Positions 1 to 64,000 of a stretch of 64,000 bases of DNA are shown here, in pieces. Where the stretch lies: assembly GCF_004634385.1 (NCBI RefSeq), contig NZ_CP037895.1, forward strand, positions 2,703,245 through 2,767,244. Direction: 5' to 3'. The position numbers and the translations under genes were made by a program. The notes beneath the pieces were generated by a model. That model saw only the letters and a list, made by a program, of their open reading frames with translations, was not told the origin of the DNA and did not search any database. How positions within the stretch are numbered: the stretch's first letter is position 1; each line of letters begins with the position of its first letter. Source of the DNA: Thermaerobacter sp. FW80. Its GTDB lineage: Bacteria; Bacillota; Sulfobacillia; Thermaerobacterales; Thermaerobacteraceae.

Positions 1-855
1 AATGGGATTGGCCACCACCACGGCACCCGGGAGCCCAAGAGCCCGCCGGGCCCGTAGCACCGCCGCCGCATCGTCCGGGGAGTCGATGCGGGCGTCCACG
101 GGCAACCCCGTCGAGCGCAGGTAGAAGCCCGGAAACTCGCTGGTCCCGTAGCCCAGCACCGTGACGCCGTGGGTTTCCAGGTACTCCAGGGTCGCCGCCA
201 CGTCCAGCACCGTCTTGGCCCCCGCCGACACCACCACCAGGGACAGCCGGGCCAGGGCCGGCAGGTCGGCCGAGATGTCCAGGGTCTGTCCCCAGCCGCG
301 GTGGACCCCGCCCAGGCCGCCCGTAACGAACACGTCGATGCCCGCCCAGGCCGCCACCTGGGCCGTCGACGCGACGGTGGTGGCGGCGCTGCGCCCAAGG
401 GCGCACAGCACCGGCAAGTCCCGGATGGACGCCTTGGGCAGGTCGGGGCTCCGGGCCACCCGCTCCAGTTCCGCTCGGTTCAACCCCACCCGCAGGCAGC
501 CGTCGAGGATCGCCACCGTGGCCGGGACGGCACCGGCCCGCCGGACCTCCTCTTCCACCGCCAGGGCCATCTCCAGGTTGTCAGGATAGGGAAAACCGTG
601 GGCGATGATGGTCGACTCCAGGGCCACCACCGGCCGGCCCCGGCTGAGCGCCTCCCGCACCTCGTCCCCCAGGTGGAACCGGGGCGGTGGGGAACCCGGG
701 GGGAACCCGCCCTGGAGCCCGGTGCGAGTCCCGCTCCGGAAAGGGGCGGGTGGCGCCGCCGGTCCGGCCGGGGCCACCGGGCCGCCGGGACCCTCCTCTC
801 GTGCCGGGGACGCCCCGGCCTGGGACGGGGGCTGGGACCGGGTCTGGGACGTCAT
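1..855 (-). CDS. psuG: Pseudouridine-5'-phosphate glycosidase, 3' end outside window
   Basis: PsuG reversibly splits pseudouridine 5'-phosphate into uracil and ribose 5-phosphate in the cytosol. Translating the minus strand gives family signatures in order: ALESTIIAHGFPYPDNLEMA near residue 75, FVTGGLGGVHRG and DISADLPALARL in the middle, and GAVVVANPI at the window edge, which is the usual C-terminal region. About 285 codons are visible and the last few tens are missing. The ATG at 855-853 overlaps the stop of the xdhC-like gene (ATGA), so the two are probably translationally coupled. The first 65 or so residues are Pro/Gly/Ala-rich and absent from typical family members, so the true start could be further in. 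No psuK kinase gene is seen next to it. Confidence 0.9.
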   Translation of the reverse strand, partial: MTSQTRSQPPSQAGASPAREEGPGGPVAPAGPAAPPAPFRSGTRTGLQGGFPPGSPPPRFHLGDEVREALSRGRPVVALESTIIAHGFPYPDNLEMALAVEEEVRRAGAVPATVAILDGCLRVGLNRAELERVARSPDLPKASIRDLPVLCALGRSAATTVASTAQVAAWAGIDVFVTGGLGGVHRGWGQTLDISADLPALARLSLVVVSAGAKTVLDVAATLEYLETHGVTVLGYGTSEFPGFYLRSTGLPVDARIDSPDDAAAVLRARRALGLPGAVVVANPI

Positions 856-2207
856 CCTCGTGCTCGCTCCTCCTCGGCCCGAGGGTGAATGGGGCCCGGC
901 CGGTCGCGGAGGAACCCGCCCTTCCGGCCGTACCGCACCGCCTGCACCTCCGCCAGCAGGCTGCAGGCGATCTCCTCGGGCGTCTCGCCCCCGGTGTCAA
1001 GCCCCACCGGGGCATGGATCCGGGCCAGTTGTTCTTCCGCCGGCTCGATCCCGCGCCGGCGAAGTTCGTCAAAAAGCCGCTCCGCCCGGTGGCGGGGGCC
1101 CAGAAGGCCAATATACCGCACCGGGCTGTCCAGGACGGCCTCGAGAAAGCCCACGTCCTGCAAGAAGTTGTGGGTCATGATCACCACGAAGGTGCGGTCG
1201 TCCAGGGCGATGTGGCGCCGCAAGTCCTCGGGGTGGGTGTGCACCACCCGCCGTGCGCGGGGGAACCGGTCGTGCCGGGCAAAGGCCGGCCGGCTGTCCG
1301 CCACCACCACGTCGTACCCCAGGGGCGCCGCCGCCTCCACCACGGGCACCGCGTCGTGCCCGGCCCCGCAGACCAGGAGGACCGGTGGCGGCAGCAGGAC
1401 CTCGATGAAGAACTCACCCTCCCCGGGCACGGCCAGGGTGCCCGTGCGGCCGGCGGAAAGCCACTCGCGCGCCGCGGCGGCGCAGTGGGCGTCCCGTTCT
1501 GGCGAGCCCAAAGAGCCCTCGCTGCCGCCGCCCGCCCACACCACCAGCTGCCGGCGGGGGACGAACCGGCCGGCAGCGGCCCCAACCGCGTGCCCGGTTG
1601 CGCGAGCCCCCGTCACCCCATCGTCCGGCCTGCCTTCCATCCTGCCATCCGCCGTCCCGGGCAGCAGAGCTCCCGGGGCAGCGCCGGCACTGGCCCCGGG
1701 AGAGACGCCGTCGTCCTCGTCCGGCCACGCCGTCGCGCAGCCGGCCACCGCCCCGCTCGCGTCCGAACGGCCCGGGGTGCCCGCTGCCGGCTCGGCCCCC
1801 GCCGGGTTCCGGGACTCCAGGGGCGGCAGGGGCACCACCACGGCCAGGCGATGCCCCTGCTCCCGCCAGCGGAGCACCTGCCCGTGCGCGGGCTGGAGCG
1901 GCTCGACCAGCACGTCGACCGCCCCGTTGCAGCCCAGACCCAGGCCCCAGACGGCATCGTCGTCGGCCGTCATATCGTACCCGACCCGCCGGGGTCGCCC
2001 GGTCGCGATGACCTCCGCCGCCACGGCCAAGACGTCGCCCTCGAGGCAGCCGCCGCTCAGGCTGCCCACCGGCTCGCCCGCAGCGGGGATCCACATCCGG
2101 GCCCCTTCCCGCCGGTAGGTGGACCCCCGCGCCCGGGTGATGGTCGCCACCGCACCCGTCCGGCCCTCCTCCAGGGCCGCCAGGATGGCTGCCGTCACCG
2201 CCTCCAT
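852..2207 (-). CDS. XdhC/CoxF-family molybdenum-cofactor maturation protein
   Basis: Members of this family bind and sulfurate molybdenum cofactor and hand it to xanthine dehydrogenase or CO dehydrogenase type enzymes. The N-terminal XdhC domain shows GSTYRREGARMWI and GSLSGGCLEGDVL; the C-terminal Rossmann domain shows LLVCGAGHDAVPVV, VVIMTHNFLQD and YIGLLGPRHRAERL. ATG at 2207 follows a GGGTGG-type ribosome site; an in-frame extension upstream is repetitive and unlike protein. The two domains are separated by about 110 residues of Ala/Gly/Pro-rich low-complexity sequence, making it longer (451 aa) than usual. No hydroxylase subunit genes are in the window. The MoxR-type ATPase next door supports a Cox-type maturation role. 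Confidence 0.85.
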   Translation of the reverse strand: MEAVTAAILAALEEGRTGAVATITRARGSTYRREGARMWIPAAGEPVGSLSGGCLEGDVLAVAAEVIATGRPRRVGYDMTADDDAVWGLGLGCNGAVDVLVEPLQPAHGQVLRWREQGHRLAVVVPLPPLESRNPAGAEPAAGTPGRSDASGAVAGCATAWPDEDDGVSPGASAGAAPGALLPGTADGRMEGRPDDGVTGARATGHAVGAAAGRFVPRRQLVVWAGGGSEGSLGSPERDAHCAAAAREWLSAGRTGTLAVPGEGEFFIEVLLPPPVLLVCGAGHDAVPVVEAAAPLGYDVVVADSRPAFARHDRFPRARRVVHTHPEDLRRHIALDDRTFVVIMTHNFLQDVGFLEAVLDSPVRYIGLLGPRHRAERLFDELRRRGIEPAEEQLARIHAPVGLDTGGETPEEIACSLLAEVQAVRYGRKGGFLRDRPGPIHPRAEEERARG

Positions 2208-2215
2208 GGTTCCAC

Positions 2216-2340
2216 CCCTCTCCCGGACTCTCCCGATCGCCCTCCCGTACTCTCCCGAACTCTCCCGAAATCGCCCGGCCACTCCCGGGCGCTTCCAAAC
2301 TCTCCGAGACTCTACCCGACCATCCCCGGGGCTCTCCCCC
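2216..2340. repeat. Degenerate short repeats in the xdhC-moxR gap
   Basis: The 310-bp gap between the two maturation genes holds many imperfect copies of CTCTCCCGA about 10-11 bases apart (at least six are clear between 2219 and 2275, weaker to 2335). No coding signature is visible. It could be a slipped-strand repeat or a leader of the xdhC transcript; nothing in the sequence decides which. Confidence 0.5.
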
Positions 2341-2517
2341 GGTTGCCCGCCGGCGGGCCGGCGGCAGCCAGCCACCCCACGCCGTCCCCGGCGCACCCTC
2401 TCCGGCCCGCCCGAACCCGCCCCGGGACGGGCCGCCCAGCGCCGGGCCCCACGCCTCCCCCAACAATACCGCCCAACGCCACCCCCACGCCGGCCCCCAC
2501 GCCGCCATCAAGGCCGC

Positions 2518-3405
2518 CTACGGCTCACCCCGCACCGAGGCCAGGATCTTCTGCAGCTCCCCCCGGCCCAGCCGCTCCACGTCTTCCACGTGTTTGAGGA
2601 CGCAGCCCAGGGTCGCCTCCACCGTCTCCTCGTCCAGCTCGTCCCGGTGCAGGGCCACCAGCGCCCGGGCCCAGTCCAGGGTCTCGGCCACCCCCGGCGG
2701 CTTGTTCAACCCGAGGGTGCGGAGCCGCTGGATGAACCGCACGATCTGCTCGGCCAGCCGCCGGTTGATGCCGGGCAGGCGGGCCTCCACGATCCGCGTC
2801 TCCTTGGCGAAGTCGGGATAGCCGATCCACAGGTACAGGCAGCGTCGCCGCAAGGCCTCCGACAGCTCCCGCACCCGGTTGGAGGTGAGGACGACAAAGG
2901 GCCGGTGCTGCGCCCGGATCGTGCCCAGCTCGGGAATGGTGACCTGGAAGTCGGCCAGCACCTCCAGCAGGAAGGCTTCGAACTCCTCGTCGGCCCGGTC
3001 GACCTCGTCGATGAGGAGCACCGGCGCCCGGTCTTCCCGGGTGATGGCGTCGAGCAGCGGCCGCTTGAGCAGAAACTCCGGGGAGAAGATCTCGGCCTCC
3101 CGCTCCGCCGCATCCCGCCGGTCCCCCTCCTGCATCCGGATCCGCAACAGCTGGCGGGGGTAGTTCCACTCGTACAGGGCGGAGGCAGCATCGAGCCCTT
3201 CATAGCACTGCAGGCGAATCAGATCGGTCTCCAGGACATCGGCCATCACCCGGGCGATCTCCGTCTTGCCCACGCCGGCATGCCCCTCGATGAGGAGGGG
3301 CTTCTCCAGCCGGATCGCCAGGTGGATCGCCGTGGCGATGGACCGGTCGCCGATGTAGCCCCGTTCCGCCAGCCGGGTCAGGATGTCCTGAACGGCCTCA
3401 TGCAC
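2518..3405 (-). CDS. MoxR/CoxD-family AAA+ ATPase
   Basis: A MoxR-type chaperone ATPase. The Walker A motif GHAGVGKTE lies near residues 41-49, Walker B is LLIDEVDRADEE, and sensor 1 lies in VVLTSNRVRELS. In the CO dehydrogenase system CoxD works with a VWA protein (CoxE) to assemble the active site of a molybdenum hydroxylase; a matching CoxE-type gene lies about 9 kb away at 12338-13891. I chose GTG at 3405 because GGGAGGG lies about 9 bases upstream; the open frame continues further up but is Pro/Arg-rich and unlike the family. The 295-aa product has the usual length. It could equally serve a different VWA partner. Confidence 0.85.
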   Translation of the reverse strand: MHEAVQDILTRLAERGYIGDRSIATAIHLAIRLEKPLLIEGHAGVGKTEIARVMADVLETDLIRLQCYEGLDAASALYEWNYPRQLLRIRMQEGDRRDAAEREAEIFSPEFLLKRPLLDAITREDRAPVLLIDEVDRADEEFEAFLLEVLADFQVTIPELGTIRAQHRPFVVLTSNRVRELSEALRRRCLYLWIGYPDFAKETRIVEARLPGINRRLAEQIVRFIQRLRTLGLNKPPGVAETLDWARALVALHRDELDEETVEATLGCVLKHVEDVERLGRGELQKILASVRGEP

Positions 3406-3569
3406 CCCCGTGTCCCTCCCGCAGGTCGGGGTTCCGCACCCCGTGCTCCGTTGCGTTGCGTCAGGAAAGGCCATTCGCCGCCGGCCAGCCGATTCCCCCC
3501 AGCCCGGCGGCTTCCACGGCCCTCCGCGGGCCGGCTGGGGTCTTTGGGAGCCGGGGCCGGCAGGAAACG

Positions 3570-3612
3570 GGGCCGGTTCCAACTAAGTTATTTACCGTTA
3601 GCAATTATCTTG
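3570..3612 (+). promoter_or_regulatory. AT-rich promoter/operator patch before the ROK gene
   Basis: An unusually AT-rich stretch in a 70% GC background (AACTAAGTTATTTACCGTTA followed by GCAATTATCTT) sits 20-60 bases before the ROK repressor ATG, in the 226-bp space between divergent genes. ROK repressors of the XylR/NagC type commonly bind AT-rich sites at their own promoters. Autoregulation here is an inference; no clear dyad can be drawn. Confidence 0.4.
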
Positions 3613-3631
3613 GGAGGTCCGCCACCGCACC

Positions 3632-4885
3632 ATGAAGCGCCGGCCCCCACAGCAGGGCAAGGGCAAGGGCTTGGCCGCACCTTCCGGCCGGCCCCAGCTG
3701 CTGCGGCTCCACAACCGCACCCTGATCCTTTCCCTGCTCCGCCAGCAGCCGCTGTCCCGGGCCGAACTGTCCCGCCGGGCCGGACTGGCCTTGCCCACCG
3801 TATCCCGGCTGGTCGACCAGTTGATCCGCGACGGGCTGGTGGAGGAAGGCCAGAAGCAGGCCACGGGTGGGCGCCACGCCACCCGGCTGCACCTGCGGGC
3901 GGAGGCCGGGTTCGTCCTGGGTGCCGAGCTGGGCCGGGACCAGATCTCCGTGGTGCTCAGCGACCTGCAGGGCGGCGTCCGTGCCCAGGCCGGCCAGCCG
4001 CGGGGCGAGACGGCCGAGCACGACGTGGCCCGGCTGGCCACCATGGCCGGCGGCCTGTTGAAGGAGGCCGGGGTGGATCCCCGGCGCCTGGTGGGCATCG
4101 GGGTGGGTGTGCCCGGCCCGCTGGACGCCAGTGCCGGCACGGTGATCCAGCCGCCCAACTTCCGCGGCTGGTCCTACGTGCCCTTGCGGGACCTGCTCCG
4201 GGAGCGGTTCCGGGTGCCGGTCTGGATCGAAAACGACGCCAATGCCGGGGCCCTGGCCGAACACGTCCTCGGCTATCCCCAGAGCCGCAACCTGGCCTTC
4301 GTCCTGGCCGACGCGGGCGTCGGCGCGGGCCTGGTGCTGGAGGGCCAGCTGTACCGCGGGGCCGGCGGCGCCGGCGAGCTGGGCCACTGCCCGGTGCAGC
4401 TGGGCGGCCCGCCCTGTCCCTGCGGCCGGCGGGGCTGTGTGGAGGCCATCGCCTCCACCGATGCCATGCTGGAACGCTTCGCCGCCCTCCGGCACCAGCC
4501 TGCCGGCCCGGCGCCCGCCGGTTTCGACGACCTCCTGGCGGCCGAGGCGGCGGGAGACCCCCTGGCTCGCCAAGTGCTGGCCCGGGGCGGGCGGGCCCTG
4601 GGCGCCGGTCTGGCCATCCTGGCGAACCTGGTGAGCCCCGAAGTGGTGGTCCTGGGGGGCCGGTCCATCCGCAGCCCGTCCTTCCTCCAGGCGGCCCGCC
4701 GGGAGCTGGGGCGCCGCCGGTTCGGCACGGGGGAGGTGAAGCTGGCCACCACCCAGCTGGGTCGAACCAGCGTGGCCCGCGGGGCCGCGCTGCTGGCGCT
4801 GCAGGGTCTCTTCCAGTCGCCCTTCACCATGGGTGCTGAGGCGCTGCCCCCCTCGGGGCCGGTGCCCCAGGGGGCCGGGGGCTAA
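3632..4885 (+). CDS. ROK-family transcriptional repressor (XylR/NagC type)
   Basis: An N-terminal winged helix-turn-helix (about residues 25-75, including LSRAELSRRAGLALPTVSRL) is fused to a ROK sugar-kinase-like domain. The ROK part has GIGVGVPGPLD, the IENDANAGALAE segment and the zinc-site motif CPCGRRGCVE near residues 258-268. Such proteins repress sugar genes and release DNA on binding a sugar or its derivative. It starts just before an ABC sugar importer and two glycoside-active enzymes on the same strand, so it most likely controls that cluster. The 417-aa length is typical. The ATG follows CTTGGGAGGTCC. Confidence 0.9.
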   Translation: MKRRPPQQGKGKGLAAPSGRPQLLRLHNRTLILSLLRQQPLSRAELSRRAGLALPTVSRLVDQLIRDGLVEEGQKQATGGRHATRLHLRAEAGFVLGAELGRDQISVVLSDLQGGVRAQAGQPRGETAEHDVARLATMAGGLLKEAGVDPRRLVGIGVGVPGPLDASAGTVIQPPNFRGWSYVPLRDLLRERFRVPVWIENDANAGALAEHVLGYPQSRNLAFVLADAGVGAGLVLEGQLYRGAGGAGELGHCPVQLGGPPCPCGRRGCVEAIASTDAMLERFAALRHQPAGPAPAGFDDLLAAEAAGDPLARQVLARGGRALGAGLAILANLVSPEVVVLGGRSIRSPSFLQAARRELGRRRFGTGEVKLATTQLGRTSVARGAALLALQGLFQSPFTMGAEALPPSGPVPQGAGG

Positions 4886-5014
4886 GCGAAGAGGCGACCC
4901 GCCCTTTCGGGATGGGCTGCTGCGACGATGCGGCAGGCAATCCCCCGGAGGGGGGTCCCGTCCAGACGAACTCCGCCCGGAGCCGGAACCGGGCGGGAAA
5001 AAGGGGGAGCTACG

Positions 5015-6367
5015 GTGAACCTCGTCACCTGGTTCAAGCAGCGGACACTGGGCCGCTGGGCCCGAACCCTGACCGTGCTGCTCGCCACGGCCGTGCTGGC
5101 CACCGGCTGCTCGCTCCCGTCCGCCGGTGGCAGCCAGCCCTCCGGTTCGACCGGCGGCAGCGAGCCGACCGCCGGCGGGCCCGGAGGCGAGAAGGTGACC
5201 ATCCGCCTGGCCACCTGGGCCCATGCCGAGGAAGCCAAGGAGCTGCAGGCCATCCTGGACCGGATCAACGCCGAGAGCGACCGCTGGCAGATCGTCCACG
5301 AGCCCATTCCCAGCGACTACGCCACCAAGATCCAGACCATGCTGGCGGGCAACACCGCCCCCGATCTCTTCTGGCTGGCCCAGGAAGACGTGATCCCCTT
5401 TGCCGCCACCGGCGTCCTGCTCAAGCTGGATGAGCACCTCCAGGGCGATTCCCGGCCGGCGGCCAACCTGAGCGACTACTTCGAGCCCATCCTGGGCGCC
5501 TTCACCCATGAGGGCGGGGTCTACGGCCTGCCCTGGATCGCCCAGCCCGTGGTCCTGTACTACAACAAGGCGCTCTTTGACGAGGCCGGCGTGCCGTATC
5601 CGGACGAGACCTGGACGTGGGACACCTTCAAGGAGGCCGCGGCCAAGCTGACCCGCGACACCAACGGGGACGGCAAGCCCGACGTCTACGGGTTCACGAT
5701 GAACGGCTGGCCGCCCTTCGCCATGTTCGTCTGGCAGGCCGGCGGCGACACCGTCGGCGAGGACGGCCGCACTGCCCCCATCGACTCGCCGGAGGCCCTG
5801 GAGGCGGCCCGGTTCTACCAGGAACTGATCTACAACCCCAAGTACGCGGTGCCCGAGGACGTCATCGCGGAGCAGGGCTTCGCCGACATGTTCAAGGCCG
5901 GCAAGGTGGCCATGTTCATGGGCGGCGCCTCCGACGACCTGGACCGCGTGCCCAACCTGGACGTGGGCGTGGCGCCGGTGCCCAGCGGCCCCAAGGGCCG
6001 GGTGACCTTCGCCTGGACGGCGGCCACGGTGGTCAACGCCCGCTCGCCCCACGTAGAGGAGGCGGTCGACGCGCTGGTCGAGCTGACCGAGGGCATCCAC
6101 CACTGGAAGATCGTGGCCCCGCGGAAGTCCCTGGCCACCCGGGAGCACCTGCTGGCGTCGGAGCCGCGCAAGGAGAAGGCCGCCGACGTGATCCTCCAGT
6201 CCCTGGAGTTCATGCGGCCGCTGCGCATCGTGCCGCAGTACAAGGCCTTCGACCAGGCCCTCTGGGAACAGTACCTGGATCCTTTGTTCCACAAGCAGGG
6301 GAAGCCGGAGGAACTGGCCCCCAAGGTGCGGCCCGAGCTGGAGAAGATCCTGCAGCAGTCGTCGTGA
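5015..6367 (+). CDS. Sugar ABC transporter substrate-binding lipoprotein
   Basis: An extracytoplasmic sugar-binding protein of the family-1 (MalE/UgpB-like) type. A signal peptide ends in a lipobox LATGC with Cys32 as the lipid anchor, followed by a Gly/Ser/Pro linker. The mature part shows [38 protein letters not shown] and a typical C-terminal [23 protein letters not shown] at 5015 is chosen because AAAAGGGGGAG lies five bases upstream and the signal peptide begins there; the longer open frame adds a non-signal Arg/Pro tail. Two permease genes follow. No ATPase gene is present, so the importer probably uses a shared MsmX-like ATPase encoded elsewhere, as is common in Firmicutes. Neighbouring enzymes suggest beta-manno-oligosaccharides. 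Confidence 0.9.
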
Positions 6368-6385
6368 GCGCCTAGCCCGGCGGGG

Positions 6386-6418
6386 GGGCGGGGGCTCGGG
6401 GGATACCGGCCCCCGCCC
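6386..6418 (+). terminator. Hairpin between binding-protein and permease genes
   Basis: A perfect 10-bp GC stem (GGGCGGGGGC at 6386-6395 pairs with 6409-6418) with a 13-base loop and no T run. It lies 18 bases after the binding-protein stop and 20 bases before the permease start. Such structures typically stabilise the upstream mRNA or reduce readthrough, giving excess binding protein over membrane subunits. Confidence 0.6.
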
Positions 6419-6438
6419 GCCCTGCCGGAAAGGAGGGG

Positions 6439-7548
6439 GTGGCGGTGTGGTCCTGGTACGCGGACGCCCTGCGGGACTACGTGGCCACGGTGGTCCTGCT
6501 GGGCGCGCTCATGCTCCTGGTGTACGCGGGCTTGCGGGCCCTGGGGCGTAGCCATGACACGGCCCTGGGCTGGACCTTCGTCCTGCCCTGGCTGGCCGGT
6601 TTCCTGGCCTTCCAGCTCTTTCCCTTCGTCGCCTCGCTCTACCTGGCCTTCACCGACTACGACGTGCTCACGCCGCCCCGCTGGGTCGGCCTGGCCAACT
6701 TCGCCCGCCTGCTGGACGATCCCAAATTCGCGGCGTCCCTGAAGTTCACGGCCCTCTATGCGCTCTTCAGCGTGCCCCTGGGCATCGCGGGGTCGCTGGC
6801 CTGTGCCCTGCTGCTCAACCGCAACATCAAGGGCGTGGGGTTCTGGCGCACGCTGTATTACGTGCCCGCCGTGATTCCCGCCGTCGCCACCGCGGTGCTC
6901 TGGCGCTGGCTGCTGTCTACCGATGGGCTGGTCAACGCGGTGCTGGGGCCCGTCTACGCACTGCTCGGCATGGAGAAGCCCCGCTGGTTCCTCGATCCGG
7001 AGACCATCCTGCCGGGGTTCGTGCTGATGAGCCTGTGGGGCGTGTTCGGCGCCAACACGGTGATCCTGCTGGCGGGCTTGAAGAACATCCCGCGGGAGCT
7101 CTACGATGCCGCGGCGGTGGACGGCGCCACGGGCTGGGGCCGCTTCCGCCACGTCACCCTGCCCATGCTCAGCCCGACCCTTTTCTACGTGCTGGTCACC
7201 GGGCTGATCGGCGCCCTGCAGATGTTCACCCAGGCGTTCTTCATCGAAACGCCGCGCTCCACCGTCACCTTCCTGCAGGTCTACATCTACCAGGAGGCCT
7301 TCGGGCTCCGGCACATGGGCTACGCCTCGGCCATGGCCTGGGTCTTCCTGCTGGTGATCCTGGGGTTGACGCTGCTGGTGTTCCGCTCGTCACCCCTCTG
7401 GGTGTATTACGAGAGCGAGGTGCGAGGTGAGGACCGTGCCGCGCGAGGTGCAAAGGCGCCTGGCCGACGCCTTTACGTATTTCGCGCTGGCCTTCGGCGG
7501 CGCCTTCGTGCTGGTGCCCCTGCTGTGGATGATCAGCACGTCGCTTAA
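6439..7548 (+). CDS. Sugar ABC transporter permease, first subunit
   Basis: A UgpA/MalF-type inner-membrane subunit. Hydrophobic segments include [29 protein letters not shown] and a C-terminal [15 protein letters not shown]; the EAA loop that contacts the ATPase is [20 protein letters not shown] followed by TLP. The GTG at 6439 follows GGAAAGGAGGGGG. The frame runs 122 bases into the next permease gene, adding a basic tail of about 40 residues after the normal family end at [11 protein letters not shown]. This is either a real long overlap or a small sequence error near the end. Confidence 0.88.
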
Positions 7549-8290
7549 GGGGCGGGACCAGCTCTACGTGTACCCGCCGCAGTGGATCCCCTCGCCGGTG
7601 CGGTGGGAGAACTACGTGGAGGTCTGGACCACCCTGCCCTTCGCCCGGTTCTTCCTGAACAGCCTGTTCATCACCATCCTGGCCACGGTGGCCGAGGTGG
7701 CCAGCGTGGCCGTGGTCGCCTACGGCTTTGCGCGTTTCAACTTCCGCGGGCGGCACTTCCTCTTCATGCTGATGCTCAGTACCATGATGCTGCCCAGCGT
7801 GATCGGGATGATCCCCACCTTCCTCATCTGGCGGGAACTGGGGCGGCTGGACACCTTCACCCCGCTGACGGCGCCCGCCTGGTTCGCGTGGGGACCGGCC
7901 AGCGTCTTCATGCTGCGCCAGTTCCTCCTGAGCCTACCCCGGGATTTCGAAGACGCGGCGGTGCTGGACGGAGCCGGGCCCCTGCAGGTGCTGCGGCACG
8001 TGGTGCTGCCCATGGTGCGACCGGCCTTGCTGGTCATCGCCCTGCTGGCCTTCCAGGGCAACTGGACCAACTTCATGGCGCCGCTGCTGTACCTGAACAC
8101 GCCGGACAAGTTCCCGGTCACCCTGGGCCTCAAGTTCCTGGAGACGTCGCTGGGGCCGGGCAGCGAGGCGCCCATGTGGAACCTGATGATGGTCGTCTCG
8201 CTGCTGGTGGCGCTGCCGATCCTGGTGCTGTACGCCCTGGCCCAGCGGGCCTTCATCGAGGGAATCCGGCTGGGCGGGACCAAGGGCTGA
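7427..8290 (+). CDS. Sugar ABC transporter permease, second subunit
   Basis: A UgpE/MalG-type permease. Membrane segments include [19 protein letters not shown] near the N-terminus and [19 protein letters not shown] at the end. The EAA loop reads [20 protein letters not shown] then VLP. It pairs with the upstream permease to form the channel of the importer. The GTG at 7427 follows GAGCGAGGTGCGA inside the coding region of the first permease; GTG at 7436 is an alternative. At 287 aa it has family length and ends at the typical [14 protein letters not shown]. Confidence 0.9.
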
Positions 8291-8312
8291 TTCCGGAAAG
8301 GAGTTGTACCGG

Positions 8313-9398
8313 GTGCTGCGCGTTCTCGATCCACAGCACGCCAGGGCCTATCTTCTGGGGCCCTTTGCGAAACACCCCGGGAACCCCATCCTGGGTCCCC
8401 AGGGCTCCACGTGGGAGGCCAAGGACGTCTTCAACCCGGCCGCGGTGGTGAAGGACGGGCGGGTCTATCTGCTCTACCGGGCCGAAGACCACACGGGCCC
8501 CGGGCAGTGGAACGGGACGTCCCGCATCGGCCTGGCCGTCAGCGACGACGGCATCCACTTCGAGCGCTACCCCGATCCGGTGCTGGAGCCGACGGAGCCC
8601 TACGAGCTCCCCGGTGGCTGCGAGGACCCCAGGCTGACCTGCATCGAGGGGCGGTATTTCCTGACCTACACCGCCTTCGACGGCGTCACCGCGCGCCTGT
8701 GCCTGGCCACCTCCACCGACCTGATCCACTGGGAGAAACACGGCGTTTTGTTCCCCGATTGGCAGGGCGACACCGGCCGGGTGTGGTCCAAGTCCGGTGC
8801 CATCTGCCCGGAGAAGATCGGCGACCGCTACGTCATGTACTTCGGCGACACCTCCATCTGGATCGCCACCTCCCGGGACGGCTTCCACTGGGAGCCGGAA
8901 CCGGAGCCCGTCCTCCGGGTCCGGCCTGAGGCGGGGAACTTCGACACCCTGCTGGTCGAACCCGGCCCGGCGCCGCTGGTCACGGACCGGGGCATCCTAT
9001 TGATCTACAACGCCGCCCACCGCCTGGCCGAGGCCCACCTGGTCCGCCGGGACGGTGGCGCCGGAGGGCTCCAGGCTTCCACCGCCGCCGGTGGCGGCGC
9101 CGGTGCCGCCCGAGACCGGGACCCGGCCGCCGAACCCCCGGCGTACGGCGGTCCCGCCGGGTCGGGCTACGTGCGCTACGCCGCGGGCCAGGCCCTGTTC
9201 GACCTGCGGGACCCGCGCAAGCTGCTGTGGCGCTCGGAGCGGCCGTTCCTGGAACCCGAGACGGAAGCCGAGATCCGCGGCCAGGTGGACCACGTGGTGT
9301 TCGTGGAGGGCCTCGTCCATCACCGGGGCACCTGGTTCATGTACTACGGCATGGCCGACTCCCGCATCGGCGTGGCCACCTACACCCCCGCCACCTAG
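8313..9398 (+). CDS. GH130 beta-mannoside phosphorylase-like protein
   Basis: GH130 enzymes phosphorolyse beta-mannosidic bonds, releasing mannose 1-phosphate, or hydrolyse them. Visible family signatures are FAKHPGNPIL, KDVFNPAAVVKDGRVYLLYR, the GGCEDPRLTCIEGRYFLTYT block with the conserved Glu-Asp-x-Arg, and MYYGMADSRIGVATY at the end. The GTG at 8313 is preferred over TTG 8304 because GGAAAGGAG ends nine bases before it. About 35 residues of Gly/Ala/Pro low-complexity sequence (around residues 248-285) interrupt the propeller. It follows the transport genes by about 20 bases and so probably acts on imported oligosaccharides in the cytosol. Exact substrate cannot be read from sequence. Confidence 0.85.
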   Translation: MLRVLDPQHARAYLLGPFAKHPGNPILGPQGSTWEAKDVFNPAAVVKDGRVYLLYRAEDHTGPGQWNGTSRIGLAVSDDGIHFERYPDPVLEPTEPYELPGGCEDPRLTCIEGRYFLTYTAFDGVTARLCLATSTDLIHWEKHGVLFPDWQGDTGRVWSKSGAICPEKIGDRYVMYFGDTSIWIATSRDGFHWEPEPEPVLRVRPEAGNFDTLLVEPGPAPLVTDRGILLIYNAAHRLAEAHLVRRDGGAGGLQASTAAGGGAGAARDRDPAAEPPAYGGPAGSGYVRYAAGQALFDLRDPRKLLWRSERPFLEPETEAEIRGQVDHVVFVEGLVHHRGTWFMYYGMADSRIGVATYTPAT

Positions 9399-9550
9399 GG
9401 TCGGGGTCGTCCCGCGACCCAGCCGTCCGTCGATCGAAGAAGGCCAGGCCCCGGGCTTCGGGGGTGGCCGCGGACGGGGGATGGCCCCGCACCCGTGGGA
9501 TCCCCCCGAGGCCCGAGGCCGAGGAGCCGTGGGCCGTCGAGGTGAACGCC

Positions 9551-12097
9551 ATGGAGGGTTCGCGTCAGCCGCTGGGCCGCCGTTTCTTGCTGGGCGTCAA
9601 CTACTGGCCGAGTCGCCAGGGCGTGGCGATGTGGGCGCTGTGGGATGCCGACGCCGTGCATCGCGAGCTGCGGGCCCTGGCGGACGCGGGATGCCAGGTG
9701 GTCCGGTTCTTCCTGCGCTGGTCCCACTTCCAGCCCGAGGAGGATCGCGTCGATCCCGTCGCCCTGGAACGGCTGCGGCAGTTCTGCGACCTGGCCCACG
9801 CCGTCGGCCTGGGCGTCATCCCCACCTTCTTCACCGGCCACATGAGCGGCGAGAACTGGGACGTTCCCTGGCGCCAGGGTCGGTGCCCCTACACGGATCC
9901 CGGCATGCTGCGGGCCCAGGTCCGCCTGATCCAGGCGGCGGCCGAGGCCATCGGCGACCATCCGGCCCTGCGGGCGTGGGACCTGGCCAACGAGCCGGAC
10001 ATCTTCGTGCGGCCCCCATCCCCGGACGCCGGGTGGCTGTGGTGCCGGCTCCTGTACCGCGAGCTCAAGGCGCACACGCCCCACGTCCCGGTCACCCTGG
10101 GCATCCACGTCACCTCCCTGGCGGACGACTGCGGCCTCCGCCCGGAGGACATCGCGGATGCCGCCGACTTCGTGTGCATGCACCTCTACCCCATCTACTC
10201 CCCCTGGTGTCCGGACCCCGCGGGCACGGTGCGGCCCAACCTCCTGGTCCCCTTCGGCGACCGGCTCGTGGCAGCCATGGCCCGTCGTCCCGCCCTGGCG
10301 GAGGAGTTCGGCAGCACGACCCTGATGATGTCGCCCACGCTCCACGGCCGCTACGTCAGCGCGGTGCTGGCGAGCCTTCTCCTCCACGGCAGCCTGGGCG
10401 CCCTGGCCTGGTGTGGCCTCGACTTCGCCTGCGCGGAGGAGCTTCCTTACGACAGCACGCCGTACGAGGTGGCCTTCGGAATCCTGGACGCCCAGGGGCG
10501 CCCCAAGCCCGCGGGGGAAGCCTTCGGCCGCTTCGCCCGGTTGCTGCGGCGACTGCCGGACGATCTGACGCCCGCTCCCGGCCCGGCGGCGATCCTGCTG
10601 CCCGAGCGCTACTACGACAACGCCGATCCCGACGTCACGCCGGAGCGCAACTTCGCCGTGCTGTTCAACGCCTTCGTCCTCGCCCGCCGGGCCGGCCTAC
10701 CGGTGGCGCTGGTTCGTCCCGACGACGACTGGACCCCCTACCGGCTCTTGATCCTGCCCTGCGTACCCCGGCGCAACAGTCTCTCCAACCGGACGTGGAA
10801 CCGGTTGCGCCGCTGGGTGGAGGCCGGCGGCACCCTCTACCTCTCCTACGATGGGGCTGCCTTGCCCGGCATGGACGACGTCTTCGGGATCACGGTGCTC
10901 GACGCCCATCCGCGGGAGGCGGTCCACGGACCCGGGCCGTGGGAGCTGCTCCTGCACCCGGCGGCCTGCGATCCCGACGCCCTCCTCGAGCCGGATCCAC
11001 GGGCCGGGGATGCCCGGCCCGTGGCCCGGCTCGTCCCGCCCGCGCGCTCCGCTCCCCGCAAGCGGCTGGTGGCATCGCCCACCGGCGCCCGCGTGCTGGG
11101 GTGGATTCGACCGGTCCGCCCCGGCGGCGACGGCGATGCCGACCGCGACCTCGCGACGTGGGACGAACCGGCGAGTTCGGACGAACCGGCCGTGTTCGTC
11201 CACCGCTACGGTCGGGGGTGGGCGGTGCTGGTCACCGATCCGCTGGAGTGGATCCTGGCATGCATGCCGGGGGCATATGGCGCCGGCCGCGGAACGGGCT
11301 CCGAGACCGGGCGCCCGGCCGACGCCGCGGCAGGGGGCCAGGCGGCATCGGCCTCCCCCGCCGGGGTACCGCGGGCATCGGCGTGGGCGCCGGCACGATC
11401 GACGACGGCCGCCTGGCCGATCGCCACCCCGGCGGCTGGGGTGGCGCCGGCATCGGCGTCGGGGGTCACAGCCGTGCCCCAGGGCGAAGGCGGCGAGGTG
11501 GGGAGCGGCCCCACGTCCCTCCAGCAAGGCGGGGGGGCGTGGGGGAGCGTGAAAGATGCCGAGGGACGGAGCTCCTCCCGTTCGCGGCCCGGGACCGGTC
11601 CCCTGGGGCCCGAGCAGGTCTACCGCTTGGCCGCCGGGCTGGCCGGCATCGTCCCGGAGTGGGAGGCGGACCATCCCGACGTGGAGACGGGGGTGCTGGT
11701 CCCCGGCGCCGTCGACGGTGGGCACCAGGTCGGCGAGTCCAATCCGGCCGGCCCGCTGGCGCCGGGCATCATCCCATCCCCTGGGGGACAGGTGGCGTCC
11801 TCGGCGGTGCCGGATCCATCCGCGGCGCCGGCGGCCCGATACCTGGTGGTGGTCAATCACCGCCCCGAACCGGTGACCGTGACCTTGTCGGGCCGAGGAC
11901 CGGCGGAGCTCATCGACGTCGAGACCGGCAGCGCCCTGGCGTGCCGCCCGACGGGTCCACGGGAACGCGGACGACCGCGCTGGCAGACCCCGCCCTGGCG
12001 GCTGGAGCCCGGGGGGTGGCGGGTGTTCCGCATCGCTGGGGACGCCCTCGATGCGGCTGCCCTCTCCCGTTCGCGAGGCGATGGGGTGCCGTCGTGA
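9551..12097 (+). CDS. Clan GH-A glycoside hydrolase, beta-mannosidase-like
   Basis: The N-terminal TIM barrel opens with FLLGVNYWPSRQGVAMW and has a predicted acid/base Glu148 in DLANEPDIF and nucleophile Glu252 in ALAEEFGSTT. From about residue 375 a second domain resembles the flavodoxin-like trimerisation domain of GH42 and GH164 enzymes (VALVRPDDDWTPYRLLILPC, then WVEAGGTLYLSYDG). No signal peptide, so cytosolic. Its place after a sugar importer and GH130 suggests beta-mannoside cleavage, but GH5 or GH42-like substrates are possible. Residues about 560-720 are a long Ala/Gly/Pro insert. ATG at 9551 follows CGAGGTG by seven bases. The insert carries two copies of GGACGAACCGG (11161 and 11179). 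Confidence 0.75.
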   Translation: MEGSRQPLGRRFLLGVNYWPSRQGVAMWALWDADAVHRELRALADAGCQVVRFFLRWSHFQPEEDRVDPVALERLRQFCDLAHAVGLGVIPTFFTGHMSGENWDVPWRQGRCPYTDPGMLRAQVRLIQAAAEAIGDHPALRAWDLANEPDIFVRPPSPDAGWLWCRLLYRELKAHTPHVPVTLGIHVTSLADDCGLRPEDIADAADFVCMHLYPIYSPWCPDPAGTVRPNLLVPFGDRLVAAMARRPALAEEFGSTTLMMSPTLHGRYVSAVLASLLLHGSLGALAWCGLDFACAEELPYDSTPYEVAFGILDAQGRPKPAGEAFGRFARLLRRLPDDLTPAPGPAAILLPERYYDNADPDVTPERNFAVLFNAFVLARRAGLPVALVRPDDDWTPYRLLILPCVPRRNSLSNRTWNRLRRWVEAGGTLYLSYDGAALPGMDDVFGITVLDAHPREAVHGPGPWELLLHPAACDPDALLEPDPRAGDARPVARLVPPARSAPRKRLVASPTGARVLGWIRPVRPGGDGDADRDLATWDEPASSDEPAVFVHRYGRGWAVLVTDPLEWILACMPGAYGAGRGTGSETGRPADAAAGGQAASASPAGVPRASAWAPARSTTAAWPIATPAAGVAPASASGVTAVPQGEGGEVGSGPTSLQQGGGAWGSVKDAEGRSSSRSRPGTGPLGPEQVYRLAAGLAGIVPEWEADHPDVETGVLVPGAVDGGHQVGESNPAGPLAPGIIPSPGGQVASSAVPDPSAAPAARYLVVVNHRPEPVTVTLSGRGPAELIDVETGSALACRPTGPRERGRPRWQTPPWRLEPGGWRVFRIAGDALDAAALSRSRGDGVPS

Positions 12098-12314
12098 GGC
12101 GTGGGCGGCGGCGACGCCACGCCATATGATCCTCCGGGTGGGCTGGCAGGCTGCCGTGCCGTCGGGTGGGGACCGGGCACGTCCCGCGGCCGCGCCGTCG
12201 GGTTCCCGTACCGCGGCGTGGGGGCACGGGGCACGGATAGAGAACCGGCCTGGGGGACGGCGGTGCCGCGAGGGGCCGGGCCCGGGCTGCTGCGGCACCG
12301 TGAAAGACCGGGAA

Positions 12315-12350
12315 CCTTCCCTTTCAGGAGGGCCCTTTCAAGAGGGAAGG
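12315..12350 (-). terminator. Hairpin at the 3' end of the CoxE-type gene
   Basis: CCTTCCCT at 12315-12322 pairs with AGGGAAGG at 12343-12350. The structure spans the coxE-type stop codon and lies between convergent genes, so it could end transcription in both directions. No T run is visible. Confidence 0.45.
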
Positions 12351-13891
12351 CGGCGGGCGCGGGGCCGGTTCGTCCGACGAAGCCGGTGCACGGCCCACGC
12401 CTGCCGCCGCAGCTCCTGGGATAGCTGCACGAGGCTTTCGAGGCTGTGGGCCGGCGCCAGCACGTCGACATACGGGAGCGCAACCTGCATGCCGCGCGCG
12501 AGGGGCTCGTAGCGGGGATCGCCCGCCAGCGGGTTCAGCCAGATCAGGGCCCGCACCCGCCGCCGGCAGGCTCGCAATGCCCGGTCCAGCAGGCCGAGAT
12601 CGCCCCGATCCAGCCCGTCGCTGATCACCAGCAGCACGGTGTCCCGGTCGAGGAGATGGCCATATCGATCCGCCAGCCTCCACAAACCCTCCCCCAGCCG
12701 CGTTCCACCCGACCAGTCCGCGGTGACGGCCGCCGCCCGCGCCATGGCCGCCTCGGGTCGCGGCGTGCGCAGGACCGTGGTCAGGCGGGTGAGTCGCGTC
12801 CCCACGGCGAAGGTCTCGACCCGCCCCCCCTGCTGCTGCAGGCCGTGGAGGAAGTGCAGGAAGAGCTGGCTGTAGACGTCCATGGACCCCGAGACGTCCA
12901 GCACGGCCAGGAGGCGCAGCCGGCCCGCACGCCGCCGCCGGCGCGGCCACTGGAAGAGGTCGCCCGCCTTGCGTGCGGCCTCGCGCAGGGCCCGCCGGCC
13001 GTCGATGGCGCCCTTCCGTGCCCGGACGAACCGGCGCGACGGCCGCGTGGCGAGCCACCGCCCCAGTTGGGAGGCGGCCGCCATCACCAGACGGCGGTCT
13101 TCGTCGTTTAGCAGCTGCACGTCCCGCCGGGTGAGCACCGCGAGGGGGCTGTAACCGCCGGGGCTCCCCCCTGCCCGGGCCTGCCAGGCGCGGCTGCCGT
13201 GGGAGGGACCGTCGGCCTCGACGCCGGTGCCGGCCCCCGCCGACGCGGCCGCGGGAAGCACCGCCAGGATGAGGTGCAAGCCCAGATCCTGCACGCTGTC
13301 GGCACCAGGTGCGCGGGGGTGGTCGGGATCGCCGTCGGTGGCACGGGAGCCGGCGGCCTCGGCCGTCGGTCCCGTCCCATCGTCCGGATGCCCCGCCGGG
13401 TCCCCACCGGCCGGTTCGTCGCCCGCCTCCGCCGCGGAACGGGAGTCGGAACGGGCGTCGGGATGCCCGGGAGACGATCGCGAGGGCGCCGACGCCGCCT
13501 CCGACAGCGGGTCGCGGTCGGGAGGATGGGAGTCGTCCGCGGGATCCCCATGATGGCGGTCCCCCACGGGGTCGGAGGTGGCGGACGTCGCGGCAGGCCG
13601 CCGAGGGGCCAGCCAACCGGGAAGCCGCTGGCGCACCGGATCCCCCCAGAAGAAGGCATCCAGCTCCCGGTCCAGCACAGGGAGGTCTTCAGGCCGCCGG
13701 GCCAGGACGAGGCGCAAGGCCGATCGCACCTCGGCCGGGTCGCCCAGGTCCACGTGCTCCAGAGCTGCCAGCGCGTTCACGGCGTCAGCCGGGCTGGTGG
13801 GGAGCCCCATGGCCCGCAGGCGCCGGACCAGGAGGATCACGTGGTCGCGCAGGTTCTTCGTCGGCGTGTCTTGGCCGTTTGGCGTGTCCAT
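12338..13891 (-). CDS. CoxE-type VWA-domain protein
   Basis: A CoxE-like protein that normally works with a MoxR/CoxD ATPase in metal-centre assembly. The N-terminal helical part begins NLRDHVILLVRRLRAMGLPT; the C-terminal VWA domain carries the MIDAS motif DVSGSM, with LLVISDGLDRGDLGLLDRAL later. Between them, about residues 120-250 are Asp/Ser/Pro/Ala-rich low complexity. ATG at 13891 is preceded by GGAGG; the longer open frame upstream has no family similarity. The probable partner ATPase is at 2518-3405, separated by the sugar cluster, which is unusual as the pair is normally adjacent. Confidence 0.82.
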   Translation of the reverse strand: MDTPNGQDTPTKNLRDHVILLVRRLRAMGLPTSPADAVNALAALEHVDLGDPAEVRSALRLVLARRPEDLPVLDRELDAFFWGDPVRQRLPGWLAPRRPAATSATSDPVGDRHHGDPADDSHPPDRDPLSEAASAPSRSSPGHPDARSDSRSAAEAGDEPAGGDPAGHPDDGTGPTAEAAGSRATDGDPDHPRAPGADSVQDLGLHLILAVLPAAASAGAGTGVEADGPSHGSRAWQARAGGSPGGYSPLAVLTRRDVQLLNDEDRRLVMAAASQLGRWLATRPSRRFVRARKGAIDGRRALREAARKAGDLFQWPRRRRRAGRLRLLAVLDVSGSMDVYSQLFLHFLHGLQQQGGRVETFAVGTRLTRLTTVLRTPRPEAAMARAAAVTADWSGGTRLGEGLWRLADRYGHLLDRDTVLLVISDGLDRGDLGLLDRALRACRRRVRALIWLNPLAGDPRYEPLARGMQVALPYVDVLAPAHSLESLVQLSQELRRQAWAVHRLRRTNRPRARRLPS

Positions 13892-14098
13892 GCCGTGCTG
13901 CGCCTCCGATAGGGACCGTGGGTGCGGCGCATGAGCACCGGCGGCGTTACAGCGTTTTGCGATGCACCCTGTGATGGGGGCCGCGGGTGCGGCACGACCC
14001 CCTGGTACGATGGCCCTGCCCTCCTCACGATCGGCGGTGCCCCTCGGGCGGTGCCGGAGCCTTGGCACCGCCTGCGCACCACAACCACGAGCCCGCCC

Positions 14099-16095
14099 GT
14101 TTCAATCCTCACACAGCGCCCGGGCCAGGGCAAGGCGAGGCCGGGATGCTGGCAACCTACCGTCAGCCGGCGGCACCAAGCCTGTCGCCAGGTGCAAGAA
14201 TTCGCGCACGGGACCAAAAACGGTCCATGTCGAGGCGGCCACGGGCGGCAAGTTTCAATCCTCACCCGGCCTTTCGGCCGGGTGTGACGACAGGGCGTCG
14301 TTTATTATTTTCCGGCCCCTGGGCCGCGTTTCAATCCTCACCCGGCCTTTCGGCCGGGTGTGACCCCCTGACGACGCCCGAGATCGAGCAGGCCATCCAG
14401 TTTCAATCCTCACCCGGCCTTTCGGCCGGGTGTGACCCGCCGTATCGCAGCCAGCCCGAGGCGACGGCCGAGTTTCAATCCTTACCCGGCCTTTCGGCCG
14501 GGTGTGACGGCCCGGCAGGAACCCGGTGCGCACACGGCCGCGCGGGTTTCAATCCTCACCCGGCCTTTCGGCCGGGTGCGACCCCCAGCCCCCAAGATCA
14601 CCCGGGCGCGTTCCTCGGGTTTCAATCCTCACCCGGCCTTTCGGCCGGGTGTGACTCGCGGTGCCGATGGAGTACCTTTGGCCGCCGATGCCGTTTCAAT
14701 CCTCACCCGGCCTTTCGGCCGGGTGTGACGGCCGAGGTGGAGCGGTTGTGGCGAATTCTGAGCGTTTCAATCCTCACCCGGCCTTTCGGCCGGGTGTGAC
14801 GTCGCGCGCATTGTGTTGCCCGGGCAGCCCCATTTGGTTTCAATCCTCACCCGGCCTTTCGGCCGGGTGTGACCCGAGACGGTCCTGTTTCAGGCTGCCA
14901 GTTCGGAAGTTTCAATCCTCACCCGGCCTTTCGGCCGGGTGTGACGTTACGGGGGCGGCCGACGTCGCGGGCCCGCTTACGTTTCAATCCTCACCCGGCC
15001 TTTCGGCCGGGTGTGACGTAGCCGCTCATGTCGTCAGGCTCACCGTCCCGAGTTTCAATCCTCACCCGGCCTTTCGGCCGGGTGTGACTTCCTCCCAGCG
15101 GCCCGGACGTGGCGGTCCTGCTGTTTCAATCCTCACCCGGCCTTTCGGCCGGGTGTGACAATCGATCTCGATCAATCGACCGTTCTCGACCCGCCAGTTT
15201 CAATCCTCACCCGGCCTTTCGGCCGGGTGTGACTCGCCGCGTGGGTCTCGAGTGGCGCGGCGGCCCTCGCGTTTCAATCCTCACCCGGCCTTTCGGCCGG
15301 GTGTGACTGCTGGCGCAGTGGCGGATGTGCTAGTATGCTGGTGTTTCAATCCTCACCCGGCCTTTCGGCCGGGTGTGACTCCCAGACCTCGCGGCTGTAG
15401 GCCACGTGGTGCTTGTTTCAATCCTCACCCGGCCTTTCGGCCGGGTGTGACGTCCGGGACCCGGCAAAGGGCAGCAGGGTAAGCGGTTTCAATCCTCACC
15501 CGGCCTTTCGGCCGGGTGTGACGCGCATTGGACTCGTAGGTGTAGAGGGTGACGGGCGTTTCAATCCTCACCCGGCCTTTCGGCCGGGTGTGACTAGGAC
15601 CTCCATGGCTCATGCCCCCTGCCGCTCCAAGTTTCAATCCTCACCCGGCCTTTCGGCCGGGTGTGACGCCCGCGAGAAGCGGCTGAAGCCCTTGCGGCAC
15701 TACCTGTTTCAATCCTCACCCGGCCTTTCGGCCGGGTGTGACCAGCGCCTCCTGCCCGCGGAATGTTGCGGACCAGGTTTCAATCCTCACCCGGCCTTTC
15801 GGCCGGGTGTGACCTTGCCACGCTTGCGGATCATGCCCTCCCCACCCCGTTTCAATCCTCACCCGGCCTTTCGGCCGGGTGTGACCCGAAGCCCTTGGCG
15901 TTGAACACGATGGGGCAGCGGTTTCAATCCTCACCCGGCCTTTCGGCCGGGTGTGACACCTGGTCAAGCTGGTGGGCCACGGCGATCAAGACGTTTCAAT
16001 CCTCACCCGGCCTTTCGGCCGGGTGTGACACTTCTCTCGCTCCCGCGAGCCCGTCATTCCCTCAGCGTTTCAATCCTCACCCGGCCTTTCGGCCG
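14099..16095 (-). CRISPR. Array segment 5 (oldest, leader-distal)
   Basis: It holds 25 intact repeats (first at 14252) plus the upstream part of a 26th that is cut by the IS256-family element. The extreme end at 14099-14112 keeps only the first 14 bases of the repeat. The 139 bases between it and 14252 show no repeat and contain a small GGACC/GGTCC hairpin at 14211-14226. Repeats at 14472 and 14546 carry single substitutions, typical of the decaying end of an array. Confidence 0.95.
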
Positions 16096-17521
16096 GGTGA
16101 CGTCCTAAACTGTCTGTAAACGCGAAGCGGTCTGGGCTACCATCGGTGGCGTCGGAAAACTCGCCCCAGCTGGGGCACACCGAGGAGGACCCAGACCTAT
16201 GTCCAGGATACCACCCAGCCAGCAGTTGGCGGAGCTGGCCCGGCAGCTGGCCGCGCAGGCCCGGGAGGGTACTGAGGTCGAGGACCTGACCCATGCCCTC
16301 GTCCGCCTGGGCGCCCGCAAGCTCATCCAGGAGCTGCTGGAGGCAGAGGTCACGGAGCTTTTGGGGCGCGGACGCTACGAGCGGCGCGAGCCTGGCCAGG
16401 AAGGCGCCCGCAACGGCTACAAGCCGCGGACGCTGCGTTGCGCCGAGGGGCGGCTCGAGATCGACGTCCCCCAGGTGCGGGGCATGGAGGGACTGTGCCA
16501 GCCCACGCTGTGGAGGGCCCTCAAGCGGCGGACGGACGTGCTGGAGCGCCTGGTGGTGGAGATGTACGCCCGGGGCCTCTCTAGCCGGGACATCGAGGAT
16601 GCGCTGGCGGAGCTGGCGGGCAGCGAAGCGCCGCTTTTGAGCCGGTCCACCGTGAGCCGGATCACCGAGGCGCTCCACGAGGAGTTCGAGGCCTTTGCCC
16701 AGCGGGACCTGTCAGGCCTCGACGTGGTGTACCTGTTCGCCGACGCCATCTACGAGTCGCTGCGCCGGCAGGCGGGCTGCCGTGAGGGCATCCTGGTCAC
16801 CTGGGCCATCTTGAGCGACGGCAGCAAGGTGCTGGTGCACCTGAGCCTGGGCAACAAGGAGCGCTACGAGGACTGGCTGGAGCACTTCCGGGATCTGGTG
16901 CGCCGGGGGCTGAAGACGCCGCTGACGGTGACGACGGACGGGGCGCCGGGGCTGATCCAGGCGGTGGAAGCCATGTGGCCGGAGGCGGAGCGCATCCGCT
17001 GCTGGGTGCACAAGATGCGGAACGTGCTGGACAAGGTGCCGGAGGAGGCGCGGCCCGTGCTCAAGCCCTACCTGGAGGCGATCCGGGACGCACCGGATAT
17101 CGAGCAGGGCCGGCGGCTGGTGGCCGAGGTGGTGGAGCGGTTCGGGCGGGAGTATCCCTCGGCCATGCGGAGCCTGCAGGAGGACCTGGAAGCGAGCCTG
17201 GCGCACCTGCGGCTACCCGCCGCCCACCGCAAGCATGTCCGGACCACCAACCTGGTGGAGCGCAGCTTCGAGGAGGAGCGGCGGCGCGCCAAGGTGATCC
17301 CGCGGTTTCGGAGCGAGCGGGAGTGCCTGAAGCTAGTCTTCGCCGTGCTGTGGCGGGCGAGTGAGCGCTGGCGGCGGGTGCAGTTCAGCGAGCACGAACG
17401 AAAGCAGCTGGAGCGCTACATCGAGGAGCGGCAACGGCAAAGAGCGGCGCAGAAAGAGGTTTCACCCGCTGCCACCGTGGCATGACCCAGACCGCTTTTA
17501 CAGACAGTTCGGGACTTGACC
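16096..17521 (+). mobile_element. IS256-family insertion sequence, single copy, inside a CRISPR repeat
   Basis: The ends carry inverted repeats (GTCCTAAACTGTCTGTAAA on the left, GTCCCGAACTGTCTGTAAA as the complement on the right). The flanks give a perfect 9-bp target duplication TTTCGGCCG at 16087-16095 and 17522-17530; joining them restores a normal repeat. The boundary could shift by one base with an 8-bp duplication. Its transposase runs opposite to array transcription. Confidence 0.9.
16199..17485 (+). CDS. IS256-family (mutator-type) transposase
   Basis: A full-length 428-aa DDE transposase. The catalytic residues sit in VVYLFADAIYESLR (first Asp), LTVTTDGAPGLIQAVEAMW (second Asp) and NLVERSFEEERRRAKVIPRF (Glu). 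ATG at 16199 follows GAGGAGG by about ten bases. It is the only coding region of the element at 16096-17521 and shows no frameshift, so the element may still be active. Sequence differs clearly from the other transposase in this array. Confidence 0.95.
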   Translation: MSRIPPSQQLAELARQLAAQAREGTEVEDLTHALVRLGARKLIQELLEAEVTELLGRGRYERREPGQEGARNGYKPRTLRCAEGRLEIDVPQVRGMEGLCQPTLWRALKRRTDVLERLVVEMYARGLSSRDIEDALAELAGSEAPLLSRSTVSRITEALHEEFEAFAQRDLSGLDVVYLFADAIYESLRRQAGCREGILVTWAILSDGSKVLVHLSLGNKERYEDWLEHFRDLVRRGLKTPLTVTTDGAPGLIQAVEAMWPEAERIRCWVHKMRNVLDKVPEEARPVLKPYLEAIRDAPDIEQGRRLVAEVVERFGREYPSAMRSLQEDLEASLAHLRLPAAHRKHVRTTNLVERSFEEERRRAKVIPRFRSERECLKLVFAVLWRASERWRRVQFSEHERKQLERYIEERQRQRAAQKEVSPAATVA

Positions 17522-18448
17522 TTTCGGCCGGGTGTGACCTGGCGCAATTATCCCGGTGGCGCGTCAAGGGCGAGTTTCAATCCTCACCCGGCCTTTCGGC
17601 CGGGTGTGACAGGGTGTATGTGGAGGAAGCGTATGGCGACATCCTGTTTCAATCCTCACCCGGCCTTTCGGCCGGGTGTGACTGGTGGAGCGGTACTACT
17701 TTGAGGGGCGGCCCCGGGTTTCAATCCTCACCCGGCCTTTCGGCCGGGTGTGACCCACTCCTTGAGCCCCGGGGCCGTGTCCATGGCCTCGTTTCAATCC
17801 TCACCCGGCCTTTCGGCCGGGTGTGACGATCTACGGGCGCTGTCCTACGACCCGCTGGAGTGGGTTTCAATCCTCACCCGGCCTTTCGGCCGGGTGTGAC
17901 CGGCTGGAGGGGACCGTCTCGTTCGCTGCCGTCCGGTTTCAATCCTCACCCGGCCTTTCGGCCGGGTGTGACGTAAGGTGATGGCGGAAAATGCGGCCCT
18001 GGAGCTGTTTCAATCCTCACCCGGCCTTTCGGCCGGGTGTGACACGCAGATGGCCGGTTCGACGGCCCGCAAGGGCAAGTTTCAATCCTCACCCGGCCTT
18101 TCGGCCGGGTGTGACACCCGCACCTGACCGTCGGCGACCACGGCGATACGTTTCAATCCTCACCCGGCCTTTCGGCCGGGTGTGACGTGATCCACGCCGG
18201 CGACCCGATCCCAGCCGAGGAGTTTCAATCCTCACCCGGCCTTTCGGCCGGGTGTGACCTTGGCGCCGACCGTTCTCGGAGATTTGCGCGAAGTTTCAAT
18301 CCTCACCCGGCCTTTCGGCCGGGTGTGACACTCCAGGCCATCGTGATGGTGAGACGGGCCTGCTCCACGTTTCAATCCTCACCCGGCCTTTCGGCCGGGT
18401 GTGACCACAGCGAGGGGTACTATTGGGGGATGCTGGCCCGGGTTTCAA
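17522..18448 (-). CRISPR. Array segment 4
   Basis: Twelve intact repeats (17574 to 18405) lie between the remnant of the repeat split by the IS256-family element (17522-17538) and the first seven bases of the repeat split by the IS21-family element (18442-18448). Confidence 0.95.
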
Positions 18449-18558
18449 TGTCATCGCCGGTGTTAAACTGACCCGGGATCGCCGGGTAAGAACTGACCCA
18501 CCCCCCAGCAAAGACACCTTCCGAATCCAGCCACGGAGCGGGAGGTGTCCTCGGCAAC

Positions 18559-19800
18559 ATGCTGGGAGGTGGGAAGGTGAAACGCTTATACGAGCTTCAT
18601 GGCGAGGGTCGGTCCATCCGGGAGATCGCGCGAATCCTCGGCATCTCCCGGAACACGGTGCGGCGGTACTTGCGCGCCACCGAGGTGCCCAAGCCGGCAC
18701 CTCGGGCGGCTCGCGGCTCGAAGCTCGACCCGTACAAAGAGTTTATCCTGCAACGGGTCGCGGAAGGTGTGGAAAACTGCGTCGTCCTTCTCCGCGAGCT
18801 GCGGACCCAGGGTTACGAGGGGGGCTACACCATCCTCAAGGAGTTCGTCCGGCCCCTGCGTCGCCCCCGATCCATCCCTGGCACGGTCCGGTTCGAGACG
18901 CAGCCAGGCCAGCAGGCGCAAGTGGATTGGGGCAGCTGTGCCTATACGCTGCCGGACGGCACGGTCCGGCGAAAGTGGGTCTTCGCGATGGTGCTCAGCT
19001 GGTCGCGGGCCCTGTACGTCGAGTTTGTCGACCGCGCCGACACCGCGACGTTCATCCGCTGCCATCTGAACGCGTTCCGGTACTTCGGCGGGGTACCGGA
19101 AACGTGCCTGTACGACCGGACCAAGCTGGTGGTGTTGGGGCTGGACGAGAACGGCGAGCCCAAGTGGAATGAACGCTTTCTGGACTTTGCCCTGCGGCTG
19201 GGTTTTGCCATCCGGCTCTGCCAGGGCTACCGCCCCCAGACCAAGGGCCGGGTGGAAAGCGGCATCAAGTACGTCAAGGGCAACTTCTGGCCCGCGGTTC
19301 GGTTCACGGATCTGGATGACCTGAACCGGCAGGCACTGGCGTGGTGTGATACCGTGGCCAACGTCCGCATCCACGGCACCACCCATGAGCGGCCCGTGGA
19401 CCGGTTGGCGATCGAACGAGGGGCCTTGCGGCCGTTGCCCCCGCAGGAGCGGCTGAGGCCCTGGCTGCGCGAGCAGCGACAGGTGGGCCGGGACGGTTAC
19501 GTGCAGTGGGAACGGGCGTGGTACGGCCTGCCGTGGCCCTGGCGGCCCGGCCAGCTCGTCCAGGTCCAGCCGGGCGAGGGCGTGGTCGAGCTCTGGGTCG
19601 GTGACCAGCGGGTGGCGGTGCATCCCCGGGCCCTCCGGCCGGGCCAGCGCTTCACGCACCCGCAGCAGTGGGCGGGGTTGTCCGCGAAGAGTGGCCGCCC
19701 GCGGCCGGAGCCCCGGGCGGTGCAATGGCCCACGGTGGAAGTCGAGCGACGGTCTTTGAGCACCTACGGGGCTCTGGTCGAGGCGGTGAGTCGGCGATGA
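18559..19800 (+). CDS. istA: IS21-family transposase IstA
   Basis: An N-terminal helix-turn-helix (SIREIARILGISRNTVRRYL) is followed by a retroviral-integrase-like DDE core: QAQVDWGSCAYTL (first Asp), CLYDRTKLVVL (second Asp) and KGRVESGIKYVKGNFWP (Glu). IstA binds the element ends and joins strands, with IstB as its ATPase partner. The length, 413 aa, is typical. GTG at 18577 with GGGAGG seven bases upstream is an equally good start. Its stop overlaps the istB start by four bases. Confidence 0.95.
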   Translation: MLGGGKVKRLYELHGEGRSIREIARILGISRNTVRRYLRATEVPKPAPRAARGSKLDPYKEFILQRVAEGVENCVVLLRELRTQGYEGGYTILKEFVRPLRRPRSIPGTVRFETQPGQQAQVDWGSCAYTLPDGTVRRKWVFAMVLSWSRALYVEFVDRADTATFIRCHLNAFRYFGGVPETCLYDRTKLVVLGLDENGEPKWNERFLDFALRLGFAIRLCQGYRPQTKGRVESGIKYVKGNFWPAVRFTDLDDLNRQALAWCDTVANVRIHGTTHERPVDRLAIERGALRPLPPQERLRPWLREQRQVGRDGYVQWERAWYGLPWPWRPGQLVQVQPGEGVVELWVGDQRVAVHPRALRPGQRFTHPQQWAGLSAKSGRPRPEPRAVQWPTVEVERRSLSTYGALVEAVSRR

Positions 19801-20597
19801 TCGCCCTGGAGAAGGCCCGGCAGTACCTGGAGCAGCTGGGCTTGAGCCACGCGGCGGCGGTTCTCGAAAGCCGCCTGGAGGCCGCCGCCCAGAAGCAGCT
19901 CCCCTACCCCGACTTCCTCGTGGACCTGCTGGGCCTCGAGGCGGCGGCGCGCCGGGAGCGCTACCTGCGGACACGGACACGACTGGCGCATTTGCCCTTT
20001 CACCGCACCCTGGAGCAGTTCGACTTCGGGTTCCAGCCGTCCGTCGACGAGCGCCAGATTCGCGAGCTGGCTACCCTCGCCTTCGTCGCCGACGCCGCCA
20101 ATGTGATCTTCCTCGGACCACCAGGCGTGGGCAAAACCCACCTGAGTGTGGCTCTCGGGATCAAGGCGATCGAGGCCGGCTATGGGGTGTACTTCGTGCG
20201 GGCTCACGAGCTGCTCGAAGACCTGCGCCGCGCCCAAGCCGAGCACCGACTCGACCGGCGCATGCGAGTCTACCTGGCCCCCAAGGTGCTGATCATCGAC
20301 GAATTCGGGGTCTGGCCCTACGACCGGGCTGCGGCGACCGCCCTGTTCGCCTTGATCTCGGCCCGTTATGAACGGGGCAGCATCATCTTGACCAGTAACA
20401 AGGGCTTTGCCGAGTGGGGCGAAGTGTTGGGTGATTCGGTGATCGCCACCGCCATCCTCGACCGGTTGCTTCACCACAGCCACGTCATCAACATCCGGGG
20501 CGAGAGCTACCGGCTTCGGGAGAAGAAGCGGGCAGGACTGTTCGGCGGGACCCCACCCCGAAGGGAGGTGATGCCACAGGACGGCTCTGCGGAGTAA
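19797..20597 (+). CDS. istB: IS21-family helper ATPase IstB
   Basis: A DnaC-like AAA+ ATPase of 266 aa: Walker A FLGPPGVGKTHLSVALG, Walker B VLIIDEFGVWPYDR and a sensor segment SIILTSNKGFAEWGEVLGD. IstB helps the transposase choose and load on target DNA. ATG at 19797 overlaps the istA stop (ATGA), so the two are translationally coupled. The C-terminus continues close to the element end. Confidence 0.95.
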   Translation: MIALEKARQYLEQLGLSHAAAVLESRLEAAAQKQLPYPDFLVDLLGLEAAARRERYLRTRTRLAHLPFHRTLEQFDFGFQPSVDERQIRELATLAFVADAANVIFLGPPGVGKTHLSVALGIKAIEAGYGVYFVRAHELLEDLRRAQAEHRLDRRMRVYLAPKVLIIDEFGVWPYDRAAATALFALISARYERGSIILTSNKGFAEWGEVLGDSVIATAILDRLLHHSHVINIRGESYRLREKKRAGLFGGTPPRREVMPQDGSAE

Positions 20598-20664
20598 GTG
20601 ACCCAAAGGGGTGGGTCAGTTTCCAACCGGCGCCAAGTGGGTCACTTCTAGGTCGGCGTTGACA

Positions 20665-20972
20665 TCAATCCTCACCCGGCCTTTCGGCCGGGTGTGACGG
20701 AACTCGAAACTGTAGAGGACCCGACCGGTCAGGGTTTCAATCCTCACCCGGCCTTTCGGCCGGGTGTGACCCCGCATTTCCGGTCCAATCCCATCCCTCC
20801 CACTAAGTTTCAATCCTCACCCAGCCTTTCGGCCGGGTGTGACGCCGCCGCTGTAGAGCCCCATGGCCGACAACGCCAGTTTCAATCCTCACCCGGCCTT
20901 TCGGCCGGGTGTGACGCCCACAGCTCTTGTCCAAAGAAGTAGCCGAGGAACGTTTCAATCCTCACCCGGCCT
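20665..20972 (-). CRISPR. Array segment 3, between IS21 and IS256 copy A
   Basis: Only three intact repeats (20734, 20807, 20879) remain here, flanked by the remnant 20665-20698 on the IS21 side and 20952-20972 on the IS256 side. The repeat at 20807 has one substitution in the stem (CCAGCC for CCGGCC). Confidence 0.95.
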
Positions 20973-22387
20973 GGCCGTGTCCCGGCAAGTGGTGGAAAAG
21001 CGGCTCCCCCTCGGGTTCCATGGGCTTACCTCGCTGCAACAGCCAAGGCGCTTACCGAGTCACTCCCCAACGCGTCACCGCCCTTGAGCTTCGCCATCGA
21101 CGCCTGGCTAAAGTACCGCCGCTGCACCAGCCACTCGTCCTGCTGCTCCTCCAGCAGCGCACCCAGCAGGCGCAGCACCGCCGCCACGTTCGGGAAGATG
21201 CCCACCACGTCGCACCGCCGCGCCAGCTCGCGGTTCAGCCGCTCCAGGACGTTCGTCGAGTGGATCCCCCGCCAGTGCTCCGGCGGGAAGTCCATGTAGG
21301 CCAAAACCTCCTCCGCGGCCTCCCGCAGCAGGCTCGCCACCTGGGGGAACCGCCGCTCCAAGTTTGCCGCCACCTGCTCCAGCTGCTGCCGAGCCGAGGC
21401 ACGGTCCGGCTGGGCGAAGATGGTCCGTACCAGCGCTGCCACCATGGACTGGGCGTGCTTGGGCACCCGCGCCAGCAGGTTCCGCATGAAGTGCACCCGG
21501 CACCGCTGCCACGTGGCGCCTGCCAGCACCTCACCGATGGCTCGCTTGAGGCCCTCGTGGGCGTCCGAGATCACCAGCCGCACGCCCTTCAGCCCCCGGG
21601 CCACCAGGCGACGTAGGAAGTCCAGCCAGAACTCGTACGTCTCGGCCGCGCCCACGTCGAACCCCAGGACCTCCCGTTCCCCTGTCTCCCGCACACCCAC
21701 GGCGATCACGGCCGCCATGTTCACCACCCGTCCGTCTTGCCGCACCTTCACCGCCTTGGCGTCCAGCCACACGTAGGGGTACTCGCCTTCCAGCGGCCGG
21801 TTCCGAAAGCGCTCCATGTGCTCGTCCAGCTCGGCGCAGATGCGGGAGACCTCGCTCTTGCTCAAGCCCCCGACGCCCAGCGCCTGGACCAGCTCGTCCA
21901 CCTTGCGCGTGCTCACCCCGTGCACGTAGGCCTCCTGCACCACGGCCAGCAAGGCCCGCTCCGCGCGCCGCCGCGGCTTCAAGAGGCTGGGGAAGTAGCT
22001 GCCGCGGCGTAACTTCGGGATCTGCAGCTCGATGGTGCCCACGCGCGTGTCCCAGCGCCGGGGGCGGTACCCGTTTCGGTAGGTAGTGCGCGACGGGGTG
22101 CGCTCGTAGCGCTGGGCGCCGATGAGTTCGCTGACCTCGACCTCCATCAGCTGCTGGGCGAGCCAGCGCAGGCCCTCCCGCAGGGCGTCGACCTCGGGCT
22201 CGCCCTGGTACTGGCGCAGCAGTTCGAGAAGTGCCATCCTGAAGTCAGCGGTCACCGGTGGTCCGACCTCCCTTCGTGCTCGGGTTTGTCCAACCCGAAG
22301 GGAAGCCGCCGGTGACCGCTGCTGTCAACGGCCACCAGCCACGCCTAAACCCTGGCCGGAAAGTCCACCACTACCCGGGACTTTAAC
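20973..22387 (-). mobile_element. IS256-family element, copy A, inside a CRISPR repeat
   Basis: A 1415-bp element starting GGCCGTGTCCCGGCAAGTGG and ending in the complement of GTTAAAGTCCCGGGTAGTGG. It is flanked by a perfect 8-bp duplication CCCGGCCT (20965-20972 and 22388-22395); removing it restores a normal repeat. It differs from copy B at 27581-28995 by two substitutions that I can see (near 21053, synonymous, and near 22285, non-coding), so one was copied recently. The non-coding side near 22270-22305 has a CGGGTT/AACCCG hairpin. Confidence 0.95.
21026..22255 (-). CDS. IS256-family transposase, copy A
   Basis: A full-length 409-aa mutator-type transposase. Catalytic residues: Asp in YPYVWLDAKAVKVRQDGRVV, Asp in RLVISDAHEGLKRAIGEVLA, Glu in NVLERLNRELARRCDVVG. 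The CxxH-like segment CRVHFMRNLLARVPKH between the second Asp and the Glu is also family-typical. Read in the same direction as the CRISPR array. The protein is identical to that of copy B. Confidence 0.95.
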   Translation of the reverse strand: MTADFRMALLELLRQYQGEPEVDALREGLRWLAQQLMEVEVSELIGAQRYERTPSRTTYRNGYRPRRWDTRVGTIELQIPKLRRGSYFPSLLKPRRRAERALLAVVQEAYVHGVSTRKVDELVQALGVGGLSKSEVSRICAELDEHMERFRNRPLEGEYPYVWLDAKAVKVRQDGRVVNMAAVIAVGVRETGEREVLGFDVGAAETYEFWLDFLRRLVARGLKGVRLVISDAHEGLKRAIGEVLAGATWQRCRVHFMRNLLARVPKHAQSMVAALVRTIFAQPDRASARQQLEQVAANLERRFPQVASLLREAAEEVLAYMDFPPEHWRGIHSTNVLERLNRELARRCDVVGIFPNVAAVLRLLGALLEEQQDEWLVQRRYFSQASMAKLKGGDALGSDSVSALAVAAR

Positions 22388-25300
22388 CCCGGCCTTTCGG
22401 CCGGGTGTGACAGGCCAAGGGTATCGTGCATTACACGGGCGACCTGTTTCAATCCTCACCCGGCCTTTCGGCCGGGTGTGACCGCATCGTGCTGCTGTAC
22501 CTCTACCGCATGGCGGGTTTCAATCCTCACCCGGCCTTTCGGCCGGGTGTGACGGGCCGAGCAGGGTCTGAACGGGCCGGGCGAGGAGGTTTCAATCCTC
22601 ACCTGGCCTTTCGGCCGGGTGTGACGCCCAGGCGATCCGTCAGAAGGTGCTGGAGGGCCACCTGTTTCAATCCTCACCCGGCCTTTCGGCCGGGTGTGAC
22701 CCCTGAAGTTGGGGCGCAAGTTCGTGGGCATCGAGCTGTTTCAATCCTCACCCGGCCTTTCGGCCGGGTGTGACGGTCCAAAGCCGGGGCCAGGTCATGT
22801 ACGGCCAGGTGTTTCAATCCTCACCCGGCCTTTCGGCCGGGTGTGACCCGCAATGGCGTGGTGCCAGACGATGTATCCCGCAAGTTTCAATCCTCACCCG
22901 GCCTTTCGGCCGGGTGTGACACGAGGGCGGGCACGTCCTCGCGGGCATGGGCGATGTTTCAATCCTCACCCGGCCTTTCGGCCGGGTGTGACCACCTCGG
23001 TCAGGGACTTAATCTGGTTGCGCCCGAAGTTTCAATCCTCACCCGGCCTTTCGGCCGGGTGTGACCCCTTCTCCTGCATGTCGTTCTCCAGCCACCTGGG
23101 TTTCAATCCTCACCCGGCCTTTCGGCCGGGTGTGACGGCCGAGTGGGAGGAGGGGTTGCGGAGGTGGCATGTTTCAATCCTCACCCGGCCTTTCGGCCGG
23201 GTGTGACCGCAACCGCCAGAAGATCAAGGTTCGCTGGTCGGAGTTTCAATCCTCACCCGGCCTTTCGGCCGGGTGTGACGCGCCAGCTGCCGCCGGCTCT
23301 GCTCCAGGCTGTAGTTTCAATCCTCACCCGGCCTTTCGGCCGGGTGTGACTCCACCGGCTTGGGTCGAGCGGTTGCCCGTCGTTGTTTCAATCCTCACCC
23401 GGCCTTTCGGCCGGGTGTGACTCGCCAAGACGATCCGGGAGCGGGTGCCGGCCGGGTTTCAATCCTCACCCGGCCTTTCGGCCGGGTGTGACTCACGCGA
23501 CCTGCGCTATTCCAACCCCCGCAGGATGTTTCAATCCTCACCCGGCCTTTCGGCCGGGTGTGACTTCTCCCCCCGGAAGACCCAATAGCCTTCGCGCATG
23601 TTTCAATCCTCACCCGGCCTTTCGGCCGGGTGTGACACGGCTGGGCGGTGTTCGAACCTCACGTAGTATGCGTTTCAATCCTCACCCGGCCTTTCGGCCG
23701 GGTGTGACACACGTGGGAGGCCTACATTGCGAAGTACGACCAAGCGTTTCAATCCTCACCCGGCCTTTCGGCCGGGTGTGACTCCACCTTTCTTGCCAGC
23801 CGTCGCGCCCGCCGCAGGTTTCAATCCTCACCCGGCCTTTCGGCCGGGTGTGACTCGATCACGTCCGCGATGGGCAGCTTGTAGCTGCCGTTTCAATCCT
23901 CACCCGGCCTTTCGGCCGGGTGTGACGTGATCGTCAAGGGCGCCTTCGCCAAGACCATTCGCGTTTCAATCCTCACCCGGCCTTTCGGCCGGGTGTGACC
24001 TGCCGGAGCGGGTGACTTGTTCCGGCGGTCATTGGTTTCAATCCTCACCCGGCCTTTCGGCCGGGTGTGACGCATGCTTGGGATGCTCACTGAAGCGGTC
24101 ATCCACGCGTTTCAATCCTCACCCGGCCTTTCGGCCGGGTGTGACCTGGCTGGACGTCATCCGGCGGCTGCGCGATGAGGTTTCAATCCTCACCCGGCCT
24201 TTCGGCCGGGTGTGACCACAAGGGCGGGCACGTCCTCGCGGGCGTGGGCGATGTTTCAATCCTCACCCGGCCTTTCGGCCGGGTGTGACGCTCGCGGCTT
24301 CCGGCGGGATGTCGATCCCATCGCGTTTCAATCCTCACCCGGCCTTTCGGCCGGGTGTGACCCGCACGTCCGAACGAATGATCTCAAAGCCGATGGAGTT
24401 TCAATCCTCACCCGGCCTTTCGGCCGGGTGTGACCGATCAGCGAGGCGATCTTACCCCACAGCCATAACTTGTTTCAATCCTCACCCGGCCTTTCGGCCG
24501 GGTGTGACGCTCGCAGACGGCGGGCCGAATGTCGCGAATCGCGTTTCAATCCTCACCCGGCCTTTCGGCCGGGTGTGACCACCTGACCCGGGTGTCGGTG
24601 CAGCTGCACGAGGTGGTGTTTCAATCCTCACCCGGCCTTTCGGCCGGGTGTGACCCCACTTCTCGCGCATCTCCTCCACCCACTGCCGCGTTTCAATCCT
24701 CACCCGGCCTTTCGGCCGGGTGTGACTCGACAGTCGTGCCGGGTTGATTCTGCGCCGGCGCGGGCGTTTCAATCCTCACCCGGCCTTTCGGCCGGGTGTG
24801 ACATTACTCGCCCCCGTAATGGCCTTGATGCGGTTCGCGTTTCAATCCTCACCCGGCCTTTCGGCCGGGTGTGACTGGCGTCGGAGACGGGGACCAATGC
24901 AAGCCTGCTCCGGTTTCAATCCTCACCCGGCCTTTCGGCCGGGTGTGACTCGCTACTGGCTGGCGCACATCGATGGGGCGCTGGAGTTTCAATCCTCACC
25001 CGGCCTTTCGGCCGGGTGTGACCCGACGGTGCCGATGCCACCGAAGCCCGTCCGGCTCAGTTTCAATCCTCACCCGGCCTTTCGGCCGGGTGTGACTGTA
25101 TGACTCGCCGTTCGTCCCGGGCCTGCCGAGCGAGGTTTCAATCCTCACCCGGCCTTTCGGCCGGGTGTGACCCGGCCACCCTGAGCAAGTACGAGCGGGG
25201 CGTGCTGGTTTCAATCCTCACCCGGCCTTTCGGCCGGGTGTGACTGCGCGCGCGTGCGCGCGTACGCGTCTACGCTCAAGTTTCAATCCTCACCCGGCCT

Positions 25301-27580
25301 TTCGGCCGGGTGTGACTCTTCGACGATGCGCGCCGGGTTTGGCATCACGCGTTTCAATCCTCACCCGGCCTTTCGGCCGGGTGTGACGACATCGCCGCCG
25401 CGTGGCAGGTGGTGGAGGAGATGTTTCAATCCTCACCCGGCCTTTCGGCCGGGTGTGACGCTATGACACGGCGGCGCTCCAGATCGTCGTGCGGGGTTTC
25501 AATCCTCACCCGGCCTTTCGGCCGGGTGTGACGCGCACCGGCGACGACAGCAGGAACACGCCCAGGGGGTTTCAATCCTCACCCGGCCTTTCGGCCGGGT
25601 GTGACCACGACGGCCCGGGCGTACACGCTCCAGAACCTGCAGTTTCAATCCTCACCCGGCCTTTCGGCCGGGTGTGACGAGCAGGTGCCGGGCTGCCCGG
25701 CGCTTCTGCTCGGTTTCAATCCTCACCCGGCCTTTCGGCCGGGTGTGACGCAGCGGCCTGATTCCCATCGCGGCAGTTCACGCTGTGGTTTCAATCCTCA
25801 CCCGGCCTTTCGGCCGGGTGTGACGGGCAATGTTGATGCGGGCCGTGCTGTTCGCCAGGTTTCAATCCTCACCCGGCCTTTCGGCCGGGTGTGACGCGGC
25901 GCGTACTCGCCGCTCTCGATCTCCCGCCGGGTGTTTCAATCCTCACCCGGCCTTTCGGCCGGGTGTGACGGCACAGGGGCTTCTGGCCGCCGCGGCCGCG
26001 ATGGCGGTTTCAATCCTCACCCGGCCTTTCGGCCGGGTGTGACTTGACCTCGTCCACGGTCATGTAGAGGGCCTTGCGTTTCAATCCTCACCCGGCCTTT
26101 CGGCCGGGTGTGACCCGCTCGCAGACGGCGGGCCGAATGTCGCGAATCGCGTTTCAATCCTCACCCGGCCTTTCGGCCGGGTGTGACGCCCGACATTCGG
26201 CCCGTCGCGTACCAGCAGCGGTTGTTTCAATCCTCACCCGGCCTTTCGGCCGGGTGTGACGGCCCATGCGTCGTCATCGCGGGGGCGGGGTCCGGGTTTC
26301 AATCCTCACCCGGCCTTTCGGCCGGGTGTGACTGTTACCCCGGACGCCCTCGTACTTGGCCTCGATGCGTTTCAATCCTCACCCGGCCTTTCGGCCGGGT
26401 GTGACAAAGGGCCGACGATACCCACCCTACGTGCGGCGCGGTTTCAATCCTCACCCGGCCTTTCGGCCGGGTGTGACGACCACCCCCTTCCACGGTCGCT
26501 GTGCGGGGGGCGGTTTCAATCCTCACCCGGCCTTTCGGCCGGGTGTGACGTGTTGGTTGCGGGATCGTACTCTTCGTTGGTGGAGTTTCAATCCTCACCC
26601 GGCCTTTCGGCCGGGTGTGACCAGCGGCTCGTTCGTTGGGCCCAACAAGACGCCAAGTTTCAATCCTCACCCGGCCTTTCGGCCGGGTGTGACGCACCGG
26701 CCCTTTGACCGATGCCCCCGGCACGGCAGGGTTTCAATCCTCACCCGGCCTTTCGGCCGGGTGTGACCTCTTCGTCGGTAAGTTTGATGCGATCGTCGAA
26801 CTCGTTTCAATCCTCACCCGGCCTTTCGGCCGGGTGTGACTCCACCGCCGTGGCTCACCGTGGCTGGGCGTGGCTGTTTCAATCCTCACCCGGCCTTTCG
26901 GCCGGGTGTGACGTCGGTGCGGTTTCTGGACAAGCCTAGGGCGGTGGAGTTTCAATCCTCACCCGGCCTTTCGGCCGGGTGTGACGGCGTGGCCTATGAG
27001 TATCGCGTCGTGGCCATCGGTGTTTCAATCCTCACCCGGCCTTTCGGCCGGGTGTGACATTGAGCTTGTGGGCAAGGTGGCCGAATGGGTCAGGTTTCAA
27101 TCCTCACCCGGCCTTTCGGCCGGGTGTGACCGGACGATCCCGACGCGGACACGTTCGAGAGACTGAAGTTTCAATCCTCACCCGGCCTTTCGGCCGGGTG
27201 TGACTCGAGCGTTGCATGTCAGACGAAACAATGGTGGCTGTTTCAATCCTCACCCGGCCTTTCGGCCGGGTGTGACGCCCCCGGCTGAGGGTGACGTGTA
27301 CATGGTGGACGAGTTTCAATCCTCACCCGGCCTTTCGGCCGGGTGTGACGACCTGCCCCGTAGGGTACAGCGAGCCGGTGATGAGGTGTTTCAATCCTCA
27401 CCCGGCCTTTCGGCCGGGTGTGACCGGCAGGAGACGGCGGCACGCCAACCGCAAGACGATGTTTCAATCCTCACCCGGCCTTTCGGCCGGGTGTGACCCC
27501 TAATTTGGCCACAGAGCGGCGTTTCCCAAAGTGTTTCAATCCTCACCCGGCCTTTCGGCCGGGTGTGACGCCGAAAGCGC
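22388..27580 (-). CRISPR. Array segment 2, 71 repeats bracketed by twin IS256 copies
   Basis: It contains 71 intact repeats (22446 to 27533), plus the repeat remnant 22388-22411 and the first 11 bases of an interrupted spacer at its two ends. This is the largest unbroken block of spacers. Spacer 24509-24542 is contained whole in spacer 26115-26150, and spacers 22921-22955 and 24217-24252 are near-identical. The repeat at 22589 has one substitution (ACCTGG). Confidence 0.97.
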
Positions 27581-28995
27581 GGCCGTGTCCCGGCAAGTGG
27601 TGGAAAAGCGGCTCCCCCTCGGGTTCCATGGGCTTACCTCGCTGCAACAGCCAAGGCGCTCACCGAGTCACTCCCCAACGCGTCACCGCCCTTGAGCTTC
27701 GCCATCGACGCCTGGCTAAAGTACCGCCGCTGCACCAGCCACTCGTCCTGCTGCTCCTCCAGCAGCGCACCCAGCAGGCGCAGCACCGCCGCCACGTTCG
27801 GGAAGATGCCCACCACGTCGCACCGCCGCGCCAGCTCGCGGTTCAGCCGCTCCAGGACGTTCGTCGAGTGGATCCCCCGCCAGTGCTCCGGCGGGAAGTC
27901 CATGTAGGCCAAAACCTCCTCCGCGGCCTCCCGCAGCAGGCTCGCCACCTGGGGGAACCGCCGCTCCAAGTTTGCCGCCACCTGCTCCAGCTGCTGCCGA
28001 GCCGAGGCACGGTCCGGCTGGGCGAAGATGGTCCGTACCAGCGCTGCCACCATGGACTGGGCGTGCTTGGGCACCCGCGCCAGCAGGTTCCGCATGAAGT
28101 GCACCCGGCACCGCTGCCACGTGGCGCCTGCCAGCACCTCACCGATGGCTCGCTTGAGGCCCTCGTGGGCGTCCGAGATCACCAGCCGCACGCCCTTCAG
28201 CCCCCGGGCCACCAGGCGACGTAGGAAGTCCAGCCAGAACTCGTACGTCTCGGCCGCGCCCACGTCGAACCCCAGGACCTCCCGTTCCCCTGTCTCCCGC
28301 ACACCCACGGCGATCACGGCCGCCATGTTCACCACCCGTCCGTCTTGCCGCACCTTCACCGCCTTGGCGTCCAGCCACACGTAGGGGTACTCGCCTTCCA
28401 GCGGCCGGTTCCGAAAGCGCTCCATGTGCTCGTCCAGCTCGGCGCAGATGCGGGAGACCTCGCTCTTGCTCAAGCCCCCGACGCCCAGCGCCTGGACCAG
28501 CTCGTCCACCTTGCGCGTGCTCACCCCGTGCACGTAGGCCTCCTGCACCACGGCCAGCAAGGCCCGCTCCGCGCGCCGCCGCGGCTTCAAGAGGCTGGGG
28601 AAGTAGCTGCCGCGGCGTAACTTCGGGATCTGCAGCTCGATGGTGCCCACGCGCGTGTCCCAGCGCCGGGGGCGGTACCCGTTTCGGTAGGTAGTGCGCG
28701 ACGGGGTGCGCTCGTAGCGCTGGGCGCCGATGAGTTCGCTGACCTCGACCTCCATCAGCTGCTGGGCGAGCCAGCGCAGGCCCTCCCGCAGGGCGTCGAC
28801 CTCGGGCTCGCCCTGGTACTGGCGCAGCAGTTCGAGAAGTGCCATCCTGAAGTCAGCGGTCACCGGTGGTCCGACCTCCCTTCGTGCTCGGGTTCGTCCA
28901 ACCCGAAGGGAAGCCGCCGGTGACCGCTGCTGTCAACGGCCACCAGCCACGCCTAAACCCTGGCCGGAAAGTCCACCACTACCCGGGACTTTAAC
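27581..28995 (-). mobile_element. IS256-family element, copy B, inside a CRISPR spacer
   Basis: Same 1415-bp element as copy A. Here the 8-bp duplication is GAAAGCGC (27573-27580 and 28996-29003) and the insertion is inside a spacer: joining the flanks restores a 36-base spacer that starts GCCGAAAGCGC and ends GAAGAGTGC. It lies only 14 repeats from the leader, so it arrived after most of the array had formed. Confidence 0.95.
27634..28863 (-). CDS. IS256-family transposase, copy B
   Basis: Protein identical to copy A over all 409 residues, with the same DDE residues. It is oriented with the array, so transcripts from the leader pass through it in sense, and any readthrough from its own promoter would enter the spacers of segment 2. 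Confidence 0.95.
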   Translation of the reverse strand: MTADFRMALLELLRQYQGEPEVDALREGLRWLAQQLMEVEVSELIGAQRYERTPSRTTYRNGYRPRRWDTRVGTIELQIPKLRRGSYFPSLLKPRRRAERALLAVVQEAYVHGVSTRKVDELVQALGVGGLSKSEVSRICAELDEHMERFRNRPLEGEYPYVWLDAKAVKVRQDGRVVNMAAVIAVGVRETGEREVLGFDVGAAETYEFWLDFLRRLVARGLKGVRLVISDAHEGLKRAIGEVLAGATWQRCRVHFMRNLLARVPKHAQSMVAALVRTIFAQPDRASARQQLEQVAANLERRFPQVASLLREAAEEVLAYMDFPPEHWRGIHSTNVLERLNRELARRCDVVGIFPNVAAVLRLLGALLEEQQDEWLVQRRYFSQASMAKLKGGDALGSDSVSALAVAAR

Positions 28996-30002
28996 GAAAG
29001 CGCTGCCGAGCCCGCCGACGAAGAGTGCGTTTCAATCCTCACCCGGCCTTTCGGCCGGGTGTGACGCGACATTGGTGCCGTTATGCCGACCACGGTCCTG
29101 TTTCAATCCTCACCCGGCCTTTCGGCCGGGTGTGACCGGCTTGGCGCAAGGCGCGGGGTGAGGCCTCGTGAGGTTTCAATCCTCACCCGGCCTTTCGGCC
29201 GGGTGTGACTCCTGGACACCGACAGCAACGGGGACGGGATTGCGTTTCAATCCTCACCCGGCCTTTCGGCCGGGTGTGACGCGCCGTATAGCGTGCAATC
29301 CTCGGTAGTGTCCGTGTTTCAATCCTCACCCGGCCTTTCGGCCGGGTGTGACGGTAATAGTCGTCGCGCAACTTTCGTTCTAACTCCCGTTTCAATCCTC
29401 ACCCGGCCTTTCGGCCGGGTGTGACTGTACCATCACGGAGGGGGTGTGGGTATGAGCCAGTTTCAATCCTCACCCGGCCTTTCGGCCGGGTGTGACGCGG
29501 CTTCCGCGACGGCCTGCGCCCGGTGCTCTCGGTTTCAATCCTCACCCGGCCTTTCGGCCGGGTGTGACCGGCGGAGAGAGCTCACGATCCTGGGGGTGGT
29601 GGTGTTTCAATCCTCACCCGGCCTTTCGGCCGGGTGTGACCTCCCGCCGGTCCCGGATCACGGCCAGCCGCAGGTTTCAATCCTCACCCGGCCTTTCGGC
29701 CGGGTGTGACGCCGCGCTATGCGACGTGCTCGCAAGCGTCCACCGGTTTCAATCCTCACCCGGCCTTTCGGCCGGGTGTGACCTACAACACCAAGGCCAT
29801 TCTTGTGGATGCCAACGGGTTTCAATCCTCACCCGGCCTTTCGGCCGGGTGTGACGGCAAGGCCCAGGTGACACATACAGGGTTCGGCAAGTTTCAATCC
29901 TCACCCGGCCTTTCGGCCGGGTGTGACGCCCGTGGCCGAGGACGGCTCGGAACCCGGCGACGAGAGTTTCAATCCTCACCCGGCCTTTCGGCCGGGTGTG
30001 AC
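28996..30002 (-). CRISPR. Array segment 1 (newest, leader-proximal)
   Basis: Fourteen intact repeats from 29029 to 29966, all identical in sequence as far as I can read. The leader-proximal repeat is 29966-30002. The spacer at the distal edge is the one split by IS256 copy B. Confidence 0.97.
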
Positions 30003-30236
30003 GGCGCGGGGGGAAAAGGCCCATCGCGCTTGAACTCCTCGACCCAATTGCGCGAACCCCGTCTGAAATCTCTGTATCGGAAGCGCCCATCCTCAACCAT
30101 CGCGTCACAAACCCTTGTTTCATAAGGCTTTTCGCGCCCCGCGAACCTCCCGGGGTTTCCGTGATCACTGGGGGTTCGCGCACCCCATCATGGCCACGGT
30201 GACCAGACTCTGTTTGCCCCGGGGATCTCCGCATGG
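30003..30236 (-). promoter_or_regulatory. CRISPR leader between cas2 and the first repeat
   Basis: A 234-bp non-coding stretch that should hold the array promoter and the spacer-integration signals. It is richer in A+T than the genes. Two overlapping inverted repeats stand out: TTCGCG-CCC-CGCGAA at 30131-30145, and CGCGAACC...GGTTCGCG at 30140-30180 whose arms continue through CCC/GGG after one mismatch. The shared CGCGAA means only one can form at a time. The first may end the cas2 transcript. Confidence 0.75.
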
Positions 30237-30539
30237 CTATACAATGAGCGGATCCTCGAAATCGATGTAGCGGTCGATTCCGTGAACCCTTACGAGGCGG
30301 TTCCGATCCCCCGGTAGAATGTAAATGCGCAGGCTGTCCTTCTTCCCATCGATGATCTTCACCAGCCTTGCCTCGAGTTCTTCCAACTGGGCCTGTGTTA
30401 CGCGACATTCAAAGAGGGATTTCTGGACCCTTTGCCCAAAGCCGGTACAAACGCGGGCCACACGTCGCAACCGCCGTTGTCCCTCTTTCGTTTCTGTGTT
30501 CACGTCATATGCAACCAGTATGTCCACGACATCCTTCAC
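30237..30539 (-). CDS. cas2: CRISPR-associated endoribonuclease-fold protein Cas2
   Basis: A 100-aa Cas2. The first beta strand is VDILVAYDVN with the conserved Asp; YILPGDRNRLVRVHGIDRY lies near the end. Two Cas2 form the centre of the Cas1-Cas2 integrase that inserts spacers at the leader end. It is the last gene of the operon, ten bases after the cas1 stop, and sits directly before the leader. Confidence 0.97.
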   Translation of the reverse strand: MKDVVDILVAYDVNTETKEGQRRLRRVARVCTGFGQRVQKSLFECRVTQAQLEELEARLVKIIDGKKDSLRIYILPGDRNRLVRVHGIDRYIDFEDPLIV

Positions 30540-30550
30540 CTCTAGGGTCC

Positions 30551-31570
30551 TTACCGAATGCTGTACGGAACGTACTTCGGGGTGTCGCCGCGCAGGAACC
30601 GCGCCAGCAAGCGTGCCTGGACATAGGGGACGAGCCCGATGGGTATGCGCTGTTCTAGAAGTGGATGGGTGACTTCCTCCTGTTTGCGTCGCTGATACGC
30701 ATCCAAGAATACTCGCCTGGCGTCATCCTTGAGGACGACAGCACCACCCGGCCGAACGTCGAAGTCCCCCGGCTGAACCTGACGACGGTTGACCAGACTC
30801 AGAACCAAGCGATCGGCGAGCACACTTCGGAACTCTTCCGCAAGATCAAGTGCGAGTGACGGACGGCCCGGCCGGAGGGCATGCAGATAGCCAACCTGGG
30901 GATCTAGTCCCGCACCCTCGCAGGCCGCGACACAGTCACTGACGAGCAACGCGTAGGCAAAGGAGAGGAGTGCATTGATCGGGTCGCGGGGTGGACGCCG
31001 GCTGCGCGCCGTCCAGACGAAATCGCCACGAATCAGGTGTCCGAGTGCAGTGAAGTAGATATGCGCACCACGCCCCTCCACACCCCGCACCCCATCCAGT
31101 GACGATGCCCGTTGGACTTCGTTAACAAGGACTTGCAGGTTGTCCGCCGCCTCCTCGATCGCTGGTACAGAGCCCTGAAGGTCACGCAGCCCCCGAAGCA
31201 GGACCTGACGTGAATTTTTAAGTTTGCCCGATACGATACACCGGGCAAGATGCAAGGTGCGGCCAGGATCGCTCAACACCTCGTGCTGCGCGCGGCGCAA
31301 TAGTACGTTGCCCGACGTTGGGCCCTGGAGGCGGCCCACGAATCGTCCCGATGCCGAAAACCACACGATAAACCGGCCATCTTCCGCAAATCGTTGAATG
31401 AGATAAGGACTCACCAAGACATTGCCAAACACCACTACGCCCCCAAGATGGTGCAAGGGCACCTGCAGCCTGACCTCTTCTTCAACCTCCACCCGGACCG
31501 TATCCTGATAAAGGTGGATATACGCACCTTGGGTTTGGACGTAGAGCGTGTTGAGGATCACGTGGGTCAC
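30551..31570 (-). CDS. cas1: CRISPR integrase Cas1
   Basis: A 339-aa subtype I-C Cas1. The metal-site residues can be placed at Glu165 (GVRGVEGRGAHIYF), His230 (GYLHALRPGRPSLALDL) and Asp242/Glu245 (ALDLAEEFR). With Cas2 it integrates spacers. The start is the GTG at 31570, which overlaps the cas4 stop within ATGTGA and begins at the family N-terminus THVILNTLYVQTQGAY; a longer open frame upstream only overlaps cas4 and is rejected. Confidence 0.97.
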   Translation of the reverse strand: MTHVILNTLYVQTQGAYIHLYQDTVRVEVEEEVRLQVPLHHLGGVVVFGNVLVSPYLIQRFAEDGRFIVWFSASGRFVGRLQGPTSGNVLLRRAQHEVLSDPGRTLHLARCIVSGKLKNSRQVLLRGLRDLQGSVPAIEEAADNLQVLVNEVQRASSLDGVRGVEGRGAHIYFTALGHLIRGDFVWTARSRRPPRDPINALLSFAYALLVSDCVAACEGAGLDPQVGYLHALRPGRPSLALDLAEEFRSVLADRLVLSLVNRRQVQPGDFDVRPGGAVVLKDDARRVFLDAYQRRKQEEVTHPLLEQRIPIGLVPYVQARLLARFLRGDTPKYVPYSIR

Positions 31571-32187
31571 ATGGACTCGCTCCCATAATCCCCGGCGATA
31601 GAGCGACGTATAGCAAATGGAAGGCACACATCCAAGAGTGAGCAGTGGCGGCAACGGCGGTCTGCGGCCGGTGCCGGAAGCCGCTGCTGCCGCAACAGTA
31701 GTCGAACCTGCTGCGTCACCCGCTCCACCTCCTCGCGCAGGGACGGGGTGAACGCGATTTCTCGTCGTCTCCTGCCGCCATGGTAGTACAGGGCGCCACG
31801 GGGTACGGGTCGTCCAAACATCTCCTCCAAGCAGATGGCTTGAGCGCAAAGTTGCACCTCGTCGGCCCGGCGAGCCAATCGGGGACCCGATTTGTACTCA
31901 ACCGGAAACGGCGTGCCGTCGGGGAGAAACTCGACGACGTCAGCCTGCCCGATCAGGCCAAGCCTCTCCGACCAGATCGGCAAGGCCCGCTCCACCCGCA
32001 CTCCCTCGCGAACCATCGTCCCGGGTGTATCGGCACGCTCGTGCACACGCCGACCACGCAGTGTGAAGACATTCTCCCCCCAGGCGCGCTCGACGTGGAT
32101 CAGGGCACACTGCCGGGGGCAGTACACGTAGTGCTGTAGGGCGCTGACAGGCACTGGCTCGTCATCCGAGACGGTTCCTGAATGCAC
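31567..32187 (-). CDS. cas4: CRISPR-associated exonuclease Cas4
   Basis: A Cas4 of about 206 aa with a RecB-like nuclease fold and an Fe-S cluster. Cysteines: Cys23 and Cys27 in YVYCPRQCALIHVE, and two or three in CRHCSLLDVCLP near the C-terminus. Nuclease residues appear in GQADVVEFL (Asp) and FPVEYKSG (Glu, Lys). In type I-C it trims pre-spacers and checks the PAM with Cas1. GTG at 32187 is chosen because GAGGGGAG lies six bases upstream; GTG at 32205 is possible. Confidence 0.95.
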   Translation of the reverse strand: MHSGTVSDDEPVPVSALQHYVYCPRQCALIHVERAWGENVFTLRGRRVHERADTPGTMVREGVRVERALPIWSERLGLIGQADVVEFLPDGTPFPVEYKSGPRLARRADEVQLCAQAICLEEMFGRPVPRGALYYHGGRRRREIAFTPSLREEVERVTQQVRLLLRQQRLPAPAADRRCRHCSLLDVCLPFAIRRSIAGDYGSESM

Positions 32188-32215
32188 CCGCTTCTCCCCT
32201 CTCACTGGGCAGAAG

Positions 32216-32261
32216 AGGCTGGGGGCGCCACTCCGGTGAGCCGAGGTTGCGCCCCCAGCCT
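32216..32261 (-). terminator. Hairpin between cas7 and cas4
   Basis: A perfect 12-bp stem: AGGCTGGGGGCG (32216-32227) pairs with CGCCCCCAGCCT (32250-32261) around a 22-base loop. It fills the only sizeable gap of the operon (82 bp by the chosen cas4 start). It splits interference genes from adaptation genes and is likely to reduce readthrough or protect the cas7 mRNA end. No T run follows. Confidence 0.65.
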
Positions 32262-32269
32262 GGGAATGC

Positions 32270-33190
32270 CTACGGCTCCACCAACACGCTCAGAGTGACC
32301 CCCGGGGGCAGGTCGTCGCGTTGGATGACCACCGCATAATCGTGGTACCCTCGGGGCACCGACACCCCGTCACGCCGCCTGACCGTCACAAGGTCAAATA
32401 GCTTGTGTGCCGGCGCATTTCCCTTGGGGTTGTCATGGGTGAAGACGATCAGGCCGCGGACATGCATCTCCCCACGGGCCGCCGAGCGGTCGAACTCGAA
32501 CAGGTTCTGCAGCGCCTCCCACAGTACCTCGAGATCCTCCTGGCTCACACCCGTCTGCGTGGCAAGATACGGGTTGAAATATCCATGGGCTCTATACAGG
32601 CCGTATGGAATGATGGGCTTCCGGCCCATCTCCGTTGTAGTGGTAAGTGCTCGGCCTGCTTTGGCACTCCTCGTTTCCCTAGCTTCCCTACGCTGCTCGC
32701 TCGTGATAGCTTGCCGTGTAATCGCAAGATCCAGCGGCAATACAGGGTCGATCGACCGAGCGAAGGTGATCTGGACGGGTCCACGTACCTGCCCTGCATT
32801 CAATGTACCCGTGGATAGCACCGCACCAAACATGCGGATATCGTAATATCGGTGACAAAGCTCCTTGCGAACCTTTTCGTTCTCCGTCTTGCTCTCCACG
32901 ACACCGACGGCTTTTCCAGCATCTTGAATAAGCATATTAAGTGGGGTCCTGCTTTGGATAAATATATCGAACCCGGATTGCGCCTCTCTGTCATTGGACA
33001 GGCGCGTCAACTGCAGGTAGTCCCTTATTTTTCGCTTTAGCGCGACATCTGTGACCAGTCCGTGCATGGTCTCTGGGTCGACCCGGGGCATGTTGCCGGC
33101 GTCGGGATCACCATTGGGATTGCTGTTCTTTGCATCAAACAACAAGACGAATTCGTGCCGCTTCGTCGGGTCGGTGTACACCATGGTCAC
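32270..33190 (-). CDS. cas7: Cascade backbone protein Cas7 (Csd2), type I-C
   Basis: Cas7c polymerises along the crRNA to form the Cascade backbone. The N-terminus FVLLFDAKNSNPNGDPDAGN is highly characteristic, as is the segment DIRMFGAVLSTGTLNAGQVR with the family GPVQ. The 306-aa length is typical. GTG at 33190 overlaps the cas8c stop; ATG at 33184 is an alternative. The family normally needs several copies per complex, which fits the stabilising hairpin just after the stop. Confidence 0.97.
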   Translation of the reverse strand: MTMVYTDPTKRHEFVLLFDAKNSNPNGDPDAGNMPRVDPETMHGLVTDVALKRKIRDYLQLTRLSNDREAQSGFDIFIQSRTPLNMLIQDAGKAVGVVESKTENEKVRKELCHRYYDIRMFGAVLSTGTLNAGQVRGPVQITFARSIDPVLPLDLAITRQAITSEQRREARETRSAKAGRALTTTTEMGRKPIIPYGLYRAHGYFNPYLATQTGVSQEDLEVLWEALQNLFEFDRSAARGEMHVRGLIVFTHDNPKGNAPAHKLFDLVTVRRRDGVSVPRGYHDYAVVIQRDDLPPGVTLSVLVEP

Positions 33191-33570
33191 TCCGTACCCC
33201 CTTCGTCCCTGTTCCTGCGGCGCTCGGCCCTGAAGGCCGCGCGTTGGTGGTAGAAGCCCAACCCGAACTCCGCCTGTTCCGCAAGGCTCAATGTGCGCGG
33301 GAAGCCACCCGCTTCGTCGAGGCAGGACATCACCTCTTCCACCAGTTGGTTGAGCTCCTTGCCTGTTTCCGGCAAGTGTGCGGTCGTTGCCAATCGGATC
33401 AGCCCCCCAAAGGTCGCCGCTGGAGCCGTAGAGGCCGCTCCATAGAACCGTTCAACCAGCGTGCGGTTCAGATTGAAGTTGGCAGCCCGGAGCTGGGCCT
33501 CTTCGAGAATGGCCAGGAGCCGGCCGCACAGGTAGGCCGCGCTTCTGAAGGTGGTATCGAGCGTGCTCAT
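33187..33570 (-). CDS. cas11c: Candidate Cas11c small subunit, internal start within cas8c
   Basis: In several type I-C systems a separate small subunit is translated from an internal start in cas8c. Here an in-frame ATG at 33570 (MSTLDTTFRSAAYLCGRLLA) is preceded by an excellent ribosome site, GGAAAGGAGGAGGT with seven bases to the ATG, deep inside cas8c where none is needed. The product would be 127 aa, mostly helical, matching the known size. Production of the protein is inferred by analogy. Confidence 0.75.
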   Translation of the reverse strand: MSTLDTTFRSAAYLCGRLLAILEEAQLRAANFNLNRTLVERFYGAASTAPAATFGGLIRLATTAHLPETGKELNQLVEEVMSCLDEAGGFPRTLSLAEQAEFGLGFYHQRAAFRAERRRNRDEGGTE

Positions 33571-35010
33571 CCGCTCGACCTCCTCCTTTCCATGCCACAG
33601 GCTGAGTTTGACCGCGCTCGCCGCCGCGTGCAAGCGCCAGGCGTCACCCGGATCCTGCAGAATGCGGGGGTTGCGCAGGACGGCGACGCCCAGCGCCAAC
33701 AGGACCGTGGGGGGCCGTGCCCCGGTGAAGGCCGTACGCAACAGACCGCGCCCCACGTTCGGGTTGTCCGTGCCCAAGCCGCCGATGAGGCTGCCGATGG
33801 ACAGGGGTCGGGGCGGGTCACCGAAGGGCGAGACAATGCGGACAGCCTCCAGAAAGCGGCGCAGGTGTTCCTTGAACGCTACCAGAGAAACCTGGATCCA
33901 TTCGCGAAGAGCGACGCGCCCCACGTTAGGGGAGACGACGCCGAGGTAAAACGCATAGTCATCGAGCCGGAGCGCAGCGTCCGATGGCTTCCAGGGCTGC
34001 CTGAGGAGCTCCAGGAGCTGGGACGGCGTCGCCTCCGGAGCCGGCTGCCGGGCACGGCTGGCCTCCAGTACCGCACCCCAATCGACCGCTGTCAGGTCCC
34101 CGAGGTCCAGCACGCGGTCGCCGACCTCGACGGGCGCGGGTGCCTTGACCCAGAAGACCGCCACCTGGTTGCCCAGGCCCTCGCCTTGCTGCGCGTCCCG
34201 GGTGAGCGTCCGGTGGTGCTGTTCGGAGGCGACAAGGTGGTTGAAGGCCCGGGCCGCAGTGTCGCCACATCGGAAGCATACACCCAAGTGCGCCCGCTTG
34301 AACGTGTCGCCACCGGCGTAGAACGAAGTGAATGCGTCCGCGTTGAGCGAGTGCAGGGGTTTCGGCCTTTGCCCCGGCAGCTTGACTCCCAGGGGGATCC
34401 TGCCTACCAGCGGCTGCACCTCACCGCAGACGGCGCATTGACCGGATATGCGAGACCGTCTGCCGACATCGCCCGGATCGGTCCGTCGCTCAAGCTCGAC
34501 CACCCAAAAGGCCACTGCCTCCCGGTGTTCGAACAGGTGCGTCCCGGCCAGGGGGCCGGTCTCGGGGACGAACGACACCCAGTCCTTGGCGAGGATCTCC
34601 GGGTAACGCGGATCCTGACGAACGAGGCCGTTATCCAACGCCCGGCATAGCCACTCAAGCGTTTCCCGCAACGCCGGGTCCTGTAGGCCGTCCCAGGCAC
34701 GGAACGCGTCCACCAACTTACGGAAGGCAGTATGCTTATCCCGGACGTGCTTATCCTCACCACCACCCTTCTGCTTGCTCACGCCCAACGCATAGGCCGC
34801 CTCGTCGACCAGCAAGTGCGCCTGGATACCGGACGTTCGGCCTGCGTATGGACGTGGTAGGTAGAGTTCAGCTGCTTCCAGATACACGCGGTCTGGCCAG
34901 AGATGGACAATCCATTTGACCGGTTCGCTGTAGTCTCCATAGAACCCCGTCGGCGGGAGAGCGCCCTGTTCCTCCAACTGCTTGCCTAACACGACCAGTT
35001 CCCTAAACAT
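33187..35010 (-). CDS. cas8c: Cascade large subunit Cas8c (Csd1)
   Basis: The 607-aa large subunit recognises the PAM and helps recruit Cas3. N-terminal YGDYSEPVKWIVHLWPDRVY and the CRS-like segment FAVCGEVQPLV-type CAVCGEVQPLVGRIPLG with paired CRFCGD-like cysteines (CFRCGDTAARAFNHL) are visible. It starts 8 bases inside the end of cas5c and ends overlapping cas7, so all three are coupled. The C-terminal 127 residues also form the candidate Cas11c. Confidence 0.95.
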   Translation of the reverse strand: MFRELVVLGKQLEEQGALPPTGFYGDYSEPVKWIVHLWPDRVYLEAAELYLPRPYAGRTSGIQAHLLVDEAAYALGVSKQKGGGEDKHVRDKHTAFRKLVDAFRAWDGLQDPALRETLEWLCRALDNGLVRQDPRYPEILAKDWVSFVPETGPLAGTHLFEHREAVAFWVVELERRTDPGDVGRRSRISGQCAVCGEVQPLVGRIPLGVKLPGQRPKPLHSLNADAFTSFYAGGDTFKRAHLGVCFRCGDTAARAFNHLVASEQHHRTLTRDAQQGEGLGNQVAVFWVKAPAPVEVGDRVLDLGDLTAVDWGAVLEASRARQPAPEATPSQLLELLRQPWKPSDAALRLDDYAFYLGVVSPNVGRVALREWIQVSLVAFKEHLRRFLEAVRIVSPFGDPPRPLSIGSLIGGLGTDNPNVGRGLLRTAFTGARPPTVLLALGVAVLRNPRILQDPGDAWRLHAAASAVKLSLWHGKEEVERMSTLDTTFRSAAYLCGRLLAILEEAQLRAANFNLNRTLVERFYGAASTAPAATFGGLIRLATTAHLPETGKELNQLVEEVMSCLDEAGGFPRTLSLAEQAEFGLGFYHQRAAFRAERRRNRDEGGTE

Positions 35011-35692
35011 GGCCTTCCTCCAACCGGTAGAGTTCTAGGTACTTCTCATGCGGGACGTCCAGCCAACCCGCCTTCACCTGCGCGTCGAAGAATAAGGCCT
35101 GGGCATACCCCTTGACCGGCTCCGGGCGACCGGGACGCTTGAACGCAAGTTCCGGCCGGGTTGGATCCTCGATGAAAGCGATGTCGAACAGCATGGGACC
35201 AACGACTAGGTCGAACGGGGCCGGTGCTGCCTTGTCAACGGGGCCAAAGTGGGCGGCGAACTCTCGCGTCCCCAGGTAGGGCGTGTGGTGGTACTGCCCG
35301 CGCTCGACCCGCCTGTTGAACTGCTCCACGTACTTCGTCACCGAGTCCGATGCATGCGGGCGCAATCGTACGTCGGCCTCGATGAGGTACTCGACATCCT
35401 TCAACAGCATGGTAGTGCGCTGCTGGCGGCGATCTTCAACATAATAAGGCTTTGTCCCCTGACGGCTGCCCAGCTCGTTGCGGAGGATGACCATGGTTGT
35501 CCCCGGTTTCACGATACCGATGCGCCGAATCTCGTACCTGAATTCCGGCTTCCAAAAGATCGCCTCGAGCAGACCCCGCGCGGCACTAGGGGTCATGACG
35601 GGGTAACTCACGCGCTCGACCTTGAACTCGGGCCGCGTGAAGCAGGCGTACTCGCCCCACACGCGTACCCTTACCGTGCTGGTGAAACCCAA
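35003..35692 (-). CDS. cas5c: Cas5c crRNA endonuclease and Cascade subunit
   Basis: In type I-C there is no Cas6; Cas5c cuts the pre-crRNA at the base of the repeat stem and stays bound to the 5' handle. The 229-aa product begins STVRVRVWGEYACFTRPEFK, the typical start, and has YPVMTPSAARGLLEAIFWKP and a RRQQRTTMLLKDVEYLIEAD block. It follows cas3 by 13 bases. The repeat's 11-base 3' tail matches its expected cleavage product. Confidence 0.96.
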   Translation of the reverse strand: MGFTSTVRVRVWGEYACFTRPEFKVERVSYPVMTPSAARGLLEAIFWKPEFRYEIRRIGIVKPGTTMVILRNELGSRQGTKPYYVEDRRQQRTTMLLKDVEYLIEADVRLRPHASDSVTKYVEQFNRRVERGQYHHTPYLGTREFAAHFGPVDKAAPAPFDLVVGPMLFDIAFIEDPTRPELAFKRPGRPEPVKGYAQALFFDAQVKAGWLDVPHEKYLELYRLEEGHV

Positions 35693-35705
35693 CCGGCATC
35701 CCCTC

Positions 35706-37886
35706 CTACACGATCAGGTCCGCAGGATCGGCGTAACCCTCCACCACGCCGAGACGTTCATCGTAGGCGCCCTTCCAGAGGTACAGGCCATCGGCGACCC
35801 TCTCGAGCCACTCGCCCCTGGTCGCCACCTCATACGCAAACAGGTTAACGATATATGGTTGCAGACGACGCCAAGTGACGTAACCGGGCCGCGCCAAGAA
35901 CTCCTCGAGCTGCGCTGCGGCATCCATGTAAGGGACGACGACGGGCACGGTATCGCTCTCGATCAAACGGTAGCGCTGCGCGACCTCCGGGTAGTTCAGC
36001 GCTTGCCGATACTCCTGGATCCGCTTCTTGTCGAGATCGACGTCCGCGAACAGGCGCCGGAAGTACTCGCGATATAGGTCGGGATCGTGTAGCCGGCTCA
36101 CGGGATACTGCCGGAGCAGCAACCGAGCCTTCTCGAGACCCGCCTTATAAGGTCCCGAAGGTGTCCTGCCTCCTGAGGGCTCGAACACGATCACCCGGCC
36201 CGGCCCCGAAGGCAGGCGGCCCTCGCGATTACACCGCCCCGCGGCCTGCACGATCCGATCGAGCGGTCCGACGGCTCGATAGACCACGGGGAAATCGAGA
36301 TCTACACCCGCCTCGACGACCTGCGTGCTGACCAGCCTGACGGGCTCCCCCTCCGAGAGTCGCCGCTTGACCTCGTCGAGGATCCTCCGCCGGTGGGCTC
36401 CGCAAAGCAACGTCGACAGATGAAACACGTGGGGCACGTCTTTCAATGCGGACAGCAGGGCGAAGGCGTCCCGCCGGCTGTTGAGCACAACCAGAACCTG
36501 ACGCAGGCGCTCGATCTCACCGGTAAGCTCGTCCCATGTCATGGCGTCAGGACGCCACTCGTACTCCACCCGCCTCAACAACGCGAAATGCCTTGGGAAG
36601 TCAGGGACGATCTCCGTCGCCCGGGCCAGGTGCGGGTGCTCGGAACCGCATACGGCTTCCAGCGCGGGTTGGGTGGCGGTGCTCAGCACCACAGTCGAAC
36701 CGAAGCCCCCCTCCTCCACGGGCGTCGCCAACAATTCCAGCACATCGAGGGTCGGGTGCAGTAGCTCGGGGGGCAACGCCTGCACCTCATCGAGGAGAAT
36801 GACCGCTCGGCTCAGGCGATGAATCTTGCGTACCTTGGAGGGTTTGTTGGAAAGGAGACTCTCCAGCAATTGAACGGTCGTGGTGACGACGATGGGTGCG
36901 TCCCAGTTCTCGGTCGCCAACCGCTGCAGCAGTTGCGCTTCGCCTTGGCCTTCGTCCCCCTCCGGCACCTCCAAGGCCGAGTGGTGCTCGACCACTGCCT
37001 CGTCACCGAGGATCTCTCGATACACTCGCGCCGTCTGATCGATGATGCTCGTATACGGGATGGCCACGATCACCCGTCGCAGGCCGTGGGCCAGCGCGTG
37101 CCGGAGGGCAAACGCAAGGCCACTGCGCGTCTTGCCACCACCCGTGGGTACTGTCAACCGATACACCCCCGGCGGACCCGATGCCGCCCGCACACAGGCT
37201 TCGTAAACCTCCCGGCGGACCCGATTCACCACCGTTGAATCGTCAAGGATCTCTCGCTGGGCGGCCTCGAGCCGCTGCCACAGCACGTCGAGGGAAGGGC
37301 CGCGACCGCGTAACCTGGCCTGCTCCGGCGCAAAGTGCCGTTCGGTATCCAAGTAGTCCGCGTCCACCAGAGCCGAGAAAACCATGCGGATGACGAACTC
37401 CCGTTGCGTCGGGCTCGCGAAGGCCCGCACCCGGAGCGTGGGCAACCGAACGCCAGCCGCAACAAGACGGTTCTGAGCCTCGACCACCTCATGTCCCCGC
37501 TCCTGCCAGAACGCGTTGAGCTTGGTAGCCGCGACACCCGCGTCCTCCAGACCGGCGTGATGACCGAGAATGGGGAGTGCGAGCTCCTTCCAAACGTCCG
37601 TGCCGCGGACGCGGGCTAGACCATAGAGCAGGCAGGCTCCCCAGACGGCATGGGGCACGGGCGAAGCAGGCCTCCCCGCCTGGGCGTCTCGGAGATACCG
37701 TTGGAACTCGGGGTTGAACTTGCCGAGATCATGTAGCAACCCGACGAGGTACGCCAGATCGCCCATTCCGAAGGCATCGGCAAAGGAACGAGCCATCTCT
37801 GCGACGGCCACCAGATGCTCCACCAGCGGATGCCAGCGACCCGAAGGGCCAGGGGAATGGGCATAAAAATCCCTCGTCTCCCCCAT
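35706..37886 (-). CDS. cas3: Cas3 helicase-nuclease
   Basis: A 726-aa single-chain Cas3. N-terminal HD nuclease: His10, His24, HD at 52-53 in GLLHDLGKFN and HH at 109-110. SF2 helicase: Walker A VPTGGGKTRSGLAFALRHAL at about 247-266, DEVQ box 366-369, motif III STATQP, and late motifs STQVVEAGVDLDFPVV and QAAGRCNREG. Recruited by Cascade, it nicks and degrades target DNA. ATG at 37886 is chosen over a GTG eight codons earlier that lacks a ribosome site. First gene of the operon. Confidence 0.96.
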   Translation of the reverse strand: MGETRDFYAHSPGPSGRWHPLVEHLVAVAEMARSFADAFGMGDLAYLVGLLHDLGKFNPEFQRYLRDAQAGRPASPVPHAVWGACLLYGLARVRGTDVWKELALPILGHHAGLEDAGVAATKLNAFWQERGHEVVEAQNRLVAAGVRLPTLRVRAFASPTQREFVIRMVFSALVDADYLDTERHFAPEQARLRGRGPSLDVLWQRLEAAQREILDDSTVVNRVRREVYEACVRAASGPPGVYRLTVPTGGGKTRSGLAFALRHALAHGLRRVIVAIPYTSIIDQTARVYREILGDEAVVEHHSALEVPEGDEGQGEAQLLQRLATENWDAPIVVTTTVQLLESLLSNKPSKVRKIHRLSRAVILLDEVQALPPELLHPTLDVLELLATPVEEGGFGSTVVLSTATQPALEAVCGSEHPHLARATEIVPDFPRHFALLRRVEYEWRPDAMTWDELTGEIERLRQVLVVLNSRRDAFALLSALKDVPHVFHLSTLLCGAHRRRILDEVKRRLSEGEPVRLVSTQVVEAGVDLDFPVVYRAVGPLDRIVQAAGRCNREGRLPSGPGRVIVFEPSGGRTPSGPYKAGLEKARLLLRQYPVSRLHDPDLYREYFRRLFADVDLDKKRIQEYRQALNYPEVAQRYRLIESDTVPVVVPYMDAAAQLEEFLARPGYVTWRRLQPYIVNLFAYEVATRGEWLERVADGLYLWKGAYDERLGVVEGYADPADLIV

Positions 37887-37993
37887 CGACCACCACCCCC
37901 CAACCGGCACCCCGCGGCTCGCTGTGAGTCGGGCATCTGGCCAGGGCTATTGAACCTGCACCCGGGTCACCGCGATGACCCCATCGCCCCGCT

Positions 37994-38008
37994 CATCACT
38001 CCGTGATG
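37994..38008. promoter_or_regulatory. Palindrome upstream of cas3, candidate operator
   Basis: CATCAC-TCC-GTGATG is a perfect 6-bp dyad in the 290-bp gap between the WYL regulator stop and the cas3 start, about 110 bases before cas3. An adjacent weaker dyad CGATG/CATCG lies near 37971-37986. It is a reasonable binding site for a dimeric regulator of the cas operon. No confident -35/-10 pair can be drawn. Confidence 0.4.
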
Positions 38009-38176
38009 TCCACCGCCGTCTCACGTGCGATCCCACTCCAACCGTAGCCCGGGCACCCTGTCAGAGGACGTCATCGTGCCCCCGCGACCGCTGGCGCCGA
38101 ACCGCCACCGACCCGGGACGGGTGCCGCCGCGATCGAGACCCGACAGGCGGCGAAGCAACCACCGCGCCCGATCCG

Positions 38177-39232
38177 TCACCGACCCTCGCCCAGGCGCTG
38201 CCCGCCCTCGGGCTCGGGGTGCGCGCGACCGTCTCCGGGGACCCGGTACTCCGCCAGCATCGCCTCGGCTTCGGCGGCGATGGCCTCCCGCAGCGAGGGC
38301 GGCGCGAGCACCTGGGCGCTCGCGCCGAACTGGAGCAGCCAGCGCATGATCTCGTCGGTCCCCAGGACGCGGAAGGAGAGGACCAGCGACCCGTCCGGCT
38401 CGTCCCGGGACTCCTGGCTGGGATGCCAGATGCGGCCCCGCATGTAGCGGGCCTGCTCGGGTCGGAACCGCACCACCACCTGCTGCCGCTCGGCGCCCCG
38501 CTGCAGCCGCCATGCCTCGCCGAAGTACGTCTCGGGGGAGAAGCGGTCGGGGGTCGGGGGAGGGAAGGTCTCCTCGAGGACCTCGAGCTCGCGGATGCGG
38601 TCCACCGCAAAGGTCCGGACGGCGCGCCGCCACCGGCAGTAGCCCGCCACGTACCACGCCCCGTCGTAGTAGCGCAGGTGGTAGGGCTCGACCAGGCGCA
38701 CCGTCTCCTGGTCGCGGGAGGCGGTGTAGTAGCGCAGTCGGACCACGCGGCGGGCCCCGATGGCCTCCCGCAGGCGGTTCAGGCGCCGGCCGACCGCGCG
38801 GGGATCCCCGCGGGCGGGCTCGAAGAAGAAGGACACCTGGCTCGTCAGGGAGGCCAGATCGACGGTCACCTGCTCGGGCAGGAGGTGGGGAAGCTTCTCG
38901 AGGAGGGCCTGAAACGGCTCCTCGAGCCCGTGGGCGCGCACCGACTCCAGCGCTTGCAGCCCCAGCACCAAGGCCAACGCCTCGCCGGCGCCGAGGCGCA
39001 TGTCCCGCGCGGCGAAGGCCGGCGTCCACTCGGGATCGGTCAGGTAGAACCCCTTCCGCCGCCGGTCGAACTCCAGGGGCGCGCAGAAGTCGTCGCGCAG
39101 CAGCTCCAGGTCGCGGTGGATGGTCCGGGCGCTCACCTCCAGGTCGCGGGAGAGGGTGTGGGCGTTGGGATAACGCCCCTGCTTCACCTCACGGACGATG
39201 TACATCAACCGGAACAGCCGGGACCGCTGCAT
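38177..39232 (-). CDS. WYL-domain transcriptional regulator
   Basis: A DeoR/YafY-type helix-turn-helix at residues 1-60 (FRLMYIVREVKQGRYPNAHT, then SRDLEVSARTIHRDLELL) is followed by a WYL ligand-binding domain with RVVRLRYYTASRDQETVRLV, DGAWYVAGYCRWRRAVRTF and a WCX-type C-terminal domain ending in SLREAIAAEAEAMLAEYRV. WYL proteins often control CRISPR-Cas and phage-defence genes, sensing nucleic acids or nucleotides. It lies just upstream of cas3 on the same strand. ATG at 39232 has a weak GAGGG ribosome site; an 18-codon upstream extension lacks homology. Confidence 0.88.
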   Translation of the reverse strand: MQRSRLFRLMYIVREVKQGRYPNAHTLSRDLEVSARTIHRDLELLRDDFCAPLEFDRRRKGFYLTDPEWTPAFAARDMRLGAGEALALVLGLQALESVRAHGLEEPFQALLEKLPHLLPEQVTVDLASLTSQVSFFFEPARGDPRAVGRRLNRLREAIGARRVVRLRYYTASRDQETVRLVEPYHLRYYDGAWYVAGYCRWRRAVRTFAVDRIRELEVLEETFPPPTPDRFSPETYFGEAWRLQRGAERQQVVVRFRPEQARYMRGRIWHPSQESRDEPDGSLVLSFRVLGTDEIMRWLLQFGASAQVLAPPSLREAIAAEAEAMLAEYRVPGDGRAHPEPEGGQRLGEGR

Positions 39233-39331
39233 GGTCCCTCGATCCCCCCGATCCCAGGACTCCCCATCGGGATTCGGAAGTTCCAAGGGATGGGGGCGTT
39301 TTCCTGCCGAACTCGGCTTCGATCGCCCGTC

Positions 39332-41248
39332 TCACTGCCCGGGGGCGAACATCAGGCGATAGAGGGCCCGCGCGTAGATGCGGGTGCACCGCATCAGGTC
39401 GTCGATGCTCCAGTGCTCGTCGGGCTCGTGGGCCAGCTCGCGCTGGCCGGGGAACAGCGGGCCGAAGGCGACGCCGTTGCGCAGCACGCGGGCGTAGGTG
39501 CCCCCGCCGATGGCCAGGGGGCGGGCGTCGCGGTCGCCCGTCTCGTCGCGGTACACGGCCAGCAGCTGCTGCACGATCTCGCTGTGCTCCGGCACGTGGT
39601 GGGGCGGCATGTCCTCGCGGGATTCCACCCGCCACCCGCTGTCGGCCAGGGTGGCCGTGAGCCGCTGGAGCAGCTGGGCCGCGGAGGCGGTGACGGGGTA
39701 GCGAACGTTGCAGTCGGCGTAGATCACCGCCCCGCCGCCCCTCGCCCGGGACGACGCGCCCTCGGCCGCCGACGCCTCGGACCCGGGCGCGGGGGACGAG
39801 CCGGCCGCCGCCCGATCGTCCGCGCCCACCAGGCGCACGATCCCCAGGTTGACGGTCAGCGGTCCCGAGACGGCGTCGGTGACGGCGATGCCGAATCCGG
39901 AGCCGTCGGTCCGGGCACCGGCCTCCGCCAGGAATCCGAGGTCGGACGAACGCGGCAGCGCCGGCCCCAGCACCCGCACCAACGCCCCCAGCAGCCCGGC
40001 CACGGCGTTGATGCCCTTCTCCGGGTGCATCGCATGGGCCGCCGCCCCGCGCGCCTCGACCACCAGGCGATCGTCGGCGACCCGCGCCTCGATCCGGGCG
40101 CGCCCCGGTCCGCCGCCATCCTGCAGGCGGCGGGCCAGCTCTTCCAGGGAAGGCGCCCCGGGGCCTGCGACGACCAGCTCGGCCACGGCGTGTTCGGGGA
40201 CCACGTTCACCCGCGTTCCGCCCTCGAGCCGGACCAGCCGGGCCCTCCACCGGGGCCGCGGGGCCGCCCCGGCCCCCGGCCCATCGGCCGCTCCCTCCGC
40301 CTCCCGGCCCGCACGCGGGATGCCGCCACGCCCGCTCTCACCGCCGGCGCCGCTGTCCGTGGCGCCCTCGGCGGCAGGGACGCCGGGGGCTACCCTGGCC
40401 GGGGCTCCCGCCGACGCAGCGCGACCGGAGGCGGCCTCCTCCAGGGCACCAGCCGCCCCGTCGGCCGGTTCGTCCAGGGAATCCGCGCCCCCGCCGGGCA
40501 GCTCCAAGCTCAGCCGGAAGGTCCAGATGCCCTTCTCCGCGTGGACCAGGGGGAACATGGCGTCGGGGCTGAAGCCCAGGGCGGGCTGGGACTCGCGGGC
40601 GAAGTAGTACTTGACGCACTCGAAGCCCGACTCCTCGTTGCCGCCGACCACCAGGCGAGCGCGCCGCGCCGGGCGGCGCCCGGCGGCCAGGGCCAGGTCG
40701 GCCACGGCCTTCATGGCGTACAGGGCGGCCACGGTCGGCCCCTTGTCGTCCACCGCGCCGCGGGCGTAGATCTTGCCGTCGTGGATCTCCGCCGCATAGG
40801 GCGGGTGGGTCCAGCCGCTCCCCTCCGGCACCACGTCCACGTGGGCGAGGATGGCGATCCACTCGTCCCCCTCGCCGATCTCGGCGTCGATGGCGTAGCC
40901 GTCCACGTTGCGGGTGCGGAAGCCCAGGGCCTCCGCCCGGCGGCGGACCCACTCCAGGGCCTCCGCCACGCCGGGCCCGAAAGGCTGACCCGGGGCCGGT
41001 TCGTCCTGCACGCTGCGGATGCGGCAGAGGGCCTGGACGGCCGCCACCATCTCCTGGCGATGGTCCTGGAGCCACCGGTCGAGCTGGGCCACGAAGCGCG
41101 CCTCATCGGCGTCGCGGCCGGCCCCGCCGCCTGGACCGGCGCCGCCTTGGTCCGCGGCGGCGCCTTGCCGGGTGCTGCCCCCGCCCCCGGCATCCTCGCC
41201 GGCCCTGTTGCGATGGTCCTTGGCACGGGTGTCGCCTTCGCCTGCCAC
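39332..41248 (-). CDS. PepV-like M20 family dipeptidase
   Basis: A cytosolic zinc dipeptidase of the PepV group. Metal-site motifs: ILAHVDVVPEGSGWTHPPY (His, Asp), ARGAVDDKGPTVAALYAMK (Asp) and VVGGNEESGFECVKYYF (Glu pair), then a late AIGGGTYARVLRNGVAFGP (His replaced context typical of PepV ends). At 638 aa it is about 170 longer than usual because of two Ala/Gly/Pro inserts, one of about 100 residues after SLELPGGGADSLDEP. It starts at GTG 41248; the first 45 residues are low complexity and the true start may be internal. Confidence 0.85.
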   Translation of the reverse strand: MAGEGDTRAKDHRNRAGEDAGGGGSTRQGAAADQGGAGPGGGAGRDADEARFVAQLDRWLQDHRQEMVAAVQALCRIRSVQDEPAPGQPFGPGVAEALEWVRRRAEALGFRTRNVDGYAIDAEIGEGDEWIAILAHVDVVPEGSGWTHPPYAAEIHDGKIYARGAVDDKGPTVAALYAMKAVADLALAAGRRPARRARLVVGGNEESGFECVKYYFARESQPALGFSPDAMFPLVHAEKGIWTFRLSLELPGGGADSLDEPADGAAGALEEAASGRAASAGAPARVAPGVPAAEGATDSGAGGESGRGGIPRAGREAEGAADGPGAGAAPRPRWRARLVRLEGGTRVNVVPEHAVAELVVAGPGAPSLEELARRLQDGGGPGRARIEARVADDRLVVEARGAAAHAMHPEKGINAVAGLLGALVRVLGPALPRSSDLGFLAEAGARTDGSGFGIAVTDAVSGPLTVNLGIVRLVGADDRAAAGSSPAPGSEASAAEGASSRARGGGAVIYADCNVRYPVTASAAQLLQRLTATLADSGWRVESREDMPPHHVPEHSEIVQQLLAVYRDETGDRDARPLAIGGGTYARVLRNGVAFGPLFPGQRELAHEPDEHWSIDDLMRCTRIYARALYRLMFAPGQ

Positions 41249-41387
41249 CGTCGCACTCCCCTTCGCCGAAGCCGGGTCGTGGGACCCACGGTCGCCGGGA
41301 CCGCATCCCGGGCGGTCGGAGGCCGGGGCCTCAGACCCCGTTCCGGGCCCGCGGCACCCGCTGCCCCGCGCGGCCCGTCCCCCGCCG

Positions 41388-42167
41388 CTACCCCGCGTGC
41401 CAGAGCACGCGACCGAGGAAGTCCCGCGCCCGCGGGTGGCCCGGGTCCCGGAAGAACCAGTCGGGCGGGGCGTCCACCAGGATGCGCCCCTCGTCCATGA
41501 ACACGATGCGATCGGCCACCTCGCGGGCGAAGCCCATCTCGTGAGTGACCACCACCATGGTATACCCCTGCCGGGCCACGTCGAGCATCACGTTGAGCAC
41601 CTCGCCGGTCAGCTCGGGGTCCAGGGCCGAGGTGGGCTCGTCGAACAGGATCACCTTGGGCCGCATGGCCAGCGCCCGGGCGATGGCCACCCGCTGCTGC
41701 TGCCCGCCCGAGAGCCTGGAGGGCCGGTGATGCATGCGATCGGCCAGACCGACCCGGGCGAGCATCTCCCGGGCGATGCGCTCCGCCTCGGCCCGCGGCA
41801 TCCGCCGCACGGTGACCAGCCCCTCCATGACGTTCTCCAGCGCCGTCATGTGGGGGAAGAGGTTGTACTGCTGGAAGACCATGCCGATCTCCTGGCGCTT
41901 GCGGTTGAGCTCGGCGGCGGACTCCTCCACCCAGCGGTTGCCCTGGCGACGCCGGCCGATGGGCTGGCCGTCCACCAGGATCTCCCCCTCCTGCACCGGC
42001 TCCAGGTAGTTGATGGTGCGCAGGAGGGTGGACTTGCCGCTGCCGCTGGGGCCCGCGATCACCACCACCTCGCCGCGGCGGATGGTCAGGTTGATGTCCT
42101 TGAGCACGTGCAGGTCGCCGAACCACTTGTTCACGCCGCGGAACTCGATCATGGGCGTCTCACTCAT
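41388..42167 (-). CDS. Polar amino-acid ABC transporter ATP-binding protein
   Basis: A GlnQ-type ATPase of 259 aa. Walker [20 protein letters not shown]-loop [14 protein letters not shown], signature [17 protein letters not shown], Walker [18 protein letters not shown]-loop VVVTHEMGF. Its start overlaps the permease stop by eight bases, so the set SBP-permease-ATPase is one operon. The ligand is probably a polar amino acid; glutamine is not proven. Confidence 0.95.
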
Positions 42168-42837
42168 AGTCCTTCAGCTTCCTTTCCAGCCACGCGCCCA
42201 GGGTGGTGAACAGCGTCGTCATCACCAGGTAGTAGAAGGCGGCGTAGCCGAAGAACCACATGCCCCGGGCGGTGGCGTTGGCCAGCTGGCGGGAATAGAG
42301 CATCAGCTCCTCCATGCTGATGATGGACACCAGCGACGAGTCCTTGAGCAGCGTGACGAACTCGTTGACCATGGGCGGGATCATCCGCCGGTAGGCCTGG
42401 GGCAGGATGACCCGGCGCATGGCCTGGCCGTAGCTCATGCCCAGGGAGCGGGCCGCCTCCATCTGCCCCTTGGGGATGGATTCGATGCCCGCCCGGATGA
42501 TCTCCGCCAGGTACGCCCCGGAGTTGATGGTCAGGGCCAGCACCGCCGCCGGGAAGGGGTCCAGCACCACGTCGTACTGGGTCAGGCCGAAGTAGATGAT
42601 GTAGATCTGCACCAAGAGCGGCGTCCCGCGGATGACCCAGGTGTAGAACGACCCCGCGCGGCGCAGGATCCCGACGCGCGAGAGCTTCATCAGGGCGACG
42701 ACCAGCCCGACCACCAAGCCCAGCACGATGGCCACCGCCGTGAGCTGGAGGGTGGTCAGGGCGCCCTGGACGTAGATGGGCGTGACCCGCTGGATCGCGC
42801 CCCAGAAGCCGAGATCCACCAGTCCCTCTTGCGGCAT
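42160..42837 (-). CDS. Polar amino-acid ABC transporter permease
   Basis: A HisM/GlnP-type permease of 225 aa with membrane segments such as TAVAIVLGLVVGLVVALMKL and GYAAFYYLVMTTLFTTLGAW. It has the family signature RGTPLLVQIYIIYFGL and the EAA loop GQMEAARSLGMSYGQAMRRV then ILPQA. ATG at 42837 is chosen; a longer frame upstream is Arg/Pro-rich and crosses the preceding hairpin region. Confidence 0.94.
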   Translation of the reverse strand: MPQEGLVDLGFWGAIQRVTPIYVQGALTTLQLTAVAIVLGLVVGLVVALMKLSRVGILRRAGSFYTWVIRGTPLLVQIYIIYFGLTQYDVVLDPFPAAVLALTINSGAYLAEIIRAGIESIPKGQMEAARSLGMSYGQAMRRVILPQAYRRMIPPMVNEFVTLLKDSSLVSIISMEELMLYSRQLANATARGMWFFGYAAFYYLVMTTLFTTLGAWLERKLKDYE

Positions 42838-42871
42838 CGTGCCCCCGTCCTTCCCCGGCGCCCGAAACCGC

Positions 42872-42903
42872 ACGCCGGCGCCGCGGAATGCGCGCGCCGG
42901 CGT
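42872..42903 (-). terminator. Hairpin between amino-acid binding-protein and permease genes
   Basis: A 10-bp perfect stem (ACGCCGGCGC at 42872-42881 with 42894-42903) and 12-base loop in the 136-bp gap. It occupies the same position relative to a binding-protein gene as the hairpin at 6386-6418 in the sugar importer. No T run. Confidence 0.6.
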
Positions 42904-42973
42904 GGGAACGGGGCCTCGTCCCACTGGTCCAGCCGCCGCCTCGGCTGGGCTCGCGGGCCGGCCTGGGCCCGGA

Positions 42974-43852
42974 TCACTGGCCCCCGAACCACTTGGCGTA
43001 GATCCGGTCGTAGGTGCCGTCCTGCTTCAACTCGTCCAGGGCCTGCTGGATGGCCTGGACCAGCTCGTCCTCGCCCTTGGGCACGGCGATGCCGACGGGT
43101 GCGGTCTCGAAGGGAACCCCCACGTACTCGTACTTGTCGCCCTCGATGTTGGCGTAGTACCGGGCCACCGGCTCGTCCAGGATGGTCGCGTCGGCCCGGC
43201 CCGCCGCCACCTCCTGGAGGGCGTCGGGGAAGTTCTGGAAGGTCTTGACCGTGGCGCCCTCGATGCCCCGGGCGACCTGTTCGTTGGTGGTGCCGATCTG
43301 GACGGCGATAACCTTGCCCTTCAGGTCATCCAGCGACTGGATGCCATCGGGGTTGCCCTTGGGGACCACGATCATCTGCCCCATCTCCAGGTACTGGACG
43401 AAGTCGGCGCTCTTCTGGCGCTCCAAGGTGATGTTCATGGAGCTCATCACCGCGTCGAAGCGCCGCGCCTCGAGTCCGCCCAGCAGGCCCTCCCACTCCG
43501 CCACCTCGACCCGGTACTCCACGCCCAGCTTCTCGGCGATGGCCTTCCCCAGGTCGATGTCGAACCCGATCAGCTCGCTGGGGTTCTCCGGGTTGGGGAA
43601 CTCCATGGGCGGGTAGGCGCCGTCGGTGGCGAAGACCATGTACCCCCGGGCCTTGATCTCGTCGAGCAGCGACGCCTCGCCGTCCCCGCCGGCGGCATCG
43701 CCGGCGTCGCTGCCGGCGCCGTCGCCGCCCCCCGTGCCGGCCGCCGGCTGCCCGGCCCCGCCGCAGCCGGCCGCGATCAGCAGGACGGCCAGCAGGGCCA
43801 GCGCCACCCAGCCGCGACGGCCAAGTCCCTTCCTACGCCACGCTGTCAACAC
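42974..43852 (-). CDS. Amino-acid ABC transporter substrate-binding lipoprotein
   Basis: A family-3 solute-binding protein. The signal peptide LALLAVLLIAAGC ends in a lipobox with Cys30, followed by a Gly/Asp linker. Mature part: LLDEIKARGYMVFATDGAYP, GFDIDLGKAIAEKLGVEYRV and FDAVMSSMNITLERQKSADF. GTG at 43852 follows GAAAGGTGGGAG. It is the first gene of a three-gene importer and is preceded by the 20-bp tandem repeat at 43901. Confidence 0.95.
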   Translation of the reverse strand: MLTAWRRKGLGRRGWVALALLAVLLIAAGCGGAGQPAAGTGGGDGAGSDAGDAAGGDGEASLLDEIKARGYMVFATDGAYPPMEFPNPENPSELIGFDIDLGKAIAEKLGVEYRVEVAEWEGLLGGLEARRFDAVMSSMNITLERQKSADFVQYLEMGQMIVVPKGNPDGIQSLDDLKGKVIAVQIGTTNEQVARGIEGATVKTFQNFPDALQEVAAGRADATILDEPVARYYANIEGDKYEYVGVPFETAPVGIAVPKGEDELVQAIQQALDELKQDGTYDRIYAKWFGGQ

Positions 43853-43900
43853 GTTCTCCCACCTTTCTCAGTCGAAACGCATAAAAATGCAGCTAACATG

Positions 43901-43940
43901 TTTGAAAATAAGAATTCGCGTTTGAAAATAAGAATTCGCG
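43901..43940. promoter_or_regulatory. Two perfect tandem 20-bp repeats in a divergent promoter region
   Basis: The unit TTTGAAAATAAGAATTCGCG occurs twice back to back, 43901-43920 and 43921-43940. Twenty bases is close to two helical turns, so both copies face the same side of DNA. The region is a sharp AT-rich island between the importer (start 43852, minus) and the FAD oxidase (start 44114, plus). A shared regulator site is the most natural reading. Confidence 0.65.
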
Positions 43941-44113
43941 GTTCGTCCGTCAACTCCTTGAGGGAGCCCCTGCCCGGAGGGAGCATCGCGCTGCCACCCC
44001 CAGAGGGAACGCCGCCCGCCCGGCCGAATAACACCGCGACCCGACCCGGCGGCTCCGTTCGCCTCCGGGGCGCATGCCGGGCCGGAGCCCGCCGTTCCGA
44101 GGAGGCATGTCCG

Positions 44114-45484
44114 TTGCAGGTGGAGATCGTGGTGGTCGGCGCAGGCATCGTCGGGCTCGAGGTGGCCTGGCACCTCCGCGAGGCGGGCATTCGGCGCCTG
44201 GCGGTGATCGACCGCGGTGCCGCGGGGCGCGGCGCCACCGCCCACGGCGCCGGCCTGCTCTCCCACTTCACGTGGAACCCGCTGGACGCCCGCCTGGTGC
44301 GGCGGAGCGCCGAACTGTACGCCAGCCAGCAGGCGGAGCTGGGCGGGTCCTTCTTCCGCGTCACGGGATCGTACGTGGTGGTCGGGGCGCCGACGGACCC
44401 GGGGGCTGCCGCAGCCTCGGCCGACGGGGACGGGGAGGGCGCCCGGGTCGGCCCCCGAGATCCCGGCCAGGGCGGCGACGCCGCCCGACAAGCCGCCGGC
44501 GGCGGCCTGCCCCCGACGGGGGCCGTCGGCGATGCCCCCCAGGGCCGCACCGCCCCCGCGACGGAGGAGGTGATCCGGCGCCTCACCAGCCGCGTCGCCA
44601 TGCTCCGCGCGGTCGGGGTCGCCGTGGAGGCGGTGGACCCGGCCGCGGGGATCGCCGCCGTGCCCGCGTGGAACTGGGACGACATCGCGGCTGCCTGGTT
44701 CCTCCCCCACGACGGCGCGTTGCTCCCGGGCGATGGGGCGCAGCTCCTCGCCCGCCGGCTGCGACAGCGGGAGGTCAAGGTCCTGGAGGGCAGCCCGGTG
44801 CGGGAGCTCGCCACCGGGCGCGGGCCCGGCGGCCCGGCGGTGGCCGGCGTCCGCACCGCCGAGGGGCCGGTGGCCGCCGACGTGGTGGTGGTCGCCGCGG
44901 GCGTCTGGACGCGATCGCTGCTGCGGACGGCGGGCCTGGACGCCCCCATCAAGCCCTACCGCACCCAGCTCTCCCTCTGGGCGCTGCCGGAGGGGATCGA
45001 TCCCGACGACGTCCCGCCGCTGCACGACGTGACGGGGGCGTACTACTGGTTGCCCCGCCAGGGCCTGCTGGCGGTGGGCGACGGCACCGGGCTGGTGGAG
45101 GAAGACCCCGACGCCTTCCGCCGCGACCCCGACCCGGAGTTCCTCGAGGCCAGCCGCCGGCGGCTCGAACACCGGATGCCCGCGGCCCGCGGCGCGGAGG
45201 CGGTGGGCGGCTGGGCCCACCTCTGCGACGCCACCCCGGATCGGCGGCCGCTCCTCGGTCCCTACGGGGGCATCGCCGGCTTGCACCTGGCGGTGGGGTT
45301 CAACGGGTTCGGCGTCATGCGGGCGCCGGCCGTGGGCGAGCTGGTGGCCGCGTTTGTCCTGGGGGAGGAACCGGCGCTGGGCGGCGAGCCCGTCGCCGGC
45401 ATCAAGTCGCTGCGGGCGGACCGGTTCGACGGCTTCGTGGACTTCCCCATCGGCCAGGGATTCAATACGGTGGACGCGGACTGA
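44114..45484 (+). CDS. FAD-dependent amino-acid oxidase/dehydrogenase (DAO family)
   Basis: A DadA/glycine-oxidase-like flavoprotein. The N-terminal Rossmann motif VVVGAGIVGLEVAWHLREAG binds FAD; later GHLCD-like WAHLCDATPDRRPLLGPYGG and LHLAVGFNGFGVMRAPAVGE are typical of the C-terminal FAD-contacting part. Oxidises a D-amino acid, sarcosine, glycine or proline-like substrate; which one cannot be told. TTG at 44114 is selected since GAGGAGG lies nine bases upstream and the beta-strand begins at once. About 60 low-complexity residues interrupt the protein near residue 97. It is divergent from an amino-acid importer, suggesting linked use. Confidence 0.82.
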   Translation: MQVEIVVVGAGIVGLEVAWHLREAGIRRLAVIDRGAAGRGATAHGAGLLSHFTWNPLDARLVRRSAELYASQQAELGGSFFRVTGSYVVVGAPTDPGAAAASADGDGEGARVGPRDPGQGGDAARQAAGGGLPPTGAVGDAPQGRTAPATEEVIRRLTSRVAMLRAVGVAVEAVDPAAGIAAVPAWNWDDIAAAWFLPHDGALLPGDGAQLLARRLRQREVKVLEGSPVRELATGRGPGGPAVAGVRTAEGPVAADVVVVAAGVWTRSLLRTAGLDAPIKPYRTQLSLWALPEGIDPDDVPPLHDVTGAYYWLPRQGLLAVGDGTGLVEEDPDAFRRDPDPEFLEASRRRLEHRMPAARGAEAVGGWAHLCDATPDRRPLLGPYGGIAGLHLAVGFNGFGVMRAPAVGELVAAFVLGEEPALGGEPVAGIKSLRADRFDGFVDFPIGQGFNTVDAD

Positions 45485-46657
45485 CGCGCCAGACGGTGGA
45501 CGCGGAACCGAGACCAGCGCAGCGGCCGGGGCGCGCTCCCCGGCCGCGTTCCCCGATCCCGCCGCCAGCACCGCGGAACACCCGGGCAGCCCCGCCGCCA
45601 TCCGTCGGTGCCGCACCGAGCCAGGCCTCCCCGGCCCGGCACCGGGGGCCACCCGGGCCACCCCGTTGCCATGGACCCGGGACGGACCCCCGCGTGCTGC
45701 GGCGCCTCGGCGGAGACGGGCCAGCGTGTCGCGGTGGCGGCCGGCGACGGGCGCGGCACGCCCCTCGCCGGCCGCCGCGCCCCTGGGGGCCGTCGGGGCG
45801 GTCCGGCGCGGCTCAAGGGGACCGGCGGGACGGTGCGTGCGGCCCGCGGCGCTGGCGGCCGAACAGCACGCGGCGCGGTACTTCGCCAACGCGTCGCCCG
45901 TGGGCCGGCGGGTTCAAGGCGGCCCTGGATTCCGCCGCCTCCACGAGCTGCCTCACCCGCTCGAGGCCCACCGGGACCGGCGGGCGCAGGGCCGCGCCGG
46001 TGGACCGGCCTCATGGCGGTGCCCAACCGTGGCGCCAGGAGACGGGCACGAGGCGGTGAGAGGGGCACCGGACGGTGGAAATGGGCGCGGAACGGTGGAA
46101 ATGGACACGGGACGGTGAGACGGACACGAGACGGTGAGACGGGGACGAGGCGGTGAAACGGGCGCGGGGCGGCGCCCGCCGGCTCCGGCGGCCCGGGGGA
46201 CTGCAGCGACCCCGGGGGAACCACCGCGAGGCGGTGGGCAGAGGACGCGGCGCACCGGCAGGAACCCGGCCCACCGATCGGTAAGCATTGAAGCGATCCG
46301 CGTCCCCGGCAGCACGCCGAGGGCCGCGAACGATGGGGCGGGCGGCCGGCGCTCCGCCGGCCGCCCGCCCCGCAGGACAGCGTCGGCGGCAACCGATCCG
46401 CCCTTGCCCGACCCTGGCCTGCGGCGCCCGCGGCGCCCACGGCGGCGCACCCGGCGAGGCACACCCCGCGGGCCGCCGCGCTTCCCCGTGGGGGCCACGG
46501 CTTCCCGACGGGGGAGAGGGCTTCCCCACGGGAGCTAGCACTCCTCGACCGGAGGCCAGGGCCTCCCCAGGGGGCCCCTCGCCCCCACCGGGAGGTCGGT
46601 ACCCCGCACGGTCGGGCAGGGTGTCGGACGCGGTGCCGGCCCAGGGGGGACCACGGC
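45485..46657. other. 1.17-kb non-coding region
   Basis: No gene can be supported here. All six frames give only Arg/Pro/Gly-rich strings without family motifs. It contains the tandem repeat at 46041-46167 and a G/C block (46476-46600) with recurring CTTCCCGACGGG/CTTCCCCACGGG words. It separates the FAD oxidase from the PLP enzyme. Confidence 0.6.
46041..46167. repeat. Minisatellite-like tandem repeat, 19-20-bp units
   Basis: About six and a half imperfect units, each ending in CGGTGA or CGGTGG, for example GACGGACACGAGACGGTGA and GACGGGGACGAGGCGGTGA. Unit length is 19 or 20 bases. It lies inside a gene-free region. Confidence 0.7.
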
Positions 46658-47974
46658 GTGAACCAGTCAGGCCCGGCGTCGGCCGCATCGGCCACCGCCC
46701 GGCAGGAAGGCGCGATCGACCTGTCGTGGTGCCGGGCGGAGTTCCCGGCCCTGCAGCGCACCGTCGGCGGTCAACCGGCGGCCTTCCTCGACGGGCCCGG
46801 CGGGACCCAGGTCCCGCAGGCCGTGATCGAGGCCATGGCCACGTACCTGGTCGAGAGGAACGCCAACACCCACGGCGCGTTCCCGACCAGCCGCGCCACC
46901 GACGAGACCATCGCCGCGGCGCGCGCGGCGATGGCCGACTTCCTGGGGGCGACGCCCGCCGAGGTCGCCTTCGGGCCCAACATGACCACCCTGAACTTCA
47001 ACCTGGCGCGGGCCATCGGTCGCACCCTGCGACCCGGCGACGAGATCGTGGTGACGGAGCTCGACCACGACGCCAACGTCAGCCCGTGGCTGGTCCTCCA
47101 GGAGCTGGGGGCGGTGATCCGCTGGCTGCCCGTGGACCCGGCGACGTGCACGCTGGACCTGGATCGCCTGGGCGACCTCCTGGGGAGGCGGACGCGGGTG
47201 GTGGCCATCGGCTGGGCGTCCAACGCCGTCGGCACCGTCAACGACGTGGCCCGGGCGGTGCGCATGGCCCACGAGGCGGGCGCCCTGGCGGTGGTCGACG
47301 CGGTGCACTACGCCCCCCACGGCCCCATCGACGTCCGCGCCATCGGCTGCGACTTCCTGCTGTGTTCCGCCTACAAGTTCTTCGGTCCCCACGTCGGGGT
47401 GCTCTACGGCCGGCGGGCGGCCTTCGAGGCCCTGGAGACCTACCGCGTGCGACCCCAGTCCGCGGCCGCCCCGGAGAAGATCGAGACCGGCACCCTCAAC
47501 CACGAGGGGCTGGCGGGGCTGACGGCGGCCGTCGACTTCCTCGCCCGCCTGGGGCAGCGCTACCTCGACGCGTTCCGCGACGCGGTGGGCGGGGCCACCG
47601 GCCGGCGGGCCGCGATCCTCGCCGCCATGCACGCCATCGAGGCGTACGAGGCGCCGCTGGCCGAGCGGCTGCGCCGGGGCCTGGCGACCCTGCCCGGCGT
47701 CAAGGTCTACGGGGCGCCGGAGGGCCATCCCCGCACGCCGACGGTCTCCTTCACCGTCGCCGGTCGCCACCCGGCGGAGGTGGCGCGGTTCCTCGCCGAG
47801 CGCGGCCTGTTCGTCTGGGACGGCGACTTCTACGCGGTGACGCTGATCGAGCGGCTGGGGCTCAAGGCGTCGGGCGGCCTGGTGCGCGTGGGCCTGGCGC
47901 CGTACAACACCGCCGCGGAGATCGAGCGGCTGCTGGAGGCCGTGGAAGCGCTGGGCCGAGGAGGATCCGGATGA
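46658..47974 (+). CDS. SufS-like cysteine-desulfurase-family PLP enzyme
   Basis: A class V aminotransferase of the cysteine-desulfurase-like group. Signatures: FLDGPGGTQVPQAVIEAMAT, NANTHGAFPTS, and the PLP lysine Lys240 in CSAYKFFGPHVGVLYG; VGTVNDVARAVRMAHEAGAL and VVDAVHYAPHGPIDV line the cofactor site. The usual SufS loop cysteine is not evident, so sulfur transfer is uncertain. GTG at 46658 is used. The downstream metalloprotease-like gene overlaps its stop by four bases. Confidence 0.88.
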   Translation: MNQSGPASAASATARQEGAIDLSWCRAEFPALQRTVGGQPAAFLDGPGGTQVPQAVIEAMATYLVERNANTHGAFPTSRATDETIAAARAAMADFLGATPAEVAFGPNMTTLNFNLARAIGRTLRPGDEIVVTELDHDANVSPWLVLQELGAVIRWLPVDPATCTLDLDRLGDLLGRRTRVVAIGWASNAVGTVNDVARAVRMAHEAGALAVVDAVHYAPHGPIDVRAIGCDFLLCSAYKFFGPHVGVLYGRRAAFEALETYRVRPQSAAAPEKIETGTLNHEGLAGLTAAVDFLARLGQRYLDAFRDAVGGATGRRAAILAAMHAIEAYEAPLAERLRRGLATLPGVKVYGAPEGHPRTPTVSFTVAGRHPAEVARFLAERGLFVWDGDFYAVTLIERLGLKASGGLVRVGLAPYNTAAEIERLLEAVEALGRGGSG

Positions 47975-48639
47975 GCGGGCGCGACGATCGCGGCGCGGGC
48001 TCGGGCGACCGCGGTCCAGCGGGCCCGGAGGACCTGGGCGGCCTTGGCGCCGGGAAGCGCCGCCCGCCCGGCGGACCGGTCCGCCGGCGGCGCCGGCTGC
48101 GGCGGTACCGGTTCGTCCCCGTGGACTTCGACACCTTCACGGCGTGGGCGGACCGCATCGTCCGCCGCCTGCCCCCGCGCCTCCTCGAGGAGCTGGAGGG
48201 CGGGGTGCAGATCGACCCCGCGGCGCGGCGCAATCCCCAGGATCCGCCGGGCGTCTACCTGCTGGGCGAGTACATCACCGAGCCGTACCTGGGCCGCTTC
48301 ATCCGCATCTACTACGGGTCCTTCGAGCGGGTGCTGGTGGACGAACCGGCCGAGGTCTGGTTCGACGAACTGGAAGAGACCATCCTCCACGAGCTGCAGC
48401 ACCACATCGAGGCCCTGGCCGGGGTGGACTGGCTGGGGCTCGAGGACCTGCGCCAGCTCCAGCAGCTGTGGGAGGACGCCCGGCGTGGCGCGCGGGAGGC
48501 GGGCGATGGCCCCGCCGCGGCGAACGGCGACGAGGGCGGCGATGGCGGCGTTGGCGGCAGGGATGGACGCGGCGCGGGGCACAGCGGTGGCGGCGGGGAC
48601 GACGTCGGGGAGGACGGCGGCGGGGGCGGCCGCCGATGA
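47971..48639 (+). CDS. Zincin-like metallopeptidase family protein
   Basis: The core (residues about 50-165) has the zinc-peptidase motif HELQHH with His140, Glu141 and His144 in ETILHELQHHIEALAG, preceded by GVYLLGEYITEPYLGRFIRI and YYGSFERVLVDEP. It matches the small Zincin_1 family of unknown substrate. Both ends are Gly/Asp/Arg-rich and probably disordered, the C-terminal 45 residues strongly so. ATG at 47971 overlaps the PLP gene stop. Confidence 0.8.
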   Translation: MSGRDDRGAGSGDRGPAGPEDLGGLGAGKRRPPGGPVRRRRRLRRYRFVPVDFDTFTAWADRIVRRLPPRLLEELEGGVQIDPAARRNPQDPPGVYLLGEYITEPYLGRFIRIYYGSFERVLVDEPAEVWFDELEETILHELQHHIEALAGVDWLGLEDLRQLQQLWEDARRGAREAGDGPAAANGDEGGDGGVGGRDGRGAGHSGGGGDDVGEDGGGGGRR

Positions 48640-48791
48640 GCCGACCGCCGCGATGCGGTCGCCGGCCCGTGGTCCGGCGTGGAGCCGTCGACGGCGCGAC
48701 GGCTCCGCAACGGAGTCGACGGCGCGATGAACGACCCGTGCGCCGACGGGCGCGAGGCGACGCCACGGAGGCGGAGGGGGAGGAGCGGGCG

Positions 48792-49991
48792 GTGAAGGGC
48801 CGTCGAGGACCGCTGGTGGGCATCCGCGTGCTCGACCTCTCGCGGGTGCTGAGCGGACCGTACTGCACGATGATGCTGGCCGACTTCGGCGCCGACGTGA
48901 TCAAGGTCGAGCGGCCCGAGACGGGCGACGACACCCGGGGCTGGGGGCCGCCCTTCATCAACGGCGAGGCGGCCTACTTCCTCGCCGTCAACCGCAACAA
49001 GCGCAGCGTGGTGGTCGACCTGAAGGCACCCGAGGGCCGGGACCTGATCCGGCGCATGGCGCGGCAGTGCGACGTGGTGGTGGAGAACTTCCGCCCGGGC
49101 ACCGCCGCCCGGCTGGGCATCGGCCCCGACGACCTGCTGCGCGAGAACCCGCGGCTGATCTATGCGTCGATCTCCGGATTCGGCCAGGACGGCCCCTACA
49201 GCGACAAGCCGGGCTACGACGCCATCGCCCAGGCCATGGGCGGCATCATGCACGTCACCGGCGAGCCCGACCGGCCGCCGGTGCGGGCCGGCGTGGCCAT
49301 CGCCGACATCGGCGCCGGGATGTGGGCCGCCTTCGGCATCCTGGCCGCCCTGTGGGAGCGGGAGCGCTCCGGCCGCGGCCAGGTGGTGGACGTCTCCCTG
49401 CTGGAAGGCCAGATCGCCTGGCTGACCTACGTCGCCGGCAACTACTTCGCCACCGGCCAGGTCCCGCGCCGCTACGGCTCGGCCCACCCCAACCTGGTGC
49501 CGTACCAGGCCTTCGAGACGGCCGACGGCCACCTGATCGTGGCGGTGGGCAACGACAGCCTCTGGCGGCGCTTCTGCGAGGCGGCGGAACGGCCCGACCT
49601 GGCCGCCGACCCGCGCTACGCCACCAACGCCGGGCGCGTGGAGCACCGGGAGGAGCTCCTGCCGGAGCTCGAGGCCCTGATGCGCAGCCGGACCACCGCC
49701 GAGTGGCTCGAGCGCTTGGACCGGGCCGGGGTGCCGGCGGGTCCCATCCTCAGCATTGCCGACCTGGCCCGCGATCCCCACGTCCAGCACCGGCAGATGA
49801 TCGTGTCCCTGGAGCACTCGCGGGCCGGGGTCATCCGGGTGACGGGCATCCCGGTCAAGCTCTCGACCACCCCGGGCGCCATCTACGCACCCCCGCCCCT
49901 GCTCGGCCAGCACACCGACCAGGTGCTGGAGGAACTCGGCCTGCCGGCCGAGGAGCGCCGGCGGCTGCGGGAGGCGGGGGTCATCGCCTGA
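48792..49991 (+). CDS. CaiB/BaiF family (class III) CoA-transferase
   Basis: A 399-aa class III CoA-transferase that moves CoA between carboxylic acids. N-terminus: RVLDLSRVLSGPYCTMMLAD, FGADVIKVERP; middle: RNKRSVVVDLKAPEGRDLIR, VVENFRPGTAARLGI, ISGFGQDGPYSDKPGYDAIA, and ERSGRGQVVDVSLLE. The substrate is not readable. GTG at 48792 follows GGGGGAGGAGC by about five bases; a much longer open frame upstream runs through the zincin gene and is not real. The 150 bp before it seem non-coding. Confidence 0.92.
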   Translation: MKGRRGPLVGIRVLDLSRVLSGPYCTMMLADFGADVIKVERPETGDDTRGWGPPFINGEAAYFLAVNRNKRSVVVDLKAPEGRDLIRRMARQCDVVVENFRPGTAARLGIGPDDLLRENPRLIYASISGFGQDGPYSDKPGYDAIAQAMGGIMHVTGEPDRPPVRAGVAIADIGAGMWAAFGILAALWERERSGRGQVVDVSLLEGQIAWLTYVAGNYFATGQVPRRYGSAHPNLVPYQAFETADGHLIVAVGNDSLWRRFCEAAERPDLAADPRYATNAGRVEHREELLPELEALMRSRTTAEWLERLDRAGVPAGPILSIADLARDPHVQHRQMIVSLEHSRAGVIRVTGIPVKLSTTPGAIYAPPPLLGQHTDQVLEELGLPAEERRRLREAGVIA

Positions 49992-50021
49992 AGCCGCCGG
50001 CGAACAGGAGGTGAACCCCAG

Positions 50022-53459
<3,438 letters not shown>

Positions 53460-53617
53460 TTTCCGGCCCGCCGTAGGGCATGGTGGACCCGGACGAACCG
53501 GCCTCGCCCCGAGCCCGCCGGTCTGAACGCGGACACGCCGCCGGGGACGCGAACGCACCGGCGCGATGGAGGCGGGACGGCCCAGACCGATGGACCGCCA
53601 CGGAGGGCAAGCGGCCC

Positions 53618-54379
53618 ATGCGCAGGAACAAGCCAGCCAACCGAGGAGCGGACCCGCGAGCGGAACCGGCGGAACCGGCAGCCGCAACCCCTCGCCCCGG
53701 CGAGATGGAGGCTGGGGCGGCCGCAACCCCGGCCAGGACCGGTGACGGCGCGGCGCCCGGCCCGATGCCGGCCGCCCGCCGCCGGCGGCGCGTCGCCCTG
53801 GCCGTCGCCCTGGTCCTGGCCCTTGCTTTCCTCGCGGGCGTCCGGTCGATGGAGCACATCCTGGCCTCGGCCCCGGCTCCGGGCAGGCCGGCGCCGGACT
53901 TCACCCTGCCCCAGCTGGACGGCCCGCCGGTGCGCCTGGCGAATCTGCAGGGACGGGTGGTGGTCCTCAACTTCTGGGCGTCGTGGTGCCTGCCCTGCCG
54001 GGAGGAGACGCCGGCCCTGCAGGCGTTCTACCAGCGTTACGGCGACCGGGTGGCCTTCTACGCCATCAACGTGGCCGAGCCGGTGGACACGGTCCGCGCC
54101 TTCCTGGCCGAGTTCGGCGCCACCTACCCCGTGCTGCTGGATCGGGACAAGACGGTCTTCCGCCGGTACCGGGTCACCGGCTACCCGGAGACCTTCTGGA
54201 TCGACCCCCAGGGGATCCTGCGGATCCACTGGCACGGCCCCATGACCCTGGCCGACATGGAGCGGCTCTACCGGGAGACGGTGGCCGCGTCGCAAGGGGC
54301 GGCGCCTCACCCGCCGAAGAGCACGTCCAGAATGGTCGAGAGGGTGCCGCGCTTGCCGGCCAGGGCGCGGGGGTCGTAG
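53618..54379 (+). CDS. TlpA/ResA-like membrane-anchored thioredoxin
   Basis: An N-terminal membrane anchor [16 protein letters not shown] is followed by an AhpC/TSA-thioredoxin fold: [16 protein letters not shown], then [20 protein letters not shown] with active-site Cys124 and Cys127, and [20 protein letters not shown]. It probably reduces disulfides outside the membrane, for instance in cytochrome c assembly. ATG at 53618 follows CGGAGGG. The frame's last 24 codons overlap the convergent zinc-ribbon gene. Confidence 0.88.
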
Positions 54380-54549
54380 ACCTCGGTGTAACCGCAGTTC
54401 TGGCACGACACAAAAAGATAGTGGTTGTGCTGGATGTCGAAAATCTTGCTGAGACCCGCTCCCGTCATGGCCACTTCCTTGACCCGGGCCCCATCGTGCC
54501 CGCACTTGCTGCACTTGAAGCGCTGCGCGATGGCGCTGGCGATGTCCAC
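54307..54549 (-). CDS. Small zinc-ribbon protein
   Basis: An 80-aa protein with two CxxC pairs: Cys13/Cys16 in FKCSKCGHDG and Cys49/Cys52 in [14 protein letters not shown], a classical zinc ribbon seen in small nucleic-acid-binding proteins of unknown role. GTG at 54549 is preferred because GGAGGG lies about nine bases upstream. Convergent with the tlpA-like gene and overlapping its end by 73 bp. Confidence 0.85.
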   Translation of the reverse strand: MDIASAIAQRFKCSKCGHDGARVKEVAMTGAGLSKIFDIQHNHYLFVSCQNCGYTEVYDPRALAGKRGTLSTILDVLFGG

Positions 54550-55189
54550 CCCGGATCGTCCCTCCTGCCGGCGCGGGTACCCGGACACCGTGGGGACGGG
54601 GTCCGGCCGGCCGCTCCCTCTCCCGCGAGTCGCCCGGCTATCCTGCGGCAGGCGGATGGCGGCGCGGTGCCGGGCCAGCGGCGCCTATCGGCGCATCGAC
54701 GGCCGGGCTCCTCACCTGCACCGGATGGTCGCGGGAGTCCTGGATGACGACATTCGCCTCACGCTTTCAGTATCCTGGTCCGGTCTTCTGGGCATCTCCG
54801 CCGGGGGGGCCGGATGCCGCCGGGACCTGTTCCCGACTGCCGGGGACGAGCCTGGCGGCACCTGTCCGCCATCACGATCCCGCGAGCTCACTGCCGGAAG
54901 TCCGTTGTAAGTCGCGGGTCTGAATCAAACCGGCCGCGGCGCCGGCCGCCCGAACCCGGGAGCACCCGCGGCCCTGCGGAGCGGAACGAACGCCGGGACG
55001 AACCCGGCGTAGCGGGCCTCCCGGAACCGGGCGGCCGGACGAACGCAGGCCCTCCCGTACCGAGGAAGCCGTGAGGCCCTGCCGTGAGGCGCTGGTGTGA
55101 AGCCGTAAGGCCCTCGTGGGAAGCCGTGAGGGCTCCTGGACGGCCGCCGGTCACCGCCGGCCACGGCCGGGCCGGGCACGCGCCGGCCG
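54550..55189. other. Gene-free region between the zinc-ribbon and copZ genes
   Basis: No supported gene in 640 bp. At 55065-55139 there are four imperfect copies of GAAGCCGTGAGGCCCT about 17-21 bases apart. Two relaxed versions of GGACGAAC (54997 and 55027 area) occur just before it. Nothing else is recognisable. Confidence 0.5.
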
Positions 55190-55393
55190 TTACGCCACCT
55201 CGTAGCCGGCGTCCTCCACGGCCTCCCGGACGCGGGCGTCGTCCAGATCACCCTCGTACGTCACCGTCACCCGGCCCGTCGCCAGGTCGACCTCCACGTC
55301 CTTGACCCCCGCCACGCCGGAAATGGCCTTCTTGACGGCCATCTTGCAGTGGTCGCAGGACATGCCCCGCACCTGGTAGACTCGCGTCGCCAT
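55190..55393 (-). CDS. copZ: Copper chaperone CopZ
   Basis: A 67-aa HMA-domain protein with the copper motif MSCDHC (Cys13, Cys16) and the family pattern VKKAISGVAGVKDVEVDLA. It carries Cu(I) in the cytosol to CopA. ATG at 55393 follows GGAGGG by nine bases. It is divergent from csoR, with a CsoR-type box 85 bases upstream. Confidence 0.95.
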   Translation of the reverse strand: MATRVYQVRGMSCDHCKMAVKKAISGVAGVKDVEVDLATGRVTVTYEGDLDDARVREAVEDAGYEVA

Positions 55394-55477
55394 GGGACCC
55401 ATCCCTCCTGCCTGGCCGGCGGAGCGCTTTCCTTCAACCAACCCCAAGCGCGCCCGCCTTGGGCCATTTTGCCGAAG

Positions 55478-55494
55478 ATACCCACAGGGGGTAT
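55478..55494. promoter_or_regulatory. CsoR-type operator, copZ side
   Basis: ATACCCACAGGGGGTAT, a 17-bp dyad matching the ATACCC-GGGTAT arrangement of CsoR operators. It lies 85 bases upstream of the copZ start in the divergent region. Confidence 0.85.
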
Positions 55495-55555
55495 CCTTCC
55501 CCCATCCTAGGCGCTTCCAGCGGGTGCTGTCAAACTCCGCCGGGCGGGGTCCCCG

Positions 55556-55586
55556 TTGACACCTTTATACCCCATGGGGGTATCAT
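55556..55586 (+). promoter_or_regulatory. csoR promoter with CsoR-type operator
   Basis: The operator ATACCCCATGGGGGTAT is at 55567-55583. A perfect -35 TTGACA at 55556-55561 precedes it and a -10-like TATCAT lies at 55581-55586 (19-base spacing), so bound CsoR would cover the promoter core. This gives copper-released autoregulation of csoR-copA. Confidence 0.85.
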
Positions 55587-55648
55587 GGGGGAGAACCGGA
55601 CTTCGCCTGCGGGAGAGACCGTAAGGAACCGTAGAGGAGGCGCGTCCC

Positions 55649-55969
55649 GTGAACACCGAGCCCGCCAAGTGCCACGACCCCGGGTCGCGGCGCATGACGC
55701 CCCACGCCGACCGCAAGAAGCTGCTCGACCGCCTGCGCCGCATCGAGGGACAGGTGCGCGGGCTGCAGCGCATGGTCGAGGAGGAACGGTACTGTGTGGA
55801 CGTGCTGGTCCAGGTGGCGGCGGTACGGGCAGCCCTGGACGCCGTGGCCCTGCAGCTGCTCGAACAGCACACCCACCATTGCGTCCAGGACGCCGTACGC
55901 AGCGGCGATGGCGACGCGGCCATCGACGAGGTCCTGGCCGTGGTGCGGCGCCTCTTGAGGACCACCTGA
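55649..55969 (+). CDS. csoR: Copper-sensing repressor CsoR
   Basis: A 106-aa CsoR/RcnR-family helical repressor. The Cu(I) ligands Cys49, His74 and Cys78 keep the exact family spacing (25 and 4 residues) in [10 protein letters not shown] and [10 protein letters not shown]. The helical start [20 protein letters not shown] is characteristic. GTG at 55649 follows GAGGAGG by nine bases. Copper binding releases it from the dyads at 55478 and 55567 and probably 63710. Confidence 0.95.
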
Positions 55970-56120
55970 CCTGCCAGGCGTCCCGAGGTAGCGTACGCGC
56001 CACGGGCATGCACGCTGACTCCGCTGCCGGAACCCATCCCGGACGGGGCCGGCCGGGTTTCGCGCCCGCAGAGACCCGGATGCCGCCCCGGCCGGACTGC
56101 CGGGCAAGGAGGCATCGCTG

Positions 56121-58724
56121 ATGACGGAAACCCGCGTCCTCGACCGGCCCTCGTCGCCGGAGGCCGGCACCAGGCCGCCGGCCGCCCCGGCCGAGATCAC
56201 CCTGCCCATCGAGGGCATGACCTGTGCCGCCTGTGCAACCCGCATCGAGCGCGGCCTGAAGAAGATGGAAGGCGTGGACGACGCGGCGGTCAACCTGGCC
56301 CTGGGACGCGCGCGGGTCCGGTTCGACCCCCACCGGGTGAGTTTGACCGACATGGCCGGGCGGGTGCGGGATCTGGGGTATGACGTCCCCCTGGAGAGCA
56401 TCCAGCTGGCCGTCACCGGGATGACCTGCGCCGCCTGCGTCAACCGGGTCGAACGGGCCCTGCGCCGGGTCCCCGGCGTGGTCGACGCCGCCGTCAACCT
56501 GGCCACGGGCACGGCCACCGTACGGCTCATCCCCGGGGCGGCGGCGGCCGGCGACCTGACCGCCGCCGTCCAGGCGGCCGGCTACGAAGCCCAGCCCGTA
56601 GGAGAAACCCGCGACGAGGCCGAGGCGGCCCGCCAGCGGGAGATCCGCGGCTGGTGGAACCGGTTCCTGCTGGGCGCGGTGCTGTCCCTGCCCCTGGTGC
56701 TGGCCATGGCGGCCCACCTCTTCGGCTGGCACGGGCCGGCCGCCGCCGTCCTGCAGAACGGCTGGCTCCAGCTGGTCCTGGCCACGCCCGTGCAGTTCTA
56801 CGTGGGCTGGGTCTTCTACCGCGACAGCTACTTCAACCTGAAGAACCGCAACGCCAACATGTCGGTGCTGGTCGCCCTGGGCACCACGGCGGCCTACCTG
56901 TACAGCGTGGTGGCCCTGCTCTGGCCGGGCCTCGGCACCACGGGCCTTTACTTCGAGACCAGCGCCGTCCTCATCACCCTGGTGGCGCTGGGCAAGTACC
57001 TGGAGGCCGTCGCCAAGGGACGCACGTCGGCCGCCATCAAAAAGCTCCTGGGCCTGCAGGCCCGCACGGCCCGGGTGATCCGGGACGGGCGCGAGATGGA
57101 CGTCCCGGTGGAAGACGTGGCCGTGGGCGACGTGGTGGTGGTCCGGCCCGGCGAGAAGATCCCCGTGGACGGGGTGGTGCTGGAGGGCCGCTCGGCGGTG
57201 GACGAGTCGATGCTCACCGGCGAGAGCCTGCCCGTGGAGAAGGGCCCGGGCGATGAAGTGATCGGCGCCACCGTCAACACCACCGGCAGCTTCAAGTTCC
57301 GGGCCACCCGGGTCGGGCGGGACACGGCCCTGGCCCAGATCGTGCGCATCGTGGAGGAGGCCCAGGCCTCCAAGGCGCCCATCCAGGCCTTTGCGGACCG
57401 GGTGTCGGGCGTGTTCGTCCCCGCGGTCATCGCCGTGGCCCTGGTGACCTTCGGCGGCTGGCTCGCGGTGACCGGCGACTTCACCCGCGCTTTGCTGGCC
57501 GCCACCGCGGTGCTGGTCATCGCCTGCCCGTGTGCCCTGGGTCTCGCCACCCCCACGGCGGTCATGGTGGGCACCGGGCGCGGCGCGGAGAACGGCATCC
57601 TCTTCCGCGGCGGCGAGCACCTGGAGGCGGCCGCCACCCTGGACGCCGTCCTGCTGGACAAGACCGGGACCCTCACCGTGGGCAAGCCGTCGGTGACCGA
57701 CGTGGTGGTGCTGGCGCTGCCGGACGGCCTCGAAGCACGAGACGCCGGTCCAGCCGCCGGCCGCGAAGCCGCGAGCGGTGAGGCAGCCCCCGGCCGCGGC
57801 GGGGCCGGGTCGTCCGATCTCGATGCCGCCCAGCGGGCCCTGCTGCGCCTTGTCGCCTCGGTGGAACGGGCCTCCGAACACCCCCTGGCCGCTGCCGTCG
57901 TCGAGCGGGCCCGGGAAGCCGGCCTCGACCTGGACGAACCGGCCGCCTTCGAGGCCGTCCCCGGCCATGGAGTGACGGCGCAGGTGGCCGGCCGCCAGGT
58001 AGCGGTGGGCAACCGGCGGCTCATGGAGGCGCGGGGCGTCGCCGTGGACGCCGCGGCGGACCGGCTGGCGGCCCTGGAGGAACAGGGCAAGACGGTCATG
58101 CTGGTGGCGGTGGACGGCCGCCTGGCGGGCCTCATCGCCGTGGCCGACACCCTCAAGGAGACGGCCCCCGAGGCGGTGGCCGCCTTGCACGAGATGGGCC
58201 TCGAAGTCTGGATGATCACCGGCGACAACGCCCGCACCGCCCGCGCCGTGGCCCGGCAGGCGGGGATCCCCGAAGAGCGCGTCCTGGCCGAGGTGCTGCC
58301 GGCCGACAAGGCCGCCAAGGTACGGGAGCTGCAGGAGCGGGGCCTCAAGGTCGCCATGGTGGGCGACGGGATCAACGACGCCCCCGCCCTGGCGGCGGCC
58401 GACGTGGGCATCGCCATCGGCACGGGGACCGACGTGGCCATCGAGGCGGCCGACGTCACCCTGATGCGGGGCGACCTGCGCACCCTGGCCGCCGCCATCG
58501 ACCTCAGCCGCGCCACCCTGGCCAAGATCCGGCAGAACCTGTTCTGGGCACTGATCTACAACACCCTGGGCATTCCGGTGGCCGCCCTGGGCTATCTCAG
58601 CCCGGTGCTGGCCGGCGCGGCCATGGCCCTGAGCTCCGTCTCGGTGACGACCAACTCCACCCTGCTCAAGCGTTTCGATCCCATGCGGCGCTTCCGCCGC
58701 CAGGAAAGGGGCCGCCCAGCATGA
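56121..58724 (+). CDS. copA: Cu(I)-exporting P-type ATPase CopA
   Basis: An 867-aa P1B-1 ATPase. Two N-terminal HMA domains with CxxC at Cys35/Cys38 and Cys103/Cys106; transmembrane CPC at residues 469-471 in [12 protein letters not shown]; phosphorylation Asp513 in [18 protein letters not shown] and [20 protein letters not shown] in the nucleotide and phosphorylation domains. A low-complexity insert of about 35 residues sits after [19 protein letters not shown] at 56121 follows AAGGAGG. It overlaps the next gene's start by four bases. Confidence 0.96.
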
Positions 58725-59893
58725 GCCCGCACGGTAGCATGAAGCGCCAGGGCGGTTCGGGGAACCAGGGCCCCCGGCGCCAGAGGCAACCGGGTCGAGG
58801 AGCGCCGGAGCAGGAGGCCTCACGCCAGGTAGCTTCCGCCCGCCAGGCAGGGCGCCGGCCGCGGGGACGGCGCTTGTCCCGCACGGGCGCCGGCCGCGCC
58901 CGGGGGCTGCGGATTGCGTGGATGGTGGCGGTTCTGGCCGTCCTGGTGACCGCCGGGGTGCTGGCCTGGAGCAGGGCCGCTTCCTCCCCCGCCATCCGCC
59001 ATGTCCACGGCATGACCTTCGACCCCCGGGATCCCGGCAGGCTCTGGGTCGCCACCCATGACGGTCTACTGGTCTGGGAGGAACCCGGCCGCTGGCGCGG
59101 GCGCGTGGGGCCGGTGGTCGACCTCATGGGCTTTTCGGCCGCTCCCGACGGGACCCTCTATGCCAGCGGCCATCCGGGACCGGGGCTCGACCTGGCCAAC
59201 CCCCTGGGGCTGGCCCGCAGCGCCGACGGCGGGCGGACCTGGGAGCCCCTCAGCCTGGAGGGCGTCGTGGACTTCCACGCCATGGCGGCCAGCCCGGCTC
59301 GGCCCGGCCTGATCTACGGCTACTTCTACGGCGACGGCCAGTTCTACCGTAGCGAGGACGGCGGGCGGACGTGGAGCCGCACGCCCGCTCCCGACCTGGC
59401 CGGGCCCCGGGGTCTGGGTCCGCTGCAGCTGGTGGCCCATCCGACCGATCCCGCAACGCTGCTGGCAGCCGGGGAGAACGGGCTGCTCCTGAGCACGGAC
59501 GGCGGGCGAACGTGGGAACCGCTGCGGAACGGGGTGGTGACGGCGGCGGCCTTCGTTCCCGGAACGGACCGTGGGACGGGAGCCGGAACCGGCACCGGAA
59601 CGGGCGGCAACTCGGACGCCGGAACGGGCGGAAACCCGGACGCCGGGCCCGCCCCCATTCTGGCCTATGAGCTGTCCACCGGCCTGCTGCGTTCCGACGA
59701 CGGCGGGCGCACCTGGCAACCGGCGGCGCCGGGGGGCGGTGCCGGCCTGCTGGCCGATCCCAACGATCCCCTGGCCGCTCTGGCGGTTCATCCCAGCCAG
59801 CCGCAGCGCATCTACGCCATCACCATGACAGGCACGCTCTGGCGCAGTACCGACGGCGGCGGGACATGGGAAACGATCGGGGCACCGCAATGA
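58721..59893 (+). CDS. Membrane-anchored BNR/sortilin-repeat propeller protein
   Basis: A basic N-terminus and membrane segment [17 protein letters not shown] lead to an extracytoplasmic beta-propeller with at least five Asp-box (BNR) motifs of the [11 protein letters not shown] type. It resembles the F510_1955 group of photosystem-stability-factor-like repeat proteins, of unknown function. A GT/GN-rich low-complexity insert lies near residue 285-305. Its ATG overlaps the copA stop, so it is co-expressed with copper export; a periplasm-side copper role is only inferred. Confidence 0.8.
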
Positions 59894-59958
59894 CCCACGG
59901 CGCGCCCATTTTGACGGCTCCCAGCGCACCCTCCTTACCCTCAGGCCATAGGTTGCGG

Positions 59959-59993
59959 ACAGGTGGGGCCACGTCCGCCGCGGCCCCACCTGT
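59959..59993 (+). terminator. Strong hairpin after the csoR-copA operon
   Basis: A perfect 12-bp stem, ACAGGTGGGGCC (59959-59970) with GGCCCCACCTGT (59982-59993), 11-base loop, followed by TGTC rather than a T run. Probable end of the copper operon. Confidence 0.7.
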
Positions 59994-60041
59994 TGTCGCC
60001 GGGGATCCCTGGCAGACCTGTGCCGAAAGGAGCGGTGTGCG

Positions 60042-61280
60042 ATGCCCATGCCGGACGTCGCGGGGCAAGAGGGTCACCTCGAGCAAGCCAAGGCGCCCCG
60101 TTGCCTGCCGCTGGCCGCGGACACCCACCACACCACCCGGGTGGCGGGCCGGCACCCCATCGCGACCAGCGTGGCCGCGTCGCAGACGGCGTTCCCCGAC
60201 CCGTCCGTCCCCGAACTTCGTCCCGGTGTCGCCATCCTGGCCCGAGGCGACGAGGACCACTTTCAGGACGCCCTGGTCGCGTCTCCTCTGATGCATCACC
60301 CGCGCAACGGGCCGATTCTGCTGACCCTCCCCGACGAACTGGACCCGCTCGTCCGCGACGAGCTCCTCCGGCTGCGCCCTCCGGGTGTGGGCGCGCAGCC
60401 AGGGCACGGCACGGCACCCGGTGCGGCGGAACAGGCCGGAACACCGGCGGGTATGGTCGCAGAGGGCACGGACTCCGGTCCCCTGCCGGAACTGGAGCCT
60501 GCCCCCGCCCCCGGTCCGGCGGAAGGCACGCACCAGGGTCCCGTCCAGGTGTTCCTGGTCGGCGACTTGTCGCACGCCGTCGAGCACCAGGTCCGGCGGC
60601 TCGGCTTCCGGTCCCTGCGCCTGCGAGGCCGCAACGTCTTCGAGACGGCCGCCCAGGTGGCGCAATTCGTCGGTGTAGGCAGGACCGTCGTCGTCGTATC
60701 CGGCGAAGAGTTCGCCGAGGGGCTGGCGGCGGCGGCGTGGTCGGCCCACACGGGTCAGCCCATCCTGTTGACGCGCCGTGACACGCTACCCCTGGCCACG
60801 GCACGGGTCATCGCCCTCGCCCGCAATCCCAACGTCTACATCGTGGGCAGCGAGCGGACCGTATCTCGAGAAGTGGAGCGAGCCATCCGAGGTCTGACGA
60901 CCGGTCTGGTCCACCGGATCAGCGGGGCGTCACCCTTCGCCATCTCCGTGGAACTGTCCCGCTTCCTCAGCCCGGCGGGCGACTTCGGCTGGGGCAAAAC
61001 CGAACCCGCGGGTCACTTCTTCCGTTTCTCCGCCGTCGACGCCTGGCAGTCCGCCATCGCCGGCAACCTTTTCTCGCACCTCGCCTCCCACGCGCCGCTG
61101 CTGCTGGTTGAACGCGGGCAGGTCCCCGACGTGGTCCGCACCTATATCCTGAGCGTCAACCCTCGCCACACGGAGCCCGCCCCTCCGTTCATGCACGGCT
61201 ACATCGTCGGCCCGCCCGGCGAGGTGGCCTGCCGGGTCCAATTCGAGCTGGAGGTGCTCCTCCGCACGGTCATCGAATGA
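60042..61280 (+). CDS. Protein with cell-wall-binding repeat 2 (CWB2)-like region
   Basis: The central part LRLRGRNVFETAAQVAQFVG, VVVVSGEEFAEGLAAAAW, QPILLTRRDTLPLATARVIA and VYIVGSERTVSREVERAIRG follows the CWB2 pattern found in Firmicutes surface proteins. No signal peptide or membrane segment is seen from ATG 60042 or the adjacent GTG 60036, which is odd for a wall-binding protein. An Ala/Gly/Pro insert of about 50 residues lies near 115-165. Ribosome site AAAGGAG. Function unknown. Confidence 0.7.
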   Translation: MPMPDVAGQEGHLEQAKAPRCLPLAADTHHTTRVAGRHPIATSVAASQTAFPDPSVPELRPGVAILARGDEDHFQDALVASPLMHHPRNGPILLTLPDELDPLVRDELLRLRPPGVGAQPGHGTAPGAAEQAGTPAGMVAEGTDSGPLPELEPAPAPGPAEGTHQGPVQVFLVGDLSHAVEHQVRRLGFRSLRLRGRNVFETAAQVAQFVGVGRTVVVVSGEEFAEGLAAAAWSAHTGQPILLTRRDTLPLATARVIALARNPNVYIVGSERTVSREVERAIRGLTTGLVHRISGASPFAISVELSRFLSPAGDFGWGKTEPAGHFFRFSAVDAWQSAIAGNLFSHLASHAPLLLVERGQVPDVVRTYILSVNPRHTEPAPPFMHGYIVGPPGEVACRVQFELEVLLRTVIE

Positions 61281-61316
61281 AGCAGGCCGGCCGCATCAGG
61301 CCGGCCCGTCCGCCAA

Positions 61317-61357
61317 GGAGAGGCATGGCGCCCGCCGCCGGCGGCCCATGCCTCTCC
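61317..61357. terminator. Bidirectional hairpin between convergent genes
   Basis: GGAGAGGCATGG (61317-61328) pairs with CCATGCCTCTCC (61346-61357), a perfect 12-bp stem in the 103-bp gap between the CWB2-like gene and copB. A second short repeat GGCCGG/CCGGCC precedes it. Confidence 0.7.
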
Positions 61358-61383
61358 CCTTGCTCAGCCCGCTCTCCCGCCGC

Positions 61384-63639
61384 TCACTCGAGCCGCAGTC
61401 GCCGCAGCAGCATCGCGTTGACCGCCACCGCGACCGTCGACAGGCTCATGAACACCGCGCCCACGGCCGGTGAGAGCAGGAGTCCCCACGCGGCGCCGAC
61501 GCCTGCCGCCAGTGGCAGGGCGACGGTGTTGTACCCGGTCGCCCAGAACAGGTTCTGGACCATCTTCCGGTAGGTGGCTCGCGATACTTGCAGCGCACCC
61601 GCCACGTCCAGCGGATCGTCTTCGATCAGGACCAGGTCCGCCGACTCGATGGCGACGTTGGTACCGGCTCCGATGGCCACGCCCAGATCGGCTTCCAGCA
61701 GCGCCGGGGCATCGTTGATGCCGTCGCCCACAAAGGCCGTCGGACCTTCCTGCTTGAGCTGGCGAACGATCTTCGCCTTTTCTTCCGGCAATACCCGGGC
61801 GTGGTACCGCTGGATCCCCAGTTCCGAGGCGACCGAGCGGGCCACCGCCTCCGCGTCGCCGGTGATCATCACGACCTGGATGCCCATCTGCCGCAGCCTG
61901 TGCACGGCCTCCCGGGCCCGCCCCCGCACTTTGTCGGCCAGGGCGAACAAGGCCAGTGCGCCCTGCTCGTCCATCAGGGCGATGACGCTCTCGCCGCGAG
62001 CTTCCGCTTCATCCAGACCCCGGCGCAATGCGACGGGCAGTTCCAGCCCGAGCTCGGCGATCCACTCGGGGCGACCGATCCGATAGACCTTCCCACCCAC
62101 CGAACCGATCACCCCCTTGCCGGCGACCACCCGGAAGTCCTCCACCGCCGGGACTTGCAGATTCCGCTGGTCCGCCAGTTCGACCACCGCCCGGGCGAGG
62201 GGGTGCTCAGAACGCCGTTCCAGCGCCGCGCCGATGCGCAAGGCTTCCTCTTCCGGCAAGCTGGCTGTGTAGATGCGGCGCACGCCGAACTTGCCTTCCG
62301 TCAGCGTGCCCGTCTTGTCGAAGGCAACGATCTTCAGGTCCCGTGCCCGCTCGAAAGCTTCCCGGTTCCGCACCAGGATGCCGGCGCGCGCCGCCATCGA
62401 CGTGGCGTTGACCGTCACCAGCGGAATCGCCAATCCGAGGGCGTGGGGGCAGGCGATGACCAGCACGGCCACCGCCCACGTCAGCGCGAAGTCCAGGGGC
62501 TCCCCGGACGCCCACCAGGCCAGGAAGGTCAGGGCGCCGGCGCCGATGGCGATGTAGGTCAACCAGCCCGCCGCCCGGTCGGCCAGGTTCTGAAAGCGGC
62601 TGCGGGACGCCTGGGCTTCCCGCACCAGGCGCTGGATCTGGCTCAGGGTCGTGTCGTCGCCGGTGCGCGTGACCCGGACCGTCAGGGCGCCTTCGCCGTT
62701 GACCGACCCGGCGACCACCTCGTCGCCCGGTTCCTTGGGAACCGGCCGCGATTCCCCGGTCAGGAACGCCTCGTTGACACTGGAGCTGCCTTCCTCGACC
62801 ACACCGTCCACCGGTACCTGCTCGCCGGGCCGGATCAGAATGCGATCCCCTTCCTTCAGCTGTTCCACCGGCACGTCGGTCACCGTACCGCCTTCCAGCT
62901 TGTGGGCCCGGGAGGGTACCAGCGCCGCCAGGTGCTCCAGCGCCCGGCTGGCTCCCTGGACCGACGACATCTCGATCCAGTGGCCGAGCAGCATGATGGT
63001 CACCAGTGTGGCCAGCTCCCAGTACAGCGGCATCCCCTTGAAGCCAAAGGTCACCGCCACGCTGTAGACGAAGGCCACCGTGATGGCCAGCGAGATGAGG
63101 GTCATCATGCCCGGGGCGCGCGCCCGCAGCTCGTGAGCCGCGCCTTTGATGAACACCAGTCCGCCGTACACGTAAATGGCAGTGGCCAGGAGGGCTTGGA
63201 CCCATTCCGCCCCGGGAAATTGGACCGCCCGGTAGCCCAGCCATTCCTGGGTGAGGGGTGCGAAGTAGAGGATCGGCACGGTGAGAGCAAGACAGACCCA
63301 GAACCGGTCCCGGAACATCTCCGGGCTGTGACCCGCGTGCTTGTCGTGGGCGCCGTGGTGGTCATGGGCACCGTGATGATGGTCTACACTTTGCGCGTCG
63401 CGGAGGTCACGGCCGTGGACACCTTTCTCAAGCCCTTGGGCTTCGGATGCAGAGACGGCCCTTTGAAGTGGAGATCGACCACCGTCGCTCCGGGAAGGCT
63501 TGTCCTCCGGCGAAACACTCTTCGCCGCAGGATGGGAAGGGTGGTGATGGTGGTGATGCGGGTGATGGGGTGGATGGGAGTGCACCGGATCGTGCGGGGC
63601 GTGCTCACCGCGATGGCGGTGTGGGCTCGATTCATCCAT
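61384..63639 (-). CDS. copB: CopB-type heavy-metal P-type ATPase
   Basis: A 751-aa P1B-3 ATPase. The N-terminal 100 residues are very His-rich (several HHH clusters) in place of HMA domains. The membrane motif is CPH at 397-399 ([13 protein letters not shown]), the phosphorylated Asp441 lies in [17 protein letters not shown], and [20 protein letters not shown] ends the P domain. CPH ATPases export copper or silver. ATG at 63639 follows AGGAGGT by ten bases. A CsoR-type box 71 bases upstream links it to the copper regulon. Confidence 0.93.
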
Positions 63640-63709
63640 GTCATCGACGACCTCCTATGACCCTATGACCGGCCCGGCCACCTGGGGGATGACGGCTGTC
63701 GACGACACG

Positions 63710-63726
63710 ATACCCCTACGGGGTAA
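63710..63726. promoter_or_regulatory. CsoR-type operator before copB
   Basis: ATACCCCTACGGGGTAA, a 17-base dyad with the same arms as the boxes at 55478 and 55567. It lies about 71 bases before the copB start, at the expected promoter position on the minus strand. Confidence 0.8.
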
Positions 63727-63957
63727 TCACAGCCATGAATAACTTACCATCCGACGGGTGGGGAAGCAAGACGAGAGCCGGCCATCCCACGCCGACCCCG
63801 CGGCGGTCGGCCGTGGGGCACCGGCCGCTGTAGCGCGGCCTTCCGACGCCGATCGAGGAGGAGCGGCGAAGGAAAGCCCCGTCCTCCCGCACCCGGGATA
63901 CGGGGCCGCACCGGGCGTTGATCGAGCATGGCGGGGGTGGAACAACCCCGGCGCGAG

Positions 63958-63994
63958 AGCGGAAGGCCGCTGGAGGATCCAGCGGCCTTCCGCT
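63958..63994. terminator. Long perfect hairpin near the window end
   Basis: A 17-bp perfect stem: AGCGGAAGGCCGCTGGA (63958-63974) with 63978-63994, and a three-base loop. Probably the terminator of a gene to the right of the window. The stretch 63727-63957 shows no supported gene. Confidence 0.75.
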
Positions 63995-64000
63995 GCGCTG

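What the first reader, a model, noticed from the sequence alone, without database searches (positions are those of the whole stretch)
1559..57942. A dispersed 11-12-mer, GGACGAACCGG(C), is strongly over-represented and absent from the CRISPR block
Eleven exact copies occur in 64 kb against roughly 0.1 expected from composition. They lie on both strands. In proteins they read as DEPA (11161, 48339, 57932, and 40465/40996 on the minus strand), RFVP (1559, 48108), RTNRP or RFVRA (12365, 13024), and one lies upstream of a start codon (53491), so selection seems to act on DNA, not on one peptide. Several sit in low-complexity inserts. None was found from 13.1 to 40.4 kb. It may be a Chi-like recombination signal, a chromosome-segregation or uptake sequence, a methylation motif, or the core of a small interspersed repeat that created the inserts.
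Basis: partly seen in the sequence, partly recalled or inferred. Interest (0 to 1): 0.72.

Follow-up and report, generated by a model that had tools for sequence, protein, structure and literature searches.

The report
Candidate DNA-uptake tag in Thermaerobacter
A 12-letter DNA word is scattered hundreds of times through the genomes of a heat-loving Gram-positive-type genus, and it looks like the self-recognition tags that Neisseria and Haemophilus use to choose which DNA to take up, which would be a first outside those groups if experiments confirm it.

Summary
The unit is the 12-mer GGACGAACCGGC, without conserved flanks. It ranks first among over-represented 10-, 11- and 12-mers in sampled DNA of four Thermaerobacter genomes, is weaker in a second genus of the family, and is at background in 96 other relatives. 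Codon usage, coding frame, mobile repeats and replication-strand signals do not explain it. Copies lie in three main reading frames and between genes, show no leading/lagging bias, in well-aligned orthologues arise by substitution in place, and are more conserved than their own flanks. Six strict positions alternate with six tolerant ones. All four genomes carry type IV pilus genes, ComEA, ComEC and DprA. My best reading is a DNA uptake sequence: pilus-bound DNA carrying the word is preferentially imported and recombined, so the word spreads and is kept. A 2025 paper says such tags are known only in Neisseriaceae and Pasteurellaceae. Function is inferred; I found no uptake or transformation data for this genus.

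The parts
1559..1570 (+). exact 12-mer GGACGAACCGGC, antisense in a called gene (RFVP frame)
11161..11172 (+). exact 12-mer, DEPA frame; direct pair with the copy at 11179
11179..11190 (+). exact 12-mer, DEPA frame; second of the direct pair
12364..12375 (-). exact 12-mer, RTNRP frame
13024..13035 (+). exact 12-mer, antisense (RFVR frame)
40464..40475 (-). exact 12-mer, DEPA frame in an M20-type peptidase gene
40995..41006 (-). exact 12-mer, DEPA frame in the same gene; identical in 2 of 3 orthologues, one mismatch at a tolerant position in the third
48107..48118 (-). exact 11-mer with T at position 12; RFVP frame, antisense; identical in 3 of 3 orthologues
48339..48350 (+). exact 12-mer, DEPA frame; 3 substitutions in each of 3 orthologues
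53491..53502 (+). exact 12-mer between called genes; an ORF with ATG at 53480 spans it, so it may lie just inside a gene
57932..57943 (+). exact 12-mer, DEPA frame in a heavy-metal P-type ATPase gene; exact in G003, A at position 12 in G001 and G002
10708..10719 (-). one-mismatch variant at a tolerant position (A at 10)
39794..39805 (+). one-mismatch variant at a tolerant position (G at 7)
45364..45375 (+). one-mismatch variant at a tolerant position (G at 4)
51814..51825 (+). one-mismatch variant (G at 4), first half of an inverted pair
51846..51857 (-). one-mismatch variant (C at 10), second half of the inverted pair
57804..57815 (-). one-mismatch variant at a tolerant position (C at 7)

Best explanation
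GGACGAACCGGC is most likely a DNA uptake sequence of the genus Thermaerobacter. Proposed working: (1) a type IV pilus, most likely through a pilin or the minor-pilin tip complex of the pil locus, binds double-stranded DNA better when it carries the word; (2) PilT-driven retraction brings that DNA to ComEA; (3) ComEC passes one strand in; (4) DprA and RecA recombine it into the chromosome. Fragments that carry the word are imported more often, so by mutation, biased import and recombination the word accumulates in place wherever the sequence tolerates it and is repaired when it decays. Shown here: number, dispersal, strand symmetry, the strict/tolerant pattern, substitution in place among well-aligned orthologues, excess conservation, family-restricted distribution, and presence of genes for steps 1 to 4 (RecA was not searched for). 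Inferred: the binding, the uptake bias, the receptor, and that these genes serve transformation.
For: 577 genome copies, 291/286 by strand, control 8. Counts of 325, 508 and 332 in the three other genomes of the genus, 71 (control 11) in a second genus of the family, and 0-19 in 96 other relatives. First-ranked 10-, 11- and 12-mer, by a z-like score against a fourth-order model, in samples of all four genomes; excess over 60 letter-shuffled control words falls with mismatch load: 241x, 13.5x, 2.6x, 1.4x, 1.1x, 1.05x for 0 to 5 mismatches, inside the control range from 3 on. Substituted forms number 119, 79, 70, 61, 51 and 49 at positions 4, 3, 9, 10, 12 and 7, against 3 to 20 at each of the other six. 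Leading 173, lagging 152, CI 48-59%. Sense 130, antisense 107, in three main frames. Motif identical in 108 of 186 orthologue pairs against 51.8 expected from the same flanks; in comparisons with G000 the flanks at sites are less conserved than random places (0.77-0.79 v 0.83-0.85), as printed for Neisseria (PMC2397512, abstract and passages). In 25 of 27 well-aligned non-conserved orthologue rows the change is substitution only. PilT over its curated cut-off; PilD, PilB/GspE-type ATPase, PilC/GspF-type, a prepilin, a PilM-like protein, ComEA domains and ComEC over its cut-off in the own genome; ComEC and prepilins in all four Thermaerobacter, ComEA domains (SLBB, HHH_3) beside ComEC in all four, DprA in all seven genomes searched. 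A PilB-type ATPase scores E 7e-129 or better in the five motif-bearing genomes and 4e-60 at best in the two same-order genomes without the motif.
Against: I found no transformation or uptake data for this genus: two papers of the library hold both 'Thermaerobacter' and 'competence', and neither looks relevant from its listing. ComEC and prepilins were not found in G004, which bears a relaxed motif; it is a 580-contig assembly, 91% complete. The PilB and PilC proteins score below the curated cut-offs of both the pilus and the type II secretion models, so the names rest on the locus, above all on PilT. Per-position conservation among orthologues (0.82-0.93) follows the strict/tolerant pattern only in part: positions 4 and 7 are lowest, but 9 and 10 are not low. 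Evenness is weak: gaps of 5 kb or more are fewer than random for the tolerant set (52 v 68, p 0.004) but not significantly for exact copies (51 v 58, p 0.10) or for 7.5 kb. Inverted close pairs lie mostly inside genes (17 of 19), not as terminators. Pilus genes have other uses, and any DNA-level function insensitive to orientation would give much of the same genomic pattern. Five genomes with and two without the motif are too few for a correlation with the pilus.
Confidence: 0.6

Rival explanations
1. Binding site of a nucleoid-organising or chromosome-maintenance protein that reads an asymmetric 12-mer in either orientation.
For: Spread along the whole chromosome; conserved above its flanks; strict/tolerant positions as for a protein-binding site.
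Against: Known site families of this kind (parS, Noc sites, matS; recalled) are palindromic and region-bound; here density is near flat from origin to terminus, 19.0 to 14.7 per 100 kb in three genomes, and the word is not a palindrome. It does not explain the restriction to one family with a pilus locus.
Confidence: 0.14
2. Chi-like recombination signal for an AddAB or AdnAB-type nuclease.
For: Non-palindromic, dispersed, near the spacing of known Chi sites (recalled).
Against: Chi acts in one orientation (PMC5443536, passages), and known Chi sites favour the leading strand (recalled); here 173 v 152, and 79 v 79 in the own genome. A 12-mer with six strict positions is longer than known Chi words (recalled).
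Confidence: 0.08
3. Self-marker read by a defence system, or another unknown DNA-level function that keeps the word.
For: Genus-wide conservation and absence from the CRISPR block.
Against: No candidate system was sought in detail; nothing seen links the word to defence genes.
Confidence: 0.1
4. Methylation-linked word like the cyanobacterial HIP1.
For: HIP1-type words are also dispersed in huge numbers (PMC4390886, passages).
Against: HIP1 is palindromic and tied to methyltransferases; this word is not palindromic and is absent from the T. composti Ins1 methylome, which reports one other motif (PMC11008173, whole text). That strain is not known to be one of the genomes studied here.
Confidence: 0.03
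5. Small interspersed repeat, or a product of codon and peptide preference.
For: 25 of 150 orthologue rows have gaps in the word, nearly all in poorly aligned flanks; close pairs occur.
Against: No flank conservation; substitution only in 25 of 27 well-aligned rows; codon usage predicts 4.6 of the 68 motif-coded DEPA; three main frames on both strands plus intergenic copies.
Confidence: 0.03

Closest known systems
DNA uptake sequence (DUS) of Neisseriaceae, read by the minor pilin ComP
   Same: 12-mer; hundreds to thousands of copies; no orientation bias; conserved above its flanks; strict core with tolerant positions; related words in sister genera; type IV pilus with transformation genes (PMC3630211, PMC2397512, PMC1939737, passages).
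   Different: Unrelated sequence; GC-rich Gram-positive-type Firmicute rather than a proteobacterium; a ComP relative was not sought by sequence; inverted pairs mostly in genes rather than terminators; uptake not shown.
Uptake signal sequence (USS) of Pasteurellaceae
   Same: Dispersed, orientation-free; accumulation by mutation plus uptake bias is proposed in print (PMC1939737, passages); copies biased to gene ends (PMC2346458, first of three parts read; here the last fifth of genes holds 64 of 223 copies, p 0.011).
   Different: 9-10-mer core with AT-rich flanking tracts (recalled); here no flank signal.
HIP1 of cyanobacteria
   Same: Huge over-representation of one dispersed word (PMC4390886, passages).
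   Different: HIP1 is a palindrome tied to methyltransferases; this is not a palindrome.
Chi sites
   Same: Non-palindromic dispersed word.
   Different: No replication-strand bias here; longer word (recalled).

Membership tests
DNA uptake sequence (DUS/USS class) | Short (about 9-12 nt) word enriched far above expectation and dispersed over the chromosome | tested here: met
   577 v 8 control; first-ranked word in samples of four genomes
DNA uptake sequence (DUS/USS class) | Both orientations equal, no bias relative to replication | tested here: met
   291/286; 173/152, p 0.27; origin and terminus placed from GC skew and synteny, not from dnaA
DNA uptake sequence (DUS/USS class) | Word more conserved than its flanks, differing by substitution rather than transposition | tested here: met
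   108 of 186 v 51.8 expected; 25 of 27 well-aligned rows substitution only
DNA uptake sequence (DUS/USS class) | Singly mismatched forms also enriched, with strict and tolerant positions | tested here: met
DNA uptake sequence (DUS/USS class) | Related dialects in sister genera | tested here: inconclusive
   G004 relaxed at position 10 (G33 C19 A8 T4 of 64, counted by hand) and 12 (C in 33 of 71); dialect and decay cannot be told apart
DNA uptake sequence (DUS/USS class) | Close inverted pairs, often acting as terminators | tested here: inconclusive
   Pairs under 25 bp in excess, 17 v 6; 19 of 25 pairs within 60 bp inverted, but 17 of these 19 inside called genes
DNA uptake sequence (DUS/USS class) | Depletion in recently acquired DNA | tested here: inconclusive
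   0 copies in the CRISPR/IS block v 5.2 expected, but copies also fall with GC generally
DNA uptake sequence (DUS/USS class) | Type IV pilus and ComEA/ComEC/DprA transformation genes | tested here: met
   four of four Thermaerobacter; PilB and PilC names rest on the locus; not complete in G004
DNA uptake sequence (DUS/USS class) | Preferential binding, uptake and transformation of DNA with the word | not testable with these tools
   needs cells or purified pili
Chi site | Leading-strand orientation bias | tested here: not met
   173/152, p 0.27
KOPS / SpoIIIE recognition sequences | Strong skew toward one strand per replichore | tested here: not met
HIP1-type methyltransferase word | Palindrome | tested here: not met
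   the sequence shows it directly; no palindromic extension in the flanks
HIP1-type methyltransferase word | Methylated in vivo | not testable with these tools
   the one congener methylome found lists another motif
Interspersed mobile repeat | Conserved flanks or clean insertion against orthologues | tested here: not met
parS / Noc / matS sites | Palindromic and confined to a chromosome region (recalled) | tested here: not met
   not a palindrome; near-flat origin-to-terminus density

The most novel reading that the evidence does not exclude
A third, independent evolution of sequence-specific DNA uptake, in a thermophilic Gram-positive-type Firmicute: the type IV pilus of Thermaerobacter reads GGACGAACCGGC on environmental DNA, so members recombine mainly with kin, and the relaxed form of the word in a sister genus is a dialect or its decay. 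The receptor is one of the pilin-like proteins of the pil locus.
Probability: 0.55. Interest if true: 0.92.

Novelty: new variant of a known kind. Interest (0 to 1): 0.82.

Why it matters
Uptake sequences are the clearest case of bacteria choosing DNA by a genomic tag, and a 2025 paper states that only Neisseriaceae and Pasteurellaceae are known to do so (PMC12616744, passage). A third origin, in a distant phylum and presumably without an outer membrane to cross, would turn a two-point comparison into a test of how such tags evolve: selection for kin DNA against pure uptake drive. It would also make pilus-DNA recognition testable in heat-stable proteins, and explain a strong genome-wide pattern in this genus that my searches of open PubMed Central papers did not find described (one search listed 10 of 74).

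Tried and rejected
Codon or peptide preference: rejected by frame spread and codon-usage expectation. Mobile repeat or insertion: rejected by flank profile and orthologue alignments; 41 of 68 non-identical orthologue rows (of 150) were dropped as poorly aligned (flank identity under 0.75), and some of those show gaps at the word, so a minority of insertions cannot be excluded. Chi/KOPS: no strand bias. Terminator role: inverted pairs are mostly inside called genes, and intergenic copies are fewer per base between convergent genes than between tandem ones. Intergenic enrichment: only slight by my own simple gene caller (95 of 332 copies v 23.4% of bases, p 0.027); that caller gives 77% coding where 84.8% is published for T. 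marianensis, so this number is weak. Receptor hunt: the first pilin models well (mean pLDDT 82.6), but its best solved-structure match is a Shewanella type IV pilin at E 6e-3, which says pilin and no more; the third pilin model is weak (71.9) and was not searched. A named-relative search with the SNF2 gene gave no Thermaerobacter among the 80 loci kept; the genus was instead fixed by the exact length of G002 contig 1, 2,844,696 bp, equal to the published T. marianensis chromosome. No species name is claimed for the window.

Literature limits: searches cover only open-licence PubMed Central papers, and I saw listings except where passages or whole texts are named.


Full report
Observation. The eleven copies are real; ten of them extend to the 12-mer GGACGAACCGGC. 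In the whole genome the 11-mer occurs 577 times, 291 forward and 286 reverse, against 8 for the word read backwards. In 829 kb of sampled own DNA (20 kb stretches spread over the chromosome plus the window) the 12-mer occurs 143 times against 1.2 to 2.4 under third- and fourth-order Markov models; even a fifth-order model, which the word itself inflates, gives 10.4. By a z-like score against a fourth-order model it ranks first among the commonest 10-, 11- and 12-mers of each of the four genomes sampled, CRISPR block left out for the own genome; by plain ratio a rarer repeat of the own genome (20-21 copies) ranks higher.

Whose genome. The window is G000:C1:2703245-2767244 of a 3.04 Mb genome. 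G002 of the same genus has one contig of 2,844,696 bp, exactly the published Thermaerobacter marianensis chromosome (PMC3035304, passages). The genus is therefore Thermaerobacter; the species of the window was not determined.

Distribution. Of 101 genomes searched, the word stands far above control in the four of the genus (577, 325, 508, 332) and clearly in one genome of a second genus of the family (71 v 11). In the other 96 it occurs 0 to 19 times, in the range of the control. In that second genus (G004) the wider pattern GGNNGAACNNGC is also enriched, 581 v 216, with position 10 relaxed (G 33, C 19, A 8, T 4 of 64, counted by hand) and C at position 12 in 33 of 71 copies. This is either a dialect or decay.

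Anatomy. Flanks carry no signal beyond the twelfth base and a weak C after it. Pooled over four genomes, single-substitution forms number 119, 79, 70, 61, 51 and 49 at positions 4, 3, 9, 10, 12 and 7, against 3 to 20 at each of positions 1, 2, 5, 6, 8 and 11. The excess over 60 letter-shuffled control words falls smoothly with mismatches: 241, 13.5, 2.6, 1.4, 1.1 and 1.05-fold for 0 to 5, within the control range from three mismatches on. This is what a protein-binding word under mutation and continual renewal would show.

Strand, place and frame. Leading-strand copies number 173 and lagging 152 (p 0.27, 95% CI 48-59%), and 79 to 79 in the own genome. Origin and terminus were placed from GC skew and synteny, not from dnaA; seven copies of G001 were left unassigned. 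Density from origin to terminus is near flat, 19.0, 16.3, 19.5, 16.3, 14.7 per 100 kb in three genomes. Within called genes 130 are sense and 107 antisense; 220 of the 237 are in three frames, reading DEP(A), RFV and (A)GSS; 95 of 332 copies are intergenic. Codon usage predicts 4.6 motif-coded DEPA where 68 of 105 are found, and 0.3 motif-coded AGSS where 38 of 73 are found. Copies are more frequent in the last fifth of genes (64 of 223, p 0.011). For the tolerant set (up to one substitution at a tolerant position) gaps of 5 kb or more are fewer than random, 52 v 68, p 0.004, and pairs under 25 bp are in excess, 17 v 6; for exact copies the gap result is 51 v 58, p 0.10, and gaps of 7.5 kb or more do not differ. 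Of 25 pairs within 60 bp, 19 are inverted, 17 of them inside called genes.

Evolution. In orthologue alignments the word is identical in 108 of 186 site-genome pairs against 51.8 expected from 11-mers in the same flanks; with the own genome as query, 22 of 60 against 10.1. Pairs are not independent, since one site counts against several genomes and in both directions, and the stretches include eight chosen around pilus and com genes. Flanks at sites are less conserved than random aligned places in the comparisons with G000 (0.77-0.79 v 0.83-0.85), but not among G001-G003. Neisserial DUS are likewise highly conserved in permissive surroundings (PMC2397512, abstract and passages). Conservation by position (0.82 to 0.93) is lowest at 7 and 4 but not low at 9 and 10, so it follows the strict/tolerant pattern only in part. 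In an earlier run on fewer loci, 68 of 150 rows were not identical; 41 were dropped as poorly aligned and, of the 27 kept, 25 differ by substitution only and 2 include gaps.

Machinery. The own genome has, at C1:1675438-1687198, PilT (over NCBIfam's cut-off), a prepilin peptidase, a PilB/GspE-type ATPase with MshEN domain, a PilC/GspF-type protein, a prepilin with a GFTLIE cleavage motif, two further pilin-like proteins without family matches (in relatives they carry prepilin-like motifs), a larger protein that I take for a PilX-like capping pilin from its start alone, a PilM-like protein below the cut-off, and two genes in PilN/PilO position. The PilB and PilC proteins fall below the curated cut-offs of pilus and type II secretion models alike, so PilT is the main argument for a pilus. 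ComEA (SLBB plus helix-hairpin-helix) and ComEC lie at C1:653057-657256. ComEC and prepilin hits occur in all four Thermaerobacter, ComEA domains beside ComEC in all four, and DprA in all seven genomes searched. A PilB-type ATPase scores 7e-129 or better in the five motif-bearing genomes and no better than 4e-60 in the two same-order genomes without the word. ComEC and prepilins were not found in G004. No secretin gene was seen among the genes called at the pil locus; it was not searched for genome-wide. The first pilin modelled at pLDDT 82.6 with one long helix and four strands and is closest to a Shewanella type IV pilin, weakly.

Reading. A non-palindromic word with no orientation preference, spread over the whole chromosome, differing between relatives by substitution, conserved above its surroundings, tolerated in genes in several frames, and confined to one family that has pilus genes, matches the uptake sequences of Neisseriaceae and Pasteurellaceae on most features I could test. 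For those, lack of orientation bias and accumulation by mutation plus uptake bias are in print (PMC1939737, passages). A replication, repair or segregation signal should show strand polarity; Chi acts in one orientation (PMC5443536, passages). The rivals I cannot exclude are an orientation-blind chromosome protein or an unknown self-marker.

Known or new. [quoted passage not shown] The word itself occurs in three papers of the library, on fly or human cells by their titles and abstracts. Searches for Thermaerobacter with genome (10 of 74 listed) or competence (both listed) and for uptake sequences in Firmicutes and Gram-positives (listings) showed no report of it. Monoderm competence pili have been studied for DNA binding in Streptococcus (PMC12040237, passages). 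The methylome of T. composti Ins1 has one methylated motif, unrelated to this word (PMC11008173, whole text).

Verdict. Observation confirmed and strengthened; function inferred at about 0.6 for an uptake sequence; new variant of a known kind if so.

Noticed in passing
window 14252-30002: A very large CRISPR array region: 122 repeats above Rfam's threshold (RF01322), broken by IS elements (Mutator-family transposases, an IS21-type pair), with Csd1 and Cas3 genes nearby (33187-37910), which I recall as marks of type I-C..
   Followed up: partly
window 21026-22255 and 27634-28863: Two Mutator-family transposase genes with 409 of 409 identical residues inside the CRISPR block, so probably recent insertions..
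   Followed up: partly
L265:5215-6516 (G001): Group II intron-type reverse transcriptase/maturase gene between a gene that looks like leucyl-tRNA synthetase and the comEA-comEC pair..
   Followed up: no
L259:5096-6385 (own genome, C1 about 650 kb): IS605 OrfB/TnpB-type gene (with a Cas12f1-like TNB domain match) next to the gene that follows comEC..
   Followed up: no
own genome sample (G000): A second over-represented 12-mer group around ACCGTGGCTACG / CGTGGCTACGTT (21 and 20 copies, 0.13 and 0.04 expected) in the sample without the CRISPR block; probably part of a longer repeat, not examined..
   Followed up: no
G002:C1:1899242-1900467 and 2101242-2102414: The CoA-transferase family III gene of the window (48738-49991) has two places 94% identical to it in T. 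marianensis, pointing to a second copy there..
   Followed up: no

Follow-up and report, generated by a model that had tools for sequence, protein, structure and literature searches.

A protospacer very probably acquired twice, with a shared PAM end and unequal distal ends, in the type I-C CRISPR array of Thermaerobacter sp. FW80

The type I-C CRISPR array of Thermaerobacter sp. FW80 carries one spacer sequence twice, once at 34 nucleotides (nt) and once at 36 nt, in copies that coincide at one end and differ by two bases at the other. The best reading of this pair, which we hold with high confidence, is that the same protospacer was acquired independently on two occasions. It is a clear new example of a phenomenon known from earlier reports on Legionella (type I-C) and Thermus. 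All coordinates given here refer to a 64,000-nt stretch of contig NZ_CP037895.1 (the window).

The window contains a complete type I-C CRISPR-Cas locus with all cas genes on the minus strand, in the order cas3, cas5c, cas8c, cas7, cas4, cas1 and cas2, followed by the leader and the array (Table 1). The type I-C signature profiles TIGR01863, TIGR02589 and TIGR01876 all score above cut-off, and cas3, cas4, Cas1c (TIGR03640) and cas2 are also present; cas1 is a long open reading frame started by TTG, with its Cas1 domain starting at about residue 98. On the plus strand the 37-nt repeat has the sequence GTTTCAATCCTCACCCGGCCTTTCGGCCGGGTGTGAC, and its minus-strand form ends in GGATTGAAAC; 126 repeats were found genome-wide with up to three mismatches allowed, all of them inside the array. 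The 124 intact spacers are 33–39 nt long. The minus strand encodes the crRNAs, whose 5′ ends correspond to the high-coordinate ends of the spacers. Because the leader lies beyond the high-coordinate end of the array and is kept in the sister genome G001, new spacers enter at this end, the young one. The G001 array (L074, G001:C1:1085001-1100000) has the same repeat and leader and no spacer in common with the array of the window.

The array has been interrupted at four places by insertion sequences, three of IS256 (Mutator) type and one of IS21 type, and it still borders a complete cas operon. Two of the IS256 copies (20968-22374 and 27570-29028), one of which interrupts a repeat and the other a spacer, are identical over at least 1,233 consecutive bases, which points to recent insertion.

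Table 1 Features of the type I-C locus in the window; older and younger refer to the presumed order of capture, judged by position relative to the leader.
Feature	Coordinates	Strand	Remarks
Type I-C CRISPR array	14252..30002	-	129 full or partial 37-nt repeats, 124 intact spacers
Mutator/IS256-type element	16104-17573		interrupts array
IS21-type element (istA/istB)	18406-20661		interrupts array
IS256-family copy	20968-22374		near-identical to 27570-29028
Second pair, older member, 35 nt	22921..22955	-	reads IAHAREDVPALV
Spacer against prohead protease gene of related prophages	23422..23455	-	target overlaps that of 23927-23962
Spacer against same prohead protease site	23927..23962	-	shifted 19 nt, from diverged relative
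Second pair, younger member, 36 nt	24217..24252	-	same PAM end
Repeated spacer, older copy, 34 nt	24509..24542	-	plus strand: GCTCGCAGACGGCGGGCCGAATGTCGCGAATCGC
Repeated spacer, younger copy, 36 nt	26115..26150	-	plus strand: CC + same 34 nt
IS256-family insertion	27570..29028	-	inside a spacer, flanking repeat CGAAAGCGC
Leader, ~230 bp	30003..30236	-	conserved in sister genome G001
cas2	30237..30539	-	TIGR01573
cas1 (type I-C Cas1c)	30551..31849	-	TIGR03640
cas4	31567..32205	-	TIGR00372
cas7 (csd2)	32270..33190	-	TIGR02589
cas8c (csd1)	33187..35010	-	TIGR01863
cas5c (cas5d)	35003..35692	-	TIGR01876
cas3 (HD nuclease + helicase)	35706..37910	-	TIGR01587, TIGR01596

As an earlier note on this DNA had described, the 34-nt spacer at 24509-24542, whose crRNA on the minus strand is GCGATTCGCGACATTCGGCCCGCCGTCTGCGAGC, lies wholly inside the 36-nt spacer at 26115-26150, with the extra CC at the low-coordinate end. 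This is the only exact duplicate among the 124 intact spacers, and it is not a product of chance, since the top pair score in 40 dinucleotide-preserving shuffles of all spacers was at most 15, compared with 34 for the repeated pair. In the whole genome (3.04 Mb, three contigs) the sequence occurs at these two sites only, with up to three mismatches allowed. Counted from the leader over intact spacers only, the copies rank 55th (24509-24542) and 33rd (26115-26150); the distance of 21 repeats given earlier is therefore right for the intervening spacers, of which there are 21, and one short for the repeats, of which there are 22. As the leader-proximal copy, 26115-26150 would be the later capture.

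Duplication is the commonest origin of repeated spacers: in an analysis with SpacerPlacer, 695 of 805 duplicated spacers were assigned to duplications and 15 to reacquisitions or independent insertions (PMC11472070). Base rates thus favour duplication, yet we gave the local evidence more weight. Duplication is also seen in sister genome G001: each of two spacers there has a second copy right beside it and of the same length (34/34), the pattern that repeat-mediated duplication leaves. The pair described here contrasts with this pattern, being unequal in length, separated and flanked by unrelated spacers on both copies; duplicated neighbours, which the earlier note had named as the sign of a segmental duplication, were not found. 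The probability that two randomly chosen spacers of the array are of different length is 0.77, so unequal lengths are normal for two acquisitions, while duplication needs an extra mutation. After a segmental duplication through recombination or slippage between repeats, the remaining units of the duplicated block would have to disappear, and two bases would have to be inserted where the spacer of one copy meets the repeat. The last step is formally possible, as the extra CC adjoins the C that ends the repeat, but the scenario requires three events, is at odds with the lack of any shared neighbour and leaves unexplained a second PAM-anchored pair (below), whose synonymous substitutions are as expected between two phages. 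We consider it very improbable. The earlier argument that a length difference speaks for two integrations rather than array duplication gains support from the unduplicated neighbours and from this second pair, and two independent acquisitions remain our preferred reading.

To assess the PAM, we sought protospacers in genomes from the genus, family and class to which the strain belongs; prophages of related genomes proved to hold diverged protospacers for several other spacers of the array. Of the nine best protospacers (identity ≥86%), five have TTC immediately next to the crRNA 5′ end, namely those of the spacers starting at 26913 (36 nt), 14289 (39 nt), 22626 (38 nt), 23855 (35 nt) and 23709 (37 nt); given how frequent TTC is in such phage DNA, the binomial P is about 1e-8. 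In a control with reversed spacers, the protospacer search gave no match above 75%. As the spacers with an adjoining TTC range from 35 to 39 nt, acquisition in this array is exact at the PAM end and variable at the distal one. These TTC motifs, and a leader at the high-coordinate end, bear out the earlier placement of the two extra bases at the PAM-distal end with the crRNA 5′ ends shared. Comparison of all spacers in the register of the PAM end returned two outlier pairs (100% and 94%), followed by a third-best pair at 58%, whereas in the register of the distal end no pair exceeded 58%. The nearest known targets are phage-like regions or prophages with several diverged protospacers: L057 (G004:C141), L055 and L056 (G002) and L059 (G083).

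The second outlier pair consists of spacers 22921..22955 and 24217..24252, which are identical at 33 of 35 positions, the longer having one extra base at its distal end. Both differences are synonymous (CAT/CAC and CTC/CTT) and the extra base carries the reading frame on. The pair encodes IAHAREDVPALV, a conserved motif of phage proteins phrog_722/phrog_1667; in 13 of the 19 IMG/VR contigs matching it, the codon just before it is TTC (Phe). The second pair is one site captured from two diverged phages, and it demonstrates that same-site capture with distal-end variation does occur in this array. In addition, four spacers (22626-22663, 23422-23455, 23855-23889 and 23927-23962) match the prohead protease gene in relatives' prophages (L055, L059), and two of them (23422-23455 and 23927-23962) overlap with an offset and differ by synonymous changes; together these matches support repeated encounters with a group of related phages.

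The earlier note had proposed looking in virus and plasmid databases for the protospacer of the repeated spacer and an adjacent TTC. We ran this search across IMG/VR, GTDB genomes, INPHARED, PLSDB and about 540 genomes from the phylum, and none of them yielded the protospacer; as most spacers of the array are likewise matchless, its absence says little. Exact 21-mers of the repeated spacer had no match in IMG/VR or GTDB genomes, four scans with codon-degenerate patterns, which covered three reading frames and included one scan for spacer 26188, were equally negative, and translated comparison with relatives' prophages revealed no homologue of the repeated spacer's target. A route to more phages through the portal protein led to one IMG/VR contig only, mostly the same sequence as a known prophage. 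Several weak candidates were set aside. A 19-mer common to the repeated spacer and its neighbour is present in three related IMG/VR contigs, where the rest matches poorly and no TTC flanks it, and was attributed to chance; weak plasmid matches and one weak phage match (OR003939, 81.6%, E = 0.4) were at chance level. By extension from the other spacers of the array, TTC probably lies beside the protospacer of the repeated spacer, and the extra CC of 26115-26150 was presumably templated by the invader. Inside the array the spacer is preceded by AAC, not TTC, so that self-copying from the array would have to proceed without a PAM. A form of the repeated spacer that can be searched for in metagenomes is TTCGCGATTCGCGACATTCGGCCCGCCGTCTGCGAGCGG.

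The leader-side neighbour of the younger copy, spacer 26188..26223 (minus strand), matches it at 16 of 17 nt in opposite orientation, and 0.075 such matches are expected per shuffled spacer set. This is suggestive of a spacer that may target the homologous site of a diverged phage, or the match may be due to chance.

On the preferred reading of two independent acquisitions, the Cas4-Cas1-Cas2 of the locus would have captured one protospacer on two occasions, from one invader or from two invaders identical at the captured site. A cut beside TTC would have set one end of the spacer each time, and loose trimming of the opposite end would have yielded 34 and 36 nt. In the type I-C system of Bacillus halodurans, Cas4-Cas1-Cas2 makes a precise Cas4 cut at the PAM; Cas4 leaves the PAM-distal end untouched (PMC6519985). 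Such behaviour accounts for one fixed and one variable spacer end here, although the evidence from Bacillus halodurans is in vitro biochemistry and ours consists of array data.

Why the site was captured twice is a separate matter. The earlier note held that the first spacer had failed or been silent and that the same invader was then encountered a second time. Re-acquisition does need invader DNA inside the cell, and the IS256 element at 27570..29028 now sits between the leader and both copies, but that insertion could date from any time. The copies are identical over 34 nt, which indicates a target unchanged inside the protospacer between captures and gives no sign of escape mutation. Acquisition during active interference is, moreover, normal in type I: in a native type I system, spacers come mainly from invaders under active cutting (PMC5059440). 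We therefore regard failure or silence of the first spacer as unlikely, and the claim as unsupported. A second capture needs no more than random re-sampling from a small pool of related phages. Birthday arithmetic gives 0.9–1.8 expected same-site pairs if 124 spacers come from 5–10 phages, assuming even sampling, phages of about 43 kb and TTC at the observed density, and the pair counts are compatible with chance re-sampling of about 5–10 phages. A stronger proposal is that a small co-evolving group of head-tail phages was re-sampled with protospacer choice hot-spotted well beyond chance; one exact pair, one diverged same-PAM pair and overlapping or clustered prohead protease targets can be cited for it, and we think it distinctly improbable.

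The two acquisitions could also have taken place in different cells or lineages and been joined by array-array recombination, or one could have been inserted ectopically, away from the leader. The 126 nearly identical repeats offer ample homology for recombination, and ectopic acquisition is documented in other systems (PMC7999890). Against this route, G001, the only close relative with the same repeat, has no spacer in common with the array, and we judge it rather improbable. Were it true, the distance between the copies would tell nothing about time, and because recombination or ectopic insertion could set that distance, the spacing is weak evidence of the time between captures.

Independent acquisition of one site has been described before. 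In Legionella pneumophila type I-C, two independently acquired spacers matched one protospacer in a priming experiment, and natural arrays also hold the same or overlapping spacers (PMC5071653). The PAM is written there as GAA, the complement of TTC (PMC5071653). The Legionella invaders are known (a plasmid and LME-1), whereas here the databases searched yielded no invader for the pair; conversely, our case displays the difference in length in a naturally formed array. In Thermus, seven spacer pairs were judged to be independently acquired on the ground that their members belong to different system types or overlap in part, and its I-C repeat, with a TTC PAM, is very similar to the repeat found here (PMC6452258). 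The Thermus pairs span genomes or systems, while both copies described here are within one array.

Same-site pairs of unequal length show directly which end of a spacer the PAM sets, and they constitute a clean natural record of repeated acquisition. Their number also gives a rough size for the pool of targets met by the lineage: one or two pairs among 124 spacers correspond, with wide error, to ~4,000–8,000 PAM sites, or about 5–9 phage genomes' worth.
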